Notes under the pieces: model-generated | The model's database searches: none | Told to the model about the DNA's origin: nothing | Seen by the model: only the letters and a program-made list of their open reading frames with translations | Program-made: the position numbers and the translations under genes | Part shown: piece after piece, positions 1 to 64,000 of the stretch | How positions within the stretch are numbered: the first letter of the stretch is position 1 | How the letters are laid out: every line of letters begins with the position of its first letter | NCBI RefSeq assembly: GCF_031583575.1 | Contig: NZ_CP134146.1 | Span: 1,240,001 to 1,304,000 of the forward strand | Direction: 5' to 3' | DNA length: 64,000 bases | Source: Thalassotalea nanhaiensis | Lineage (GTDB): Bacteria > Pseudomonadota > Gammaproteobacteria > Enterobacterales > Alteromonadaceae

Positions 1-1
1 T

Positions 2-2590
2 GTAGATGATAGCTATCACTTCAATTACCATCCTTTAGATGCTACTTCATTTGTTCCTGCTAGTTTAAAAGACGTTATTGGCCCTGATGGTAGTGTTTTG
101 AAAACTAATATGAAATTTAAATCCAATGGCAGTCTATCGTCATATACAACAGCCAACGGTTTAAAGGTTGATAATACATATTATTCCTACGATGACACCT
201 TAGAAACGCATACCAGAACAGCCAATAACATTAGTAGGACAACATTTTTTACTTACACCTCAACAAAACAAATTGAATCAATTACAACAGGTTATGGCAG
301 TGATAATGCAACTACAATTAATTTGGCCTACGATAACACTCAGCGATTAATCAGGGTTAGTAACAGTCTTGGTGATTATATTGAGTTTGAATTTGATGCA
401 AATAATAATGTTGTTGCTGAAAATGTATACGATAACAAGGCTGTTTTACAGCAACAAATCGCCACAGTTTTCGATAGTTATAACAACATCAGTCAGCAAA
501 TCTCTGCAAACCAAATAGTTAAATCAGTTCATGCTGCCGATGGGCGTTTAATACAACAAACAGACGGCAATAATGTGGTTAACAAATACACATACGATGA
601 TCTTAAGCGTTTAACTACCATAAGTAATGACACTAACGGCGCTGAACAATCAACCACAAACAGTCAAAATTTGATTAACTATGATGTTCACAATAATCAA
701 ACACATTTAACCGACGCTAATGGTAATACAACGGAGTATGAGTTTGATGATTTAGGTAATTTATTAAGTGAGAACAGCCCTGATAGAGGTAAGTGGTTAT
801 TCACTTATGATTCAGCTGGTAACCGACTTACTGCTGTTGATGCTAAGCAGCAAACATTTAATTATCAATATGATGCCTACAATCGCTTACTATTAACCGA
901 CACTTTAGGAACAAGTGAAGACGTCAGTTATTTTTATGATGTATGTAGCAACGGTATAGGTAAACTTTGCAGGGTACTTAAAGGAAATACTGAAGTAAGT
1001 TATTCCTACAACGGTTTTGGTGAGTTAGCGTCTCAAACTCAGAATATAGGAAGTATCACAACCACAGTAAGTTATAGTTACGATTTACAAGGTCGAATTA
1101 AAGATATTACTTACCCAAGTGGTAGTGTTGTCAGTTACAGTTATGATAATGCGGGTAATGTTCAAACCGTGGATTTAACGCAAAACGGCAATACGCAAAA
1201 TATTATTAACGGTGCAGAATACACATTTAGTGGTTTACTAACAAACTTGAATTTCGCTAATGGGCTCGCACTAAATAACACCTATGATTTAGCTGGAAGA
1301 GTGACAAGCTTAACTAATGGTCCGTTGAATTTACTGCACAGCTTTGATGGTGCAGCAAACATAATTAGTCAATCGACAAACCAATACAGTTATGATGCTT
1401 TGAATAGGTTAGCAAGCGCGAGTACCAACCTAGGAGATCTAGATTACAGCTATGATAAAAATAGCAATCGTTTAACCTTTACTGAAAACAGCATACAAAC
1501 ACAGTATGGCATTGCAATAAACAGCAATATTATTACCAGCATTAATACGTTAATCGTTAACAATGACGCTAACGGTAATCGGTTAAATCGTAATGGTCAA
1601 ACATTACAATACACGCCTTATAATCAACTGAGTCAAATAGCCAATGTTGCTCAGTATAAATATAATGGCTTAGGGCAACGGGTTCAAAAAGCATTACTGC
1701 TAAACACTGATATAAAAACATTTGTTTACGGTATAAATGGTCAATTACTTGCCGAAATGGATGTCAGCGGCATCGTCACCGATGAACATATTTATTTAGG
1801 TAATATGCCAATCGCAGTTATAAAGCATAAAACTGCAGGAAGTGAACTGTTCTATGTTCATAGTGACCATCTAAACACGCCAAGAGCCATCACTAAACAA
1901 GACAAAACTGAGGTTTGGCAATGGCAATCTGATCCATTCGGTAAAGGGTTAGCAAACAATGATGTAGATTTAGATGGTACTACTTTTGACTACAATAAAC
2001 GCTTTCCTGGCCAATACTATGATGGCGAAAGTGGGCTACACTACAATTACTACCGTGACTATGATCCAACCACTGGCCGTTACTTACAAAGTGATCCGAT
2101 AGGATTAAATGGAGGGATGAATACCTTTGGGTATGTTGGTGGCAATCCGTTGATGTATACAGATCCGTTAGGGCTTGCAAGGTGGAAGGGGAGAATAGAA
2201 GCTGTTGCAGGTGGAGAAATCGTAGGCGGTATTGCCGGTCGTGCCATATTGACTTCTGATTGTAATGAAGGAAAACGTTGGAATGTTAAGGTGAGTTTTA
2301 AAGCCGGCGGTACAACAGCCGGGTTCCCTTGGTCTATAATGGCTTCAAAAATCGAGTTAAATGACCCATACCCAACGGCCAAGCCTATTAATTTAATAGG
2401 TGACTTTTCATATTCAGGGGTTAGTGTAGCTGCTCTTTTGGGATATGGGGTATCGACTATTCAAATAGGTCAAGCATATAGTGCATCAAGCGGTCTTGTT
2501 GTTGGTGTTGATGCTAGCTGGACTGATTTTACTTTAGGAGAGTCATCGGTGACGGATGCTTTTGAAACAGAATGTGGATGCGAGAGATAA
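2..2590 (+). CDS. Rhs/YD-repeat protein, C-terminal part (5' end outside window)
   Basis: The reading frame is open to the left edge, so the start lies outside the window; 862 residues are visible and the TTG at 98 is an internal codon. YD-type repeats (YDDLKRLTTIS, FDDLGNLLSE, YDSAGNRLTAVD, YDAYNRLLLTD) fill the first two thirds; in this family they build a shell around a C-terminal tip. The conserved core end is clear near 2050-2180 (RDYDPTTGRYLQSDPIGL, then NPLMYTDPLGLA). About 135 residues of unrelated, glycine- and hydrophobic-rich sequence follow, ending in CGCER. In Rhs proteins this is where the variable toxin domain sits, but I do not recognise this tip. A toxin role is therefore inferred from position only. 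It overlaps or abuts a small membrane-protein gene. Confidence 0.9.
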   Translation, partial: VDDSYHFNYHPLDATSFVPASLKDVIGPDGSVLKTNMKFKSNGSLSSYTTANGLKVDNTYYSYDDTLETHTRTANNISRTTFFTYTSTKQIESITTGYGSDNATTINLAYDNTQRLIRVSNSLGDYIEFEFDANNNVVAENVYDNKAVLQQQIATVFDSYNNISQQISANQIVKSVHAADGRLIQQTDGNNVVNKYTYDDLKRLTTISNDTNGAEQSTTNSQNLINYDVHNNQTHLTDANGNTTEYEFDDLGNLLSENSPDRGKWLFTYDSAGNRLTAVDAKQQTFNYQYDAYNRLLLTDTLGTSEDVSYFYDVCSNGIGKLCRVLKGNTEVSYSYNGFGELASQTQNIGSITTTVSYSYDLQGRIKDITYPSGSVVSYSYDNAGNVQTVDLTQNGNTQNIINGAEYTFSGLLTNLNFANGLALNNTYDLAGRVTSLTNGPLNLLHSFDGAANIISQSTNQYSYDALNRLASASTNLGDLDYSYDKNSNRLTFTENSIQTQYGIAINSNIITSINTLIVNNDANGNRLNRNGQTLQYTPYNQLSQIANVAQYKYNGLGQRVQKALLLNTDIKTFVYGINGQLLAEMDVSGIVTDEHIYLGNMPIAVIKHKTAGSELFYVHSDHLNTPRAITKQDKTEVWQWQSDPFGKGLANNDVDLDGTTFDYNKRFPGQYYDGESGLHYNYYRDYDPTTGRYLQSDPIGLNGGMNTFGYVGGNPLMYTDPLGLARWKGRIEAVAGGEIVGGIAGRAILTSDCNEGKRWNVKVSFKAGGTTAGFPWSIMASKIELNDPYPTAKPINLIGDFSYSGVSVAALLGYGVSTIQIGQAYSASSGLVVGVDASWTDFTLGESSVTDAFETECGCER

Positions 2591-2592
2591 AT

Positions 2593-2880
2593 ATGAATAA
2601 TTGTTTTTTTGTTTCGTTAATTACTATGTTGATTTGTGATGCAATTGGTATTTATTTATTAAAAAAAAGCCACCCAAAAGAACATGAGTCATTAGGTTCA
2701 CCAGTGCATTATTGGACTGATGCTAATAAGATGACATATATCATTGGTTATGTTGGTTTATTTAGGTTTATTTCTCTTAAGGATAATAAAATCAAAGGAA
2801 TTTTAGCAATACAAGCTGTTACCTTTTGGATGTGTATTGCATTTTTAATTTACGGTATTTATTCTAAACTTAATATATAA
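2593..2880 (+). CDS. small membrane protein downstream of rhs, candidate immunity protein
   Basis: A 95-residue protein of no family I recognise. The ATG at 2593 is preferred over an in-frame ATG at 2572 because GAGAG sits just upstream and the gene then follows the rhs stop (2590) directly. Three hydrophobic stretches are visible: residues about 4-20, about 45-60 (IIGYVGLFRFISL) and about 72-90 (AIQAVTFWMCIAFLIYGIY), so an inner-membrane protein is likely. A small gene directly behind a polymorphic Rhs tip is the usual place for a cognate immunity protein. A membrane immunity protein would fit a toxin acting at the inner membrane. That pairing is inferred from position; an unrelated membrane protein is the alternative. 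Confidence 0.7.
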   Translation: MNNCFFVSLITMLICDAIGIYLLKKSHPKEHESLGSPVHYWTDANKMTYIIGYVGLFRFISLKDNKIKGILAIQAVTFWMCIAFLIYGIYSKLNI

Positions 2881-2921
2881 GCTCAGTTTAGCGAATGATC
2901 TGTAGCTAGATGAAAATATGG

Positions 2922-2955
2922 GGTCACTTGATTAGATACTAACAAGTGGCCTTTT
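2922..2955 (+). terminator. rho-independent terminator after the rhs pair
   Basis: GGTCACTTG (2922-2930) pairs with CAAGTGGCC (2943-2951), nine pairs with one G-T wobble and a 12-nt loop. TTTT follows at 2952-2955. It sits 42 bp after the small membrane-protein gene. The rest of 2956-3206 shows no gene; it is AT-rich and probably carries the promoter of the next gene. Confidence 0.75.
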
Positions 2956-3206
2956 CTATAGATGCCCGGAAAAGCCAGGTATGACATGTTTTTTCCCTAG
3001 TGTGAGGCCTTTAATACTCACAGCACACTTTCCAACTAAAAAACTTACTTTTTTGACAAAACTCTTTCACTTATTAACAGTTAATTTGTTTCTAGTCTGA
3101 ATATAATGGGGAAACAACCAGTTAGAAAAAAAGCTGAAAATGTCAGCTATACTTTTTTAATCTAACTTTCCTCTTTAATATATTCAGATCATGGACTCTT
3201 CATCAT

Positions 3207-4112
3207 ATGAGTAAACACTTAAACTGCACAGTCATATTGATCTTAATTGTTTTCTCGCCATTGATGTATGCCCAGCAATCTCAACAAACTGAAAAGCAAA
3301 ACTTTGAGCAAGAGGTAACTTCCCAAAAGCTGCCGCATTTAACTGTTGCCTTAGCCGGAAACTGGCAACCGTTTAACTTTGCTAATGATAAAGGCGACGT
3401 TGTAGGTATTATCCCTGACTTTACTCAATTAATAATGGCAAAGGCTGAGCTAAGTTATAGCATTGAACGTCAGCCATACTGGACCGATGTATTGCAAGCT
3501 GTTGAAACCAATGGGGCTGATATCACTTTAGGTAACAGTATTATGGTTGGGGAATGGGAAAAAATCGGACTATTAAGTGAGCCGTTTACTCATGTGCCAA
3601 TCGCTATTGCAACTCAAAAAGGTACTGAGTTTGTCGAGGACTTTTCAACCCTGGCAGGTAAAAAAATTGCCATTGGAAAAAACTACAATGCTTATTACCT
3701 TATAAAAGATAAATACCCTGAAATAAGCATTATTGAAGTTTCGACAACCTATGAAGGCTTAGAGCTATTAAACCAAGGAAAAGTGTTTGCCGTTGCTGAT
3801 GTTTTACCGGTGATCCTGTATCGCATTAATAACATGGCGTATAGTAATATTGAAATTGGTGGCATATCACCAATTGTTATGGATGTACGAGCGTTAATCT
3901 CACATCAAAATAAACACTTATTGCCGGTAATTAATAACGCCATTGCTGAAATATCTGAGCAACAACGAAAAGACATTATGGATAGGTGGTTAAGTGCAGA
4001 GTCGCATTTAGAAGTGCATTCGACCCGTTTTCTCTATTTAATTTTGGTCTTTTTCGTTGTCGTCAGTATTATATTGTTAGTGATATTTAGAAAGCCAAAA
4101 CGAACCCTTTAA
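3207..4112 (+). CDS. membrane-anchored periplasmic solute-binding (SBP_bac_3-type) protein
   Basis: 301 residues: a signal peptide or N-terminal anchor (VILILIVFSPLMYAQQ), a type-3 bacterial solute-binding domain at about 45-265 (starting LTVALAGNWQPFNFANDKG, with the ALAG/PF pattern of amino-acid-binding folds), then a C-terminal transmembrane helix at about 273-295 and a short basic tail. A tethered binding domain without a kinase domain resembles the detached periplasmic sensor modules of BvgS/EvgS-type kinases. There is no permease or ATPase nearby, so sensing is more likely than transport. It converges with the diguanylate cyclase gene, 2 bp apart. The ligand cannot be told from the sequence. 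Confidence 0.8.
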   Translation: MSKHLNCTVILILIVFSPLMYAQQSQQTEKQNFEQEVTSQKLPHLTVALAGNWQPFNFANDKGDVVGIIPDFTQLIMAKAELSYSIERQPYWTDVLQAVETNGADITLGNSIMVGEWEKIGLLSEPFTHVPIAIATQKGTEFVEDFSTLAGKKIAIGKNYNAYYLIKDKYPEISIIEVSTTYEGLELLNQGKVFAVADVLPVILYRINNMAYSNIEIGGISPIVMDVRALISHQNKHLLPVINNAIAEISEQQRKDIMDRWLSAESHLEVHSTRFLYLILVFFVVVSIILLVIFRKPKRTL

Positions 4113-4114
4113 TA

Positions 4115-5608
4115 CTATTTACTGATAAATACACTGTTACGCTCTAATTTAGCTAAGTACAGCGCTTTATCTGCGCATAGGTAAATTTCTTCATCACTCA
4201 TATCAATAATATTGCTTTTAAAGTGGCAACCAATAGAGACGGTTAAAAATTTATCTTTAGCGCTGAACTCATGCACAATGCCCAGTTGTTGGATGTGTTT
4301 TCTTAAGTCATTCAACCAAAACTCTGTTTCATCATAGGTGAAGTTTTTAACCAAAATAGCAAATTCTTCACCGCCTAATCGAAACACTTCGTGTTCGGTA
4401 TCCAGCAAACATTGTTGTAGGCAACTTGCTACTGTTACTAACGCTTTATCACCTTGCGGGTGGCCATAGTTGTCATTGTATTTTTTAAAGTAATCAATAT
4501 CTAAAATGGCTAATCCAATAGGCAACTGGTACTGCTTGGATGTTTCTAAAAAGCTCACTATACACTGCTCATAGCTTCTTCGATTAGGCAAGCTGGTAAG
4601 CGGATCAATTAACGATATTTGTTTGTTGGTGCTGTCAATAAGGACATTGGTAAAGCCGCGTATTTTATCATCACGAGAAAATATGGGCTGAATTCTTGAC
4701 GTTAACCATTGCAGTTTTCCGGCATTATTATATCGACGAATTTCACCATGCCACATATTGCCACTATTTATCACCGACCAAATCTTTTGCTCAATTTGTT
4801 CACGAGTAGGTGACAGGTCGAAAAAGTGCGAGGGTTGCCCTAGCAATTCCTGTTCAGTTTTTTCAATGTAATGACACAATGCATCAGATGCTCTTTCTAC
4901 TTTGCCATCCACATCTAGTTCGGCAACCATAACGTATTGATTTACCAAACCTTGCAGTTCATTTTTCTCACGTTTTATCGCCAACATACGTCTATTATAT
5001 GTATAAAAAGTAGCGGCAATTAACAGTAAAATAAATAGGGTTGTAATGAACGAAAATACAACAGCATGTTGTTGGGCTGTTGCAGACGTTTGTCTAAATT
5101 CATTGGCCTTGGAGAACGCAAAGACATAAAAGTCTTTAACTTCTTGCTCGGTGTTTTCGATATTTAGAAAAAGCGTATCTAATTCAGCTTTGTTGTTTAG
5201 TAACCAGTTTTTGTCCTGGATGTTTTCAATGTTTGGAATATGTTCAACAACGGGAAACCATTTAGAATACGATTGGTAGACCTCTTCAATGTCTTTTTTA
5301 TCACCCAAAAACTGTTTAAAAATCACGTCAAACTGTTTAACAATGTCCTGTTCTAACTGATTTATTCTTGGAATAACATTTTGTTTATCATCTGTAATAA
5401 CGGTTTGCCGATAAATTAGATGTTTGATTTCGGCAATGTGGTACACAATAGAATGTGATGACTTAGACACGGTAAAAGGATGGTCATAGAATCTTTCTAA
5501 CAAGCGAGACGATTGATTCACAACAACCAACGTATAAACACCAAAGCCTATGATTGTTGCCACTAACATTGCTGATAGAGCATGAAACTTACAAAATTTA
5601 AACATCAT
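4115..5608 (-). CDS. membrane-bound PAS-GGDEF diguanylate cyclase
   Basis: 497 residues. A TM helix at about 12-32, a roughly 150-residue helical periplasmic region and a second TM at about 183-203 are followed by a PAS domain (about 220-335) and a GGDEF domain (about 338-497). The active-site loop reads RLGGEEFAIL near residue 411 and DxLTxLxNRR is present as DPLTSLPNRR, so an active cyclase making c-di-GMP is expected. The RxxD inhibitory site normally found just before the loop is not present (DTEH there), so product inhibition may be absent. It is the last gene of a five-gene leftward operon, 13 bp after the response regulator, and opposes the EAL protein encoded upstream in the same operon. 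Confidence 0.92.
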   Translation of the reverse strand: MMFKFCKFHALSAMLVATIIGFGVYTLVVVNQSSRLLERFYDHPFTVSKSSHSIVYHIAEIKHLIYRQTVITDDKQNVIPRINQLEQDIVKQFDVIFKQFLGDKKDIEEVYQSYSKWFPVVEHIPNIENIQDKNWLLNNKAELDTLFLNIENTEQEVKDFYVFAFSKANEFRQTSATAQQHAVVFSFITTLFILLLIAATFYTYNRRMLAIKREKNELQGLVNQYVMVAELDVDGKVERASDALCHYIEKTEQELLGQPSHFFDLSPTREQIEQKIWSVINSGNMWHGEIRRYNNAGKLQWLTSRIQPIFSRDDKIRGFTNVLIDSTNKQISLIDPLTSLPNRRSYEQCIVSFLETSKQYQLPIGLAILDIDYFKKYNDNYGHPQGDKALVTVASCLQQCLLDTEHEVFRLGGEEFAILVKNFTYDETEFWLNDLRKHIQQLGIVHEFSAKDKFLTVSIGCHFKSNIIDMSDEEIYLCADKALYLAKLERNSVFISK

Positions 5609-5621
5609 TAAAACAGCAGCT

Positions 5622-6353
5622 CTATAGCTTTGCTTCTATTAGAGATTGAGTCGATAAACGATATCCCTTAGAACGAACTGTTTTTATAACGTCAGGGCTG
5701 ATTCCAGCACGTACCAGTTTGGCTTTAAGGCGTGAAATGCTTACGTCCATACCACGACTTACGCCGTTGTAACTTATGCCTTTAAGTGTTTGATATACTT
5801 GATCTCTTGAAACAATGCTATCTTTATGGATAAGCAAATAATAAAGCAACTCAAATTCATCATTGGTCAGTGCAATTTCTTCGTTATCAAATTCACATAA
5901 ATGCAAGTGTTTATTGAAGTTAAGCGCGCCCAAGTGAAATGATTTATTCGCATCAGATTCGGTATGCTTAGCTTCCAATAACCGCGTGATCCTGGCCAAA
6001 ATCACTTTGAAAGAGCGACTTTTGGCAATAAAATCATCAGCACCTATTTGTAAGCCTTTAAGTTCGGCATCGTCGGTGTCATTGCCGGTTAAAAAGATAA
6101 TAGGGCCTTTGTAGTATTCACGTAATTTTACGCAAACGTCATAACCATTAATATTGGGTAAACCAATATCAAGTAATATACAATCTGGAGTATGACGTAT
6201 CACCATTCTATCTACCGCGTCGCCTTTAAACGCTTGATGAACAATAAAACCTTGCGTTTCCAATTGGCGCTTTAAGGTAAATGATACAATTTTATCGTCT
6301 TCAACAATCAGTACGCTGGTATTCGTGACGGGTAAAGTATTTTCAGCAATCAT
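5622..6353 (-). CDS. OmpR/PhoB-family DNA-binding response regulator
   Basis: 243 residues with an N-terminal receiver domain (acidic pocket VEDD at 17-20, phospho-acceptor D62 in LLDIGLP, a lysine in IAKSRS) and a C-terminal winged helix (about 145-235: SRDQVYQTLKG, SVSISRLKAKL, VRSKGYRL). It overlaps the hybrid kinase gene by 4 bp, implying translational coupling and a cognate pair. OmpR/PhoB proteins bind direct repeats spaced about 11 bp. The control region at 10653-10932 carries TGTAAC repeats with exactly that spacing, so this protein is a good candidate regulator of its own operon and of the exopolysaccharide operon. That link is inferred. Confidence 0.93.
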   Translation of the reverse strand: MIAENTLPVTNTSVLIVEDDKIVSFTLKRQLETQGFIVHQAFKGDAVDRMVIRHTPDCILLDIGLPNINGYDVCVKLREYYKGPIIFLTGNDTDDAELKGLQIGADDFIAKSRSFKVILARITRLLEAKHTESDANKSFHLGALNFNKHLHLCEFDNEEIALTNDEFELLYYLLIHKDSIVSRDQVYQTLKGISYNGVSRGMDVSISRLKAKLVRAGISPDVIKTVRSKGYRLSTQSLIEAKL

Positions 6354-8824
6354 AATAAGCCCTCATTTGCTTGCTTTAGAGATGTGGGGACACAATGCTG
6401 GTTAATTTCTCGCATCAGTTCATCAGGATTGAATGGTTTTGCTAAAAAGCTGTTCATGCCAATTTCTAAACATAAATCCTTTGTTGTTTCCTTAATATCA
6501 GCGGTCAATCCAATAATGCTAATATTATCCCAGTCTCTTTGTTTTCGAATGCGCATGGTCGCTTCATAACCGTCCATTTCAGGCATATGTAAATCCATTA
6601 AAATAACGTCATAATGCTTTTTATATAACATTGAAATGGCTTCAATACCGTTATTAGCTATGTCGACCTTGCCATTACGTTTTGCAATAATTTGTTTCGC
6701 AACCAACTGATTTAATTTAACGTCTTCAGCGAGTAATATGTTTATGTTGCTAAGGTCGTAATGAGTCCAATGACCATCATTTTTCTCTGGTAACTGACTT
6801 CCGGATGGTTTTGGCTGTAGTGCTTTTAAAAACTTATTTGGTAGCAACGGCAGCTGAACATAGTTATGAGTAGTTCTGCTATCTTCATGTTGCTTAGCAA
6901 TTTTTTGATCCCATAAAAAGTGTATTTTCGAGTAGCTATTGTGTAGCTGCCTAAGAGATACGCTGTTTATATTCGTTTCATTATTAACGTACATTAACAA
7001 TTCAGTTGCTTTGCTTTTATCTTCGTTAGGAGTATCTGTTATTGCCTGAGATAGGCTCAAGCGATTACTTTGAATACCTAGTTTTTCCAGTAATTGAACC
7101 ACTTTGTAATCGTCTATTGCAGGCGAGCTTATAACATCGAAAACAGGAACTTTTTCAATCTTTACATCAGCAAACGTAGAGACACTTTGTTCATGGATAG
7201 GTAAAGACAGTGTACAAACGGTACCAATGCCTTTATCACTACTGATTGCTAAGTTGCCTTGCATGCTGGTGGCCAGTTTTTTCGAAATGGCCAGACCTAA
7301 ACCGCTGCCGCCAAATTTGCGAGTAGTGGAATTGTCACCTTGATCAAACGGTGTGAAAATATTTTCTAACAATGCTTTATCAATTCCAACACCGGTATCT
7401 TTAATATTGAAAACGATAAAATTTTCGCCCAAGTTTTGCTCATAACCAACGGTTACCTCTACTTGGCCTTTGTTGGTAAATTTAACGGCATTATTAATAA
7501 GGTTCAGTAATATTTGTTTGATCCTATTTGCATCAACTTTGATCATTTGTGGCACGGTGTCCGCTATTTCACAGCTAAATTTCAGTTTTTTATCAAATGC
7601 TTGTAAGTAAGTTAATCCCAATACTTCATCAAGCATTTTCTCTGTGCTGGTTTCAACCTCTTCAAAAGTAAGTTTTCCCGCTTCTATTTTAGACCAATCT
7701 AAAATGTCATTAATGATAAATAATAACGACTTTGACGAGCCTATTAGTTTATCTACGTATTCTTGTTGAGTGTCATTTAACGGGGTTTCTTTAAGCAAAT
7801 ATTGTAATCCCATCAAGCCATTTAGCGGGGTTCTCAGCTCATGGCTCATGTTGGCAAGAAAATCAGTTTTGGCTTGGTTTGCTACTTCCGCTTTTTCTCG
7901 AAGCACAGATGATTTTTCAACCTGCATATTAAGCTCATTGATATATTCCCCAATACGGGTAAACAACGACTTAAAATTATTGGTTAAAGAGTTCACCTCT
8001 TGAATTGGGCTCTTAATATCAAGGTGTCGAACAAAATTATCATGAGTAAACGAGGCGACTTTTTCACTTAAGCTCACCAGCGGTTTTGCAATATGTTGCA
8101 GCACAACAATGCCACTAATAATTAATGCTATGGTGATACAAATTTTTTGAAAAATCAGTAAATAGGTATAGAACGACAGTTGCTCTTCAGCAACTTGGTA
8201 TTCTTTATTAATACGCGAATTTACCAGCGTGATGAAGTTTTCAATGTATGAGTTTATGGTAACTTTATGATGTTCATATTCTTGGCTAAACAGTAAGTCT
8301 ATGGCCGGGTCATTTTTAAAATGCTCTGAATCTTGAGTCAGTTGTCGCTCTTTAATCAGCTCAAATGCTTTGTTTTCTATTTTAGCAAGCTCATTAGAAC
8401 TCATTACTGCTTTTTTCAATAGCAATGCTTCGCTCATGCTAAAGTCTTGAGCCTCTAATAAATCAATTTGAGATATTTTTTGACCAGCAAGCTGCATTAG
8501 CTTATTTTCTACTTTTGTATTTTTAGCATAAGGTAACAAATCTTCTAATGAGCGTTCTTCTTCGCCAAGCTGAACAGCAAGCAATTCATTAAATTTAGTC
8601 AAGTATTTAGGGTTAGATGTTGCCGCATAACTGCGCGCTAAACGCGTTAAATTGTCGGTGTTTTCTTGGTACCTTGTTGCAATTTTTTGAAAGTTTTGTC
8701 GTTTATCGTAAAGGTTCGCAGTATCTTCAACTTTGTCGATATAATAAAAACTGATGATCAAATTGCTTACCAACAAAATAAAAATAACGCTGTGTAATAG
8801 GTAAAAATACTTTTTTAATTTCAC
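6350..8824 (-). CDS. hybrid sensor histidine kinase (HAMP-HisKA-HATPase-REC)
   Basis: The GTG at 8824 is chosen over a TTG at 8854 because AGG lies a few bases before it and the protein then begins with its first TM helix (LLHSVIFILLVSNLIISFYY). A long helical periplasmic sensor region is followed by TM2 at about residues 220-240, a HAMP-like linker, HisKA (phospho-acceptor in SHELRTPLNG, about residue 328), HATPase (NLINNAVKFT; DTGVGID; GGSGLGLAISK), a poorly conserved spacer and a C-terminal receiver (MDLHMPEMDGYEA). There is no HPt domain in the chain; the separate HPt protein two genes upstream can supply it. Expected relay: kinase His, own receiver Asp, HPt His, then the OmpR-type and/or REC-EAL regulators. 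Confidence 0.93.
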   Translation of the reverse strand: MKLKKYFYLLHSVIFILLVSNLIISFYYIDKVEDTANLYDKRQNFQKIATRYQENTDNLTRLARSYAATSNPKYLTKFNELLAVQLGEEERSLEDLLPYAKNTKVENKLMQLAGQKISQIDLLEAQDFSMSEALLLKKAVMSSNELAKIENKAFELIKERQLTQDSEHFKNDPAIDLLFSQEYEHHKVTINSYIENFITLVNSRINKEYQVAEEQLSFYTYLLIFQKICITIALIISGIVVLQHIAKPLVSLSEKVASFTHDNFVRHLDIKSPIQEVNSLTNNFKSLFTRIGEYINELNMQVEKSSVLREKAEVANQAKTDFLANMSHELRTPLNGLMGLQYLLKETPLNDTQQEYVDKLIGSSKSLLFIINDILDWSKIEAGKLTFEEVETSTEKMLDEVLGLTYLQAFDKKLKFSCEIADTVPQMIKVDANRIKQILLNLINNAVKFTNKGQVEVTVGYEQNLGENFIVFNIKDTGVGIDKALLENIFTPFDQGDNSTTRKFGGSGLGLAISKKLATSMQGNLAISSDKGIGTVCTLSLPIHEQSVSTFADVKIEKVPVFDVISSPAIDDYKVVQLLEKLGIQSNRLSLSQAITDTPNEDKSKATELLMYVNNETNINSVSLRQLHNSYSKIHFLWDQKIAKQHEDSRTTHNYVQLPLLPNKFLKALQPKPSGSQLPEKNDGHWTHYDLSNINILLAEDVKLNQLVAKQIIAKRNGKVDIANNGIEAISMLYKKHYDVILMDLHMPEMDGYEATMRIRKQRDWDNISIIGLTADIKETTKDLCLEIGMNSFLAKPFNPDELMREINQHCVPTSLKQANEGLL

Positions 8825-8906
8825 AAAACACCTGCCATTTTGTTGAGTAAACAAACATGTTGTAGGCTAGTATCGATACGTTGAATTACGTTGTTAGATT
8901 TCATAA

Positions 8907-10112
8907 CTAAAGCTCATAGCTACTTTCAATTGATACTAATATTGGCAAATTCCAGTCTTCATCAATTTGCTGTAACTCGTACAACGGCACAGCTTTACAA
9001 AAATGAAATCCTTGTAATCTGTCTACGCCCATTGCTTTTAATGCGTCTACTTGTTGCTGATTTTCTACGCCTTCGGCAACACAATTTAAATTCAATGCTT
9101 TTGCCATAGCCGCTATGGCTTTGACCACATTGGCGGCTTTTTCACTGGTGAGCATGTCTTTGATTTGTGAACGGTCGATTTTAAGCTCTGAAAATGGAAA
9201 GTTAATCAGCTCTTTAATGCCGGACTGCCCAGTTCCGTAGTCGTCGACCGAAATATTTACTCTGGCAATACGTAATTCGGCCAGATTGGCCACCACCGAT
9301 TGCGTTAATATTGAACGGTTTTCGGTCATCTCAACAATTAATTTATGTGATGGAAAATTATGCTTTTTCAATATGTTTAATAACTTAAAGGCAAAATTGG
9401 CTTCGCATAAACTGTCGTATTCCATATTTAACGACAAGGTTAAGTTTTTTATGTTGTATTGATTCAGCAAGTTTAAACTTTTATCGAGAATATAAAGCGT
9501 GTAGCGGGTTATTTGATGGTAATCAATCAGAGGTTGTATAAACGTATCTGGTTGATAAATTTTACCTTTAACCTGCAATCTGCCTAATATTTCCAGACCG
9601 GTTATTCGCAAGGTTTTTGCACAAAGCTGTGGTTGAAAGTAAGGCTGAAATTTATTATCCAATAAGTAAGCCATCGTATTGTGGTTACTAAACTGATGCG
9701 AAGGTATAACTGTTGGTTCAAGTAAGTTATTGCTGTAATTACTCGATATTTCATCAATTGCTTCAATTAAGTCGCTTTTGTGAAAGGGTTTAGGAAATTG
9801 TTTTACCTGATCAATCCCAGTTAATTTTGCCAGCAGGGTTATCGATTGAATGACTTCATTATCAAGGGCGCTTACAATGATTAAACCTGCCAACAGGTCA
9901 AATTGTTTCAGTTCTTTTATAATATTAACAACAGAATCTTGATGTAAGTGAATGTCAGTAATTAAAATAAATGGCTCTTTAATTACGGCCATTTCAAACA
10001 AACAACTGTGCACATCAAAAAAAGACTTGGCCGAGCAAGATTTCATATTATTTATATACGTATAAATAATATGGTTCTGAATAGGGTCATCTTCTAAAAT
10101 TAAAACTTTCAT
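8907..10112 (-). CDS. REC-EAL cyclic-di-GMP phosphodiesterase
   Basis: 401 residues: a receiver domain (about 1-118, VLILEDDPIQ and phospho-Asp in ITDIHLH), then an EAL domain (about 145-390). The signature is EIL rather than EAL, but the metal and catalytic residues I can check are all present: the Glu of EIL, Asn in LSLNME, Glu in IVEMTEN, the Asp pair in VDDYGTG, Lys in ELKIDR, Glu in AEGVEN and Gln in LQGFHF. An active c-di-GMP hydrolase controlled by phosphorylation is therefore likely. It starts 4 bp after the HPt gene and precedes the kinase gene. It counteracts the GGDEF protein of the same operon. Confidence 0.92.
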   Translation of the reverse strand: MKVLILEDDPIQNHIIYTYINNMKSCSAKSFFDVHSCLFEMAVIKEPFILITDIHLHQDSVVNIIKELKQFDLLAGLIIVSALDNEVIQSITLLAKLTGIDQVKQFPKPFHKSDLIEAIDEISSNYSNNLLEPTVIPSHQFSNHNTMAYLLDNKFQPYFQPQLCAKTLRITGLEILGRLQVKGKIYQPDTFIQPLIDYHQITRYTLYILDKSLNLLNQYNIKNLTLSLNMEYDSLCEANFAFKLLNILKKHNFPSHKLIVEMTENRSILTQSVVANLAELRIARVNISVDDYGTGQSGIKELINFPFSELKIDRSQIKDMLTSEKAANVVKAIAAMAKALNLNCVAEGVENQQQVDALKAMGVDRLQGFHFCKAVPLYELQQIDEDWNLPILVSIESSYEL

Positions 10113-10116
10113 AATG

Positions 10117-10470
10117 CTATTCTTTTAGAACTTCTTTGACTAAACATTCTTCAAGAATCGTTATTTCTTCTTTCAAGCGTTCATAATCGTTAGCACCGCT
10201 TGGTAAACCTCGTTCTTTAATGCTTTCTTCAATGCTTTTAATTAAATGACTGATATCGCTAAAGCCTAAATAAGCGATAGTGCCTTTAAGTTGATGTATC
10301 TTTAATAGCATTACCTCTGAGTTGAGGTTTTCAAGAGCTACATCGATTTCATCGAGCAAAATTGGGGCGTAATCAGAAAACATATTCACAACTTCAGCAG
10401 CCGTGTCAGTATCACCGGCAAAAACTTCCCAAAAGCCTGTTAAATCTATTTTGGCATTTTTTATCATCAA
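10117..10470 (-). CDS. HPt phosphotransfer protein
   Basis: 117 residues, all helical in appearance. The HPt signature is IHQLKGTIAYLG, with H59 as the phosphorylated histidine followed by the usual L-K-G. It is the first gene of the leftward operon and is 4 bp from the REC-EAL gene. The hybrid kinase of this operon lacks an HPt domain, so this protein most likely completes its phosphorelay. Its promoter should lie in 10471-10660. Confidence 0.88.
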   Translation of the reverse strand: MMIKNAKIDLTGFWEVFAGDTDTAAEVVNMFSDYAPILLDEIDVALENLNSEVMLLKIHQLKGTIAYLGFSDISHLIKSIEESIKERGLPSGANDYERLKEEITILEECLVKEVLKE

Positions 10471-10530
10471 TACATCTCAATATGTTGTCTGTGTAATGGA
10501 AACAAATTTGTTACTGACCAAACCCAGAAC

Positions 10531-10551
10531 TTGCACACATTGGTAGTGCAA
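10531..10551. promoter_or_regulatory. inverted repeat TTGCAC-N9-GTGCAA
   Basis: TTGCAC (10531-10536) and GTGCAA (10546-10551) form a perfect 6-bp inverted repeat with a 9-bp spacer, 61 bp upstream of the HPt start codon. The arrangement suits an operator for a dimeric regulator. I cannot assign the protein. Confidence 0.35.
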
Positions 10552-10652
10552 ATTGGTAAGAGCTTTTCGGTGTTTATTTTATGTAAAAATAGCAGTAACA
10601 AATAATTTACTCTCGACTATATCATGATGGTGCTGCTGAAATTGTAAGCTAG

Positions 10653-10932
10653 TGTAACAGTAGTGTAACAGTGGGCTTGATGAGGTTTTAGTTGTCTTTT
10701 TATGCACTGTTTATTACCCGTTTTGCACGCCTGAAATTTAGGTTTTTGCCACATAAATCCCTCTGTAAATACAACCATATTTTGCCAATTATTAAATAAT
10801 CGCTTTTATTTTAATGGCTTAGAACTTGTCTAAAATTCACTTTAAAAGCTTCCTCTGTTACAAATCTTCGTTACAAAGCAGTTACAATAACAGCGGCTCT
10901 ATGGTAAATTTCTATTGTAACGGCTTTGTAAC
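10653..10932. promoter_or_regulatory. phased TGTAAC repeats in the divergent control region
   Basis: The 524-bp gap between the leftward signalling operon and the rightward exopolysaccharide operon has no gene. It carries seven copies of TGTAAC or its complement: direct copies at 10653 and 10664 (11 bp apart); GTTACAA at 10857, 10870 and 10881 (13 and 11 bp apart); TTGTAAC at 10915 and 10926 (11 bp apart). A 7-bp motif repeated every 11 bp is the PhoB/OmpR-type binding layout. The last pair ends 63 bp before the first exopolysaccharide gene, a plausible activator position. The adjacent OmpR-type regulator is the natural candidate; this is inferred from architecture. Confidence 0.6.
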
Positions 10933-10994
10933 GACTCGAAAAAGTCGGAAAAACAACAAACCAAAACAATAAAAATTACCAAGTAGATGTTGTT

Positions 10995-11228
10995 ATGAAA
11001 GATAAAAAAATAACTGAAACAGAGAATAGTGCTGATACCTGTGAGCAAACTCGTCGAGATTTTATCCAAAAATTTGGTAAGTTGGCTGCAGTAACGCCTA
11101 TCGGGTTAACTGTGTTAATGACCCCAAAAACATCGTACGCAATGACATCCGCACAATGTGCAAATAAAAAACCAAGCCACCCGTGTCATCGCCGTTTTAA
11201 TAGTGCGAGTAACGGCAATGGTTTTTAA
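10995..11228 (+). CDS. small exported protein with a Tat-like signal
   Basis: 77 residues. Residues 19-50 look like a twin-arginine signal (TRRDFIQKFG, then the hydrophobic run LAAVTPIGLTVLMT) with a likely cleavage site after SYA. The mature part is only about 28 residues, with two cysteines, several histidines and a Gly/Asn-rich end (NSASNGNGF). No family recognised. It is the first gene of the exopolysaccharide operon, 26 bp before the next gene, and shares its Asn-Gly-rich C-terminal character with the two following proteins. The -QC- and -HPCH- spacing could bind metal or form a disulfide; I see no further support for either. Confidence 0.65.
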   Translation: MKDKKITETENSADTCEQTRRDFIQKFGKLAAVTPIGLTVLMTPKTSYAMTSAQCANKKPSHPCHRRFNSASNGNGF

Positions 11229-11254
11229 TTAGCAATTAAGAGTCGGACACTAAT

Positions 11255-11800
11255 ATGAAAATAAGAACCGCGGCGTTTATTGGACCACTTTGTTTTGCCT
11301 CATCACTGTTGGCCGTAACTTCATTTAAAGATAATCACAGTGTTATGAGTGATTATGCCTTTGAGGCAGAACTGTATGAAAATGCAGATCAGATTGAATC
11401 GACGAATGAAGATTTTTACTCAGACATTTTGCTTGATGAAAGCAAAGAAGATAGAGCGAAACTTAAAAAGCAGCAACGTCAACTTGCCAAAGAACAACAA
11501 AAAAAAATCACCAAACAGCTGAATGAAGAAGCACGATTAGCCCTACAAAAGCAATTACAACAAACCGGAAAACCTGCCAAATCTAACGCTGTCGCTAACG
11601 TTGAAGTAACAAAAGCAACCCACACCACGTTTGATGATGAGCAGCCTATTGTTGAGCTGGCCAGAGTGTCAGCTACTTTGCAGAATATTGACCAGCAGCG
11701 AATACTAAACTTAGCGCCGCCAATTCCTCCTGGAACGCTTGGCGGTGGCAACGGTAATGGTGGTCCGGGGGCTGCGCAAATCACAGCGTCGGCAAATTAA
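11255..11800 (+). CDS. exported protein with PPGTLGGGNGNGG C-terminus (copy 1)
   Basis: 181 residues. The N-terminus is a signal peptide or anchor (IGPLCFASSLLAVTSF). A charged, helical middle (about 60-105) is very rich in Lys, Gln and Glu (KKQQRQLAKEQQKKITKQ) and probably coiled-coil. The C-terminus reads NLAPPIPPGTLGGGNGNGG followed by PGAAQITASAN. The following gene encodes the same terminal motif on an otherwise dissimilar body. No known family recognised. Position in the operon suggests a periplasmic or surface accessory of the exopolysaccharide, but no enzyme motif is visible. Confidence 0.7.
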   Translation: MKIRTAAFIGPLCFASSLLAVTSFKDNHSVMSDYAFEAELYENADQIESTNEDFYSDILLDESKEDRAKLKKQQRQLAKEQQKKITKQLNEEARLALQKQLQQTGKPAKSNAVANVEVTKATHTTFDDEQPIVELARVSATLQNIDQQRILNLAPPIPPGTLGGGNGNGGPGAAQITASAN

Positions 11801-11821
11801 TTTAAAGCAAGGGTGAATTCT

Positions 11822-12472
11822 ATGAAACGAGTTGTTACTGCGATTATTATTTTACTCTTATTGCTTAGTAGTGGGGCGGCTATAAATAAATTTAAGCAAA
11901 ATGACCCAACATTATCCGCCGATACTAAAATGCGATTAACAGATAATGAAGTCGCTACTGTCATCGATCATCCTAAAACAGTTAATAACACTGCAGTGCA
12001 AGCAAAAGGTGTAAGAAAGCACTCAGCAAGTGTTGTTGATACACAACAAAACCAAATAAACAGTGCCCCCAAAACGGTAGCAAACACAGAAACGAAAGAG
12101 CCAACCCCTTCGGCTGTTAATAATACGATTGAAACTTCTGACATTGCAGCAACAACAAATGTGGTAAGAGGAGCCAATGTAAACGCATCGTATACAAAAC
12201 AACCCAACATTAAGACTATTGCCCCTGAAACAAGTCAAGAATCAACACCCGTACCGCTCAATACACCACTGCACAACGATAGTGTTGAACAACTAGATGA
12301 TAGTCTTGTGAAAACTGCTTTGGTAGAACAACTCTATGTTGACAAAGAGCAACCTCTTACGGTAAAACTGGATCTATTAAACCTTAGCCCGCCAATGCCT
12401 CCCGGTACATTAGGAGGTGGTAATGGTAATGGCGGACCTGGTGCTGGCCAACAAAGTGTGTCTTCAAATTAA
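11822..12472 (+). CDS. exported protein with PPGTLGGGNGNGG C-terminus (copy 2)
   Basis: 216 residues from the ATG at 11822, chosen because AGGGTGA lies at proper distance; a GTG at 11813 is the longer option. It has an N-terminal TM helix (VTAIIILLLLLSSGAAI), then about 150 residues of low-complexity Thr/Asn/Val/Ala-rich sequence with no obvious fold. The end reads NLSPPMPPGTLGGGNGNGG plus PGAGQQSVSSN, nearly the same as the preceding protein. Only the C-terminus is conserved between the two, so it is probably the functional or recognised part. It ends 5 bp before the polymerase/ligase gene. Function unknown. Confidence 0.7.
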   Translation: MKRVVTAIIILLLLLSSGAAINKFKQNDPTLSADTKMRLTDNEVATVIDHPKTVNNTAVQAKGVRKHSASVVDTQQNQINSAPKTVANTETKEPTPSAVNNTIETSDIAATTNVVRGANVNASYTKQPNIKTIAPETSQESTPVPLNTPLHNDSVEQLDDSLVKTALVEQLYVDKEQPLTVKLDLLNLSPPMPPGTLGGGNGNGGPGAGQQSVSSN

Positions 12473-12477
12473 ATACT

Positions 12478-13908
12478 GTGCATAATCAATCCCGTAAGCA
12501 AATTACCAATAATTTTCTAAGTAATGCCTCGTATATCGTACTACTCCTGTTACTTGTTTGGTTACCCATACCGCTTGGTTCAAATAGGCCTTGGGCATGG
12601 TCGATTATGGAAGTGTCAATTTTTATTTTATTTGGGCTTACTCTACTCAGTTATTCGCTAAATTACACAAAGCAAACGTTAGGTCTTTATTGGCCCATTG
12701 TACTTGGCTTGGGGATTTTTATTGTATTCCAGCTGATACAAATACTACCGCTTCCAAGTCAACTTGTTGCTGTATTGAGTTCTAATATCTATTTGATCAA
12801 AAGCAGTTATGTTCTAAACGATACTGAGTCGTGGATGACGTTGGCACTTGATCCAACACAAGCCGTGATCTCAACACTAAAGGGCATAAGTTACTATTTG
12901 CTTTTATTGTCAACGTTATTGTTAATAAACAACTTTAATCGCTTAAAGTGGTTGTTAATTTGTATTATTGCTATTGGTACCTGGCAGGCTTTTTATGGCA
13001 GCATAATGGCGTTAAGTGGTGTTGATAAAAGCTTTTTCTGGGAGTTCAACAATAGTAATACTGCTAATGGTAGCTTTGTTTATAGAAATCATTTTGCAAA
13101 CTTTTTGATGTTGTCATTATCCATTGGCATGGGGTATTTAGTGGCCATGTTAAATAAAGGGAAAGTTCGAGCTGGTCGAGCGCATGTTACTCATTTTTTG
13201 AGAATGCTTCTATCAGGCAAAGTAACGTTACGGATCGCGCTCGCGATTATGGTGATAGCCATTGTGTTATCTCGTTCACGAATGGGCAATGCCGCATTCT
13301 TTATCGCCTTATCAATAAGTGGTTTGATGGCGTTGTGGTTAATGCGGGATAAAAGTAAAAGCTTATTCGTATTACTGATCAGCATATTTTTTATTGATGC
13401 GGTAATTTTAGGCTCCTACTTTGGCATTGATAAAGTCCAAGAGCGTATTGAAAATACTCGTGTTGAAACTGAAATACGGGGGAATGTTAACGAGTACAGT
13501 GTCGAGTTAATAAAGTTATTTCCAGAAACCGGTACTGGCGGTGGCAGTTATTACAGTACCTTTGAGATGGTTAAAGGCAGTGATATAAAGGCATTTTTTG
13601 ACCATGCCCATAATGACTATTTGCAATTTACTATCGAATACGGAATTCCTGCCACAATGTGGTTGGCGTTATTGATCATTGTTACCCTGATACATGCATT
13701 TAGAGCGATAAAACATCGAAACAGCAAGATGCTACAAGGTGTTGGATTTGCCACGGCTATGGCAATTATTGGTATGTTAATTCATATGACCGTTGACTTT
13801 AATTTACAAGCCCCAGCCATTGCGGCTGTTTTTCATATTATTTTAGCCCTTGCTTGGATAGCTCACTCGGGTTTGAAATCTAAAAAATATACCGAAAACC
13901 TCACTTAA
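12478..13908 (+). CDS. Wzy/WaaL-type O-antigen ligase or polymerase
   Basis: 476 residues from a GTG start, with about ten or more hydrophobic helices and the large periplasmic loop typical of the Wzy_C (O-antigen ligase/polymerase) family between about residues 320 and 400. The loop contains FPETGTGGGSYYSTF and HAHNDYLQFTIEYG, the latter the H-x-x-x-x-DYLQ-x-x-x-E-x-G pattern of this family. It acts at the inner membrane, polymerising or transferring lipid-linked glycan. Position among Wza/Wzc-like genes makes polymerase the likelier role. 13909-14066 has no gene; a CAAAAAC/GTTTTTG hairpin at 13948-13967 lacks a T-run. Confidence 0.85.
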   Translation: MHNQSRKQITNNFLSNASYIVLLLLLVWLPIPLGSNRPWAWSIMEVSIFILFGLTLLSYSLNYTKQTLGLYWPIVLGLGIFIVFQLIQILPLPSQLVAVLSSNIYLIKSSYVLNDTESWMTLALDPTQAVISTLKGISYYLLLLSTLLLINNFNRLKWLLICIIAIGTWQAFYGSIMALSGVDKSFFWEFNNSNTANGSFVYRNHFANFLMLSLSIGMGYLVAMLNKGKVRAGRAHVTHFLRMLLSGKVTLRIALAIMVIAIVLSRSRMGNAAFFIALSISGLMALWLMRDKSKSLFVLLISIFFIDAVILGSYFGIDKVQERIENTRVETEIRGNVNEYSVELIKLFPETGTGGGSYYSTFEMVKGSDIKAFFDHAHNDYLQFTIEYGIPATMWLALLIIVTLIHAFRAIKHRNSKMLQGVGFATAMAIIGMLIHMTVDFNLQAPAIAAVFHIILALAWIAHSGLKSKKYTENLT

Positions 13909-14066
13909 AACCTTGTTTTTTAGACGATTGTGCAACAAAAAAATAATCAAAAACCTTTAAGTTTTTGTGATATTATCGTTAAATAAATATTAGAATAAAA
14001 ACATTAAAGAAACATGATGGAATATTTTTCTTTTTAATAATAATAATTTTAGGGCGTAGAGCGTTA

Positions 14067-15320
14067 ATGATGTTCTTTGGTAGATCTATTGTTGTTTCTA
14101 TCTTTGTATACCAGATGATCTTTTTGTCCTTGGTACCTAAAACTGTATTTGCTTTTTTTCAAGATGGCATTCCCTTCGCCGGTTTTAAATTACATTCCCA
14201 GATCAATGTCACAGAAAGCTATACCGATAATTTATTGCAAGATGATGATAACAAGATCAATACATGGAAAACCTTCATCAACCCAAATGTGTCACTTAGT
14301 AAAACCTACGGGCTAAATCAGGTAGAATTTGGTTATGGACTCTTGCACAGTAATTACTCGGCAAAAGGTCGAGATAACATTACCGATCATAAATTTCATC
14401 TTAATTCCGCGCTTGATTTTAATACCTCGCATAGACTAAAACTAAGTGCACAATACAACATTATGTATGAAGAACGAGGCAAAGATTACTCTATAGGTTA
14501 TGGCGATTTATTAAAAAAGCCTACTGAATATAAATCATTAACAGCAAAGAGCTTGTATACCTATGGTGCAAAAAGCGCAAAAGCCAATGTTGATGTTAGT
14601 TTGGGTTATTATGAAGTGCTTTGGGAAAAATTGAGCATTAGCGACTTAACAATTGGTCCGCCCACAGACACATCACTTATTGATCTCACCGCAGACAGAG
14701 AACATGAGATTACTTCAGTAGGGTCGACATTTCGATATAAAACGGGAGCATATACTGAAGTTAATACGTCTATTACCTACCAGGATATTAACTATCATCA
14801 TGCAACAGGCTTAGTTGATAATCGTGATAGTGAAGTAAGCTCTGCTTTTGTTGGACTTAAATGGCAAGGCTCTGCACTAACCACTGGTTTTGTTAATGTA
14901 GGTTATTCTAGCAAAACCTTTGATAGTCAATATCGTAGCGATGAAAGTGGCTTTCGTTGGCAACTTGGTGTGATATGGAAGCCTCTGACGTATTCAAATT
15001 TTGACTTTTCATCGGCGCAAAACGTAACCGAAGCAAAAGGACAAGGCAGTTATATTAAAAATACCAACTACACCGTGAGTTGGCACCATCAGTGGTTAAC
15101 GCGTTTAAAAACAAAATTATCTACAAGAGTTATGAATGATGAATACGGGGATTCTTTTAGAGAAGATGATGTTGATATTTACAGCGCTACTGTAACGTAC
15201 CAAATGCGTAAGAACCTTGCGTTTTCATCATCATTAAAACACCACATAAGAGACAGTAATATAGAAAAGCTCACATTTACTGAAAATATTATATCCGTAT
15301 CGATGAAGTTCGCGTTATAG
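14067..15320 (+). CDS. outer-membrane beta-barrel protein of the exopolysaccharide locus (EpsL/BBP2-like)
   Basis: 417 residues: a signal peptide (cleavage probably after VFA), then regularly alternating beta strands to the end. The protein closes with an aromatic/hydrophobic strand (ENIISVSMKFAL) as outer-membrane barrels do. The early segment VTESYTDNLLQDDDNKINTWKTFI (split here as VTESYTDNLL and KINTWKTFI) resembles the start of the BBP2/EpsL barrels found in exopolysaccharide operons, which are thought to form the outer-membrane exit. It lies between the polymerase and the Wza-like gene. The family call is by pattern, not by alignment. Confidence 0.75.
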   Translation: MMFFGRSIVVSIFVYQMIFLSLVPKTVFAFFQDGIPFAGFKLHSQINVTESYTDNLLQDDDNKINTWKTFINPNVSLSKTYGLNQVEFGYGLLHSNYSAKGRDNITDHKFHLNSALDFNTSHRLKLSAQYNIMYEERGKDYSIGYGDLLKKPTEYKSLTAKSLYTYGAKSAKANVDVSLGYYEVLWEKLSISDLTIGPPTDTSLIDLTADREHEITSVGSTFRYKTGAYTEVNTSITYQDINYHHATGLVDNRDSEVSSAFVGLKWQGSALTTGFVNVGYSSKTFDSQYRSDESGFRWQLGVIWKPLTYSNFDFSSAQNVTEAKGQGSYIKNTNYTVSWHHQWLTRLKTKLSTRVMNDEYGDSFREDDVDIYSATVTYQMRKNLAFSSSLKHHIRDSNIEKLTFTENIISVSMKFAL

Positions 15321-15354
15321 TAGTACGTAACAACAATAAAGGCCTCAGCTGAAT

Positions 15355-15960
15355 ATGCATTTTTTTACAGCTTTTTCTCGCAACAATAATCGACTATGTG
15401 ATTTACCAATCCGTAAATGTTTTCTTCATGGCTTACTGTTTTTGTTGAGTGTCATGCTTTGCATACCGAGTGTAATGGCTGCTACTGACACCAATGACCA
15501 ACGTTTGTACCGTTTAGATACTGGTGATGTAATTAATATCAGTGTTTTTGGTGAGGAGGACCTGTCTAAGCAAGTCTTAATTAATAACCGCGGTAGTATC
15601 AATTATCCATTTCTTGGGGAATTGAATGTACGTGGTTTGACTTTGCAGCAAATCGAAGAAAAAATCACGCAAGGGTTAAAGCCCGATTATCTCATTAACC
15701 CCAATGTATCGGTTGCCATTGTCACGTACCGTTCGTTTTTCATTGAAGGCCAGGTTAAAAATTCAGGGGCCTATGCCTATCAACCAGGCTTAACCATTGC
15801 CAAAGCGGTCGTGTTGGCGGGAGGCTTTACTGAACGAGCGTCGAAAGACAAGTTATTTGTTGTAAAAGCCAACGATCCAAACCATGAAGAAATTCGTGTA
15901 TCCATTAATACGTTGGTTGAGCCTGGCGATATTATTACTGTTAAGCAAAGTTTTTTCTAA
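15355..15960 (+). CDS. short Wza-type polysaccharide export protein (locus 1)
   Basis: 201 residues with a signal peptide ending near SVMA, then a Poly_export domain (YRLDTGDVINISVFGEEDLS, GSINYPFLGELNVRGLT) and one SLBB-like segment (FFIEGQVKNSGAYAYQPGLT). Unlike the 372-residue Wza of locus 2 it has no lipobox and lacks the second SLBB repeat and C-terminal barrel helix. It therefore probably works with the separate outer-membrane barrel encoded just before it. It is followed after 7 bp by the tyrosine-kinase gene. Confidence 0.9.
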   Translation: MHFFTAFSRNNNRLCDLPIRKCFLHGLLFLLSVMLCIPSVMAATDTNDQRLYRLDTGDVINISVFGEEDLSKQVLINNRGSINYPFLGELNVRGLTLQQIEEKITQGLKPDYLINPNVSVAIVTYRSFFIEGQVKNSGAYAYQPGLTIAKAVVLAGGFTERASKDKLFVVKANDPNHEEIRVSINTLVEPGDIITVKQSFF

Positions 15961-15967
15961 ATTATTT

Positions 15968-18160
15968 ATGAATCAATCGAACCAATACCAAGAAAACATT
16001 CTTCCACAAGATCATGACGATTCATTTGATGACATCGACTTTAAGCGACTATTAACAGTTGTTTTAAAGTTTCGTTGGCAAATCATTGCCTTTACCATTG
16101 TTGTTGGATTGTTTACCACAATTTATGCCTACTCTTTAACGCCAATTTATCGTGCCGCCGCAACATTACATCTTGACTCAGATAACTCTGAAGTAGACAG
16201 TTTAAATGATGTTTATCGGGATTATACTGCCGGCGAAGAGTATTACTATACTCAGCTCGAAATAATTCGCTCTAAAGCCGTTGCAGAGCTAGTGGTTAAA
16301 AACTTAGCCCTTGATAAAAATCCGTTGTTTCGTGTGGATAAACAACAGTGGTTAGTACAAAACCCAAATTTCATCGGCTTAAGTGATGACGAGTTGGAAG
16401 CACGCTTTAACGACATCCAATACAACAGGGCCCTTGGCTACGTTCGAGGCGGACTTGGTGCCTCTCCAATAAAACAAACACAACTTGTTAGTGTTAGCTT
16501 TACGTCTGCTCATCCTGAAATGACCGCATTAATTTCAAATGCCGTCGGACAAGCGTATATCGATAATCATATGCAGGTAAGTTTAGAGCGAATTGAAAAG
16601 TCGGCAACATGGTTGAATGCATCATTGTCGGGGTTAAAAACACAACTAGATACATCAGAAGATAAATTACAGGCTTTTCAAGAGAAAGAATCGTTAATTG
16701 ATATAGGCGGCATAAAAAGCTTAGCCGCGAATGAAGTTGAGAGCTTATCTGAGCAAGTGCTTGCCGCAAAGCAATTATTGAAACGTACCGAGATCATCTA
16801 TAATTTATATCAGCAATATACCAGTATTGACGATATCGCGAATTTACCCGAAGTGCTCAATCACCCAGCCATCAAATCGGCAAATCAACAAACGCGCCAA
16901 GTGGAAGAAAGAATTGATGAGCTTGCGTTAACTTACGGTAAAAAACACCCTAAAATGATCTCTGCGGTTGCTGATTTAGCACGAGAAAAAGACAACGTTA
17001 ATAAAAATATACGACGTTTAAAAATTACCATTGGTAACGATTATAAAAAGGCTCAACGTGCGTTAGCGCAACAAGAGTTTGATTTAGCCGAGGCAAAGGC
17101 AAATTACCAACAATTAACGCGCAAAGAAAATCAACGTCGCGAATTAACGCAAGAAGTGGATACGAATAAAGAACTCTATAATTCATTTTTTGCACGATTA
17201 AAAGAAACGTCAGAGCTGGAAGGCTTTGAAGCCACAGTAGGGCGAGTAATTGAGCGTGCTGAAGTGCCATATAGCCCGATAAAACCCAATAAAAAATTAA
17301 TCATAACCATTGCCATGATGACGGCGGCGGCGTTGAGCATTGGCGTAGTATTATTAATGGAAGCATTGAATAGTACAATTCGTAACGTGACAGATATTGA
17401 AACGCGCCTTGGCACCAATTTATTGGGGATTGTGCCGTTGATCAAACACGATGGCAAAAAGTCACCAGCGGATCAAAGCATCGATCATCACTATTTTTTC
17501 AATGCAGATGACCATGCATTTTCAGAAGCCATTAGAACATTAAGGACCAGTGTTCAATTATTGAGCTTCGATAAAAAGATTAAAGTGATTGCCATTACGT
17601 CGACCATTCCTAATGAAGGTAAAACAATGGTGACGTCAAACTTGGCCTTTGCCGTTGGCCAACTTGAAAAAACCATATTGATCGATACCGATTTACGCAA
17701 ACCTAAAGTTGGCAAAAATTTTGGCATTCAATCGACGGGCTTATCTGATTATATTGCCGGTAATAATTCTTTAGAAGAATGCATACAGCATGATAGCAAG
17801 TCTAACCTTGATGTGATCACCGCAGGCACCATCCCGCCGAACCCACAAGAATTGCTCGCCTCTAATCAATTTAAACAATTGTTGAAAGAGCTGAGAGCCA
17901 AATACGACAAAATAATCATCGATACGCCGCCAATTTTAGCGGTAAGTGATGCGATGATTGTGGCAAGGCAAGCAGATAATTTGATCTATGTGGTTAATTC
18001 AGATTCGACCAAAGAAAGTCAGATCAAAACAAGTTTAAAACGACTTCAACAAGCAAAGCTGAACATTAGCGGTGTGGTGTTAAACAAAGTTGATCTTGAT
18101 AAAGCCGCTGAATATGATGACTTTCAAGGCTACTATGACCGTTATGGGTACAACTCGTAG
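15968..18160 (+). CDS. Wzc-type tyrosine kinase / chain-length determinant (locus 1)
   Basis: 730 residues from the ATG at 15968; the frame is open further upstream but only inside the export gene. TM1 (about 38-58), a periplasmic Wzz domain with long coiled coils (about 180-420) and TM2 (about 440-462) precede the cytoplasmic BY-kinase. That domain has Walker A STIPNEGKTMVTSN, A' LIDTDLRKPK and B IIIDTPPIL. The C-terminus has a Tyr cluster (QGYYDRYGYNS) for autophosphorylation. It controls polymer length and export at the inner membrane with the Wza-like protein. It belongs to a different lineage from the locus 2 kinase: motifs are shared, but overall sequence is clearly different. Confidence 0.93.
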   Translation: MNQSNQYQENILPQDHDDSFDDIDFKRLLTVVLKFRWQIIAFTIVVGLFTTIYAYSLTPIYRAAATLHLDSDNSEVDSLNDVYRDYTAGEEYYYTQLEIIRSKAVAELVVKNLALDKNPLFRVDKQQWLVQNPNFIGLSDDELEARFNDIQYNRALGYVRGGLGASPIKQTQLVSVSFTSAHPEMTALISNAVGQAYIDNHMQVSLERIEKSATWLNASLSGLKTQLDTSEDKLQAFQEKESLIDIGGIKSLAANEVESLSEQVLAAKQLLKRTEIIYNLYQQYTSIDDIANLPEVLNHPAIKSANQQTRQVEERIDELALTYGKKHPKMISAVADLAREKDNVNKNIRRLKITIGNDYKKAQRALAQQEFDLAEAKANYQQLTRKENQRRELTQEVDTNKELYNSFFARLKETSELEGFEATVGRVIERAEVPYSPIKPNKKLIITIAMMTAAALSIGVVLLMEALNSTIRNVTDIETRLGTNLLGIVPLIKHDGKKSPADQSIDHHYFFNADDHAFSEAIRTLRTSVQLLSFDKKIKVIAITSTIPNEGKTMVTSNLAFAVGQLEKTILIDTDLRKPKVGKNFGIQSTGLSDYIAGNNSLEECIQHDSKSNLDVITAGTIPPNPQELLASNQFKQLLKELRAKYDKIIIDTPPILAVSDAMIVARQADNLIYVVNSDSTKESQIKTSLKRLQQAKLNISGVVLNKVDLDKAAEYDDFQGYYDRYGYNS

Positions 18161-18171
18161 CCAATTAGCTT

Positions 18172-18846
18172 ATGGACAAATTCATTAAAGTCATTATCAT
18201 TTCTAGCCTTATCTTTGCCAGCTATGTGGCCGGTAAATATGGGTTGGCTAATGTCGCGTTTAAAGACGTTGAAAAGCAGATAGCATTTTGGCAAAAGTTA
18301 CCGGAAGATTCAGAGCTGTTTACACTGCTGACTGTACAACAGCAAGATAAAGCGAACGCCCTTGACGAGCCTACCAGTCACTCAGAATACGCCACTGCAA
18401 CGAATGTGTCTTTGCGCCAAAGTTATCAAAACGCCTTAAAGAGCATCGATAAAGCCATCGCCTTGCACAGACTTCCGCAATACATTGAAAGCAAAGCGCA
18501 ATTATTAGAATGGGGCGTACGCCTAGGAATAGAGTCAAACAAAGTAAAAACACTACATCAAGCAAACGCTTTATATTTACAGTCGGTCCGATTAAGACCA
18601 ACTTGGCCAACCACTTGGGCTGCACTTGCGTTGAACAAATGGCACTTGCAAGAGTTTGACCAAGAGATGATCACCTACCTGTTAAATGCCCACAAATTTG
18701 GTAAAAATAAACCCGAGGTTAAACAATTGTGGCAGCAGCTTGGTTACGCATTAGCAGACAGTGAAAACAAAGAGTTAGTCAAATTGATTTCGCCATACAA
18801 GATTATCCTGGATAAATACCGTTCAGAAGGTACCAAAGTTAAGTAG
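18172..18846 (+). CDS. VpsP-like polysaccharide biosynthesis protein
   Basis: 224 residues with one N-terminal TM helix (VIIISSLIFASYVAGKYG) and a helical, TPR-like remainder (residues about 85-215, with ALYLQSVRLRPTWPTTWAALALNKW). Size, anchor, TPR-like helices and position 11 bp behind the Wzc-like kinase match the VpsP proteins of Vibrio-type exopolysaccharide loci. Probably a membrane-anchored scaffold facing the periplasm. The family name is from recall of size and context, so moderate certainty. Confidence 0.6.
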   Translation: MDKFIKVIIISSLIFASYVAGKYGLANVAFKDVEKQIAFWQKLPEDSELFTLLTVQQQDKANALDEPTSHSEYATATNVSLRQSYQNALKSIDKAIALHRLPQYIESKAQLLEWGVRLGIESNKVKTLHQANALYLQSVRLRPTWPTTWAALALNKWHLQEFDQEMITYLLNAHKFGKNKPEVKQLWQQLGYALADSENKELVKLISPYKIILDKYRSEGTKVK

Positions 18847-18886
18847 CACACAGTATTCTTAACTGAGTAACGCATACATTCCATTC

Positions 18887-19545
18887 CGAATTACGAAGTA
18901 ACTATCGAAGCATAGCGGATACGGAGCGATAGCGTATTCGAAGTGCAACGTATTCGCAGCAAAGCGCATTCCCATCTCAAAATTTTGGATACCCGAACGA
19001 GTCGGGTATGACGAAATCAGAACCCGTCATTACCGTGAACAACTACAAGGATGTAGGAGGTAAGAGAAGCATGAACTCTTTATCTCACCATCGTCATTAC
19101 CGCGAACGACTCCATGGATGGAGGAGGTAGAGCGAAGCAGGATGCCAGAGCCGAGGCGGTAATCCATACTATTTTACGAATACGACACTCTGTTCCTTCT
19201 AATACATTGCATTACGAAACAACTATCGAAGCACAGCGTATACGGAGCGATAGCGTATTCGAAGTGCAACGTATTCCCAGCAAAGCGCATTCCCATCTCA
19301 AAATTTTGGATACCCAACGAGCCGGGTATGACGAAATCAGAACCCGTCATTACCGCGAACGACTCCATGGATGGGTGAGGTAGAGCGAAGCAGGATGCCA
19401 GAGCCGAGGCGGTAATCCATACTCTTTTACGAATACTACATTCTGTTCCTTCTAATACATTGCATTACGAAACAACTATCGAAGCACAGCGTATACGGAG
19501 CGATAGCGTATTCGAAGTAGCGAAGCTACGTATTCGTACCTTAAG
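18887..19545. repeat. hairpin-repeat array with 253-bp tandem units
   Basis: The 797 bp between the VpsP-like gene and the acyltransferase gene hold no credible gene. Two tandem copies of a 253-bp unit are visible (for example GCATTACGAAACAACTATCG at 19209 and 19462; CGTCATTACCGCGAACGACT at 19092 and 19345), with an older diverged copy from about 18887. Inside are GTATTCG-linked modules (family I) and a family II hairpin at 18989-19009 (ATACCCGA, loop ACGAG, TCGGGTAT). Short open frames here are translations of repeats. The segment from 19546 to 19643 is AT-rich and probably holds the local promoter; AAGGA precedes the next ATG. Confidence 0.85.
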
Positions 19546-19643
19546 TAAAGCGCACTTTTTAATATCCTCCTATTGTATATTTACGCCAACCTTGTATTCT
19601 AAATATAATTTCAATCTCGCCTATTCTCCCAAGGAAAAATTAA

Positions 19644-20279
19644 ATGCCATTACAACCTAAAACCCTCGCCATATTAGGCATAGATGACCACGGTAAAGTC
19701 GCAGCAGAAATCGCTCAACGAAATGGTTACGAAGTTTATTTTTTTGACGACCAACACCCACAACAACAAAAGTGTGGCCACTGGCAAGTTGTTGGCACAG
19801 AACAAGATCTAATTAATCACGGCAATAAGTACGATGAAATTTTTGTTGCCCTTAGTCACAATAAACGCCGAGATGTAAAACTTACTCAATTTAAAAACTT
19901 AGGCTTCAATATTGCGACGCTTATTTCAAAAGACGCCACGGTGAGCAATTTTTGTGAAATAGGTGTTGGTGCCATGATCGTGGCAAATGCATGTATTAAC
20001 TATGGTACTAAAATAGGCGAAGGGACGATCATTAATACGGGAGCAAACATTGATCACTCTTGTACTATTGACGCGTTTGTACACGTTTCACCAGGAGTAA
20101 ACATTGCTGCCGAAGTGAACGTAGGAAACTACTGTTGGATTGGTATTGGCTCTAACTTAATACACCAAATTAACATTGGTCATACCGTTATTACAGGTGC
20201 AGGTGCCGTTATCCTTAACGATGTACCGTCAGAAGTAACAGTCGTTGGTTGTCCTGCTCATATCGTCCGTCGTAAGTAA
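19644..20279 (+). CDS. NeuD/PglD-family sugar O/N-acyltransferase (locus 1)
   Basis: 211 residues: an N-terminal Rossmann-like PglD domain (LAILGIDDHGKVAAEIA) and a C-terminal left-handed beta-helix of hexapeptide repeats (about 95-205). The likely catalytic histidine is in NIDHSCTI. It is clearly related to the PglD of locus 2 (shared FFDD, C-G-x-W, GT-x-x-DLI), but its nucleotide loop reads GIDDHG instead of GGGGHG, so acyl acceptor or cofactor handling may differ. Probable role: transfer of an acetyl or similar group from acyl-CoA to a sugar or sugar nucleotide of locus 1. AAGGA lies a few bases before the ATG. Confidence 0.85.
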   Translation: MPLQPKTLAILGIDDHGKVAAEIAQRNGYEVYFFDDQHPQQQKCGHWQVVGTEQDLINHGNKYDEIFVALSHNKRRDVKLTQFKNLGFNIATLISKDATVSNFCEIGVGAMIVANACINYGTKIGEGTIINTGANIDHSCTIDAFVHVSPGVNIAAEVNVGNYCWIGIGSNLIHQINIGHTVITGAGAVILNDVPSEVTVVGCPAHIVRRK

Positions 20280-20300
20280 TTACTGTTCATTAATTTTCCC

Positions 20301-21722
20301 ATGTCATTCAAAAAAGTCCAATTAAACGCCCCTCATTTAACCTTATGGTTAAGTGAGGATAACGGCCTATTATTTCACGAAGGTAAAAAGGAGTTATCGC
20401 AAATAGAGCCTATTTCTATTGCCCTATTAATGGCTTTAGATGAAGGCTTGACTAATGAGCAAGCATTAATTGAACTGCAACAGTACAGTAGTCTTAGCAA
20501 AGAGCAACTAAAGCCTAGCTTAGCGCAAGTAAAAGCGTTATTTAAAAAGACAGAAGAACAGCACACCTATGCAGATGGTTTATACCCTGAGTTACAAAGT
20601 CATCTGAACCAACAACCAGAGCCAGATTCATTTTGTTTAAAAGTAGCCAATGCAACGTTTGCAATTACCAGTGATGATGAAGATTTATTAAACGAGATCA
20701 AAGAACTGCTCGCGCCGGTTCAAATCATAGCGCCAAATGAAGTACACTTTGCTATTGATATCGAGATATACAAAGGCAACTATCTGCTTGTTTCAAATGA
20801 TATCGTGGTTGAGGAAGGCTTAGCTCAAAATCAAGTCATGCCGGTGTTTATCGACCGTTTGCAAATACTCGCTTACCAGCACAGTGACTACTGTTTTGGT
20901 TTTCATGGTGCGGCGTTAACAAACTGTCATTTCCGCCCTGAACTTGTTTCAGGATCTCTGGAAGCCACAAGCGAAGCTGAAGTCCGTCATTCCCGACTCG
21001 TTCGGGAAACCACAAGCGAAGCTGAAAGCCGTCATTCCGTACTTGTTACGGAAACCATAAACGATTTTGAATCAAAAAACATGGATCCCCGCATGCGCGA
21101 GGAAGACGACGAGACAGTTCCTAGTTCTTCTACAACCATCTTACTACCCGGCGTATCGGGTGCAGGTAAGTCAACCTTAACGGCTGAGTTGTCTACACAA
21201 AACTTCGCGGTATACTCAGATGAAATCATCGCTCTGAATGATGACTTTAACCTTATAGGGCTGAGCTTACCGATGGCAATAAAGTCAGGCAGTTGGCAAC
21301 ACATTGCAAACCTATACCCGGAGCTTAATACTCAGCCAGAATGGCATCGAGTAGACGGCCGTATTTTAAAATACATTTGGCCAGCGCACATAGCAGAACA
21401 TACTGAATCAGATATTCATCAGGAAAACGGTGAACCTTCATCATCACTTCCTGAACTTGTTTCAGGATCTATTTCAACATCCCACAAAACACTGCTCATA
21501 AACCCAAGCTACAGCAAAAACGCAAGCCCAAAAGCCACCAAACTTTCAGTGACCCACACCATCGCTTTAGTCACAAACGGCGGGTACCAACTAGGCGTTG
21601 AATTAACAGAGGAGAGGGTTGAGCAATTAATACGTTTTTGCGAACAAATAAGCGCATACCAAATAACGTATTCAAGCAGTGAACACGCTCAACAATTGGT
21701 AGATCAAATATGCGAGAAGTAA
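20301..21722 (+). CDS. PqqD-like/HprK-related kinase fusion with repeat-derived insert
   Basis: 473 residues. Residues 1-90 look like a PqqD-type winged-helix domain (short N-terminal beta strands, then ISIALLMALDEGLTNEQALIEL). Residues about 115-470 resemble HprK-related kinases: FGFHGAALT, Walker A LLPGVSGAGKST near residue 283, then SDEIIAL. Between AALT and Walker A lies an insert of about 65 residues (about 209-275: CHFRPELVSGSLEATSEAE and so on) encoded by family II hairpins; a second smaller one follows at about 383-390. PqqD, HprK-like and nucleotidyltransferase genes occur together in the HPr-rel-A type system of exopolysaccharide loci, matching the next gene. The phosphorylated substrate is unknown. 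Confidence 0.75.
   Translation: MSFKKVQLNAPHLTLWLSEDNGLLFHEGKKELSQIEPISIALLMALDEGLTNEQALIELQQYSSLSKEQLKPSLAQVKALFKKTEEQHTYADGLYPELQSHLNQQPEPDSFCLKVANATFAITSDDEDLLNEIKELLAPVQIIAPNEVHFAIDIEIYKGNYLLVSNDIVVEEGLAQNQVMPVFIDRLQILAYQHSDYCFGFHGAALTNCHFRPELVSGSLEATSEAEVRHSRLVRETTSEAESRHSVLVTETINDFESKNMDPRMREEDDETVPSSSTTILLPGVSGAGKSTLTAELSTQNFAVYSDEIIALNDDFNLIGLSLPMAIKSGSWQHIANLYPELNTQPEWHRVDGRILKYIWPAHIAEHTESDIHQENGEPSSSLPELVSGSISTSHKTLLINPSYSKNASPKATKLSVTHTIALVTNGGYQLGVELTEERVEQLIRFCEQISAYQITYSSSEHAQQLVDQICEK
20937..21053. repeat. three family II hairpins inserted in frame in the HprK-like gene
   Basis: Three consecutive hairpins have different stems but the same loop type: CCTGAA-CTTGT-TTCAGG (20937-20953), TTCCCGA-CTCGT-TCGGGAA (20990-21008) and TTCCGTA-CTTGT-TACGGAA (21035-21053). 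They are joined by two near-identical copies of CACAAGCGAAGCTGAA. All are read in frame without stops. A further copy, CCTGAA-CTTGT-TTCAGG, sits at 21450-21466 in the same gene (peptide PELVSGS). Confidence 0.9.
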
Positions 21723-22891
21723 CTCAGCAATCAACGTCGCCTAATATCACCGAGCAAACCTTTATTGATATGGGCATGTGGCTGACTCATCCAAATGAGC
21801 ACACTGCGCAGCAGCTTGAAACCTTACTGGATGAAGATGCACGTTTGCCTTTGATCACGTTAGTTAATACGTACTGGTTAGGGGGCGCGCTGCATAACAG
21901 TTTAAACGCTAGCAAGGTTTGGCACGGATTGGATCCAGAGCTTCAAGGTTACTTAGCTGAGTTAGGATCATTTTATCATCAACGCAATGAAGGCATTAAA
22001 CATGAAGCCATTTTTGCGTGTCAGCAATTAAGCGAGGAAAATATTCCCGTTGTTATTTTAAAAGGGGGGGCCAGTTTATTTAATGGCGTTTTCAAAACGA
22101 TTGGTGATCGGTTCATGACCGATATCGATTTATTGGTTCCAGAGCATTTCCACGAACGCGCTAACCAGGTATTAATGACGTACGGATATTCGCCTCATGT
22201 TGAAGGGCATGAGCACACTTACGACGAACATCACCATGCACCGCCACTGTTTCGTGACGGTGGTTATTGCAGTGTAGAACTTCATCGCTGGGCATTAAAA
22301 AGATCGGAAAGCGATGTGTTATCAACCGATGAGATCTGGCAAGAAGCATCCGCACTTGTATTGACCGACACACTTACTGCATTGCATATGTCACCAAGCC
22401 AGCAAGTGGTGTTATCAATTGCCCACAGCGAACTGTCGCATAAAGGGTATGAAACAGAGCATATTGATTGGCGCCAACTGTTAAATGTGTACGCTATTGC
22501 CACTCATTATCAAGAGCAGATCCACTGGGATGATGTGTTCGCCCACTTTAAACGATGTCGAAAGGTAGGCTCGTTATCCGCAACGTTATGCGCCGCCTAT
22601 AAATACTTCGAACTAACAACCCCCATCACCAATTCAGATGATAAACAGGCTATGCGTCATGTTGAAACGTGTATAAAACACTATGTAGATAGGCAAAAGC
22701 CTGGCAGACCATTTAGTTATTTACAGGGGGTTTTAAACGAATACAGGAAAGAGAACATGTTGATGAGTTATGGCGGTCAAGGAACGTTTCCTGTTTTATC
22801 GGCTCGAATGAAGCTTTTAAAACGGCATTTACTCACAGCAGTCAATCCTAAATCGTTAATTCGCTTTATTAAAAAAGTCTTTTCCTCATAA
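21710..22891 (+). CDS. nucleotidyltransferase-fold protein (NTP_transf_5 family)
   Basis: 393 residues. The core motif at about 110-150 reads VILKGGASLFNGVFK then RFMTDIDLLVP, the G-x-x-x-D-x-D pattern of the uncharacterised nucleotidyltransferase family PF14907. Further conserved-looking residues are in VELHRWAL. The gene overlaps the HprK-like gene by 13 bp, so the two are translationally coupled. This pair recurs in exopolysaccharide and some peptide-modification loci, but the substrate is unknown. It is the last gene of locus 1. Confidence 0.8.
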   Translation: MREVTQQSTSPNITEQTFIDMGMWLTHPNEHTAQQLETLLDEDARLPLITLVNTYWLGGALHNSLNASKVWHGLDPELQGYLAELGSFYHQRNEGIKHEAIFACQQLSEENIPVVILKGGASLFNGVFKTIGDRFMTDIDLLVPEHFHERANQVLMTYGYSPHVEGHEHTYDEHHHAPPLFRDGGYCSVELHRWALKRSESDVLSTDEIWQEASALVLTDTLTALHMSPSQQVVLSIAHSELSHKGYETEHIDWRQLLNVYAIATHYQEQIHWDDVFAHFKRCRKVGSLSATLCAAYKYFELTTPITNSDDKQAMRHVETCIKHYVDRQKPGRPFSYLQGVLNEYRKENMLMSYGGQGTFPVLSARMKLLKRHLLTAVNPKSLIRFIKKVFSS

Positions 22892-22931
22892 TACGTGTAC
22901 AACACAGGTGTGCATATACTTTATTTTTGAG

Positions 22932-22957
22932 CCTGTTGTTTTTTGTAAAAAAACAGG
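22932..22957. other. hairpin after locus 1 without a T-run
   Basis: CCTGTT-G-TTTT pairs with AAAA-A-AACAGG around a TTGT loop: ten pairs and one mismatch, 41 bp after the nucleotidyltransferase stop. Neither side has the uridine tract of a classical terminator, so it may be a processing or rho-type site. Confidence 0.35.
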
Positions 22958-22964
22958 TGACCCT

Positions 22965-22987
22965 ATAATGTAATTTAATTACATTAT
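22965..22987. promoter_or_regulatory. 23-bp palindrome upstream of rfaH
   Basis: ATAATGTAATT and AATTACATTAT form perfect 11-bp arms around one central base. It lies in the 404-bp gene-free stretch between locus 1 and rfaH, about 310 bp before the rfaH start. The form suits a dimeric repressor or activator site. The rest of the stretch shows one more small hairpin (TTTGTT at 23170-23175 with AACAAA at 23181-23186) and no gene. Confidence 0.45.
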
Positions 22988-23295
22988 TGCAACAAATGAG
23001 TGGTATTAGCCCATTAATGCCTTTATAATCTTATCGCTTTAAATTGTGCTATATACGATTGTTGAGCAGATTATCTTTACTAAATAATAAACCAATGGTG
23101 ATGTAAAAAAACAACGTCCCATTAACGATTTAGCTGAGCGTTGAGCACTGTTTTCTTGAATGTAGTGCGTTTGTTTTTCGAACAAAAAGACACATTTTCT
23201 TCATGTTTTGTGGTTTTATTTAACAGTATAAAAAAGGATAATACAAAAGAATAAAAAAGGAGCGTTTGTTTTTATTCGACTCATAAGGAATGAAC

Positions 23296-23823
23296 ATGTC
23301 AAAAACCGCCAGCCGTCATTGGTACCTGTTAACTAGCAAGCCTAGAGAAGAGCATCGCGCGTTTGATAATTTAACGTCACAAGGCCATGACGTATTTTTA
23401 CCGAAGATTTCTAAGGTAGTAAAACGACAGGGAGTTAAGTCGGTATCACTTGTCCCATTATTTCCTAATTATTTATTTATTTGCCTTGATACGGTTGATG
23501 CAAATTTCAATGCCATTCGTTCCACCCGAGGGGTTGGTGCGTTTGTAAAATTTGGCCTGCATCATGCCACGATACAGTCAAGTCTTATTGACGCGATTAA
23601 ACGTGATGTGGAAGCGAAAGACGGGCACAACAGCCTGGAGCAGTTGCTTAATTATTCGGCTGGAGAACGTGTTGAAATAAGCGATGGTCCGTTTAAAGGC
23701 TTGCAAGCCATTTACAAAACCAAAGATGGTTTAGAGCGCAGCATCTTGTTAATAAACATGCTTGGCCAAGACAATGACGTTGCGATAGAAAATCAATTTT
23801 TTGATAAAATTAATTCTCTATAA
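23296..23823 (+). CDS. rfaH: RfaH-type transcription antiterminator (NusG paralog)
   Basis: 175 residues from the ATG at 23296, which has AAGGA at 23285-23289; an ATG at 23290 is too close to it. The NusG N-terminal domain starts HWYLLTSKPREEHRAFDNL and contains LVPLFPNYLFICLD and RSTRGVGAFVKFG. The C-terminal KOW-like segment begins about residue 120 (AGERVEISDGPFKGLQAIY). RfaH rides on RNA polymerase from ops elements and lets it read long capsule and O-antigen operons. It stands directly upstream of such an operon here, and an ops-like sequence is found at 23995-24006. Being a specialised paralog, it should act only on operons with that element. Confidence 0.9.
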   Translation: MSKTASRHWYLLTSKPREEHRAFDNLTSQGHDVFLPKISKVVKRQGVKSVSLVPLFPNYLFICLDTVDANFNAIRSTRGVGAFVKFGLHHATIQSSLIDAIKRDVEAKDGHNSLEQLLNYSAGERVEISDGPFKGLQAIYKTKDGLERSILLINMLGQDNDVAIENQFFDKINSL

Positions 23824-23839
23824 CAACTGATAGATACCT

Positions 23840-24095
23840 AACCGTCTTCGAAGTGACACGTATTCGAAGTAGCGAAGCTACGTATTCGAAGGTACAAAGT
23901 ACCGTATCCGAAACGATAGTGTATTCGAAGGTACAAAGTACCGTATTCGAAACAACTGTGTATTGAATTTATGCCTTTTGGAGCCAAACCAATGGGCGGA
24001 AGCGTGCCTAAAATGCCTGCGTTATTAATCAACTATCGAAGCGCAGCGTATTCGCAGCAAAGCGTATCCGAAGGTACGAAGTACCGTATTAGAAC
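23840..24095. repeat. family I hairpin array between rfaH and wzb
   Basis: Modules of the form stem-triloop-stem linked by GTATTCG: GTAGC-GAA-GCTAC (23869-23881), GGTAC-AAA-GTACC (23891-23903 and 23930-23942) and GGTAC-GAA-GTACC (24073-24085), plus shorter unpaired modules. The array is interrupted by unrelated sequence at about 23955-24030, which contains the ops-like element. Confidence 0.85.
23995..24006 (+). promoter_or_regulatory. ops/JUMPstart-like element
   Basis: GGCGGAAGCGTG differs from the E. coli ops core GGCGGTAGCGTG at one base (position 6, A for T). The upstream GCCAAACCAATG resembles the end of the JUMPstart leader. It lies about 100 bp before wzb, the first gene of the capsule operon, and 170 bp after rfaH, as expected for RfaH recruitment. 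The changed base is one that E. coli RfaH contacts, so function needs proof. Confidence 0.55.
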
Positions 24096-24107
24096 CTAAA
24101 AAGTATT

Positions 24108-24539
24108 ATGTTTAATAAAATTTTAACCGTGTGTATTGGCAATATATGTCGTAGCCCAAGTGCTGAGCGGATCTTAATGGACCTGTTACCAAACAAAGAG
24201 ATCTCGTCTGCCGGGATTGGCGCACTGGTTGATCATGGTATTGAAAAACACGCGGCAGAGCTGTTGGTTAACGCCGGGTATAATGCGGACGATCATAACG
24301 CGCGCCAAGTGAACACCGACATTATTAACGACGCCGACTTAATCTTAGTGATGGAAAAAAAGCATCAACACGTACTGATGCAAAAGTTTCCATCGGCGTC
24401 TGGTAAAATAATGCTGCTGGGCAAATGGCATAATGAAGAAGAAATTCCAGATCCGTACAAGAAAAGCCAAGATGTGTTTAATCACACCTTTGTGTTGATC
24501 AAGAAAAATGCCCAAGCCTGGGCCGATAAAATTGGCTAA
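24108..24539 (+). CDS. wzb: low-molecular-weight protein-tyrosine phosphatase Wzb
   Basis: 143 residues. The P-loop CIGNICRS (C-x5-R-S) is at residues 9-16 and the general-acid loop IPDPYKKS near residue 120, so both halves of the active site are present. Wzb removes phosphate from the tyrosine tail of Wzc, cycling polymer assembly. It is the first gene of the capsule operon, 148 bp before wza. Confidence 0.93.
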   Translation: MFNKILTVCIGNICRSPSAERILMDLLPNKEISSAGIGALVDHGIEKHAAELLVNAGYNADDHNARQVNTDIINDADLILVMEKKHQHVLMQKFPSASGKIMLLGKWHNEEEIPDPYKKSQDVFNHTFVLIKKNAQAWADKIG

Positions 24540-24687
24540 CACGTGCAATCTCGACACGACTATGTGTTGCACATAGGCCAATAAGTTCGACAGTTCAGTA
24601 AACGGTTATTTGCACTACCGTTAAAAACTTTGCACAATACGCACATAAATCAAGAATAACGACCAAGCTCAACTAAGCTTATAAACT

Positions 24688-25806
24688 ATGAATACATTCA
24701 AACATTTAACCAGCTCTCTACTCTTGCTTACCCTAACGGCCTGTACCATCCCTGGTGGTCACATTGAAGGTGTTAGCGTGAACGATCAAGAGGAGCTAAG
24801 CGAAGATGAGCAATTTGATATTACCGATCAAGTCAATACCATTTTAATCACGCCAACCGTACTGGGCAGCATCAAAGGCACAGAGCCAACGGCAAGCCAA
24901 AATCCGGCCTTAGAAAAACAACTCGCCAATTATTCCTATACCGTCGACATTGGTGATGTATTAAATATTATTGTTTACGATCACCCTGAATTAACTATCC
25001 CTGCCGGTCAATTTCGTGATCCAGAGCAAATGGGTAACTTAGTTGATGCTCAGGGTAATATCTTTTTCCCGTTTATTGGCCAATTGCATGTTGCGGGCAA
25101 CAGTGTCGCCACCATTCGTGAAGCGTTAACGTTAAAGCTGCGCAGATACCTTGAAGATCCCCAAATTGATGTGAAAGTGGCCGCGTATCGCTCTAAGCGT
25201 ACGTACGTGACGGGCGCAGTCATGCAACCTACGGTTATGCCCATTGGTAATGTACCGGTAACGTTATTGGACGCCATTAATGGCGCAGGCGGCATAAAAG
25301 ATGATGCGGATTGGCGCAGCGTGATTTTAACCCGAGATTCAAAAGATGAACGCTTGGACTTATATGCGTTGTATCAAAAAGGCGACATGAGCCAAAACCG
25401 TTTGCTGAAACACAATGACATCATTCATGTGCCAAGAAACGATGCGACAAAAGTGTTTGTGATGGGGGAGGTGAAACGCGCCGCCACGTTACCTATTCAT
25501 CGCTCAGGCCTTACGTTAGCGGAAGCGCTGGGTAATGTGGGCGGCTTTAATGAAATGACTGCTGATGCCAGCGGGATCTTTATTTTACGTGCGAGCACCG
25601 ATGAAAACAAAATCGCCGATGTGTATCAATTAGACGCATCCAATGCGGCGGCCTTAATATTGGCCACGCAATTCCAGTTAAAACCGCTTGATTTGGTCTA
25701 TGTCACCAGTGCCCCTATTGCTCGTTGGAACAAGGTGATTTCATTACTCTTGCCAACCGTTCGTGGCTTGGATGATTTAAACGACCTTGAACAAGACTTG
25801 AATTAA
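24688..25806 (+). CDS. wza: Wza polysaccharide export lipoprotein (locus 2)
   Basis: 372 residues. A lipoprotein signal ends at the lipobox LTAC (Cys about 19). The Poly_export domain (YTVDIGDVLNIIVYDHPELT, DAQGNIFFPFIGQLHV) is followed by two SLBB segments (RTYVTGAVMQPTVMPIG and KVFVMGEVKRAATLPIH) and a C-terminal amphipathic helix with a conserved Trp (PIARWNKVISLLLPT). This is the full-length Wza that forms the outer-membrane pore. It is followed by wzc after 20 bp. Confidence 0.95.
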   Translation: MNTFKHLTSSLLLLTLTACTIPGGHIEGVSVNDQEELSEDEQFDITDQVNTILITPTVLGSIKGTEPTASQNPALEKQLANYSYTVDIGDVLNIIVYDHPELTIPAGQFRDPEQMGNLVDAQGNIFFPFIGQLHVAGNSVATIREALTLKLRRYLEDPQIDVKVAAYRSKRTYVTGAVMQPTVMPIGNVPVTLLDAINGAGGIKDDADWRSVILTRDSKDERLDLYALYQKGDMSQNRLLKHNDIIHVPRNDATKVFVMGEVKRAATLPIHRSGLTLAEALGNVGGFNEMTADASGIFILRASTDENKIADVYQLDASNAAALILATQFQLKPLDLVYVTSAPIARWNKVISLLLPTVRGLDDLNDLEQDLN

Positions 25807-25826
25807 GACTGTAGAACCTAAAAAAC

Positions 25827-28061
25827 ATGACTGAACAGATCAAAAAATCGCGATTAAGCGCCAACAACGACGAACAAGCAAGTGATGATATCGATTTTGC
25901 TCGATATTTTAACCTGCTCCTTGAGAGCAAGTTTTTGATCGTAACCGTAACCGGCATTTTTGCGCTGGTTGGGATCGTCTTTGCCTTATTACAAACGCCC
26001 ATTTATAAAGCCGATGCGTTGGTTCAAATTGAACAAAAAGCCTCTGGTGTTCCCGGTCTTGGTGATATGGAAGAGTTATTTGGCGCTGAAAGTAAGGCCA
26101 TCACTGAAATCGAATTGTTGAAATCGCGTAAAGTACTGGGCGATGCCGTCGATCATTTAAAATTAGACATTGTCGCCACGCCGAAATACCTCGGAAAGCT
26201 TGGTCAATATTACGATCGTACGCATAACGCAACTTCATTCAACAACCCACTCATCGCGTCGTTATTTTCAGACTCATATGCCTGGGGCGGCGAAGACATT
26301 ACGGTTCGTCAATTAAAGGTTGCGGATCGGTATTTAGGCCATTACTTTGAGCTGTTCCTAGAAGCCAATAACCGCTTCTCATTGTATTCGGGTGAGCAAA
26401 AACTGCTCAGCGGTAGTACTAATGAAGTGGCCAAGAGTGCAAATAACGACATTCAACTGTTAGTGACCAACCTGGTAGGCGAACCGGGCACGGCGTTTGT
26501 GGTGAGTAAATTATATCGTGCAGATGCCATTGCCAATTTGCAACACAGCTTGCAAGTAGCCGAAAAAGGCAAACAGTCAGGGATTTTAACCCTGGCGCTT
26601 GAAGGCCCGAACCGACGCAAGGCAGAGCGCACTTTAAACGCCATTGCGGATGCCTTCTTACTGCAAAATGTCAAACGCATGAGCCAGGAAGTTGAAAAGT
26701 CGATTGAATTTTTAAACAGTGAACTGCCCAAAATTGACGGCAAACAAATTGCCGCCGAAGAGCAGTTAAACAAATATCGTTTAGACAACGACTCGGTTGA
26801 TCTGACCTTGGAAACCGAATCCGTGCTTGAGCAGCTGGTTGAAATTGAAACAAAAATTCACGAGTTATCCTTTTTAGAAGTCGATATTGCGCAAAAGTAC
26901 ACCAAAGAACACCCAAGGTACGTATCGCTTTTAGCCAAAAAACGTGATCTGGAAGCCCAAAAAGCACAACTAAACCAAAACGTGAAAGGGTTACCAAAAG
27001 CACAGCAGCAAATTTTGCGTATGGCGCGCGACGTGGAAGTGAATCAACAAATCTACTTAGCGCTACTAAACAAAGTACAAGAGCTGAACGTGGTAAAAGC
27101 CTCTACTGTCGGCAACATTAATATTGTTGATTACGCCCAAGTGGGTCGTTACCCGATTAAACCGAAGAAATCATTGATCGTAGTGATTATTACCATGCTG
27201 GGTGGGTTCTTAGCGGTGGCGTTTGTGATCCTTAAGGCTGCGTTTCATCGTGGCGTGACCAACCCGTCTGAGTTTGAAGACGTTGGCCTTACGGTATATG
27301 CCACCATTCCATTATCCGAAGAGCATGTAAAACGCACGCAAAAACAAAAGCTGCGTGAAAAAGTGAAATCCAACACAAAGAAAAGGCAAGCCACCGAGCT
27401 GCTTGCTGAGGTCAATTCAAGTGATATGGCCATAGAAGCCATTCGCAGCTTAAGAACAAGTTTACACTTTGCCATGCTGGAAGCAAAAAACAATGTGGTG
27501 ATGATCTCTGGCGCAAGCCCTGAGGTGGGTAAATCCTTCGTATCATCCAACCTTGCCGCGGTCATTGCGCAAGCGGGTCAAAAAGTCTTGCTGGTCGATG
27601 GTGATATGCGCAAAGGCTATCTGCAAAAAGTATTCAATACACAATGGGACAATGGGTTATCCGATCACTTAATTGGTGACATCACCTTCGAGCAAACCGT
27701 TAAAGACACCAGCACTGACAATTTGCACATAGTCACACGAGGGCAGGTACCACCAAACCCTAGTGAGCTGTTAATGAGTGAGCATTTTACGAATTTCATC
27801 AACAAAGCATCCGCTGACTATGATTTAGTGATCATCGATACGCCGCCAATTTTAGCGGTGACCGATGCCGCGATTATCGGTAACCAAGCCGGCACCACAT
27901 TAATGCTGGCCCGATACGACATGAGCCCGTTAAAAGAAATTATCACCGCGGCGAATCGATTCGATTTAAACGGCGTCGAGATCAAAGGCCTCATATTTAA
28001 CGCCGTTGAAAAACGCAACAGCGATTACGGCTATTACAACTACGGGTACGACTACAAGTAG
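25827..28061 (+). CDS. wzc: Wzc tyrosine autokinase (locus 2)
   Basis: 744 residues: TM1 (about 33-53), a periplasmic Wzz domain with coiled coils (about 55-445), TM2 (about 448-470, LIVVIITMLGGFLAVAFVIL), then the BY-kinase with Walker A SGASPEVGKSF near residue 560, A' LLVDGDMRKGY and B IIDTPPIL. The tail NSDYGYYNYGYDYK is the phosphorylated tyrosine cluster. It partners Wza and Wzb in export. From residue about 192 onward it is nearly identical to a truncated second copy at 31016-32680. Confidence 0.95.
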   Translation: MTEQIKKSRLSANNDEQASDDIDFARYFNLLLESKFLIVTVTGIFALVGIVFALLQTPIYKADALVQIEQKASGVPGLGDMEELFGAESKAITEIELLKSRKVLGDAVDHLKLDIVATPKYLGKLGQYYDRTHNATSFNNPLIASLFSDSYAWGGEDITVRQLKVADRYLGHYFELFLEANNRFSLYSGEQKLLSGSTNEVAKSANNDIQLLVTNLVGEPGTAFVVSKLYRADAIANLQHSLQVAEKGKQSGILTLALEGPNRRKAERTLNAIADAFLLQNVKRMSQEVEKSIEFLNSELPKIDGKQIAAEEQLNKYRLDNDSVDLTLETESVLEQLVEIETKIHELSFLEVDIAQKYTKEHPRYVSLLAKKRDLEAQKAQLNQNVKGLPKAQQQILRMARDVEVNQQIYLALLNKVQELNVVKASTVGNINIVDYAQVGRYPIKPKKSLIVVIITMLGGFLAVAFVILKAAFHRGVTNPSEFEDVGLTVYATIPLSEEHVKRTQKQKLREKVKSNTKKRQATELLAEVNSSDMAIEAIRSLRTSLHFAMLEAKNNVVMISGASPEVGKSFVSSNLAAVIAQAGQKVLLVDGDMRKGYLQKVFNTQWDNGLSDHLIGDITFEQTVKDTSTDNLHIVTRGQVPPNPSELLMSEHFTNFINKASADYDLVIIDTPPILAVTDAAIIGNQAGTTLMLARYDMSPLKEIITAANRFDLNGVEIKGLIFNAVEKRNSDYGYYNYGYDYK

Positions 28062-28195
28062 CGCAGACGGGTAAAGGCCTAATAGGTCAACCTTGTGGCA
28101 AATACTCACACATTATCCATTAGAAACACCGTCATCCCGGAGGAGCACTAGCGACATCCGTGACCTCCTGCAGTTATACTGTGGCTCGGAAAGAA

Positions 28196-28240
28196 ATTAA
28201 AAACTGGCTAAATCAAACAAAAAACTGACAAAGGCCTCAA
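28196..28240 (+). promoter_or_regulatory. conserved leader before tviB (copy 1)
   Basis: AACTGGCTAAATCAAACAAA then AAACTGACAAAG lies about 120 bp before the tviB start. Nearly the same sequence stands before the second tviB at 33943-33974, while the flanks differ. The 261-bp gap also holds a GTCATCCCGGAGGAGCAC stretch (from 28132) that looks like a degenerate dispersed repeat, and no gene. Probably a leader or promoter element carried with tviB. Confidence 0.45.
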
Positions 28241-28322
28241 AAAAACACTGACCAGACAACATGAATTTATTTATTTTTCTGGTAAAACAAACTATCTTAA
28301 TTAATCACAGTAGGAAAGCATT

Positions 28323-29603
28323 ATGAGTTTTTCATTAGAAAATTCAAACATCGCAGTGCTTGGCCAAGGCTATGTTGGCCTGCCATTAGCGGTAGAATTC
28401 GGAAAAAAATTTAAAACATTAGGTTTTGATATCAACCAAGCAAGAATTGCTGAACTCCAATCAGGTACAGATTCAACACTCGAGGTGAGCGCTGAAGAAT
28501 TGGCCGAATCTACGCATATTTCCTATTCTGCCAATGTAGATGATTTAAAAGCCTGCAATATTTATATTGTTACCGTACCTACGCCAATTGATGAACATAA
28601 AAAACCCGATTTAACCCCACTTATTAAAGCAAGTCAAATGCTAGGTAAAGTGGTTAGTGCCGGTGATATTATCATTTATGAATCTACCGTATACCCAGGT
28701 GCAACCGAAGAAGTTTGTTTACCAGAAGTTGAAAAAGTTTCTGGTTTAACCTTCAACAAAGATTTCTTTGCTGGTTATTCACCTGAGCGTATTAATCCTG
28801 GGGATAAAGAACACCGTGTTATCAACATTAAAAAGGTCACATCAGGATCAAACGATGAAATTGCCACGTTTGTAGATGACTTATATAAAAGCATCATCAT
28901 TGCCGGCACCCACAAAGCATCAAGCATTAAAGTGGCAGAGGCGGCAAAGGTCATCGAAAATACCCAACGTGATGTTAACATTGCCTTAATCAATGAACTT
29001 GCCATCATCTTTAATAAATTAAACATTGATACATTAGAAGTTCTAGAAGCAGCTGGTACGAAATGGAACTTCTTACCGTTCCGTCCTGGTCTTGTTGGTG
29101 GACATTGTATCGGAGTTGATCCGTACTACTTAACTCACAAAGCTGAATCTGCGGGTTATCATCCTGAAATGATCTTAGCGGGTCGTCGCTTAAACGATAA
29201 CATGGGTAGCTATGTTGTTTCTCAGCTTGTTAAAAGCATGCTTAAAAAAGGCATTCAAGTGAAAGATGCCAATGTTTTAGTTATGGGCTTAACCTTTAAA
29301 GAGAATTGTCCTGATTTACGAAACACCAAAGTTGTTGATATCGTGTCGGAACTAAAAGATTACAACATGAATGTTGATATCTTAGATCCTTGGTGTTCAT
29401 CAACGGAAGCCGAACACGAATATGGTTTATCTACGATCAAAGATGCTGAGAGCGAAAAATATGATGCCGTAATTTTAGCGGTCGCTCATAATGAATTTAA
29501 AGTTATGGGCGCAGAAGCTATTAAAGCATTAGGTAAATCAGATAGCGTCATTTACGATTTGAAGTACGTACTTCCAAAAGAGTCTGTAGACATAAGACTT
29601 TAA
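28323..29603 (+). CDS. tviB: TviB-type UDP-N-acetylglucosamine/-galactosamine 6-dehydrogenase (copy 1)
   Basis: 426 residues, full length for the family. NAD-binding glycines are in [16 protein letters not shown] (residues 12-27), the active-site cysteine near residue 260 in [16 protein letters not shown], and substrate residues in [16 protein letters not shown]. It oxidises a UDP-HexNAc to the uronic acid, as in Vi antigen and WbpA/WbpO pathways. Paired with the TviC-type epimerase downstream it would deliver UDP-GalNAcA or UDP-GlcNAcA. The second copy at 34098 is highly similar but clearly diverged. Confidence 0.93.
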
Positions 29604-29629
29604 TAATAAGCTTACAATCGTACCACTTT

Positions 29630-29795
29630 ACAACGTCATTCCCGCGCAGGCGGGAATCTATATTAAACGAATATATTTAACCTTAGTTTCGCAAACAGCT
29701 GCCTTGATGTGAAGTTAGAGCGTAGCAGTTTACTAGAACCATACTAAAATATTCACCTACAGCAGTCGTTTTCGCGAAGACGGGAATCCATAGTA
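29630..29795. repeat. REP-like hairpins between tviB and tviC
   Basis: ATTCCCGC-GCAG-GCGGGAAT (29638-29657) is a perfect 8-bp hairpin preceded by CGTC, a common dispersed palindrome form. A degenerate version with TTTTCGCGAAGACGGGAATCC lies at about 29768-29790. No gene is seen in the 199-bp gap. Confidence 0.7.
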
Positions 29796-29802
29796 AAAAA
29801 TT

Positions 29803-30834
29803 ATGACTAAATACGAACAAATAAAAAAAGACCTACTAGTTAATCCTAAAACTTGGCTTGTAACAGGTGTTGCCGGTTTCATTGGCTCAAATCTTTTAGA
29901 ACATCTATTAAAACTAAATCAAACTGTTATAGGCCTAGACAATTTCGCTACAGGTCATCAACATAACCTTGATGAAGTAGAAGGTGAAGTAACTGCTGAG
30001 CAATGGGCTCGCTTCACTTTTTATGAAGGTGATATCCGAAGCCTTGATGCTTGTAAACAAACTGTATCAGGTGCTGATTATGTCCTTCATCAAGCAGCAC
30101 TTGGTTCTGTGCCGCGCTCTATTAACGATCCTGCTACCACTAATGATGTAAATATTTCAGGTTTCTTAAATATGCTTATCGCTGCCCGTGATGAGAAAGT
30201 TGAAAGCTTTACCTACGCAGCATCTAGTTCTACCTATGGTGATCATCCTGCACTTCCAAAAGTAGAAGAAAACATCGGCAACCCGTTATCACCTTATGCT
30301 GTAACAAAGTACGTTAATGAGTTATACGCGGATGTATTTGCAAAAACCTATGATTTTAACACCGTTGGTTTACGTTACTTTAATGTTTTTGGTAAGCGTC
30401 AGGATCCAAACGGTGCATATGCGGCTGTTATACCAAAATGGACTGCTGCAATGATCGAAGGCGAAGAAGTGTTTGTTAACGGAGATGGTGAAACGAGTCG
30501 AGATTTTTGTTTTATTGAAAACGTTGTGCAAATGAATATTCTAGCGTCTATTGCAGATAAAGAAGCTAAAAATAATGTATTTAATGTAGCTGTCGGCGAT
30601 AGAACAACCCTGAATACATTGTATGATAGTATCCAAAATGCTCTCAACAGCAATTGTATTGTTTGCGATTCAAAACCTACTTACAGAGATTTTAGAGCAG
30701 GAGATGTGAGACATTCTCAAGCTGACATAACAAAAGCTAAAACATTACTTGGGTTTGAGCCACAGTTTAGAATTCAAGAAGGAATTGATAAAGCAATGCC
30801 TTGGTACATTAAGTTTCTAAATGAGAAATCATAA
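29803..30834 (+). CDS. tviC: TviC/WbpP-type UDP-N-acetylhexosamine(-uronate) 4-epimerase (copy 1)
   Basis: 343 residues, an extended short-chain dehydrogenase. The NAD motif is [16 protein letters not shown] (residues about 21-36), the catalytic Ser region AASSSTYGD and Tyr/Lys in [30 protein letters not shown] is typical of the TviC/WbpP group. It interconverts Glc- and Gal-configured UDP-HexNAc(A). It follows tviB and stands 3 bp before the truncated rfbB. A second copy is at 35506. Confidence 0.92.
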
Positions 30835-30837
30835 ATC

Positions 30838-31041
30838 ATGATAATATTAGTAACAGGTGGCGCAGGCTTTATCGGCTCAGCTGTCATTCGGCATATCATT
30901 CAAAGCACTGCAGACTCAGTTATCAATGTCGATAAGTTAACGTACGCAGGCAATTTAGAGTCTTTAGCCGAGGTGCCAGACAGCCCTCGTTACGTATTTT
31001 CTCAAACAGATATTTGTGACGCAAAAACTGCTCAGCGGTAG
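30838..31041 (+). pseudogene. rfbB: truncated dTDP-glucose 4,6-dehydratase (rfbB N-terminus)
   Basis: Only about 61 residues of RfbB remain: [32 protein letters not shown] and SQTDICDAK, which match the start of the roughly 350-residue family. The frame then runs into sequence homologous to wzc (identity starts at about 31020) and stops at 31041. The catalytic domain is missing, so no function is expected. It marks the left edge of a recombination junction. Confidence 0.9.
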
Positions 31042-32680
31042 TACTAATGAAGTGGCCAAGACCTCAAATAACGACATTCAGCTGTTAGTGACCAACTTGG
31101 TCGGCGAACCGGGCACGGCGTTTGTGGTGAGCAAATTATATCGTGCTGACGCCATTGCCAATTTGCAACAAAGCTTGCAAGTGGCCGAAAAAGGCAAACA
31201 GTCGGGCATTTTAACCCTGGCGCTTGAAGGCCCGAACCGACGCAAGGCAGAGCGCACTTTGAACGCCATTGCGGATGCCTTCTTGCTGCAAAATGTCAAA
31301 CGCATGAGCCAGGAAGTGGAAAAGTCGATTGAATTTTTAAACAGCGAATTGCCCAAAATTGACGGTAAACAAATTGCCGCGGAAGAGCAGTTAAACAAAT
31401 ATCGTTTAGACAACGACTCGGTTGATCTGACCTTAGAAACCGAATCCGTGCTTGAGCAGCTGGTTGAAATTGATACAAAAATTCACGAATTGTCCTTTTT
31501 AGAAGTCGACATTGCGCAAAAGTACACCAAAGAACACCCAAGGTACGTATCGCTCTTAGCCAAAAAACGTGATCTGGAAGCCCAAAAAGCTCAATTAAAC
31601 CAAAACGTGAAAGGGTTACCGAAAGCACAACAGCAAATTTTGCGTATGGCGCGCGACGTGGAAGTGAATCAACAAATCTATTTAGCCCTACTGAATAAAG
31701 TGCAAGAGCTGAACGTGGTGAAGGCCTCTACTGTCGGCAACATCAACATTGTCGATTATGCCCAAGTTGGCCGATACCCAATTAAACCCAAGAAATCATT
31801 GATCGTGGTTATCATTACCATGCTAGGCGGCTTCTTAGCGGTGGCGTTTGTGATCCTTAAGGCAGCGTTTCATCGTGGCGTGACCAACCCGTCTGAGTTT
31901 GAAGACGTTGGCCTCACGGTATATGCCACCATTCCATTATCAGAAGAGCATGTAAAGCGCACGCAAAAACAAAAGCTGCGTGAAAAAGTGAAATCCAACA
32001 CAAAGAAAAGGCAAGCCACCGAGCTGCTTGCTGAGGTCAATTCAAGTGATATGGCCATTGAAGCCATTCGCAGCTTAAGAACAAGCTTACACTTTGCGAT
32101 GTTGGAAGCGAAAAACAATGTGGTGATGATCTCTGGCGCGAGCCCTGAGGTGGGTAAATCCTTCGTATCATCAAACCTTGCCGCTGTCATTGCGCAAGCG
32201 GGTCAAAAAGTCTTGCTGGTCGATGGTGATATGCGCAAAGGCTATCTGCAAAAAGTATTCAATACACAATGGGACAATGGGTTATCCGATCACTTAATTG
32301 GTGACATAACCTTCGAGCAAACCGTTAAAGACACCAGCACTGACAATTTGCACATAGTCACACGCGGGCAGGTACCACCAAATCCTAGCGAGCTGTTAAT
32401 GAGTGAGCACTTTACGAATTTCATCAACAAAGCATCCGCTGATTATGACTTAGTGATCATCGATACGCCGCCAATTTTAGCGGTCACCGATACCGCGATT
32501 ATCGGTAACCAAGCCGGCACCACATTAATGCTGGCCCGATACGACATGAGCCCGTTAAAAGAGATCATTACCGCGGCAAATCGATTCGATTTAAACGGCG
32601 TTGAGATCAAAGGCCTCATATTTAACGCCGTTGAAAAACGCAACAGCGATTACGGCTATTACAATTACGACTATAAGTAG
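31016..32680 (+). pseudogene. wzc: truncated second wzc (C-terminal three quarters)
   Basis: The sequence from 31020 matches wzc from 26397 to its stop. The first roughly 190 codons, including TM1 and the start of the Wzz domain, are missing. What is left is the coiled-coil periplasmic part, TM2, an intact kinase (Walker A SGASPEVGKSF, A' LVDGDMRKGY) and the tail YGYYNYDYK. The frame is undamaged and could start at the GTG at 31016. A count over the first 310 bp gives 16 differences, mostly silent, and only a few residues differ over the 554. Lacking TM1, the periplasmic part cannot be placed normally; a soluble or misplaced kinase could interfere with Wzc or be silent. Confidence 0.85.
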
Positions 32681-32797
32681 GGCTGCAGGGTAAGGCCCAA
32701 TAGGCCAACCTGCTGGGATATCGTATTGAAAGTCCCTAAACACGCAGCTTTAAATAATACCGATAAAGCACCTTAATCAACATTACCAAAAGATAAT

Positions 32798-33922
32798 ATG
32801 AAAAGATTAGAACTGTTAGATTACGGAAGATTTTTCGCAGCTATTATGGTTGTTGTATTTCACTATACACTTAGTGGGATAACGAATGGAAAAATTTTTT
32901 CAATAAGTCAAACCCCTATGTTAATTGAAATAACTAAATACGGTTATCTTGGTGTAGAATTATTTTTTATGATTAGCGGTTACGTTATTTTTTTTTCCGC
33001 TAAAGATAGAACTGCATCAGAATTTGCGATAGGTCGTGTCATAAGACTTTATCCCTCCTATTGGTTTGCTGTACTGTTCACGTCAGCTTTCGCAGCTTTT
33101 TGGGGAGGAAACATAATGTCAGTGTCACCTGTTCAAATTCTTGTTAACTTCTCAATGGTACAATCCTTATTTGGGGTGGCTCATATTGACGGAGTTTACT
33201 GGACATTAATCTACGAATTAATATTTTACTTTGCTGTATTTTTATTGTTACTCCTTGGTCTTCAAAGATATTTAAGGGTGATTTTCATTTGTTGGCCTAT
33301 TTTATTTTGTATAGCGTATGTGTTTGATATAGGTTCTTTACCTTATGTAGGTAATTATTTTTATTATTTTTCTGCTGGAACTATTTTTGCTTTACTAGCT
33401 GATAGATTTAGTTGGCGAGCTTGCTTGAGCCTAATCATCGTGTTTGTATTTTGCATAGTATTTTCGACAGGAAAAGTTGATTCACTGTCTGCATCCAAGG
33501 GAGTACAATATTCTTCGTTCACCATTGCTTTAATTGTTAGTTCGTTTTTCATGTTTTTTGTTTATCAAAACAGCCAAAAAGGAAAGTCACTGAAACTTCC
33601 AATGTCTAAGCTAGCAGGTGCATTAACATATCCGATATATTTAATACATGCGCATTTTGGTTTCATGTTTCTTAATAAATTTGCGACAAATAACAATAAA
33701 ATACTCATGTACATATTAACTTTTTTAATTGTACTTTTAGTTTCAGCTTTTATGCATTTAGTAATTGAAAGGCGCCTTTACCAAGTATGGAAGTATTTGT
33801 TTGTAACATTAATTGGTAAGCCCATTCAGGCTGTTCAAAATATTTTATTGAAACTTAAAAACACTACTAATAATTTATGTCTTGTTTTTGGTGCTGCTGT
33901 AAAGGATTTTTTGACTCCGTAA
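32798..33922 (+). CDS. acyltransferase family 3 (OafA-like O-acetyltransferase)
   Basis: 374 residues with about ten TM helices. The N-terminal motif LLDYGRFFAAIMVVVFHYTLSG (given in parts: DYGRFFAAIMVVVFHY) contains the conserved R and H of acyltransferase-3 enzymes, and FFMISGYVIFFSAKDR is the second family block. It transfers acetyl groups from cytoplasm to a glycan at the membrane. It stands between the wzc fragment and the second tviB, and its AT-rich composition matches the serotype-specific genes rather than its wzc neighbour. Confidence 0.9.
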   Translation: MKRLELLDYGRFFAAIMVVVFHYTLSGITNGKIFSISQTPMLIEITKYGYLGVELFFMISGYVIFFSAKDRTASEFAIGRVIRLYPSYWFAVLFTSAFAAFWGGNIMSVSPVQILVNFSMVQSLFGVAHIDGVYWTLIYELIFYFAVFLLLLLGLQRYLRVIFICWPILFCIAYVFDIGSLPYVGNYFYYFSAGTIFALLADRFSWRACLSLIIVFVFCIVFSTGKVDSLSASKGVQYSSFTIALIVSSFFMFFVYQNSQKGKSLKLPMSKLAGALTYPIYLIHAHFGFMFLNKFATNNNKILMYILTFLIVLLVSAFMHLVIERRLYQVWKYLFVTLIGKPIQAVQNILLKLKNTTNNLCLVFGAAVKDFLTP

Positions 33923-33942
33923 TGTACTTTTGTGAAGAATTT

Positions 33943-33974
33943 TAACTGGCTAAATAAAAGCAAAACTGACAAAG
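33943..33974 (+). promoter_or_regulatory. conserved leader before tviB (copy 2)
   Basis: AACTGGCTAAATAAAAGCAA followed by AACTGACAAAG repeats the leader found before the first tviB, here about 150 bp before the start codon. The rest of the 175-bp gap holds no gene. Confidence 0.45.
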
Positions 33975-34097
33975 ATATCAAAAGTACGGCTTAATTGCGG
34001 CAAAGGCTGTTTAAGTCGCACCCAAAATAATTAACTTAAATTAAACCTGAATCAATATCATCGATTCGAATCCAAAGAGAATAAACAGGGACATCTT

Positions 34098-35378
34098 ATG
34101 AATTTGTCATTAGATAATATCAAAATTGCAGTAATCGGCCAAGGCTATGTTGGCCTGCCATTAGCAGTTGAATTTGGTAAAAAAATGCCAACACTTGGTT
34201 TTGATATAAACCAAGAACGTATTGCCGAGTTAAATTCTGGCAATGATTCAACTCTGGAAGTCAGCCCTGAAGAATTAGCTGAATCAAAGCACATTTCTTA
34301 TTCTGCCAATGTAGATGATTTAAAAGGCTGTAATGTGTACATCATTACAGTACCTACACCGATTGATGTTCATAAGAATCCAGACCTTACACCGCTGCTC
34401 AAAGCAAGTGAGATGCTAGGTAAGGTTGTATCACAAGGTGACGTGCTTATCTATGAATCAACAGTTTATCCGGGGGCGACCGAAGAGGACTGTATTCCTG
34501 TTGTTGAACGTGTATCAGGTTTAACATTCAATAAGGAATTCTTCGCTGGTTATTCGCCAGAGCGAATTAATCCTGGAGATAAAGAACACCGTGTAACGAA
34601 TATAAAAAAAGTTACTTCTGGTTCGACGCCTGAAATCGCGACGTTTGTTGATGACTTATACAACACGGTTATTACTGTTGGTACGCATAAAGCAGCAAGC
34701 ATTAAAATTGCAGAAGCGGCAAAGGTTATAGAAAATACGCAACGCGATGTAAACATTGCTTTAATTAATGAGTTAGCACTTATATTTAACAAGCTTGGCA
34801 TTGATACACTAGAAGTATTAGAAGCAGCTGGCACAAAGTGGAATTTCTTGCCATTCCGTCCAGGTCTTGTAGGCGGACATTGTATCGGCGTTGATCCTTA
34901 TTACTTAACCCATAAAGCGCAAAGTATTGGTTACAATCCTGAAATGATCCTAGCTGGTCGTCGCTTGAACGATAACATGGGCGAGTACGTTGTTTCTCAA
35001 CTGGTAAAAAACATGGTTAAGAAAGGCATCAAAATTAAAGATGCGAATGTATTAGTCATGGGTTTAACCTTTAAAGAAAACTGCCCTGATTTACGTAACA
35101 CTAAGGTAGTTGATATTGTTTCTGAGTTACACGAATACAACATGATTGTTGACATTCTAGAGCCTTGGTGCTCATCGAAAGAAGCAATGCATGAATATGG
35201 TTTATCCACAATTAAGGAGGCTGAAAGCGATAAATATGACGCAGTAATCTTAGCCGTTGCTCATAACGAGTTTAAAGTCATGGGCTCAGAAAAAATTCGT
35301 GCGTTAGGTAGAACAGATAGCATAATATACGACTTAAAATATGTGCTAACTAAAGAAGCTGTAGACATAAGGTTATAG
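34098..35378 (+). CDS. tviB: TviB-type UDP-HexNAc 6-dehydrogenase (copy 2)
   Basis: 426 residues, the same length as copy 1 and similar throughout, with conserved [34 protein letters not shown] and [16 protein letters not shown]. Differences are spread along the chain (for example DEHKK/DVHKN and LPEVEK/IPVVER) and many silent changes separate the genes. The two copies therefore diverged well before they came together. Likely the same reaction; a different HexNAc preference is possible but not shown by the sequence. Confidence 0.93.
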
Positions 35379-35394
35379 TACTTACTTTCGATAT

Positions 35395-35411
35395 CCTGAA
35401 CTTGTTTCAGG
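35395..35411. repeat. family II hairpin between tviB and tviC (copy 2)
   Basis: CCTGAA-CTTGT-TTCAGG, identical in core to the hairpins found inside three genes of this window. It lies 16 bp after the tviB stop. Confidence 0.85.
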
Positions 35412-35505
35412 GCCTCTTTGAATTTATACAAATATCAGGAGAAATAGCGGAGAATAGCAGTGAGTAACTTTAGTTTCTCGTTCATCGTTCCCGTTCCTTC
35501 CACTC

Positions 35506-36534
35506 ATGACAAAATACGAACAAATTAAAAAAGACCTATTAGGCAGCCCTAAAACTTGGCTAATTACAGGCGTAGCCGGATTCATCGGTTCGAACCTTTT
35601 AGAATACCTTCTAAAATTAAATCAAAAAGTAGTGGGTCTTGACAACTTCGCTACAGGCCATCAGCACAACCTTGATGAAGTGCAAGGAGAAGTAAGTGCA
35701 GACCAGTGGGCAATGTTTACCTTTATAGAAGGTGATATTAGAAATTTAGATGCATGTAAAAAAGCAGTGTCTGAAGTTGATTATGTTTTACACCAAGCAG
35801 CATTAGGCTCTGTGCCTCGTTCTATTAATGATCCTCTTACATCAAATGATGTAAACATATCTGGTTTCTTAAATATGTTAGTTGCCGCAAGAGAGCAAGG
35901 AGTTTCTAGCTTTACTTATGCAGCCTCTAGTTCAACTTATGGTGACCATCCTGCTTTGCCAAAGGTTGAAGAAAACATCGGTAATCCATTATCTCCTTAT
36001 GCCGTAACTAAATACGTCAATGAACTATATGCAGATGTTTTTGCGCGAACTTATGGTTTCAACACCATAGGCCTTCGTTACTTTAATGTATTTGGTAAAC
36101 GACAAGACCCTAATGGCGCATACGCGGCTGTAATACCAAAGTGGACTGCGGCGTTGATTTCTAAGGAAGAGGTCTTTGTTAATGGTGATGGTGAAACCAG
36201 TCGAGATTTTTGTTTTATCGAAAATGTCATTCAGATGAATATTCTTGCTGCAACTGCAACTGCAAATGAAGAATCAAAAAATAGTGTGTTCAATGTTGCG
36301 ATAGGCGATAGAACAACATTAAATACACTATATGAAAGTATTCAAAATTCGTTAAATGCAAATGACGTAAAATGCAAATCAAAACCTATTTATAGAGAAT
36401 TTAGAGCCGGTGATGTTAGGCATTCACAAGCTGATATTTCAAAAGCACAAAGTATCCTTAACTATGAGCCTGAATATAGAATTCAGCAAGGTATAGACAA
36501 AGCTATGCCTTGGTATATTCGGTACTTGAAGTAA
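35506..36534 (+). CDS. tviC: TviC/WbpP-type UDP-HexNAc(A) 4-epimerase (copy 2)
   Basis: 342 residues, closely similar to the first tviC product (both start [12 protein letters not shown]) with the NAD motif [16 protein letters not shown] and YAVTKYVNE. The C-terminal third is the most diverged (for example [11 protein letters not shown] against SIADKEAKN). The flippase gene starts directly after it, so this copy appears to belong to the resident serotype-specific cluster. Confidence 0.92.
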
Positions 36535-36539
36535 TTTTT

Positions 36540-37829
36540 ATGCTTTGGATAATAAAGGACAAACAGTTTAAGTCACTACTAACAGGAGGAGGGAAATCCT
36601 TCTTAATTAAAGGTGGTGGAAGTGTTTTAGGAATAATAGTACTTTCGATCCTTACTAATGAACTGGGAAGCATCCAAAGTGGGTATTACTTTACTGTATT
36701 CTCTTTATTTACGGTAGGATTGACTATTGGAACCATGGGGTTGACCAATACGGTTCTTAAGTTGGTATCAGTAAATTACTCGAAAAGTGACTATTCTGTT
36801 GCTAATAAGGCGGTTTATAAAAGTATTATTCTGAGCAGTATATTATGTACTAGTTTGTCAATATCTATATTTATAGGTTCCTCGTTAATTTCAATTGTCA
36901 TATTTGAAGATATAGTTTACCAAAATATTTTAATTTTATTCTCAATTGCATTGCCTTTCTGGGCTGTATCACAAATAATTGGATATGCAATCCAAGGTTT
37001 AAATAGAGTTTCTTTATCTTTTGCTTTGACTGGCCCTGCTTTAAATTTAATATTATTATTGCTTTTTTTTTATGATAACCCCAAGTCAGCAGAGATGGCC
37101 TCAAGTTATTTCATCATTTCCAACGTTATAGTTTGCTGTTTGTCCATCTACTACTGGGCTAAATTAAGAAAAGTTGGGGGCCAAGGAAGAGTATCTTATA
37201 AAAAAATCATATCCTCAAGTATGCCTATCGCTATTAGCAAAGTATTCTTTCAAATATCTAATAATGCAGCGATACTTTATTTAGCTTTTTGGTTTACCCC
37301 GTCAGACGTTGCGTTCTTTGCTGTATGCACTCGAGTTGCAGGAATAATAGGGTTAGTTATCGATGCCATGAATAGGTTCATATCACCTCAAATAGCTGTA
37401 ATGTTTGCAAAGGGGAAGGTAGAAGAGCTAGAGTCTTTGGTATCTAAAACAATCTCTATATTAATTTTAATCACTCTCCCCATTTTTATCATAACCCTAA
37501 TTATTCCAAACTATATTCTGTCTATATTTGGAAATGACTTTGAAGGAGCCGCTGCTGTTTTAATCGTTGTTATTTTAGGGCAAGTTTTAAATTCATTTTT
37601 CGGTCCTGTCGCGAATATTTTGGTAATGACAGGGAACGAAAAATATTATAGAAATGCAAATATGATTTCGTCAACGTTAGCTATTCTAATAGGGATACTA
37701 TTAGTTTCAAATTTAGGGAGTATAGGAGCTGCAATAATGTATTCTTCTACTCTATTTATTACAAATTATTATTGTTGGTATTGTGTTAGAGAAAAAGTTG
37801 GCTTGAAATTCTCTTTAATGAAGTTCTGA
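36540..37829 (+). CDS. wzx: Wzx-type oligosaccharide flippase
   Basis: 429 residues from the ATG at 36540; a start at 36510 would overlap tviC. About 12-14 TM helices, with the opening typical of MATE/Wzx proteins (SFLIKGGGSVLGIIVLSIL). It flips the undecaprenyl-linked repeat unit to the periplasm. From here to about 44850 the DNA becomes distinctly AT-rich, as is usual for the serotype-specific part of such loci. Confidence 0.88.
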   Translation: MLWIIKDKQFKSLLTGGGKSFLIKGGGSVLGIIVLSILTNELGSIQSGYYFTVFSLFTVGLTIGTMGLTNTVLKLVSVNYSKSDYSVANKAVYKSIILSSILCTSLSISIFIGSSLISIVIFEDIVYQNILILFSIALPFWAVSQIIGYAIQGLNRVSLSFALTGPALNLILLLLFFYDNPKSAEMASSYFIISNVIVCCLSIYYWAKLRKVGGQGRVSYKKIISSSMPIAISKVFFQISNNAAILYLAFWFTPSDVAFFAVCTRVAGIIGLVIDAMNRFISPQIAVMFAKGKVEELESLVSKTISILILITLPIFIITLIIPNYILSIFGNDFEGAAAVLIVVILGQVLNSFFGPVANILVMTGNEKYYRNANMISSTLAILIGILLVSNLGSIGAAIMYSSTLFITNYYCWYCVREKVGLKFSLMKF

Positions 37830-37853
37830 ATATATAAAAATAGGAGATTTAGA

Positions 37854-38456
37854 ATGAATAATATGATTACTTTTTTTCGTTATTGTAAAAAATGTAAAAA
37901 CCTTTTTAGAACTATTTTTTATAATTGGCTGTTTAAGTCCAGGATGAAAGAGGTTAGTCACAATGTGGACTTTCAAATATATGGAGATATAAGGCTAGGA
38001 AAGAATGTTCGTTTCGATGCAAATAGTACAATTGTAGTAGAAAAAGGGGGGAGTTTGGATGTTGGTGATAATGCATATATCGGTGCAAATGTGATGATAA
38101 GGTGTTATCACGGTAAAGTAAGTATTGGAAATAATGTTAGTATCAATGCGTTTAGCTTTTTAAATGGCGCTGGCGGCCTGTTCATAGGTGCAAATACTCG
38201 AATTGGGTCACATACATCAATAATATCCAGCAACCATATTTTTTCGGATAGGAATAAATTAATTAAGGACCAAGGTACTAGCAAAATTGGGATAACTATA
38301 GGCGAAAATAATTGGATTGGGACTAATGTTACTCTATTAGATGGTACTATAACTCCTGATAGCACAGTTATTGGAGCTTCTTCATTAGTAACTAAACCAT
38401 TAGAGTCTAATGGGGTTTTTGTAGGTAGTCCAGTTAAGAAAATTAAAGAAGTATGA
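37854..38456 (+). CDS. hexapeptide-repeat acyltransferase (WbbJ-like)
   Basis: 200 residues. A left-handed beta-helix of hexapeptide repeats occupies about 45-195 (DVGDNAYIGANVMIRC, VSIGNNVSINAFSF), with the typical loop SSNHIFSDRNK containing the catalytic-type histidine and the closing GVFVGSPVKKI. Likely a CoA-dependent O-acetyltransferase for a sugar of the repeat unit. A 173-bp gap without a gene follows. Confidence 0.85.
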   Translation: MNNMITFFRYCKKCKNLFRTIFYNWLFKSRMKEVSHNVDFQIYGDIRLGKNVRFDANSTIVVEKGGSLDVGDNAYIGANVMIRCYHGKVSIGNNVSINAFSFLNGAGGLFIGANTRIGSHTSIISSNHIFSDRNKLIKDQGTSKIGITIGENNWIGTNVTLLDGTITPDSTVIGASSLVTKPLESNGVFVGSPVKKIKEV

Positions 38457-38629
38457 GGAAGCGGTATTTAAAAATATCAGGTAAATGTGCTTGCTTTGCC
38501 TCATCATAAAGAATTATTAAAATAAGTTACAAGTTAATCAGAGTCGAGTAATAGATGAGAAAACTCAACGTGCTAACTTTTATAGAGAAAGTTTTTATTT
38601 GATACTAATGAAATTAGAAAAGAGATAAT

Positions 38630-39700
38630 ATGTCAAAAGTTTTAGTGGTTACGTCGAGTTTGGGAGGTGGTGGGGCTGAAAGAGTTGCTGTTGATGTCTC
38701 TAATGGTTTTTTTGACTGTGGGGACTTTGTATCGTTATATGCATTAAAGGATACCGGCGCATATAAAACAGAGTTGAATAGACATATCAAAGTTTTAACA
38801 GGGACAAGTGACAGAGCATCAGCCAATCTATTGGAATTGATTAAAGTGATAAGGAAAACTCAGCCTGAAATTGTTTTTTGTTCGCAAAATTACCTATGTT
38901 TTATTGTTTTTATAGCCGTAAAACTATCTTTTAAAACACGCGTACAAGTCGTTGTGCGAGAAGGGAGTACTCCATCTAAAAATATTCCTAGAAATCTTAA
39001 AGGCCTGTTGTTGAAATATGCAACTAAAATTGCATATTCGTATTCAAACTTAACGGTTGCAACTTGTGAATATGTTAAAAAGGATATGGAAGAATATTTA
39101 AAAATAGACTCTAAAAAAATTTCTGTAATTAATAATCCGATAGATATAAATGAAATAACTCTGCGCTCTAAAGAAAGTGTTGACAATATTTTGTTTAGCA
39201 ACGACTACCCTATAGTTTCGGCTGTTGGAAGGTTGCACAAAGTAAAGGATTTTGGATTTCTAATAAAAATGATTAATTTTTTAAAATCTCAGAATAAATT
39301 CATAAATTTGTTGATTATAGGGGAAGGAGAGGAGAGAGGGGCTTTGGAGGCGTTAATAAACGAATATAAACTAGAAGAATTAGTAAAACTTATGGGATTT
39401 GTAAGTAACCCGTTTCCATATATAAAAAATTCAAACCTTTTAGTGTTATCGTCCCACTTTGAAGGTTACCCTAATGTTGTAAATCAAGCTTTAGCCTTAA
39501 ATACATCTGTCGTTGCAATAGACGTTCCTGGAGCGATTAAAGAAATGCTACCAAGTAAATGTATTGCAAAGAACAGAGAGATTAAAGAGTTCTCTTCTTT
39601 GGTTCTTAAAAATTTAAATGCTAAGCCTGAAGTTAATCAGTTGACTTTTCTGTCAAGTAAGGAATTTGCCATGGAAGTTAAAAGAAAATTAAATCACTAA
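38630..39700 (+). CDS. glycosyltransferase family 4 (first)
   Basis: 356 residues of GT-B type. The N-terminal domain starts VLVVTSSLGGGGAERVAVDVSNG; the C-terminal domain has SAVGRLHKVKDFGFLI and the donor-binding ENxxxE-type region SSHFEGYPNVVNQALAL, typical of GT4. A retaining cytoplasmic transferase adding one sugar to the lipid-linked repeat unit; donor unknown. The 293 bp after it (39701-39993) are very AT-rich with no gene visible. Confidence 0.88.
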   Translation: MSKVLVVTSSLGGGGAERVAVDVSNGFFDCGDFVSLYALKDTGAYKTELNRHIKVLTGTSDRASANLLELIKVIRKTQPEIVFCSQNYLCFIVFIAVKLSFKTRVQVVVREGSTPSKNIPRNLKGLLLKYATKIAYSYSNLTVATCEYVKKDMEEYLKIDSKKISVINNPIDINEITLRSKESVDNILFSNDYPIVSAVGRLHKVKDFGFLIKMINFLKSQNKFINLLIIGEGEERGALEALINEYKLEELVKLMGFVSNPFPYIKNSNLLVLSSHFEGYPNVVNQALALNTSVVAIDVPGAIKEMLPSKCIAKNREIKEFSSLVLKNLNAKPEVNQLTFLSSKEFAMEVKRKLNH

Positions 39701-39993
39701 TCAATTACCTACCAAATATTCTACTTAAAGTAAATGCTGCTTTGTCAATGGTGAGCTTTAATTTAGATTGTGATATAGGGTGGTAACTTGAGTAAGTCAT
39801 AAATTATTAAAGTTAACCAGTGTTTCCTATATTAATTATGCCTGCAAGGGATGAATAATTATTGTAGGTATAAAGCGTTAATAATTATGGATTTAACTTT
39901 TAAGAATTTACTTTAAATGACAAAGCTCACAAGTGGCATTTAGCTAATTGAATGCCTTAAACTGAAATAAATTACAGGACTAAATAGTAAAAG

Positions 39994-40635
39994 ATGAATA
40001 ACTTTATTCATAACCTCAAATTTAAAATTAATATTTATCGACGATACAGATATTGGAATAAAGCAAATTGTATATTTATTCATGTACCTAAAGCAGCAGG
40101 CACAAGTATTAATTTAGCTTTATATGGTAAAACTCTAGACCATTATAGTGCTTTAGAAATTAAAGATAAGTTTCCTACACTATTTTCAAATTGTTATAAG
40201 TTTTCTTTTGTGAGGAACCCTTGGGCGAGAGCTCTATCTGCGTACAAATTTGCCAAAGTTGAAAAGACGGAATCAATGGGGATCAGATCTCCTGAACAAT
40301 ATAGGATAACTGAATTTGATTCTTTTGAATCTTTTGTCAAAACTTGGTTGAAATATAAGGACCCTCTGGAAATCGACTTTGTTTTTCAACCTCAATTTAG
40401 ATTTTTATATGACGACGCTGGTGACTTATTGGTTGATTTTATTGGAAAGGTTGAAAATTTAGATTCTGATATGGAAGTTGTTCAGAGAAAGCTAGGTATG
40501 GAAATAGAGGTTTCCCATTCCAACAAAACTGAAAGCATGAGCAATTATAGAGACGCATACGTAGATGATGAAATGATCGAGATTATAAGAACTAAATATA
40601 AAAAAGATATAGAGCTATTTAACTATGAGTTTTGA
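39994..40635 (+). CDS. sulfotransferase family 2-type protein
   Basis: 213 residues. The PAPS 5'-phosphosulfate loop is FIHVPKAAGTSINLALYG (residues about 29-46) and the 3'-phosphate motif FVRNPWARALSAYKFAK (about 72-88), both classical for carbohydrate sulfotransferases. It would sulfate the capsule repeat unit, a modification common in marine polysaccharides. It overlaps the next glycosyltransferase gene by 11 bp. No PAPS-making genes are in the window; central metabolism would supply PAPS. Confidence 0.9.
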   Translation: MNNFIHNLKFKINIYRRYRYWNKANCIFIHVPKAAGTSINLALYGKTLDHYSALEIKDKFPTLFSNCYKFSFVRNPWARALSAYKFAKVEKTESMGIRSPEQYRITEFDSFESFVKTWLKYKDPLEIDFVFQPQFRFLYDDAGDLLVDFIGKVENLDSDMEVVQRKLGMEIEVSHSNKTESMSNYRDAYVDDEMIEIIRTKYKKDIELFNYEF

Positions 40636-41755
40636 AAAAAATATACGTGTTTTACATATTTTATCTTCACCTTCTGCTGGAGGCGCTGAGGTTTATGTAA
40701 AAGACCTCATATCAAATCTAAAGGTGAAGGGGCAAAATGTTGCTTTGCTATTTATATCAACCTCTGAAGAAGTTAATCGAAGCCCTGAATACCAAAAAAG
40801 TTTCATAGAATATTTAGGTAATGAAGATATACCATTTTACTTTTTAAAAAGTGGAGGTCGCCGAAACCTAATTATTGGAGCTAAATCTTTCAAAAGAGCT
40901 ATACAATATTTTAAACCCGACATTATACACTCCCATTTATTATCAGGGGTGATATATTCTTTTCTTTATGCTCGAAAAATCCCTCTCGTTTATACTCATC
41001 ACAATACTGTGATTGACACAAATGAGGTTTTGTTTCGCATGTTGATGAATGCATGCAAGGGATTTATAGGTATTTCTGAAGTTTGTACTAATTACTTAAA
41101 GTCATACTTGCCCAAAGAAAAACCATTGAAAACAATATATAACTCTGTTGATCAAAATAGGCTCATATTAAAGGACTATAAAAAGCAAAAAAATGATTTT
41201 GATGTAGTTGAAGTTCTTGCGGTCGGGCGACTACAGGAACAAAAAAATTACCCCTTATTACTTGACGCTATCAATATTGTTAATGAAAAAACTAAGTATA
41301 GATTCAAGGTTTCGATTGCTGGTGAAGGTTACCCAGAGATAAAACAGTTAATTAAAAACAAAATAAAAGAATTCAACTTGAGTGAGGTTGTCTATTTATT
41401 AGGAAATAGAACCGACATTCCTAAATTAATGCATGATTCTGATATTTTTATTATGTCTTCGGCTTGGGAAGGGTTACCTATAGCATTAATTGAAGCACAG
41501 ATCACAGGCTTACCTGCGATTGTGACAGATGTGGGAGGATGTAAAGAAGTTATAGAAAGAACGAAAGGTGGACAAGTTGTCGAGCCTGATAAGCCAGACG
41601 CATTAGCTAGTGCTTTAATTCAATTAATTGAGGACAAAAAAACTAGGGAGTCGCAAGGAGAGTCATCCCAAAGTAACATCGAAGTATTCGATATAAATTA
41701 CTCTGCTCAAGAGCATTTAGAGTTCTATCACTTTATTTTATCGTCAAATAATTAA
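40625..41755 (+). CDS. glycosyltransferase family 4 (second)
   Basis: 376 residues, GT-B fold. It begins VLHILSSPSAGGAEVYVKDLI, has IIHSHLLSGVIYSFLYARK in the acceptor domain and EVLAVGRLQEQKNYPLLLDA and SSAWEGLPIALIEAQITGLP in the donor domain, the GT4 signature. It lies between the sulfotransferase and polymerase genes with overlaps on both sides, so it is part of a tightly coupled block. Confidence 0.9.
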   Translation: MSFEKNIRVLHILSSPSAGGAEVYVKDLISNLKVKGQNVALLFISTSEEVNRSPEYQKSFIEYLGNEDIPFYFLKSGGRRNLIIGAKSFKRAIQYFKPDIIHSHLLSGVIYSFLYARKIPLVYTHHNTVIDTNEVLFRMLMNACKGFIGISEVCTNYLKSYLPKEKPLKTIYNSVDQNRLILKDYKKQKNDFDVVEVLAVGRLQEQKNYPLLLDAINIVNEKTKYRFKVSIAGEGYPEIKQLIKNKIKEFNLSEVVYLLGNRTDIPKLMHDSDIFIMSSAWEGLPIALIEAQITGLPAIVTDVGGCKEVIERTKGGQVVEPDKPDALASALIQLIEDKKTRESQGESSQSNIEVFDINYSAQEHLEFYHFILSSNN

Positions 41756-42927
41756 TGTCTGTCGTTGATTCTATATCCCAGTTATTCGTTGCCTTAGTAA
41801 CATTTATTGGTGGAGGAGGCTTGGCTGTCTTTTTTGCTAGAAAAACCAAAGTGTCTACGAAAATGGGGCTTTTATTATATGTATGGCATACCTTATTTTG
41901 TCTGGTGTTTTTAATATATACATTAAAAAGTCCCGCAGATTCTATTGCTTATTTTAGTGCCGCGGTTAACGGAAACTGTTCTTTTGAATTTGGGACAAAT
42001 TCAGTATCCTCAATTACTTGTATATTAGTGGTACTGAATTTTTCTTATTTAGCATGTTTTCTTTTTTTTAATATTTTGGGTAGCATAGGACTGCTGTTTT
42101 TTTATAGCTCCCTAAAGCAAGTAAATATTTCAAATAATAAATTTATCACTCGATTATCTATTATTATCATCTTTTTGCCTTCGATTAGTTTTTGGTCTGC
42201 TGCAATAGGCAAAGATGCGATGTCATTTTTATCAGTAAGTCTAGCTCTTTGGTCTGCGTTAGATTTAAAGCGCCGAAAGGTAACTATGGGGGGAGCTATT
42301 TTTTTCATGCTTCTTGTTAGGCCGCATGTTGCCGCAGTAATGGTGCTAGCTATAGCATTTTCGACTTTAATTGATAGAAGTTTAGGCCAAAAAGTAAGGA
42401 TAGGTATGTTTATTATTTCATTAATTTCATCCGTCGTCGTATTACCTTTTGCTCTAAAGTATGCAGGACTCGGAGATGATGTAACTGCAAATTCACTTCA
42501 AAGTTATATCGAAAAGCGACAGAGTTATAACTTATCCGGAGGAGGTGCTGTAGATATTCAAAATATGTCTTTGCCAGGAAAAGTATTTACTTATATGTTT
42601 CGTCCATTACCATATGAAGCTCATAGTATTACTTCTTTAATTTCATCTATTGATAATGTGATTCTATTACTTTTCTTTATTTACGGTGCGTTTAAGTGTG
42701 TTGCAACAAGAAAAATAAAATATGAAAGCTTGTTGAAATATAATTTAGCATTTATTGGTGTTTATGCATTGGTCGTACTATTAATGCTCTCTTTGACGAC
42801 GGCTAACTTAGGAATTGCAATGAGACAGAAATGGATGTTTATGCCTATGTTTCTATTTTTAATCTTCTATTTTATATCGCAAAGCGAAAAAATATTAAAT
42901 AAAAGGAAAGCTTTCCGTGGAATTTAA
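41755..42927 (+). CDS. wzy: Wzy-like polysaccharide polymerase candidate
   Basis: 390 residues with about ten TM helices and a longer loop at about 235-285 (DDVTANSLQSYIEKRQSY) where polymerases carry a periplasmic loop. It has no catalytic motif recognisable by eye, as usual for Wzy. The gene overlaps its neighbours by 1 and 11 bp. It is the only integral-membrane protein in the cluster besides the flippase and the acyltransferase, so polymerase is assigned by elimination. Confidence 0.65.
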   Translation: MSVVDSISQLFVALVTFIGGGGLAVFFARKTKVSTKMGLLLYVWHTLFCLVFLIYTLKSPADSIAYFSAAVNGNCSFEFGTNSVSSITCILVVLNFSYLACFLFFNILGSIGLLFFYSSLKQVNISNNKFITRLSIIIIFLPSISFWSAAIGKDAMSFLSVSLALWSALDLKRRKVTMGGAIFFMLLVRPHVAAVMVLAIAFSTLIDRSLGQKVRIGMFIISLISSVVVLPFALKYAGLGDDVTANSLQSYIEKRQSYNLSGGGAVDIQNMSLPGKVFTYMFRPLPYEAHSITSLISSIDNVILLLFFIYGAFKCVATRKIKYESLLKYNLAFIGVYALVVLLMLSLTTANLGIAMRQKWMFMPMFLFLIFYFISQSEKILNKRKAFRGI

Positions 42928-43687
42928 AAAGATATTGATAGTTGGTAATCAAGGAACATTTTTCAAAGATACAATTAGTGCACTTGGCAAACATAGTGAA
43001 TTTTCAATAAACGCATATGATGCTTCTGATTTAATTAATAATGAAGAAATATTAAAAGAATTTAATGGTGCGGAAACAATGCTTTATATTTCAGGTGAAA
43101 CACGGCACTTGAATAAAATGAATCAACTTAATATTGAGCTACCTTCAATGCTATTGGATTTATGTGAACAACATGGATGCAACTTTCTCTATTTGAGTTC
43201 TCTCGCAGTATTTGGTTGGGTTGTGAATGATATTTGCAATTTAAATTCTTCTAGGAATTTTATTTGTGAGTATGGTCGAACTAAAAATGCTTTTGATACA
43301 ATTGTAAAAAGTAAAAGTTGTGAGAATACTATTCAAGTTGGCGGTGTTTACCCTGCTTCGATTTATTCAAACAATGGTAGAAGTGCTATTGATAAATTTG
43401 AACGATTATTTAATAAAATACCATTGTTAAAATGTTTTAAATTTCAAGGGAATATATCGTATATTGAAAGAAAAATTTTAATTGAAAAACTAATTTATAA
43501 AATAAAACACTCAGATTATTCAGATGAGATTTTATCTAATCATAAAACTCTTAGCGACTTTTCAAATCGAAGGGCTATCCCTGTACCTAAATTACCACAG
43601 TTTATTTTCGATTTTTCAAAAAAACTTTTAGGAGCTAAAAAAGCGCTTTTGTTAAAACTTATCTTTAGAGGGGTTATATATAAGTGA
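42917..43687 (+). CDS. NAD-dependent epimerase/reductase-like SDR protein
   Basis: 256 residues from a GTG start. A Rossmann start (KILIVGNQGTFFKDTISAL) lacks the usual GxxGxxG glycines, but the SDR catalytic elements are recognisable: LSSLAVFG (Ser) and EYGRTKNAFD (Tyr-x-x-x-Lys). Probably a sugar-nucleotide or lipid-linked sugar reductase/epimerase. The altered nucleotide loop (NQGTFF) makes activity uncertain. Confidence 0.65.
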   Translation: MEFKKILIVGNQGTFFKDTISALGKHSEFSINAYDASDLINNEEILKEFNGAETMLYISGETRHLNKMNQLNIELPSMLLDLCEQHGCNFLYLSSLAVFGWVVNDICNLNSSRNFICEYGRTKNAFDTIVKSKSCENTIQVGGVYPASIYSNNGRSAIDKFERLFNKIPLLKCFKFQGNISYIERKILIEKLIYKIKHSDYSDEILSNHKTLSDFSNRRAIPVPKLPQFIFDFSKKLLGAKKALLLKLIFRGVIYK

Positions 43688-43721
43688 TTTGGCTAATTAA
43701 TTTACATAAGGTTACGAATCA

Positions 43722-44858
43722 ATGATAAAAGTAGGACTTATTGCTTCATCACCAGCTACATTTAAAGCGTTTATTTTACCATTTATTAATGCTCTTGAAA
43801 AAGAGTATCAAGTTCATGTTATTGCAAATTTTAATGCGCAAGAAATGAATGAATTGTTTTCTAAGAATATTATTATGCATCCGTTGGAGTTGGAGAGAAA
43901 TCCTAATCCGATTAAAGATTTGATTGTTTTGTTTAAACTTAATAAAATTTTAAGAGATAATAAAATAAATATTGTGCATACTTTTACTCCTAAAGCTGGT
44001 TTGATTGGGCAACTAGCTAGTTATTTTTCAGGCGCAAAATTTCGGTTTCATACATTTACTGGCCAAGTTTGGGCGACTCAAAAAGGATGGAAAAGAGAAG
44101 TACTTAAATTATTTGATAAGTTAATAGCAAATCTCGCAACTTATACCTTGGTTGATAGCCCTTCTCAAAAAGACTTTTTATTAAAGAATAAAATCATTAA
44201 AGAACACAAGAGTAAAGTATTAGGCGAAGGCTCAATATCAGGAGTAAATTTAACTAAATTTCAGCATTCAGTTGAAGAACGATACGCGTTAAGAGAAAAG
44301 TTAGGTTTATCATGTGAGCAGTTTGTTTTCTTATTTGCTGGTCGATTAAAGAAAGAAAAAGGTGTTCCGGAACTTTTAGCTGCTTTTAAAAAACTTATAC
44401 AGAAATATGAGGCTACCTTAGTTATAGTTGGAGTGGATGAAGAGAACCTTTTACCTGCGTTAAATGATACTCCAAATGTAATTTTTTGCGGATTTTCAAG
44501 TAATATAAATCATTATTTTTCTATGGCTGATTTACTATGCCTACCTAGTCACCGTGAAGGTTTTGGCAATGTTGTTATTGAAGCTGCTGCATGTGGATTA
44601 CCAACTTTAGCCTCTAATATTTATGGATTATCTGATGCTATTGAGGATGGGTATTCAGGTGTATTGCATCAAGTCAAAAATGTACAATCAATTTACAGTA
44701 ATATGGTTAAATTAATTACAGATAGGGAAAGACTTCATTCATTTAGTATAAATGGACTAAAGAGGGTTGAATCTAAGTTTTCAGAACCAATTATTGTGAA
44801 AGAATTTGTGGATTTTTATAGCAGTGAAATAAGAGATAATAGGCGAACTAATGTTTAA
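43722..44858 (+). CDS. glycosyltransferase family 4, PglA-like (third)
   Basis: 378 residues, GT-B. The N-terminus (VGLIASSPATFKAFILPFINAL) and HTFTPKAGLIGQLASYF resemble the PglA-type transferases that add HexNAc to undecaprenyl-linked bacillosamine. The donor site reads LCLPSHREGFGNVVIEAAACGLP. It overlaps the pglC-like initiating transferase by 8 bp, so it probably adds the second sugar. Substrate assignment is inferred from this neighbourhood. Confidence 0.85.
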   Translation: MIKVGLIASSPATFKAFILPFINALEKEYQVHVIANFNAQEMNELFSKNIIMHPLELERNPNPIKDLIVLFKLNKILRDNKINIVHTFTPKAGLIGQLASYFSGAKFRFHTFTGQVWATQKGWKREVLKLFDKLIANLATYTLVDSPSQKDFLLKNKIIKEHKSKVLGEGSISGVNLTKFQHSVEERYALREKLGLSCEQFVFLFAGRLKKEKGVPELLAAFKKLIQKYEATLVIVGVDEENLLPALNDTPNVIFCGFSSNINHYFSMADLLCLPSHREGFGNVVIEAAACGLPTLASNIYGLSDAIEDGYSGVLHQVKNVQSIYSNMVKLITDRERLHSFSINGLKRVESKFSEPIIVKEFVDFYSSEIRDNRRTNV

Positions 44859-45456
44859 GCGTCCACTCGATATTATTGTTTCATTTTTTGCTTTAGTTCT
44901 ATTGTCCCCAGTTATTTTATTAGTTGCCTGGAAAATAAGTAAGAATTTGGGTAAACCAGTTCTATTTCGTCAAAAGCGTCCAGGTTTTAATGGTGATATT
45001 TTTGAAATGACTAAGTTTCGCTCAATGCGAGATGCTGTTGATGAGTCTGGAAATGAATTACCAGACTCTGAGCGCTTAACGCCATTTGGTGAAAAGCTTC
45101 GAGCTTCTAGCTTGGATGAGTTACCGGGGCTTTGGAATGTACTTAAGGGCGATATGAGTTTGGTTGGTCCTCGCCCATTACTTGTAGAGTATTTACCTTT
45201 GTATAGTTCAGAACAAGCTCGTCGTCATGAAGTACGACCTGGTATTACTGGTTGGGCACAGGTTAATGGTCGTAATGCGTTATCATGGGAAGATAAATTT
45301 AAATTAGATGTTTGGTATGTAGATAATCAAAGTTTATGGTTAGATATTAAAATATTATTTTTAACTATTAAAAAGGTATTCGTTAAAGAAGGTATTTCTG
45401 CTGATGGTGAAGTAACCATGAGTAGGTTTACCGGTAACAATAATCAAAGTGAATAA
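44851..45456 (+). CDS. pglC: PglC-type initiating phosphoglycosyltransferase
   Basis: 201 residues, the short monotopic form. A re-entrant N-terminal helix (VSFFALVLLSPVILLVAW), then FEMTKFRSMRD, the catalytic Asp-Glu in SSLDELPGLWNVLKGDMSLVGPRPL (given by parts: SLDELPGLWNV, DMSLVGPRP) and VRPGITGWAQVNGR. It transfers phospho-diNAcBac from UDP to undecaprenyl phosphate and so starts the repeat unit. Directly followed (overlap of 1 bp) by pglD, and pglE and pglF are next, which supports bacillosamine as its substrate. Confidence 0.92.
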   Translation: MFKRPLDIIVSFFALVLLSPVILLVAWKISKNLGKPVLFRQKRPGFNGDIFEMTKFRSMRDAVDESGNELPDSERLTPFGEKLRASSLDELPGLWNVLKGDMSLVGPRPLLVEYLPLYSSEQARRHEVRPGITGWAQVNGRNALSWEDKFKLDVWYVDNQSLWLDIKILFLTIKKVFVKEGISADGEVTMSRFTGNNNQSE

Positions 45457-46082
45457 TGAATAATAGTAAGAAACAAATTGCATTAATTGGTGGTGGTGGG
45501 CACGGTAAAGTATGCGCAAGCATAGCTGAAGAACTTGGCTATACAGTCGTGTTTTTTGATGATGCGTTTCCTGAGGTTGGTACTTGTGGTAAATGGCCTA
45601 TTATTGGTACTAAAAAAGATTTAATTGCTCGGATTGAACAATTTGATTTTTCTTTTGTTGCAATAGGTAATTGTGAAATACGTGAACGAATTCAAAATGA
45701 ATTAGTCGCTGCAGGTTTTAATATTGCTAATTTGATCTCAACTACTGCCTCTGTTCATTCATCGATTAAGTTAGGCAAAGGCATATTAATTGTTGGTAAT
45801 GCGTGTATCAATATCGGCTCATCTATTGGTGATGGGGCAATAATCAATACCAATGCCGCTGTCGATCATGATTGCCAAATATCGGCTTTTGCTCATATTT
45901 GCCCTAACGTCGCACTTGCTGGTGAAGTGTTTGTAGGCGAACTAACTTGGGTAGGTATTGGTAGCTCGGTAATTCAACAATTAAAGCTAGGGGCTGGTTC
46001 AATGATTGGCGCAGGTAGCGCGGTTATTAATGATGTTCCTGTAAATACTAAAGTAGCAGGTTGCCCTGCTAAACCTATTTAA
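45456..46082 (+). CDS. pglD: PglD UDP-4-amino-sugar N-acetyltransferase
   Basis: 208 residues: a nucleotide-binding domain (IALIGGGGHGKVCASIA) and a hexapeptide beta-helix with the catalytic histidine in AVDHDCQISAFAHI and the ending VAGCPAKPI. It acetylates the 4-amino group made by PglE using acetyl-CoA, giving UDP-diNAcBac. It is in order with pglC, pglE and pglF. A diverged relative is in locus 1 at 19644. Confidence 0.92.
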   Translation: MNNSKKQIALIGGGGHGKVCASIAEELGYTVVFFDDAFPEVGTCGKWPIIGTKKDLIARIEQFDFSFVAIGNCEIRERIQNELVAAGFNIANLISTTASVHSSIKLGKGILIVGNACINIGSSIGDGAIINTNAAVDHDCQISAFAHICPNVALAGEVFVGELTWVGIGSSVIQQLKLGAGSMIGAGSAVINDVPVNTKVAGCPAKPI

Positions 46083-46131
46083 AAATATGCAAGAGCAATT
46101 TATATTGTTCTGCCTTAATTAGAATCCATTT

Positions 46132-47325
46132 ATGTTAAATACAAAATTCTCTCCATGGCCATCTTTTACTCAAGAAGAAGCCGATAAAGTATCTGAAGTT
46201 TTATTATCAAATAAAGTTAATTACTGGACTGGGCAAGAAGGGCGTGAATTCGAAAAAGAATTTTCGACTTTTACTGATTGTGAATATGCCATTGCTTTAG
46301 GTAACGGCACACTTGCTCTTGATATAGCGCTTGTTGCGTTAGGTATCGGTGCCCGTAATGGTGGTAGTGACACAGATGAAGTTATTGTAACTTCTCGTAC
46401 TTTCTTAGCTTCAGCCTCTTCAATTGTTACTGCAGGCGCTCGTCCTGTATTTGCCGATGTTGATGCTAACTCTCAAAATATTACAGCAGATACTGTTAAT
46501 GATGTTTTGACTGAGAATACTAAAGCAATTATTGCTGTCCATTTAGTTGGCCTTCCATGTGAAATGGATGAATTAATGGCTATTGCTGATGTACATAACT
46601 TAAAGGTTATCGAAGATTGTGCACAGGCGCATGGTGCCAAATATAAAGGAAAATCCGTTGGCTCTATTGGTCATGTTGGTTGTTGGTCATTCTGTCAGGA
46701 TAAAATCATGACTACCGGGGGTGAAGGTGGCATGGTAACTACTAATGATGAGCTGCTATGGCGAATGATGTGGTCTTATAAAGATCATGGCAAGTCTTAT
46801 GCTAGAGTGTATGAAAAATCACACCCACAAGGCTTTCGTTGGTTACATGAATCATTTGGTACAAACTGGCGTTTAACTGAAATGCAATCGGCTGTTGGCC
46901 GTATTCAAATACGCCGTATGCCAGGGTGGTTTGCTTTACGTAGTAATTATGCAGATATGATCGCGTCAGCTTGTTCTGAGTTTTCATGTATACGAGTACC
47001 TACGGTACCCGAATACATGGAACATGCTAATTATAAGTATTATGTATTTGTTCGTCCTGAGTTGCTTGGTTCAGGTTGGGATAGAGATCGCATTGTTTCT
47101 GAAATAAATGCTTTAGGTGTGCCTTGTATGCAAGGTTCATGTTCTGAAGTGTACTTAGAAAAAGCATTTGATAACACTGGTTTTAGACCTGAGGTTAGAT
47201 TGCCTGTTGCACGTGAGCTAGGTGATACTAGCTTGATGTTTTTAGTACATCCAACTTTAACTGAAAGCGAGATGGAAAAGACGATATTAACTATTAAAGA
47301 AGTATTTTCAAAAGCACAATTCTAG
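46132..47325 (+). CDS. pglE: PglE-type UDP-4-keto-sugar aminotransferase (DegT family)
   Basis: 397 residues, PLP-dependent DegT/DnrJ/EryC1/StrS fold. Start FSPWPSFTQEEADKVSEVL; ALGNGTLALDIAL binds PLP phosphate; VIEDCAQAHGA holds the pyridine-binding Asp; the Schiff-base lysine is in SFCQDKIMTTGGEGGM. It transfers an amino group to the 4-keto product of PglF. Nucleotide context and order match the diNAcBac pathway. Confidence 0.92.
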   Translation: MLNTKFSPWPSFTQEEADKVSEVLLSNKVNYWTGQEGREFEKEFSTFTDCEYAIALGNGTLALDIALVALGIGARNGGSDTDEVIVTSRTFLASASSIVTAGARPVFADVDANSQNITADTVNDVLTENTKAIIAVHLVGLPCEMDELMAIADVHNLKVIEDCAQAHGAKYKGKSVGSIGHVGCWSFCQDKIMTTGGEGGMVTTNDELLWRMMWSYKDHGKSYARVYEKSHPQGFRWLHESFGTNWRLTEMQSAVGRIQIRRMPGWFALRSNYADMIASACSEFSCIRVPTVPEYMEHANYKYYVFVRPELLGSGWDRDRIVSEINALGVPCMQGSCSEVYLEKAFDNTGFRPEVRLPVARELGDTSLMFLVHPTLTESEMEKTILTIKEVFSKAQF

Positions 47326-47374
47326 TATTTATTTTGTGTTAAATACCTTTACTTATTAACTCTTCAAGTTTTTT

Positions 47375-47530
47375 ATGGACAGAATGTTTTCATTATCTAG
47401 ATAGGTAAAACGGTTAATTAGCATTGCTGTAGATGCTTTTTTTATAGTATCACTTTTTTGGTTTGCATTGTTTGTGCGCTTAGAAAGTGTCGAAGACTTT
47501 ACTATATCAGAACTAAAATTTTCTTATTGA
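47375..47530 (+). pseudogene. pglF: decayed N-terminal remnant of a second pglF
   Basis: Translating from the ATG at 47375 gives MDRMFSLSR, stop, then VKRLISIAVDAFFIVSLFWF and ALFVRLES, ending at TGA 47528-47530. This lines up with the intact PglF start (MDRIFYFSR, PIKRLISIVIDTLAIIYAFW, FAMFLRLD). It has an in-frame TAG and only about 50 codons. It is a relic of another pglF/wbpM-type gene, 260 bp upstream of the intact one. Confidence 0.8.
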
Positions 47531-47708
47531 GCTCCATCAATTCATTCCTACTTTATAATTTAATTAAACTATTGTGATTTGTATCAATATGAGTGTGTTT
47601 ATTTGACGGTTCCACAAAAAAGCTTAAATACCAGTAGGCTATTTCGATGGTGATAATTTTTTTTAACATAATGAAACGAATATATTGTTAGCATTAAAAT
47701 TCAACTTT

Positions 47709-47744
47709 GTTATCATTGAATATTAGTTTTCATTTAATGATAAC
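47709..47744. promoter_or_regulatory. inverted repeat upstream of pglF
   Basis: GTTATCATT (47709-47717) and AATGATAAC (47736-47744) are perfect 9-bp inverted arms with an 18-bp spacer, about 50 bp before the pglF start. Could be an operator or an mRNA leader hairpin. The rest of 47531-47790 is AT-rich with no gene. Confidence 0.35.
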
Positions 47745-47790
47745 GCTAGCTGCTAGAATAAGCTAAATACAGAAGTATAAGATATGTTCA

Positions 47791-49680
47791 ATGGATAGAA
47801 TTTTTTATTTTTCACGACCAATAAAACGCTTGATAAGCATTGTTATTGATACATTAGCCATTATTTATGCGTTTTGGTTTGCAATGTTTTTGCGCCTGGA
47901 TACCAGACTTGAGTTTTACGATACTGATTATTGGTATTTACTAGCTCTGGTTATCACCATGTCTATTATTACCAATATTGTGTTGGGTTTATATCGTGCG
48001 GTAATTCGTTTTTTAAATTCACGAGCTATTGCCGCCGTCTGTTTAAGTGTTTTTGTCTCATCGGCTGTTCTTGCCTTAGGTGCATTAATGTTTGATGCAC
48101 TTGTTCCTCGCTCTATTCCTATTATTTATGGTGCATTTCTACTTGTTTTTATAGGTGGTAGCCGTTTTGTTATTCGCAGTTGGGCAAGTCGTCGCAACAG
48201 TAGCCACATGACTAAAGTACTTATCTACGGTGCCGGCTCAGCTGGAATACAACTGATTAATGCGTTAAGAAATGGCAGAGAGTATGATCCTGTCGCATTA
48301 ATTGATGACGATAAAGGCCTGCAAAATTTATCTATTAATGGTTTACGAGTGAGGTCGGCTAAAGATATAGACAACGTTATTAAGAAGTATAATGTTACCC
48401 GTATTTTGCTTGCATTACCTTCGGCCAGTAAAACGGCTCGTTCTCGAATTTTAAATACCCTTGAAAAAACGAAATTGGAAGTGTTGGTAATACCGGGAAT
48501 GTCAGATTTGGTTTCTGGTAAAGCCAAAATTGATGATTTTGTCGAAGTATCAATCGATGATTTGTTAGGTCGCGATCCTGTGCCGCCAAATTATGATTTG
48601 ATGAATGCAGACATTCAGAATAAAGTGGTTATGGTTACCGGATCGGGTGGCTCTATTGGCTCAGAGCTTTGTCGCCAAATTGTAGAGCAAAATCCAACAG
48701 CTTTAATATTATTCGAACTTACTGAATTTGCCCTGTATTCAATTCATAGGGAGCTTGAAATTTACCTTAAAGATAATAGCTCAGCTATAAAGCTTTACCC
48801 GCTATTAGGCTCTGTTAGCAAACAAAAACAGTTAGAAAAAGTAATGGACTCTTTTAAAGTACAAACTATTTATCATGCCGCTGCTTATAAGCACGTACCA
48901 TTAGTTGAGCATAATGTTATTGAAGGGGTACGTAATAATATTTTAGGTACTTTACGTTGTGCGCAGGCGGCAATTAATACGAAGGTTGAAACCTTTGTGT
49001 TAATTTCTACCGATAAAGCAGTAAGACCTACCAATGTAATGGGAACAACGAAACGTATGGCAGAGCTTTGTTTGCAGGCTCTTGCCGATAAAGGCGAGCA
49101 CTCAACCCGTTTTTGCATGGTACGATTTGGCAATGTACTGGGCTCTTCTGGCTCAGTAGTACCGTTGTTTAAAAAACAAATATCCAAGGGCGGGCCAATT
49201 ACCTTAACTCATAAAGACATTACTCGTTACTTCATGACCATTCCAGAAGCCGCACAACTTGTAATTCAAGCTGGCGCTATGGGCATGGGCGGCGATGTGT
49301 TTGTTTTAGATATGGGAAGACCGGTAAGGATTTACGATTTAGCCAGCAAGCTTATACATTTATCTGGTCTGCATTTAAAACATGAAGGTAACCCTGATGG
49401 TGATATTGAAATAGTTGAAACGGGTTTACGCCCAGGTGAAAAACTGTACGAAGAGCTACTTATAGGTGAAGATGTAGGTGTTACGGGTAATGAACGTATT
49501 ATGACCGCATCAGAAGTGTTTTTACCGTGGGATGAATTATCTGTGATGATTGATGATTTACACTGTGCTTGTGCTGATTTTGACCAAGTTAAAATTCGGG
49601 ATATTTTATTGAAGGCTCCTACAGGGTTCACCCCTTCAGATGACATTTGTGATCTTGAGTACTTACAGCGCCAGAAGTAG
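47791..49680 (+). CDS. pglF: PglF/WbpM-type UDP-HexNAc 4,6-dehydratase
   Basis: 629 residues, full-length membrane form. Four N-terminal TM helices (about 12-120), a first Rossmann domain (VLIYGAGSAGIQLINAL), then the catalytic extended-SDR domain (VTGSGGSIGSELCRQI) with STDKAVRPTNVMGTTKRMAE holding the Asp/Lys and Met-x-x-x-Lys variant of this family. It makes the 4-keto-6-deoxy intermediate for bacillosamine, used by PglE and PglD. A terminator follows at 49707. Confidence 0.94.
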   Translation: MDRIFYFSRPIKRLISIVIDTLAIIYAFWFAMFLRLDTRLEFYDTDYWYLLALVITMSIITNIVLGLYRAVIRFLNSRAIAAVCLSVFVSSAVLALGALMFDALVPRSIPIIYGAFLLVFIGGSRFVIRSWASRRNSSHMTKVLIYGAGSAGIQLINALRNGREYDPVALIDDDKGLQNLSINGLRVRSAKDIDNVIKKYNVTRILLALPSASKTARSRILNTLEKTKLEVLVIPGMSDLVSGKAKIDDFVEVSIDDLLGRDPVPPNYDLMNADIQNKVVMVTGSGGSIGSELCRQIVEQNPTALILFELTEFALYSIHRELEIYLKDNSSAIKLYPLLGSVSKQKQLEKVMDSFKVQTIYHAAAYKHVPLVEHNVIEGVRNNILGTLRCAQAAINTKVETFVLISTDKAVRPTNVMGTTKRMAELCLQALADKGEHSTRFCMVRFGNVLGSSGSVVPLFKKQISKGGPITLTHKDITRYFMTIPEAAQLVIQAGAMGMGGDVFVLDMGRPVRIYDLASKLIHLSGLHLKHEGNPDGDIEIVETGLRPGEKLYEELLIGEDVGVTGNERIMTASEVFLPWDELSVMIDDLHCACADFDQVKIRDILLKAPTGFTPSDDICDLEYLQRQK

Positions 49681-49706
49681 GTCGATAATATTAGAAAGAT
49701 TTAAAT

Positions 49707-49732
49707 AATCTGGCCAATGGGCCAGATTTTAT
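49707..49732 (+). terminator. rho-independent terminator after pglF
   Basis: AATCTGGCC (49707-49715) and GGCCAGATT (49720-49728) form a 9-bp stem with an AATG loop, followed by TT-ATTTT. It ends the rightward capsule operon; the leftward barrel gene ends 44 bp further on. Confidence 0.85.
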
Positions 49733-49775
49733 TTTAGGTCGAATAATTTCTCATTCAAACTCAAGCAGATTTTAA

Positions 49776-50315
49776 TTAAAATCTATAGCTTACACCTGCA
49801 CTTACTGCGCCGTATTTACTGTGCTTTTCATCTACATAGTCTACCGCTTCTAGGTTTATTGCTAGGCTGTCTGAAATGTTATACGCAACACCAGCACCTA
49901 AGCTTGCAGCTGTTAAAGTATCACTACTTTCAGAATCACCGTAAGTACTGGTTACTTCTACAGATGACACCCCAATTAAGCCATAAAACGAAAACTTTTT
50001 AGTGATCGGCATTGTACCTACCGCATAAATACCAGCAAGGCTATCTACATTTTTTGATACGCCATTTACCTCGTCTTCATCCATGCTTGCTCCTACTCGC
50101 GCCTCTATTGCCATGTTAGTGGTAAAGCTGTAGCCAAACCGGGCGATAGCAGTGGAGAAATTTAGCTCATCAAAACTGTCGCTGGAATGAATGCTTTGGC
50201 TGAGTAATGCTCCAGCATAAAAGTGAGTTTCTGTTTGTTCATTTAATTTTTCAGTATTTGCTAAAGTGGAGAACGACGCTGTACATATTGATACTGCTAG
50301 AACAATGTTTTTCAT
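49776..50315 (-). CDS. outer-membrane beta-barrel protein (small porin-like, copy A)
   Basis: 179 residues. Signal peptide MKNIVLAVSICTASFSTLA, then eight or so amphipathic strands ending in the outer-membrane sorting signal GAVSAGVSYRF (C-terminal Phe). Pattern of OMP_b-brl/OmpA-type small barrels. It is the paralog of the product at 54571-55209 (both have SIHSSDSFDEL- or GIHVEDSFSEF-like strands and D-SL-GIYAV). The two bracket the YjbH-like and lipoprotein genes. Role unknown. Confidence 0.85.
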   Translation of the reverse strand: MKNIVLAVSICTASFSTLANTEKLNEQTETHFYAGALLSQSIHSSDSFDELNFSTAIARFGYSFTTNMAIEARVGASMDEDEVNGVSKNVDSLAGIYAVGTMPITKKFSFYGLIGVSSVEVTSTYGDSESSDTLTAASLGAGVAYNISDSLAINLEAVDYVDEKHSKYGAVSAGVSYRF

Positions 50316-50429
50316 TGGTTTTTTTCTATATTTTGATTATTGATGGCCGGAGTATAACGATAAAGGCTGTTATGTTTTGTTAACTTAATGCAGGCATGTG
50401 TTATTGCCGCATTGAAATATAGGGTAACG

Positions 50430-50620
50430 GATACGTAGCTTTGCTACTTCGAATACGCTGGCGCTTCGAATACGGTACTTCGTACCTTCGAATATGATAA
50501 TGCTTCGAGGGAGTAAAGAAGCAGATCCTGAAACAAGTTCAGGAAGTGGTAGGGGAGAAACAACTTCTTCGTGGTTCGTAGTGAAACGTATTCGTGATTC
50601 GTATTGAAACGTATTCGTGA
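50430..50620. repeat. mixed family I and II hairpin array
   Basis: GTAGC-TTT-GCTAC (50435-50447), GGTAC-TTC-GTACC (50474-50486) and the family II hairpin CCTGAA-ACAAG-TTCAGG (50527-50543), followed by GAAACGTATTCGTGATTCG repeats to about 50620. It fills most of the 386-bp gap between the divergent barrel and YjbH-like genes; nothing else is seen. Confidence 0.85.
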
Positions 50621-50701
50621 TTTGGAACTAGTGATTAATTTGTTAATTACTTGTAACTTAAGATGCTTTATAATTGGCAAAAATAATAAAATCAAAGATA
50701 T

Positions 50702-52999
50702 ATGGACATGCGCAATTTACTCTTTCCTTCTGTGGTTGTTTTGCTTACTTGTGGCTCAAGTCTCGTTGTTAATGCAACAAGTAGTGAAAACACTCAAGTA
50801 AAAAACAGCTCATCAATGCAAGCCTATTCTGGTGTATTTAATACCCCGAATGCAGAAGTTGTTGATTGGGGAAACTTTGCGTTTAGCTATAGTGATAATT
50901 ACTCTGACAGAGCCTCACAATTTATCGACAAACCCGGTTTCGTCGTTGCGAACGATATGAAGTTTGCAGTGGGTTTATTACCAAACTTGGAAGTTGTTGG
51001 TCGGTTGGCTACTCGAAACTGGGACTGCAACAGTTTTGAAGAATCAGGTTGTGGTTTTCGTGATTTATCGGGTTCATTTAAGTGGCAAGTGCCATTTATT
51101 CCTAAAGATTGGTTTTCAGTTGCTCTAGGTGGGCAAGACGTTGCCGGTGCCGCTTCTTTCTCTGAAGCCTACTATTTAACTGCCTCTAAAGAGTTCAACT
51201 TTAAGTCATTTGGCGCGTTACGAACTAGCGCAGGCGTATCAACTTCAGACAATACTATTGGCTATATGGATGGAGTGATTGGCTCTGTTGAATATCAGCC
51301 TGTTGAATATTTGCAAGTGGCAGCAGAATACGATGCTAATGCAGTAAATGTTGGGGTTAAATTGTTTGCTCCCGAACGGTGGCTACCAAATGGTTGGGAT
51401 ATTCATGTTGGGGCACAGTTGTATTCAAGTGACGATGCGCGTAATGAACGAGACCAATGGTTTAGTTTTGGTATAAGTGTTCCGCTTGGCAATAGTAATA
51501 CAAGAGCGAATAGCAAAACAGGTACTAATGCGCCTAATGGCTCGAATACGCTTCGCTCCGAATCCGCTTCGCTTAGAGGCAAAACAAAAGCAGATCCTGA
51601 AACAAGTTCAGGAAGTGTTGGGAAAGAAACTCGTTCGCTGAAAAACACTTCGGATACGCTCCGCTCCGAGTCCGCTACACTTCGAGATAGGTCAAAAGTT
51701 GATTCGAAAACGTTGGAAGATTTTGCCGCTTACCTTGTTGATTATGGTTTTGAATCTGTGTCGGTAGGTGTTATGGAAAGAGGTACGAATACGCCTAACG
51801 GCTCGAATACGCTTCGCTCCGAATCCGCTGCGCTTCGAGGAAAGGTAGAAGCAGATCCTGAAACAAGTTCAGTAAATGGTGGGGAAGGAACGGCTGCGCT
51901 TCGAGGGAATGACGGTAATATTGTAGTCGTTCGATTTGAGAATAATTTATTTAATCGCGATGAGCGTGAGGCGGTTAATGTTGTTACTGATTTGGTTCGC
52001 TCACGATTAGGTGTTGATGCTGTTATTGAATTGACTAATTATGGCTTAGTTGTTTCTAGCCACGCTGTTCTTCAAAATGGTGGCGAATACGCTTCGCTGC
52101 AAGCTGACTCTGATTGGTTTGCTGAAGACTCTATTGATTGGCTAGTAGATGATTCTGCTTCTGCACACTTTGTACCTCGTTTGATTTTATCGCCAAAATT
52201 GGTCTCGTTTATTGGTACTGAATATGGGGCTTATGATTATCAATTAGTGCTTAGTTCAAATGTTCAAATGAGCTTATGGCCTGGAGCTGTTATTGATATC
52301 CGACATTTATCTAATACGTTAGCAAACTCTGATGATTTTGATGATGGTGAGTACTTTAAACAGTATTATGGAATTAAAGAAGGCATAGACCGCAGAATGT
52401 TTCATCAATCGTTTAAATTACCGTTTCAAATAACCAGTAAATTTAGTTACGGTCGAATGGATGGCGAGTTCGATGGTGGATTAAATGAAACCCGCTGGGC
52501 GAATGAAGCTAATACGCATAGGGTAAATGTATTATATGGTGAATTTGAATCTGAAATTAGTGCTTGGGGTGGTAAGAAAACTCTTGAATATACGCCTAAA
52601 TTAATTAAATACAGATATCGCTATAAGCCGCTCAATTGGGATGTAGAATTAACGGCAGGTGAATACATGCAAGGTGACAAAGGTTTTACTTTACGCTCGC
52701 TGCACTGGTTTGGCGATGTACAGGTAGGTGTTAGGTATCGTAAAACCAAGTTTGACGACATTGATGGTGGTGAAGAAGAAGATTTTGTCGCCTTTGGCTT
52801 TTCAATTCCTCTTACCTTTGGTAAGTCGATGAAATCAAGTTACGGTGTACAAGTACGCGGCACAGAGCAATGGGATTACTACGTTGAAACTAATTTGGAA
52901 TCCGAAGGCAATGCAAATTTGATCAAAACAGGGTTTGGCCAAGAGCCAAGGCTTTATCATAATTTAAACCAGGCTTATTTTAACCGCGATAGAAATTAG
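50702..52999 (+). CDS. YjbH-like outer-membrane exopolysaccharide protein with repeat-derived insert
   Basis: 765 residues with a signal peptide (LFPSVVVLLTCGSSLVVNA). The N-terminal part (SGVFNTPNAEVVDWGNFAFSY, then GLLPNLEVVGRLATRN) and the C-terminal beta-rich part match the YjbH/WbfB group that accompanies capsule and exopolysaccharide export. Residues about 275-405 are different: a low-complexity block built three times from NTLRSESA-LRG and ADPETSS, encoded by hairpin repeats. Without it the length would fit YjbH (near 700). The insert is in frame and probably lies in a loop. An ATG at 50708 is an alternative start. Confidence 0.8.
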   Translation: MDMRNLLFPSVVVLLTCGSSLVVNATSSENTQVKNSSSMQAYSGVFNTPNAEVVDWGNFAFSYSDNYSDRASQFIDKPGFVVANDMKFAVGLLPNLEVVGRLATRNWDCNSFEESGCGFRDLSGSFKWQVPFIPKDWFSVALGGQDVAGAASFSEAYYLTASKEFNFKSFGALRTSAGVSTSDNTIGYMDGVIGSVEYQPVEYLQVAAEYDANAVNVGVKLFAPERWLPNGWDIHVGAQLYSSDDARNERDQWFSFGISVPLGNSNTRANSKTGTNAPNGSNTLRSESASLRGKTKADPETSSGSVGKETRSLKNTSDTLRSESATLRDRSKVDSKTLEDFAAYLVDYGFESVSVGVMERGTNTPNGSNTLRSESAALRGKVEADPETSSVNGGEGTAALRGNDGNIVVVRFENNLFNRDEREAVNVVTDLVRSRLGVDAVIELTNYGLVVSSHAVLQNGGEYASLQADSDWFAEDSIDWLVDDSASAHFVPRLILSPKLVSFIGTEYGAYDYQLVLSSNVQMSLWPGAVIDIRHLSNTLANSDDFDDGEYFKQYYGIKEGIDRRMFHQSFKLPFQITSKFSYGRMDGEFDGGLNETRWANEANTHRVNVLYGEFESEISAWGGKKTLEYTPKLIKYRYRYKPLNWDVELTAGEYMQGDKGFTLRSLHWFGDVQVGVRYRKTKFDDIDGGEEEDFVAFGFSIPLTFGKSMKSSYGVQVRGTEQWDYYVETNLESEGNANLIKTGFGQEPRLYHNLNQAYFNRDRN
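51527..51915. repeat. three in-frame repeat cassettes inside the YjbH-like gene
   Basis: AATACGCTTCGCTCCGAATC occurs at about 51545 and 51796, with a variant near 51650. Family II hairpins follow at 51596-51612 (perfect) and 51857-51873 (one arm degenerate). The encoded peptides are [22 protein letters not shown] and close variants. All copies keep the frame and avoid stops. Confidence 0.85.
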
Positions 53000-53095
53000 A
53001 TGCGGATACGCTTCGCTTCGAATACGTCACTACGTGACTCCGAATACGCTAGCGCTTCTATAATTACTTCGATATTCGAAGTGCAACGTTTTCGT
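52999..53095. repeat. family I hairpin array after the YjbH-like gene
   Basis: GTCAC-TAC-GTGAC (53026-53038) within GGATACGCTTCGCTTCGAAT and CGAATACGCTAGCGCTTC modules. The remainder of the gap to 53283 has GTTGTTGTTGTTGTT and no gene; it probably holds the lipoprotein promoter. Confidence 0.8.
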
Positions 53096-53283
53096 GATTA
53101 GTGATTTGTAATATTACATGTCTCAAACACATAAAAAACAATGGCTCAGGGGTTGTTGTTGTTGTTATTGTTTTATATGATGTTAAATAGTTGTAACGGT
53201 TGTGTTGCATTACTATATCTAAGGCTAAACACTTGTCATCCAAGTGTTAAATGGATTTACTCACTTAAAAAAGAAATATAAAA

Positions 53284-54318
53284 ATGTTTAATAAAAACGT
53301 AAAAAAACTTTCTACTTTGTTGCTTTTAGCTCTCAGTTTTACACTAACTGGGTGTGATTTATTTGACAACGATGACGACGATAAACCAGAAACTATAATT
53401 AATATTGATGGTAACGCATTAAAAGGTATTTTAATCGGTGCTGATGTAAACTTATATCACCACACCGATATATCAATACCACTTTTAACAACTACAACTG
53501 ATAGTAATGGTGATTATACTCTTACTGGCTCTTTAGATGTTAATGGTGTTTATTTAGTTACTGTAACGGCTAATGGCAGCACAACCATGATTTGTGATGT
53601 TGAAAATTGTGGTACTGCTGAAAGCCTTATTGGGTTTGGTGAAACTGTTCCAAGCAGTGCTTTAGTTGGTGTTGAATTAAGTAACGTTACATACATTGAT
53701 ACTACAGCTGATCTAGTATCTGTTACTGTTCCTGTAAACGCAGTTACAACAATTGCTACCGAATTATATGTTTCAAACTTAGAAGCAACCAACCCTGATT
53801 TAGCTGCAATTACAGCAAGTGATTTTACTGCGAGTCAAACCGCGGTTACTAAAACTGTAGCAGCAATGTTTGGCGTTGATGTATCTGCCGATACCAACGT
53901 ATTTACGCTTGAATTACCTAACTTAAATGATTCAACTGAAACTGCAGCAGCAGGTGCAAGTGAATCTGGTTTTGCTATTATTAACGCAGCCTTTAGTACT
54001 GCAGCAGGCACCAGCATTGCGACCTCAATTGAAACTATTATTGATACTTCAGTAGCTTTAGCTGAAACTTCATCAGAAGATTCTAATTATGAAGACGTGG
54101 CTAATGCTTGGATTGCAGTTCAAGATGTATTACTAGATGAAGCCGTTGCTGTATCTAATAACCCTGAAATTACTCTTTCTGAAGAAGCGGCCGAAGCTGT
54201 AGCTGAAATTGTAAATGCTGCTAACGAGGGTGTTAATCTTGAAGAAATTGAGACTACCAACAATAATGCTAAAGATATTGTCGGTGATCCAACAGGTGCT
54301 ACAGGTGCTGGCGCTTAA
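53284..54318 (+). CDS. large surface lipoprotein with carboxypeptidase-regulatory-like domain
   Basis: 344 residues. Lipoprotein signal with lipobox LTGC (Cys about 24), followed by an acidic DLFDNDDDD stretch. Residues about 45-100 (GNALKGILIGADVNLYHH, TDSNGDYTLTGSLD) look like a carboxypeptidase-regulatory/CNA-B-like beta-sandwich. The rest is Ala/Thr/Ser/Glu-rich and helical, ending GATGAGA. No enzyme motif. It lies between the YjbH-like gene and the second barrel and has its own terminator. Confidence 0.75.
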   Translation: MFNKNVKKLSTLLLLALSFTLTGCDLFDNDDDDKPETIINIDGNALKGILIGADVNLYHHTDISIPLLTTTTDSNGDYTLTGSLDVNGVYLVTVTANGSTTMICDVENCGTAESLIGFGETVPSSALVGVELSNVTYIDTTADLVSVTVPVNAVTTIATELYVSNLEATNPDLAAITASDFTASQTAVTKTVAAMFGVDVSADTNVFTLELPNLNDSTETAAAGASESGFAIINAAFSTAAGTSIATSIETIIDTSVALAETSSEDSNYEDVANAWIAVQDVLLDEAVAVSNNPEITLSEEAAEAVAEIVNAANEGVNLEEIETTNNNAKDIVGDPTGATGAGA

Positions 54319-54329
54319 TAGCTTTAGTT

Positions 54330-54560
54330 ACGAATGCATCACTAAGTGATTTCGAATACGCTGACGCTTCGATAGTAAAACGTATATGACATCTTAAAAA
54401 CCAGTGCAATTAGCACTGGTTTTTGTTTATATTACATTTAAGTTTCGAATACGTTTCACTACGGATGCGTCACTACGTGACTGCGAATACGCTGCGCTTC
54501 TATAGTTGCTTCGTGATTCGGAATGAAATGTATTCGATGGCGCAGAGCGCCGTATTTGAA
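54330..54560. repeat. family I hairpins flanking a terminator
   Basis: ATCAC-TAA-GTGAT (54338-54350) and GTCAC-TAC-GTGAC (54469-54481), among CGAATACG linkers. The two stems differ by a paired change (A-T against G-C at the base). The terminator at 54396 stands between them. Confidence 0.8.
54396..54424 (+). terminator. strong rho-independent terminator after the lipoprotein gene
   Basis: AAAAACCAGTGC (54396-54407) pairs fully with GCACTGGTTTTT (54413-54424) around the loop AATTA. A-rich on one side and T-rich on the other, so it could work in both directions. Confidence 0.9.
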
Positions 54561-54570
54561 TCTAGTTAGT

Positions 54571-55209
54571 TTAAAAACTGATCCTAAACCCTCCTGATAT
54601 TTGCCCGTAATCTACATCATCACCATCAACATATAACATTGCCTCAACTATCCATCTTGCTCGGTTAATTACTTTGTATTCAATACCAGCACCAAGGCTT
54701 GGTCCGGTTTCGCTAAAATCTTTTTTAATACTGTGTTGGCTTTGGTTAATGTTTGGGGCAGTAATACTTGTAACTCCGCCAAGGCTATTACCCGCTTCGC
54801 TGGTGTCATTTACATTTATGCGTTGGCTTTGTTTAATCTCTAGGTCCGTAATACCTACAACTCCAAACAAATTAACCTTTTTGTGTATTGAATAGGTGTA
54901 TACAGCATATATCCCCATTAAACTGTCCAACTCTCTCTTTAATGAACCTATTTCATCTTCAGATAAGCCGTTACCATATCTTAGCTCAAACCCTATATTG
55001 CTTGTGTAGTTGTAACCTAACCTGGTTGTTAGAGTGGTTAAGGCAAACTCACTAAAAGAGTCTTCAACATGTATACCGTGGCCAATTGACACGCCTAGGT
55101 AATACTGTTGGTTCGGTTGGTAATTATTGTATTGAATTGTTTGAGCGTAAACTGAAAATGATAATAAAAACACTAATGTACAAGTAGTTAGTTTAACGAG
55201 AAAATTCAC
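54571..55209 (-). CDS. outer-membrane beta-barrel protein (copy B) with duplicated loop
   Basis: 212 residues. Signal peptide ending VYA, then a small barrel like the product at 49776, ending ISGGFRISF. It is 33 residues longer because of an 87-bp in-frame tandem duplication (54692-54778 and 54779-54865) that repeats a segment with NQSQ and D-SE-G-SLG-G, probably a surface loop between strands. The two units have diverged by roughly a third. Role unknown. Confidence 0.85.
   Translation of the reverse strand: MNFLVKLTTCTLVFLLSFSVYAQTIQYNNYQPNQQYYLGVSIGHGIHVEDSFSEFALTTLTTRLGYNYTSNIGFELRYGNGLSEDEIGSLKRELDSLMGIYAVYTYSIHKKVNLFGVVGITDLEIKQSQRINVNDTSEAGNSLGGVTSITAPNINQSQHSIKKDFSETGPSLGAGIEYKVINRARWIVEAMLYVDGDDVDYGQISGGFRISF
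54692..54865. repeat. 87-bp tandem duplication within barrel copy B
   Basis: Two adjacent 87-bp units begin CCAAGGCT and end TAATAC(T/C)T(G/A)(T/C)AACTCC. The length is 29 codons, so the frame is kept. Differences between units show it is not recent. Confidence 0.75.
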
Positions 55210-55299
55210 AATGAAACCCCTTGTTTTTATTGTTAATAAATTTAAATAGAGTTGATTGAATTAATCATAGACTATTTTATTGGATAAGGTACTTGGTTG

Positions 55300-55420
55300 A
55301 TACGAATACGTAGCTACGCTACTTCGGATACGCTACTTCGGATACGCTAACGCTACGTATTCGCTGTGTTTCGAAGAGCGGGAAAAGAAAGGTAGCTCCT
55401 GAAACAAGTTCAGGAAGTGG
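55300..55420. repeat. mixed hairpin array upstream of manC
   Basis: GTAGC-TAC-GCTAC (55310-55322), several CGGATACGCTA modules, and the family II hairpin CCTGAA-ACAAG-TTCAGG (55398-55414). It fills the centre of the 336-bp gap between the divergent barrel gene and manC; the remaining sequence shows no gene. Confidence 0.85.
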
Positions 55421-55545
55421 TGGGGTAGGAATGAAAATAGTATGAATTTGCAAAAATGGGAATTAACTCAGCCAACTTGGTACAATATCGAAAATATTGA
55501 AATTTGAACTAGATTTAAGCTAACGGATATTAATTATAAAAAGAA

Positions 55546-56988
55546 ATGAACATAATCAAACCTGTAATACTTGCTGGAGGAAGTGGGACTAGGCTCTGGC
55601 CCTTGTCACGCACTTTATATCCTAAGCAATTCTTAAAAATTAATTCTGAGTATACGCTTATCCAAGATACGGTAAATCGTTTATCAAATTTACCTTGTGA
55701 ACTACCACTTACTATTTGTAATGAAGATCATAGGTTTATTGCCGCTGAACAACTTAGAGCAATAGACAGGTTAGGGCCTATATTATTAGAGCCGGTAGGG
55801 AAAAATACTGCACCTGCTATAGCATTGGCAGCGTTGAGTTGCATTAGCAATGATGAAGACCCCATTTTATTAGTACTTTCTGCCGATCATGTAATTGAAA
55901 ATGTGGCTGAATTTGAGCGGGTAGTGAATAACTCTGTTGCACTTGCACAAGAAGGCAAACTTATTACCTTTGGTATTGTGCCTACACATGCTGAAACAGG
56001 GTATGGTTATATAAAAAAAGGTGACAAGCGTTCAGATAGCCAAGGAATCAATGTAGATTCTTTCGTCGAAAAACCAAATCAAGCAACGGCCGAACAATAT
56101 CTGAATTGCGGCGAGTATTTATGGAACAGCGGCATGTTTATGTTTAAAGCAAGTCGCTATATTGAAGAACTCAAAAAATATCGTGCTGACATTTACAAAA
56201 GCTGTTACCGAGCTATGGCTGCAACCTCTACTGATCTTGATTTTATTCGAATAGATGCAGAGGAGTTTGGTAAATGCCCTAGTGACTCTATTGATTACGC
56301 GGTAATGGAACCTCTTTGCAAGTCTCAAGGCTCTGATTCAGTAGTTGTAATGCCACTAGCAGCAAACTGGAGCGATATTGGTAGTTTTTCTGCTATATGG
56401 GATGTATCTGACAAAGATCAAAATAACAATGTACATACAGGTGATGTGCTAAGCCATCATTCGACCAACAACTTAATTATGGCCGAGAACATGTTAGTCA
56501 CCACCGTAGGCATTGAAAACACTGTGGTTATACAAACTAAAGATGCTGTGCTGGTTGCCAGTAAAGGGCAGGGCCAGGATGTAAAAGCAATAGTAAACCA
56601 ATTATCCAAGTTGAATCGCAGTGAAGCTGAAATACACCGTCAAGTTTACCGGCCTTGGGGATCCTTTGACGATCTTGACCAAGGAAGTTCTTCAGGAAAC
56701 CACCATAAAGTGAAACGCATTATGGTAAACCCTGGTGAAAAGCTTTCAATGCAAATACATAAACACAGGGCAGAGCACTGGGTTGTAGTGTCGGGCAGTG
56801 CCAAAGTAACCAATGGCGATGATACATTTTTATTAATTGAAAATCAGTCTACTTATATTCCCGCAGGCGTTAAGCACTCCCTTGAAAACCCTGGCCAAGA
56901 GTTACTGGAAATAATTGAAGTGCAAACCGGTAGTTATTTAGGCGAAGACGATATAGTTCGGTTTGAGGACAGGTATGGAAGGACGTAG
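55546..56988 (+). CDS. manC: mannose-1-phosphate guanylyltransferase / mannose-6-phosphate isomerase
   Basis: 480 residues, the bifunctional type II form. The N-terminal nucleotidyltransferase has GGSGTRLWPLSR (residues 10-21) and VDSFVEKP. The C-terminal cupin isomerase domain (about 330-475) has RPWGSFDDLD, GEKLSMQIHKHRAEHWVVVSG (given by parts: KLSMQIHKHRAEHWVVV) and YIPAGVKHSLENPG. It makes GDP-mannose and, with ManB downstream, feeds the capsule. Confidence 0.94.
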   Translation: MNIIKPVILAGGSGTRLWPLSRTLYPKQFLKINSEYTLIQDTVNRLSNLPCELPLTICNEDHRFIAAEQLRAIDRLGPILLEPVGKNTAPAIALAALSCISNDEDPILLVLSADHVIENVAEFERVVNNSVALAQEGKLITFGIVPTHAETGYGYIKKGDKRSDSQGINVDSFVEKPNQATAEQYLNCGEYLWNSGMFMFKASRYIEELKKYRADIYKSCYRAMAATSTDLDFIRIDAEEFGKCPSDSIDYAVMEPLCKSQGSDSVVVMPLAANWSDIGSFSAIWDVSDKDQNNNVHTGDVLSHHSTNNLIMAENMLVTTVGIENTVVIQTKDAVLVASKGQGQDVKAIVNQLSKLNRSEAEIHRQVYRPWGSFDDLDQGSSSGNHHKVKRIMVNPGEKLSMQIHKHRAEHWVVVSGSAKVTNGDDTFLLIENQSTYIPAGVKHSLENPGQELLEIIEVQTGSYLGEDDIVRFEDRYGRT

Positions 56989-57009
56989 CTTAGCTATTGT
57001 CAATATGCT

Positions 57010-57125
57010 GACGCTGCGCTTAGTTACGAATACATCACTACGTGATTTCGAATATGGTACTTCGTACCGCCGAATACGCTGACGCTTCGATAGCTTCTGA
57101 GTAATCCCTAGTGCAACGTATTCGC
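57010..57125. repeat. family I hairpin array between manC and manB
   Basis: ATCAC-TAC-GTGAT (57034-57046) and GGTAC-TTC-GTACC (57056-57068), with CGAATACGCTGACGCTTCGA modules. The ATCAC/GTGAT stem compared with GTCAC/GTGAC elsewhere is a compensated base-pair change. Confidence 0.85.
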
Positions 57126-57162
57126 AATTCGTAACTAGTAAACATAAATACTGAGGAATAAA

Positions 57163-58695
57163 TTGTCTGGAACAGAATTAACTTGTTTTAAAGCTTACGA
57201 CATCCGTGGCAAGTTGGGTGATGAGCTAAATGAAGAGATTGCTTATGCGATAGGCCGTGCTTTTGCGATTGTATTACAGCCTAAAACTGTAGTGATTGGT
57301 GGTGATATTCGTTTAACTTCAAAGGCCTTTAAGTTAGCCGTTGCATGTGGATTGCAATCAGAAGGTGTTGATGTGATTGACCTTGGTATGACAGGAACTG
57401 AAGAAGTTTACTTTGCTACCTCATTTTTAAAGGCCGATGGCGGTATAGAAATTACCGCATCTCATAATCCTATAAATTATAACGGCATGAAGTTTGTACA
57501 AGAAAATTCAAAGCCTGTGTCAGGCGATACTGGCTTAAACGATATTAAAGCGGTTGCTGAAGAAATATTGTCATTAAACTACAGGAGTGGAATTAACCAG
57601 TCTTTCGAAGATAACCTTCAAATAAAATCATCCTTTGGGGATTACGTCCGATTAAATTCGGACCAACCGAAACGAGAGGTGGAGTTTGTTGATTTAAAAA
57701 CTGAATATGCAAAGTGCATGTTAAGCTTCATAGATTTAGCAAAGATAAAACCTTTAAAGCTTGTGGTAAATGCTGGTAATGGCGCAGCAGGTCCTGCACT
57801 GGATGCTATTGAGAAGGAATTAAAAGCCAATGATGTGAAGATTGAGTTCATTAAAATTAATCATACGCCTGATGGTAACTTTCCCAATGGTATTCCAAAT
57901 CCGTTATTACCAGAATGTCGAGCAGACACACGCAACGCAGTATTAAAGCACAACGCCGATATGGGGATTGCCTGGGATGGTGATTTTGACCGTTGTTTTT
58001 TATTTGATGAGTGCGGCGAGTTTATTGAAGGATATTATATTGTAGGTTTGCTAGCAGAGGCGTTCTTACAGCAACATCAAGATTCTGAAACAAGTTCAGA
58101 AAGTATAAGTTCAAAACTTCCTGAACTTGTTTCAGGATCTAAACAACCTAAAGAAAAAATCATTCACGATCCGCGCTTAACCTGGAACACCATAGACATT
58201 GTTGAATCAAACAATGGCATTGCTGTAATGAGTAAAACTGGTCATGCGTTTATCAAAGAGCGCATGCGAGAGGAAAATGCCATATATGGTGGTGAAATGA
58301 GCGCTCATCATTACTTTCGTGATTTTGCTTATTGTGACTCAGGCATGATCCCATGGTTGTTAGTGGTGCAATTATTGTCTGTTACCGGTAAGTCATTATC
58401 AGAACTTGTTGCAAAAAGAATCACCGATTTCCCATCATCTGGTGAAATTAACTTAATACTTAAAGATCCAATACAAGCGATTCAACAAGTCCTTCATCAC
58501 TATGAGAAAAAGGCTGTATCAGTAGATAAAACTGATGGCATTTCTTTAGAGTTTATTGATGAAGCTGGTGAGTGGCGTTTTAACCTGCGTAGTTCAAATA
58601 CAGAGCCTATTGTTAGGCTAAATGTTGAAACAAAAGGCAACGTTGAGTTACTAAAATGTCAAACTAAGGAATTATTGTCTATATTAAATTATTAA
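57163..58695 (+). CDS. manB: phosphomannomutase/phosphoglucomutase with in-frame hairpin insert
   Basis: 510 residues from a TTG start with GAGGAA at 57153-57158. All core motifs are present: phosphoserine loop [12 protein letters not shown], metal site DGDFDRC, sugar-binding [11 protein letters not shown], and phosphate-binding [12 protein letters not shown]. Between DGDFDRC and the GEMSAHH motif, residues about 306-328 are an insert ([20 protein letters not shown]) encoded by two opposed family II hairpins. This accounts for the extra length over the usual 455-475. The enzyme makes mannose-1-phosphate for ManC and is probably active, as the insert lies between catalytic motifs, perhaps in a loop. 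Confidence 0.92.
58084..58136. repeat. opposed family II hairpins inside manB
   Basis: TCTGAA-ACAAG-TTCAGA (58084-58100) and CCTGAA-CTTGT-TTCAGG (58120-58136). The two are in opposite orientation and so also form a larger inverted repeat. They are read as SETSSE and PELVSGS. Confidence 0.9.
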
Positions 58696-58734
58696 TAAGT
58701 GTAGGTTTACGTTTAAATTTGCAGGATAACAATA

Positions 58735-59901
58735 ATGAAAATAGCAGTTGCAGGTACAGGGTATGTAGGCCTTTCTAATGGTTTACTGCTTGCTCAACAC
58801 AATGAAGTTGTTGCTTATGATATAAACCCTCAAAAAATTGAGTTATTGAATAACTTACAATCACCAATTGATGACAAAGATATAAAAGAATTTTTAGCCA
58901 GTAAAGCTTTAAACTTTACTGCATCATCAAATAAAGAGGCCACTTACCAAGGGGCCGACTTTGTCGTAATAGCCACGCCAACCGATTATGATCCAATTGA
59001 TAACTTTTTTGATACCAGTTCAGTAGAAGCTGTTATTGAAGATGTATTAGCAATTAGCCCTAATACGACAATCATTATTCGATCTACAATTCCTGTTGGG
59101 TTTACCAAGCAAGTAAGAAAAAGATTCAACTATGATAAAATCTTTTTTTGTCCTGAATTTTTACGTGAAGGGACTGCATTATTTGATAATTTATATCCTT
59201 CTCGTATCATTATGGGTAACGGCTGTATACAGGCAAAAGAGTTTGCGCAACTGCTTGTTGAAGGCGCTTTAAAAGAGGATATTCCACTAGTATATGTTCA
59301 CTCCTGCGAAGCCGAAGCAATAAAGCTATTTTCTAATACTTATTTAGCAATGCGTATCGCTTATTTTAATGAGTTAGATTCGTTTGCTGAGGCGTATGGC
59401 TTCAAGAGTAAAGAAATCATAGAAGGAGTTGGTTTAGACCCCCGTATTGGTAGCCATTACAATAACCCGTCATTTGGTTATGGCGGTTACTGCTTACCAA
59501 AAGATACCAAACAACTTAGAGCCAATTATCGCTCTGTTCCAAATAATATTATTAGCGCTATTGTCGATGCTAATACAACCCGTAAAGATTTTGTTGCCGA
59601 CTCTATTATCGCTAAATGCCCTAAAGTTGTTGGTGTTTATCGGTTAATTATGAAGTCGGGCTCAGATAACTTCAGAGCGTCAAGTATACAAGGGATAATG
59701 AAGCGCATTAAGGCGAAAGGTATTGAGGTTGTGATATTTGAACCTGTACTTGAAGAAGATGAGTTTTTTAACTCGAAAGTGTACCGTGACCTAGAATCGT
59801 TTAAAGCCATCTCTGATGTGATAGTGTCTAACCGCATGGCCGAAGAGTTAAATGATGTTGCCGAAAAAGTTTATACCCGTGATTTGTTTGGAACAGGTTA
59901 A
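58735..59901 (+). CDS. ugd: UDP-glucose 6-dehydrogenase
   Basis: 388 residues, the short bacterial form. NAD motif [34 protein letters not shown] for the substrate, and the catalytic Cys in [15 protein letters not shown] (near residue 250). It oxidises UDP-glucose to UDP-glucuronate. It follows manB after 39 bp. It differs from the TviB proteins in length and motifs, so the window encodes two kinds of uronic-acid supply. Confidence 0.94.
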
Positions 59902-60118
59902 ACTTTAGATACGAATACGGTACTTCGTACCTCCGAATACGTCACTACGTGACTCCGGATACGTTACACTTCGATAGTTGCTTCGTGATTCAGAGTGAAG
60001 CGTAATTTCGGATACGTAGCTTCGCTACTTCGAATACGTCACTACGTGACTCCGGATACGTTACACTTCGATAGTTGCTTCGTAATTCGAAGTGAAACGT
60101 ATTCGAGATTCGTCACTT
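59902..60118. repeat. family I hairpin array with a 97-bp tandem repeat
   Basis: GGTAC-TTC-GTACC (59919-59931), GTCAC-TAC-GTGAC (59941-59953 and 60038-60050) and GTAGC-TTC-GCTAC (60016-60028). A 97-bp unit beginning CGAATACGTCACTACGTGAC is present at 59934 and again at 60031. The array ends at the stop codon of the four-helix-bundle gene. Confidence 0.9.
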
Positions 60119-60120
60119 AG

Positions 60121-60474
60121 TTATGAAGTTGTTTTCGTTTTTAAGTATTTCATAAATCCACCTAGCATTTTTGAAATTTCTTCAGATTCTTTGAGCCAGG
60201 CGTCGCCACTTTCTTTTGAAATGTAGCCTACTTTCATTCCTACATAAGTTTGCGTTTTAAATTCACCAAGTGAACCTTTAGCGATTGTTAAAAATCGAAA
60301 TTTTTCTTGTGGGGTATACCTTTCGAGCCCTTCGGCGACGTTACTGGGAACAGAAAGACAGGAGCGGGTGATTTGATCTTTAAAGCCATAATCTTTCAAT
60401 GACGCAAGAGACTTGTACACAGTAGTACTTAATTCGCAACTTCGCTGCCATAGATCTAAACTTTCGTATTGCAT
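60121..60474 (-). CDS. four-helix-bundle protein (23S rRNA IVS / S23 family)
   Basis: 117 residues from the ATG at 60474, which has AAGGA 7 bp upstream; a longer start at 60501 has none. The family pattern is clear: ESLDLWQRSCELSTTVYKS, FKDQITRSCLSVPSNVAEG, FLTIAKGSLGEFKTQ, and the closing amphipathic helix. These proteins form pentameric bundles, are found in 23S rRNA intervening sequences and related loci, and bind nucleic acid by inference only. No rRNA or reverse transcriptase is nearby. Hairpin arrays flank it on both sides. Confidence 0.88.
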   Translation of the reverse strand: MQYESLDLWQRSCELSTTVYKSLASLKDYGFKDQITRSCLSVPSNVAEGLERYTPQEKFRFLTIAKGSLGEFKTQTYVGMKVGYISKESGDAWLKESEEISKMLGGFMKYLKTKTTS

Positions 60475-60529
60475 TGTAATATCCTTATAGATGAGCTGCA
60501 CACCCTGTGCATAAAAATAAGCATAGACG

Positions 60530-60650
60530 AGTTTTTCGGATACGGCACTTCGTGATTAGTTACTGATGAAACTTAGATAACTGCTTCGGAATGAAATGTA
60601 TTCGTAGTGCAGCGTATTCGAAGGGGCAGAGCGCCGTATTCGTTCCTGAG
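60530..60650. repeat. degenerate family I repeat array upstream of ycjX
   Basis: GGATACGGCACTTCGTGATT, GCGTATTCGAAGGGGCAGAG and GTATTCG-linked modules, mostly with imperfect stems. The gap to 60733 also has a short AT-rich stretch likely holding the ycjX promoter. Confidence 0.7.
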
Positions 60651-60733
60651 ACCAAAAGTCTCTAGCAAGTTTTAACCATTTGTTTTACATTAGATATTCA
60701 TCATATTGATAGGCGCTTTTATCGCGTGAACCA

Positions 60734-62176
60734 ATGGCCATAATTAATAAAAAAACAATTAGCAATTTAAAGCAGCGAGTAAAAGACTCCACCAAAGAAT
60801 TGTTCAATCGGAGCCTTGACCAGCATATAAATTTAGCAGTAACGGGCTTGTCGCAAAGTGGTAAAACCGCGTTTATTACTTCCCTAGTTAATCAACTTGT
60901 TAATGAGGGGAATGGTAAGCCGTTAACGTTTTTTAATGTTGTGCACGAAGGTCGGTTTATTGCTGCTAAGCGCGTACCGCAATCAAATTTACACATCAGC
61001 CGTTTTGATTATGACGGTGCAATGCAAAACTTAGGGCAAGATGAGCCGGTATGGCCAGTACCAACCAAAAACATCAGTGAATTACGCTTGGCAATTCGCT
61101 ATTACCCTGATCAATCACTGCTTAAATATGCCAAAGAAATGGCTACCTTGTATGTTGATATTACCGATTACCCTGGTGAGTGGTTGCTTGATTTACCCAT
61201 GTTGAATCAAACGTTTGAAGAATGGTCACAGTACATGGGCGACTTGCTGTTACAAGAGCCTCGCAAAGAACTGGCCGCTGACTTTCTGGCAAAGCTAAAA
61301 GACGTTGATCCGTTAGGGCCAGTTAATGAAGATTTATTGGCTGAATTTGCCAATGAATATACCGAATTATTATTAAAGTTTAGGCATGAAAAAGGCCTAT
61401 CTGTTATTCAACCAGGGCGGTTTATTTTACCCGGTGAGCACGAAGGCGCTCCTATCTTGCAATTTGTGCCTTATCCGTTCTTTAACTATGTCGAAAAAAA
61501 TGAGTATCAATCTGCCGGGCAAGATACCTTTATTGGTATGCTTAGAGCTCGTTATCTTGAGTACCGCGAACGCATAGTACGAGAATTTTATAAAAAACAT
61601 TTTGTTAAGTTTGATCGGCAAATTGTTTTAGCCGATTGTTTAACGCCATTAACCAATGGCCCACTGGCCTTTAATGATTTACAACAAGCAATCGCGCTTA
61701 TTTTAGAAAGCTTTGCTTATGGTAAAGCCAACATATTAACCCGGTTGTTTTCACCTAAAATTGATAAGCTACTTTTTGCAGCTACTAAGGCTGATCACGT
61801 TACTGGCGAGCAACATGCAAATTTAACTGCATTGCTCGAGCAGCTGGTATACAAAGCTAAAAAGGCGCTAAGTTTTGATGCGATAAAAATGAAAACCCTC
61901 GCCATTGCTTCTGTTCAAACTACGCAGCAGGGCAAAAGTGAGTATCAGGGCAAATCTATATCGGTGTTAAAAGGCAAGCGCTTAGATACACAAAAATTAA
62001 TTACTGTTTATCCTGGCTCTGTACCGGCAAAATTGCCGAGTAAAGAGTATTGGAATGAGCAAGGGTTTAAATACATTGCTTTTAAACCGATGAATAAAAT
62101 TGAGGATCATGAAGCCTTACCAAACATAAGGTTAGATCAAGTATTACAGTTTTTATTGGGAGATAAATTAAAATGA
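60734..62176 (+). CDS. ycjX: YcjX-family P-loop NTPase
   Basis: 480 residues. Walker A TGLSQSGKTAFITSL (residues about 37-51), YVDITDYPGEWLLDLPML as the Walker B/switch region, and ATKADHVTG resembling the G4 motif of GTPases. DUF463 family, usually cytoplasmic and stress-linked (near psp genes in enterobacteria). The gene overlaps ycjF by 4 bp. Confidence 0.93.
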   Translation: MAIINKKTISNLKQRVKDSTKELFNRSLDQHINLAVTGLSQSGKTAFITSLVNQLVNEGNGKPLTFFNVVHEGRFIAAKRVPQSNLHISRFDYDGAMQNLGQDEPVWPVPTKNISELRLAIRYYPDQSLLKYAKEMATLYVDITDYPGEWLLDLPMLNQTFEEWSQYMGDLLLQEPRKELAADFLAKLKDVDPLGPVNEDLLAEFANEYTELLLKFRHEKGLSVIQPGRFILPGEHEGAPILQFVPYPFFNYVEKNEYQSAGQDTFIGMLRARYLEYRERIVREFYKKHFVKFDRQIVLADCLTPLTNGPLAFNDLQQAIALILESFAYGKANILTRLFSPKIDKLLFAATKADHVTGEQHANLTALLEQLVYKAKKALSFDAIKMKTLAIASVQTTQQGKSEYQGKSISVLKGKRLDTQKLITVYPGSVPAKLPSKEYWNEQGFKYIAFKPMNKIEDHEALPNIRLDQVLQFLLGDKLK

Positions 62177-63201
62177 GTCAGGAAAACGATAAATATGAAC
62201 AGCAAATTTTATTTAATGAAGGTCCTGACTTAAAGAATGTGCAAGCGGATGTAAATGGCCAACCAGAAAGTCAGGTTATACTGCCAGAAGCGGCATGGCA
62301 GCCTATTGATGAAAGCTTTAATGAAGAAGTTGTTGAGCTTAAGCAATCCAAACCTCGTTGGTTGTGGCGTATTGCCGGCGTGTCATCTGTATCTTTGGTT
62401 ATATATGAATTAATTGATTTTTTGATCTCAGGTTTTGCAAGTTCGCCAATTATAACAACCATATATTCTGTCTTTTTTGCCGCAATCGCCGGTATTTCAG
62501 GTTTAGCGTTATTGAAAGAGCTAAGAGGTTTAAGGCAGTTTAAACAGCAAAGCAAAAACCAATACAAAGCAGCACAGTTAATTGCTAATGAAACATTGTT
62601 TGATGCTAAATCATTTTGTCAAAAAATCAGTTTAAAACTGCCTTCAGATGCCGTTGAAGAACACCAGCAAAGCTTTGAAGAAAACATTGGTGAAGAGCTA
62701 ACCGAACAGGAAGTATTAAATTTATACTCTAAACAAGTGCTCAGCCATGTTGATGAACAGGCGTTAAACCAAGTGGCTAAGTTTTCAACTGAAGCGGTGG
62801 TATTAGTTGCGGTTAGCCCTGTCGCGATTATCGACATGTTAGTCTTGATGTGGCGCAATTTACGCATGCTGGATAAAATTGCCGGCTTATACGGTGTACG
62901 GCTTGGTTATTGGAGCCGTTTGAAACTAATTAAGCATGTGTTTACTAATATGGCTTATGCGGCAGCGAGTGAAATAATTGCAGATGTGGGTATAGATTTA
63001 CTGGGTGTTGAAACCTTGGGACGATTATCCACCCGTGCAGCGCAGGGGCTCGGTGCTGGGATGTTAACCGCCCGTTTAGGGATTAAAACCATTAATTTGT
63101 GTCGTCCTATTCCATTTACGGATAACCCGCCAGGCATAAGCCAAGTTCGCCAACAGGTGATTTGCCAAGTTAAAGCGTTATTAACCTCTAAAGTTAAGTA
63201 A
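62173..63201 (+). CDS. ycjF: YcjF-family inner-membrane protein (DUF697/TIGR01620)
   Basis: 342 residues. Two TM helices at about 75-115 (SLVIYELIDFLISGF, IYSVFFAAIAGISGLALL) and a C-terminal DUF697 region with VLVAVSPVAIIDMLVLMWRN and AAQGLGAGMLTARLG. It starts within the ycjX stop (ATGA), so the pair is translationally coupled, as elsewhere in gammaproteobacteria. Exact function not known. Confidence 0.92.
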   Translation: MSQENDKYEQQILFNEGPDLKNVQADVNGQPESQVILPEAAWQPIDESFNEEVVELKQSKPRWLWRIAGVSSVSLVIYELIDFLISGFASSPIITTIYSVFFAAIAGISGLALLKELRGLRQFKQQSKNQYKAAQLIANETLFDAKSFCQKISLKLPSDAVEEHQQSFEENIGEELTEQEVLNLYSKQVLSHVDEQALNQVAKFSTEAVVLVAVSPVAIIDMLVLMWRNLRMLDKIAGLYGVRLGYWSRLKLIKHVFTNMAYAAASEIIADVGIDLLGVETLGRLSTRAAQGLGAGMLTARLGIKTINLCRPIPFTDNPPGISQVRQQVICQVKALLTSKVK

Positions 63202-63226
63202 TACCTACTTTTATTTCGTTAACTTA

Positions 63227-63278
63227 CTGAAAACTTAGGTTGTTAATACCCTGTAAAGATATTAATACAGGTTTTCAG
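63227..63278. promoter_or_regulatory. TyrR/PhhR-like box within nested inverted repeats before phhA
   Basis: TGTAAA-GATATT-AATACA (63252-63269) fits the TyrR box TGTAAA-N6-TTTACA at ten of twelve positions. It is bracketed by CTGAAAAC (63227-63234) and GTTTTCAG (63271-63278). phhA is a known target of the TyrR homologue PhhR in Pseudomonas. The site lies about 175 bp upstream of the phhA start. Confidence 0.5.
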
Positions 63279-63442
63279 TAAAATTTCCGTTGCAAATATT
63301 TCTCATCGAGAACCAGTTCTTATAGTCTTAGGTCCAACTAATAAACAGGCTCCCTTTACGTAACAGAATCGTTTGGGCCTGTGATACCAATAAAGTTTTG
63401 AAATTGGTATGAAACCTCTCGTAGGATCAAAAGGACAAATAC

Positions 63443-64000
63443 ATGGCGAAGGCAACTTCATATGTTTCTAAAACAGCCGATGAACATGGCATTATCGACT
63501 GGACCGAAGAAGAAAACTCTACTTGGCAAAAGCTTTATGCGAGACAAGTGGCGTGCATTAAAAATAAAGCCTGTGATGAATTTACACTAGGCCTAGAAAA
63601 ACTAAATTTACCAGAAGATCGTATCCCTCAACTTGATGAAGTAAGTAAGGTATTACTTAAAGAAACTGGTTGGCAGTGTCACCAAGTACCTGCTTTAATA
63701 GGGTTTGGTGAGTTCTTTAGGTTACTATCAGAAAGAAAATTCCCAGTGGCGACCTTTATTCGTACTACTGAAGAGTTTGACTATTTACAAGAGCCCGATA
63801 TTTTCCATGAAATATTTGGCCATTGTCCGTTATTAACAAACCCATCGTTTGCTAATTTTACTCAGCTGTATGGCGAGATAGGCTTAAACGCTAGTAAAGA
63901 AGATAGAGTATTTCTGGCGCGCTTATATTGGTTTACTATAGAGTTTGGCTTATTAAATACTGAAAATGGTTTACGTATTTACGGGGGGGGTATTCTTTCT
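63443..64000 (+). CDS. phhA: phenylalanine 4-monooxygenase (3' end outside window)
   Basis: 186 residues are visible; the frame runs off the right edge. AAGGA lies 8 bp before the ATG. The protein has the aromatic-amino-acid-hydroxylase signature: IIDWTEEENSTWQKLYARQ, TGWQCHQVPALIGFGEFFRLL, FPVATFIRT, and the iron ligands in PDIFHEIFGHCPLL. The third ligand (Glu) falls in RLYWFTIEFGLL. It converts phenylalanine to tyrosine with a pterin cofactor and Fe(II). Confidence 0.95.
   Translation, partial: MAKATSYVSKTADEHGIIDWTEEENSTWQKLYARQVACIKNKACDEFTLGLEKLNLPEDRIPQLDEVSKVLLKETGWQCHQVPALIGFGEFFRLLSERKFPVATFIRTTEEFDYLQEPDIFHEIFGHCPLLTNPSFANFTQLYGEIGLNASKEDRVFLARLYWFTIEFGLLNTENGLRIYGGGILS

Follow-up and report, generated by a model that had tools for sequence, protein, structure and literature searches.

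Intergenic repeats of palindromic structure are widespread in bacteria, and what maintains them is an open question. The modules of the Streptococcus pneumoniae BOX element measure about 45–60 nt. For REP sequences, inverted doublets and compensatory changes have been described (PMC2817692; PMC3116915; PMC8266576), and PMC8266576 describes them as bound strand-specifically in the form of folded single-stranded DNA (ssDNA), while a table of PMC2817692 gives GCGNAGC in several enterobacterial REPs. The rule given in PMC4686876 for stable DNA mini-hairpins is a GNA or GNNA loop with at least two G-C pairs. Among the titles and abstract openings listed in searches of one open literature library, no description of the repeat family reported here was found.

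The window analysed, a 64-kb stretch of Thalassotalea nanhaiensis DNA, contains 34 copies of CGAATACG, compared with a mean of 1.29 (maximum 5) in 100 shuffles. Counted in both orientations, the linker GTAT[T/C]CG occurs 59 times, 49 copies forming ten clusters with 3 to 8 linkers each and ten being single; at least one single linker, at 52084, also resembles a module. The initial annotation had reported covarying triloop hairpins in at least nine arrays, and all eight hairpins that it located are 13-mers with five of five Watson–Crick pairs and a 3-nt loop. The observation is thus confirmed, and is larger than was described: the short modules and the inverted-repeat architecture had been missed. 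Together the modules build up an inverted-repeat element, in which CGAATAC-oriented modules are followed by a centre resembling TTACGAAGYARYTATCGAAG, GTATTCG-oriented modules and ends near [T/A]A[A/C]CTA. Inverted halves are visible by eye in many elements, often with unequal module numbers on the two sides. Three main module sizes are found, as a 2-bp stem may carry either a triloop or a 4-nt loop and a 5-bp stem carries a triloop; 67 short modules are of 9 nt and 23 of 10 nt. At their feet the hairpins are preceded by GTAT[T/C]CG-NA and mostly followed by GTATTCG, and the closing pair is C-G in 94 of the 96 modules of the 15-nt class and T-A in 41 of the 67 modules of 9 nt.

Cluster 1 (18916–19536; 8 linkers) is interleaved with another repeat, which by eye forms the bulk of the 253-bp unit at 19088–19212. 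Element 2 (23850–24090, plus strand; 7 linkers), with one GTAGC module, three GGTAC modules and short modules, lies between a NusG-family gene and a low-molecular-weight phosphatase gene. Element 3 (50428–50617, minus strand; 5 linkers) occupies a divergent intergenic region upstream of a YjbH-like ORF (50702–52999), and this ORF itself carries modules in open frame (51543–51811, minus strand; 4 linkers), the module-bearing linker being different in the orthologue of genome G005. Four further minus-strand elements follow: element 5 (53003–53048; 3 linkers) with a GTCAC hairpin and short modules, element 6 (54330–54540), convergent intergenic, with ATCAC, GTCAC and GGCGC modules, element 7 (55303–55363; 4 linkers) with a GTAGC module and short modules, and element 8 (57027–57124) with GGTAC and ATCAC modules. 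Element 9 (59912–60105, minus strand; 7 linkers), also convergent intergenic, is a direct duplication of a 97-bp unit (from 59921) bearing GTCAC, GTAGC and GGTAC modules; this unit and the 253-bp unit had both been noted before. Element 10 (60537–60642, plus strand; 4 linkers) combines a GGGGC/GCGCC module (4/5 pairs) with short modules. Four stem types had been proposed; the G000 and G005 stretches together hold 13 perfect types, two of them odd (GCATA and ACTAA). In the loops listed earlier the two strands had been mixed, TTC, TTT and TAC being the reverse complements of GAA, AAA and GTA.

The paired changes in the stems are real. The stem covariation score of 0.784 (0.223 in shuffled stems) exceeded all 500 shuffles and all six slid registers, with 97.9% of cells paired as against 69.0% after shuffling. 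The initial annotation had set an excess of compensated stems over single mismatches as its own test, and this was passed, since among 393 linker positions perfect stems outnumber one-mismatch stems by 64 to 22. Nor are the copies all identical duplicates, as the 96 modules of the 15-nt class comprise 58 distinct sequences; in 11 of the 96, at least one pair is neither Watson–Crick nor G.T. In the 9-nt class, full pairing is present in 61/67 modules, and in 67/67 when G.T is counted, although the modules are related by descent and such counts are not independent; on 38 distinct sequences, the second pair gives a Fisher p of 4e-7. The surplus of perfect stems would also be expected from mutation alone, if template switching between arms (quasipalindrome correction), which homogenises arms according to PMC8604942, acted without selection while slippage multiplied the modules. 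At G000 1326347–1326507, seven GTACC-type modules stand in tandem, which suits such a process. The same stem is found in both members of 22 of 75 pairs of nearby modules (11.6 expected; permutation 0.011), but this falls to 7 of 47 (8.3 expected) without that tandem run. Furthermore, template switching as described in PMC8604942 also inverts the spacer, whereas the loops appear in the inverted form in just 1/96 modules of the 15-nt class, and neither the C-G closing pair nor the excess of G.T over A.C described below is given a reason. We therefore consider a purely mutational origin improbable.

Two features separate the strands. Among the imperfect pairs of distinct modules, read on a defined strand, G.T outnumbers A.C by 20 to 3 (p 0.0005), an asymmetry that a process acting on the duplex would not yield, suggesting that pairing matters on one strand. 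A wobble step is visible between phhB and tyrR, where G005 has ACCAC/GTGGT and G000 has ATCAC/GTGGT, with ATCAC/GTGAT found elsewhere. Likewise, the loops of the 15-nt class on the GTATTCG strand are [G/A]NA in 90/96 modules (GNA in 70), and ANA accounts for 18 of the 63 [G/A]NA loops of the short modules. Triloop hairpins of at least 7 bp that lie outside the elements show hardly any enrichment of C(GNA)G (3/100 and 1/63, with 1.4 and 1.0 expected).

The distribution is narrow, with the element present in 3 of the 15 species of the genus searched, plus one weak, chance-like hit. At the phhB–tyrR site it is likewise present in 3/15 species. Of 34 ortholog comparisons, none gave identical module strings, 26 gave different strings and 8 lacked modules. 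This presence and absence between species, the inverted arrangement and the weakly conserved right end [T/A]A[A/C]CTA past the last linker (108 ends) are what an ordinary MITE would show, with terminal inverted repeats moved as duplex by a DDE transposase and with the mini-hairpins as passengers. However, neither a clean empty site nor a duplicated target was recognised in the ortholog comparisons or at the phhB–tyrR site, and duplex transposition leaves the strand-specific loops and compensated stems without a reason. We consider this account very unlikely. A C(GAA)G hairpin at the phhB–tyrR site of G006 was followed up and rejected; the pattern searched occurs three times in G006, all of them there, once in G011 and in none of three other genomes. 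A phage origin was also discarded, since 78 IMG/VR stretches match the spaced pattern but none of the 81 matches has at least 3 of 5 pairs. A plasmid search with one element as query gave no match.

An association with polysaccharide loci, suggested by the initial annotation, looks incidental, because core genes too have elements beside them, with copies adjoining phhB and tyrR and others in the vicinity of nuoAB and of a gene for a Lon-like protease; all but one of 75 model hits (74) fall within 1.156–3.030 Mb of the 4.31-Mb chromosome. Regions between convergent genes carry an excess (21 elements in 90 regions, against 37 in 395 other regions, on crude gene calls), and between phhB and tyrR the element sits between the stop codon and a terminator-like hairpin. 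Such placement would suit hairpins that act in transcripts, as 3′-UTR structures stabilising or processing mRNA, were selected as RNA and held G.T as G-U, which would accommodate its excess on one strand. Folding also beats dinucleotide shuffles on both strands, with median z of −2.9 and −2.7 (76 of 78 elements, 30 shuffles each) and z below −2 in 48 and 47 of the 76. Against an RNA role, copies are also found in divergent regions and within an ORF, module content is not conserved from one species to another, and Rfam at gathering score gave no match in the 64-kb window. The 2-bp stems are predicted to be unstable in RNA (at best +2.0 kcal/mol at 37°C) and likewise with DNA parameters (+1.2); none of 24 distinct paired heptamers fell below 0 kcal/mol as RNA or DNA, and the energy models are uninformative on loop preference, the DNA set scoring all triloops alike. 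The tetraloop preference of RNA is GNRA. The paired 10-nt modules have GNNA loops in 16/19 cases and GNRA in 1/19, a pattern that fits the DNA mini-hairpin rule better. An RNA role thus appears rather unlikely.

The initial annotation saw no transposase nearby, and Pfam scans of 30 window ORFs, out of 62 listed, matched no such family. PF01797 matches occur in 12/15 genus genomes and the elements in 3, and a RAYT-like PF01797 protein was rejected as mobiliser, its relatives occurring in genomes without model hits. G000, G005 and G010 have one PF01797 gene each, adjoining galU; relatives in G006 and G009 do too, so this galU-linked gene does not track the element. The nearest model hits lie 3.9, 3.5 and 16.3 kb away, respectively, and the 3.3-kb PF01797 loci hold no exact GTATTCG, with one variant linker in that of G010. 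An intact HUH motif is absent from these three candidates, which read QIQ in G000 and HIQ in G005 and G010. Some HUH enzymes are functional with HUQ, so the HIQ proteins are not proven dead. The G000 protein scored 43.8 bits with the RAYT model NF047646 (cut-off 80). A reverse transcriptase was dismissed as partner, being present in 4/15 genomes, G000 not among them.

Taken together, our tentative preference, held a little short of even confidence, is for a dispersed non-autonomous REPIN/BOX-like inverted-repeat element, made of mini-hairpin strings with a GTATTCG linker and maintained as folded ssDNA. We infer that the maintained unit is a single strand with GTATTCG-[G/A]NA hairpins, most likely ssDNA at replication forks. 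Compact GNA/GNNA hairpins would fold in ssDNA exposed there, and a candidate ssDNA-processing enzyme (RAYT-type HUH or similar, perhaps no longer active) may recognise them; slippage or template switching would bring about loss, gain and exchange of modules, and stems would mutate through G.T intermediates with later compensation. That no mobiliser was found, the only PF01797 protein of G000 being the distant, sub-cut-off QIQ form, speaks against this reading, as do the failure to recognise an empty site or target duplication, the 11 modules of the 15-nt class with a pair that is neither Watson–Crick nor G.T, the heptamer energies, none of them below 0 kcal/mol, the T-A closing pairs and ANA loops, which fall outside the strict stable-hairpin rule, and the placement at convergent genes and before a terminator, which also suits RNA. 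It is possible, if doubtful, that in this family of stable ssDNA mini-hairpin strings the three-dimensional hairpin (loop rule and pairing) replicates rather than the sequence, with stems drifting by G.T compensation and modules exchanged between copies during replication. With two strand-separating features, loop rule and G.T versus A.C, and turnover at orthologous sites in three species, the question whether a folded single strand is what persists, and whether as DNA or RNA, becomes testable with simple oligonucleotides.

The elements resemble REP/REPIN sequences as short intergenic palindromes with inverted doublets and compensatory changes, and the strand-specific recognition described in PMC8266576 is shared with the reading proposed here. 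They depart from the standard REP/RAYT pattern, as had been suspected, in having no GTAG/GTGG foot, GTAG merely starting one stem type (GTAGC), no RAYT flanked by repeats, many interchangeable stems and strings of 2-bp and 5-bp mini-hairpins. With BOX, as described in PMC3049150, they share modularity, a variable number of inner modules, also at orthologous sites, where size varies, and the convergent-gene excess; unlike BOX, they have modules of 16–22 nt, covarying stems and an inverted arrangement. Finally, in their GNA/GNNA loops on 2-bp stems they are similar to d(GCGAAGC) and other DNA mini-hairpins of extraordinary stability, an oligonucleotide motif in PMC4686876, from which they differ in their many T-A closing pairs or ANA loops.

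The linker sequence described as repeated in the initial annotation, CGAATACG, occurs 34 times in the window against 1.3 expected, and all eight hairpins placed there by coordinate (8/8) are perfect. For the stem survey, the sequence after every GTAT[T/C]CG linker was taken, giving 393 positions in the window, 28 stretches of the same genome (G000) and 12 from G005, a sister species. At 64 of these the expected place held a fully paired 5-bp stem with a triloop, at 22 four of five pairs, and at 307 three or fewer (many of them short modules, or linkers arising by chance). Because most stretches had been picked for holding hits, these densities are not genome averages. Eleven of twelve control stretches of G000 lacked a perfect stem, and the twelfth (1.60 Mb), with one, turned out to contain elements, that is, inverted-repeat strings of linker-bounded mini-hairpins (modules).

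Three lengths dominate the intervals between successive linkers: 15 nt (n = 96; NA plus a 5-bp hairpin with a triloop), 9 nt (n = 67; NA plus a 7-nt hairpin with a 2-bp stem and triloop) and 10 nt (n = 23; NA plus an 8-nt stretch, forming a 2-bp hairpin with a 4-nt loop in 19/23). Many elements run from a reverse-oriented module string through a centre (TTACGAAGYARYTATCGAAG) to a forward string, often with unequal module counts on the two sides, and a weak consensus, [T/A]A[A/C]CTA, lies directly past the last linker (108 ends). On either strand, elements fold better than their shuffled versions (median z −2.9 and −2.7; 76/78 elements).

The paired stem changes claimed from the sequence were borne out. 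Among 57 distinct 5-bp modules, 97.9% of cells were paired against 69.0% in shuffles, a figure favoured both by selecting the 64 candidates for at least three Watson-Crick pairs and by dropping seven (four perfect with odd linkers, three with 3–4 pairs). The covariation score was 0.784 against 0.223 in shuffles (0/500 reached 0.784) and at most 0.120 in slid registers. The 15-nt class agrees without any pairing filter, 73 of 96 copies being all Watson-Crick (85 if G.T is counted); likewise unfiltered, the 9-nt class gave 61 of 67 (67/67 with G.T), with G-C 57, A-T 8 and G.T 2 at one pair position and T-A 41, C-G 22 and T.G 4 at the other. Distinct sequences of both classes held 330 Watson-Crick, 20 G.T, 3 A.C and 13 other cells, an excess of G.T over A.C (p 0.0005) that is weaker than it appears because modules are related. 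A process seeing the duplex only should yield G.T and A.C equally. One site displays a G.T step, with ACCAC/GTGGT in G005, ATCAC/GTGGT in G000 and ATCAC/GTGAT elsewhere. The existence of the element and the covariation within it are secure.

Both flanks of 28 of 41 G000 elements were matched in fetched stretches of G005 or of a third species carrying the element (G010), giving 34 comparisons with flanks 73–94% identical. Module strings, as read by script, were identical in none and different in 26, with eight partners lacking modules. The aligned comparisons listed include at least two near-identical pairs, at G000 1875617 (93% of aligned columns) and 2960294 (95% over shared columns), and a module-free G005 partner of 1208323 with a short inverted remnant by eye. 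At phhB-tyrR, the element is present in three of 15 genus species (4, 6 and 3 linkers) and no linker was found in the other 12 (first 350 bases only in G008); a terminator-like hairpin lies downstream in 12/15, by eye. Of 75 pairs of nearby modules, 22 had a common stem (11.6 expected); without the tandem run at 1326347 the figure was 7 of 47 (8.3 expected). The ortholog differences and stem-sharing counts together indicate gain, loss or exchange of modules besides local copying. The phhB-tyrR intergenic region holds, in G008 (locus L230), an unrelated ∼52-bp tandem palindromic repeat of at least six copies by eye and, in G006 (L223), a repeat present twice that includes an AGAAAC-GAA-GTTTCT hairpin; as searched, that pattern occurs three times in G006, always at this site.

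Scoring of up to 150 first-look candidates in each of the 15 genus genomes placed the covariance model at, as lower bounds, at least 75 sites in G000, 63 in G005 and 10 in G010; G004 gave one weak match (E 0.008) with no array seen, and none was found among the candidates of the 11 others. In a family-wide draw of 147 genomes, which does not name G005 or G010 (50 candidates scored each), G000 was the sole match at 1e-4. The exact spaced pattern, across 117 genomes, occurred 30 times in G000, 16 in G005 and once, unpaired, in each of three others. The centre pattern (up to two mismatches) matched 15 of 294 genomes, 12 of them, besides the three species, with the 1–2 matches that a control pattern gives elsewhere.

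Within the 4.31 Mb single-contig G000 genome, whose bases 1,240,001–1,304,000 form the window, 74 of 75 places fall in 1.156–3.030 Mb, 44 of them in 1.156–1.327 Mb. In sampled stretches the sign of GC skew switches between 1.87 and 2.4 Mb, which puts the probable origin close to the ends of the contig. Pseudoalteromonas supplied all the named relatives of one window protein, at 46–49% identity, and the genome is probably that of a gammaproteobacterium near Alteromonadales. The proposed link to polysaccharide loci did not hold as a common factor, since elements also have as neighbours phhB and TyrR (575.1 bits, cut-off 576), a Lon-related protease gene (under cut-offs) and nuoA/nuoB (nuoA likewise under its cut-offs). 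By crude gene calls, 31 elements lie in 300 codirectional intergenic regions, 21 in 90 convergent ones and 6 in 95 divergent ones, and 12 of 70 lie in called ORFs, nine of them short; one of the remaining three, at G000 514594, is possibly a cluster arisen by chance. Modules at window 51543–52091 fall in the open frame of a YjbH-like protein (ORF 50702–52999, ∼residues 265–400); the G005 orthologue, 54% identical overall, differs there.

The window also carries what looks like a duplicated capsule block (25827–30834 and 31016–36534), with wzc-like, 426-aa and 342/343-aa ORFs in repeated order; Pfam identified the wzc-like ORF in both copies and the 426-aa ORF as a UDP-sugar dehydrogenase in the first, the copy scanned. 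The element is interleaved at 18950–19500 with another repeat (GGATACCCGAACGAGTCGGGTATGACG ... GGCGGTAATCCATAC), to which G010 has similar sequence by eye. A 23S rRNA intervening-sequence protein gene (PF05635; 60121–60501, minus strand) is flanked by two elements.

Consistent with the earlier remark that no transposase is nearby, no transposase-family match was found among the 30 Pfam-scanned of 62 listed window ORFs. The single PF01797 match in G000 has QIQ at the expected HUH position (HIQ in G005 and G010) and scores under the RAYT model cut-off. Its gene adjoins galU in all three species; G006 and G009 also have relatives next to galU, and 12/15 genus species contain a PF01797 match. This RAYT-like gene was thus rejected as partner, its distribution not tracking the element.

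On the strand reading GTATTCG, [G/A]NA loops occur in 90 of 96 15-nt modules (GNA in 70), the inverted type TN[C/T] in one, and a C-G closing pair in 94. Loops of the 9-nt class are [G/A]NA in 63/67 and GNA in 45/67, and paired 10-nt modules are GNNA in 16/19 and GNRA in 1/19. Outside elements, C(GNA)G caps 3 of 100 triloop hairpins of at least 7 bp in G000 (expected 1.4) and 1 of 63 in G005 (expected 1.0). The evidence that one strand matters is fairly good. A rule for extraordinarily stable DNA mini-hairpins, as worded in a section of PMC4686876, is a GNA or GNNA loop on at least two G-C pairs. Such loops are common in the modules; however, the T-A closing pair in 41 of 67 short modules, and the frequent ANA loops of those closed by C-G, count against a fit to this rule. 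Reading the strand as DNA rather than RNA is the uncertain step, and draws on the loop rule, on the stems of 2 bp and on a parallel with REP tips (GCGNAGC, present in a REP table of PMC2817692). The element appears to work like a REPIN/BOX hybrid but, as tested, falls outside the REP family, in keeping with the initial annotation.
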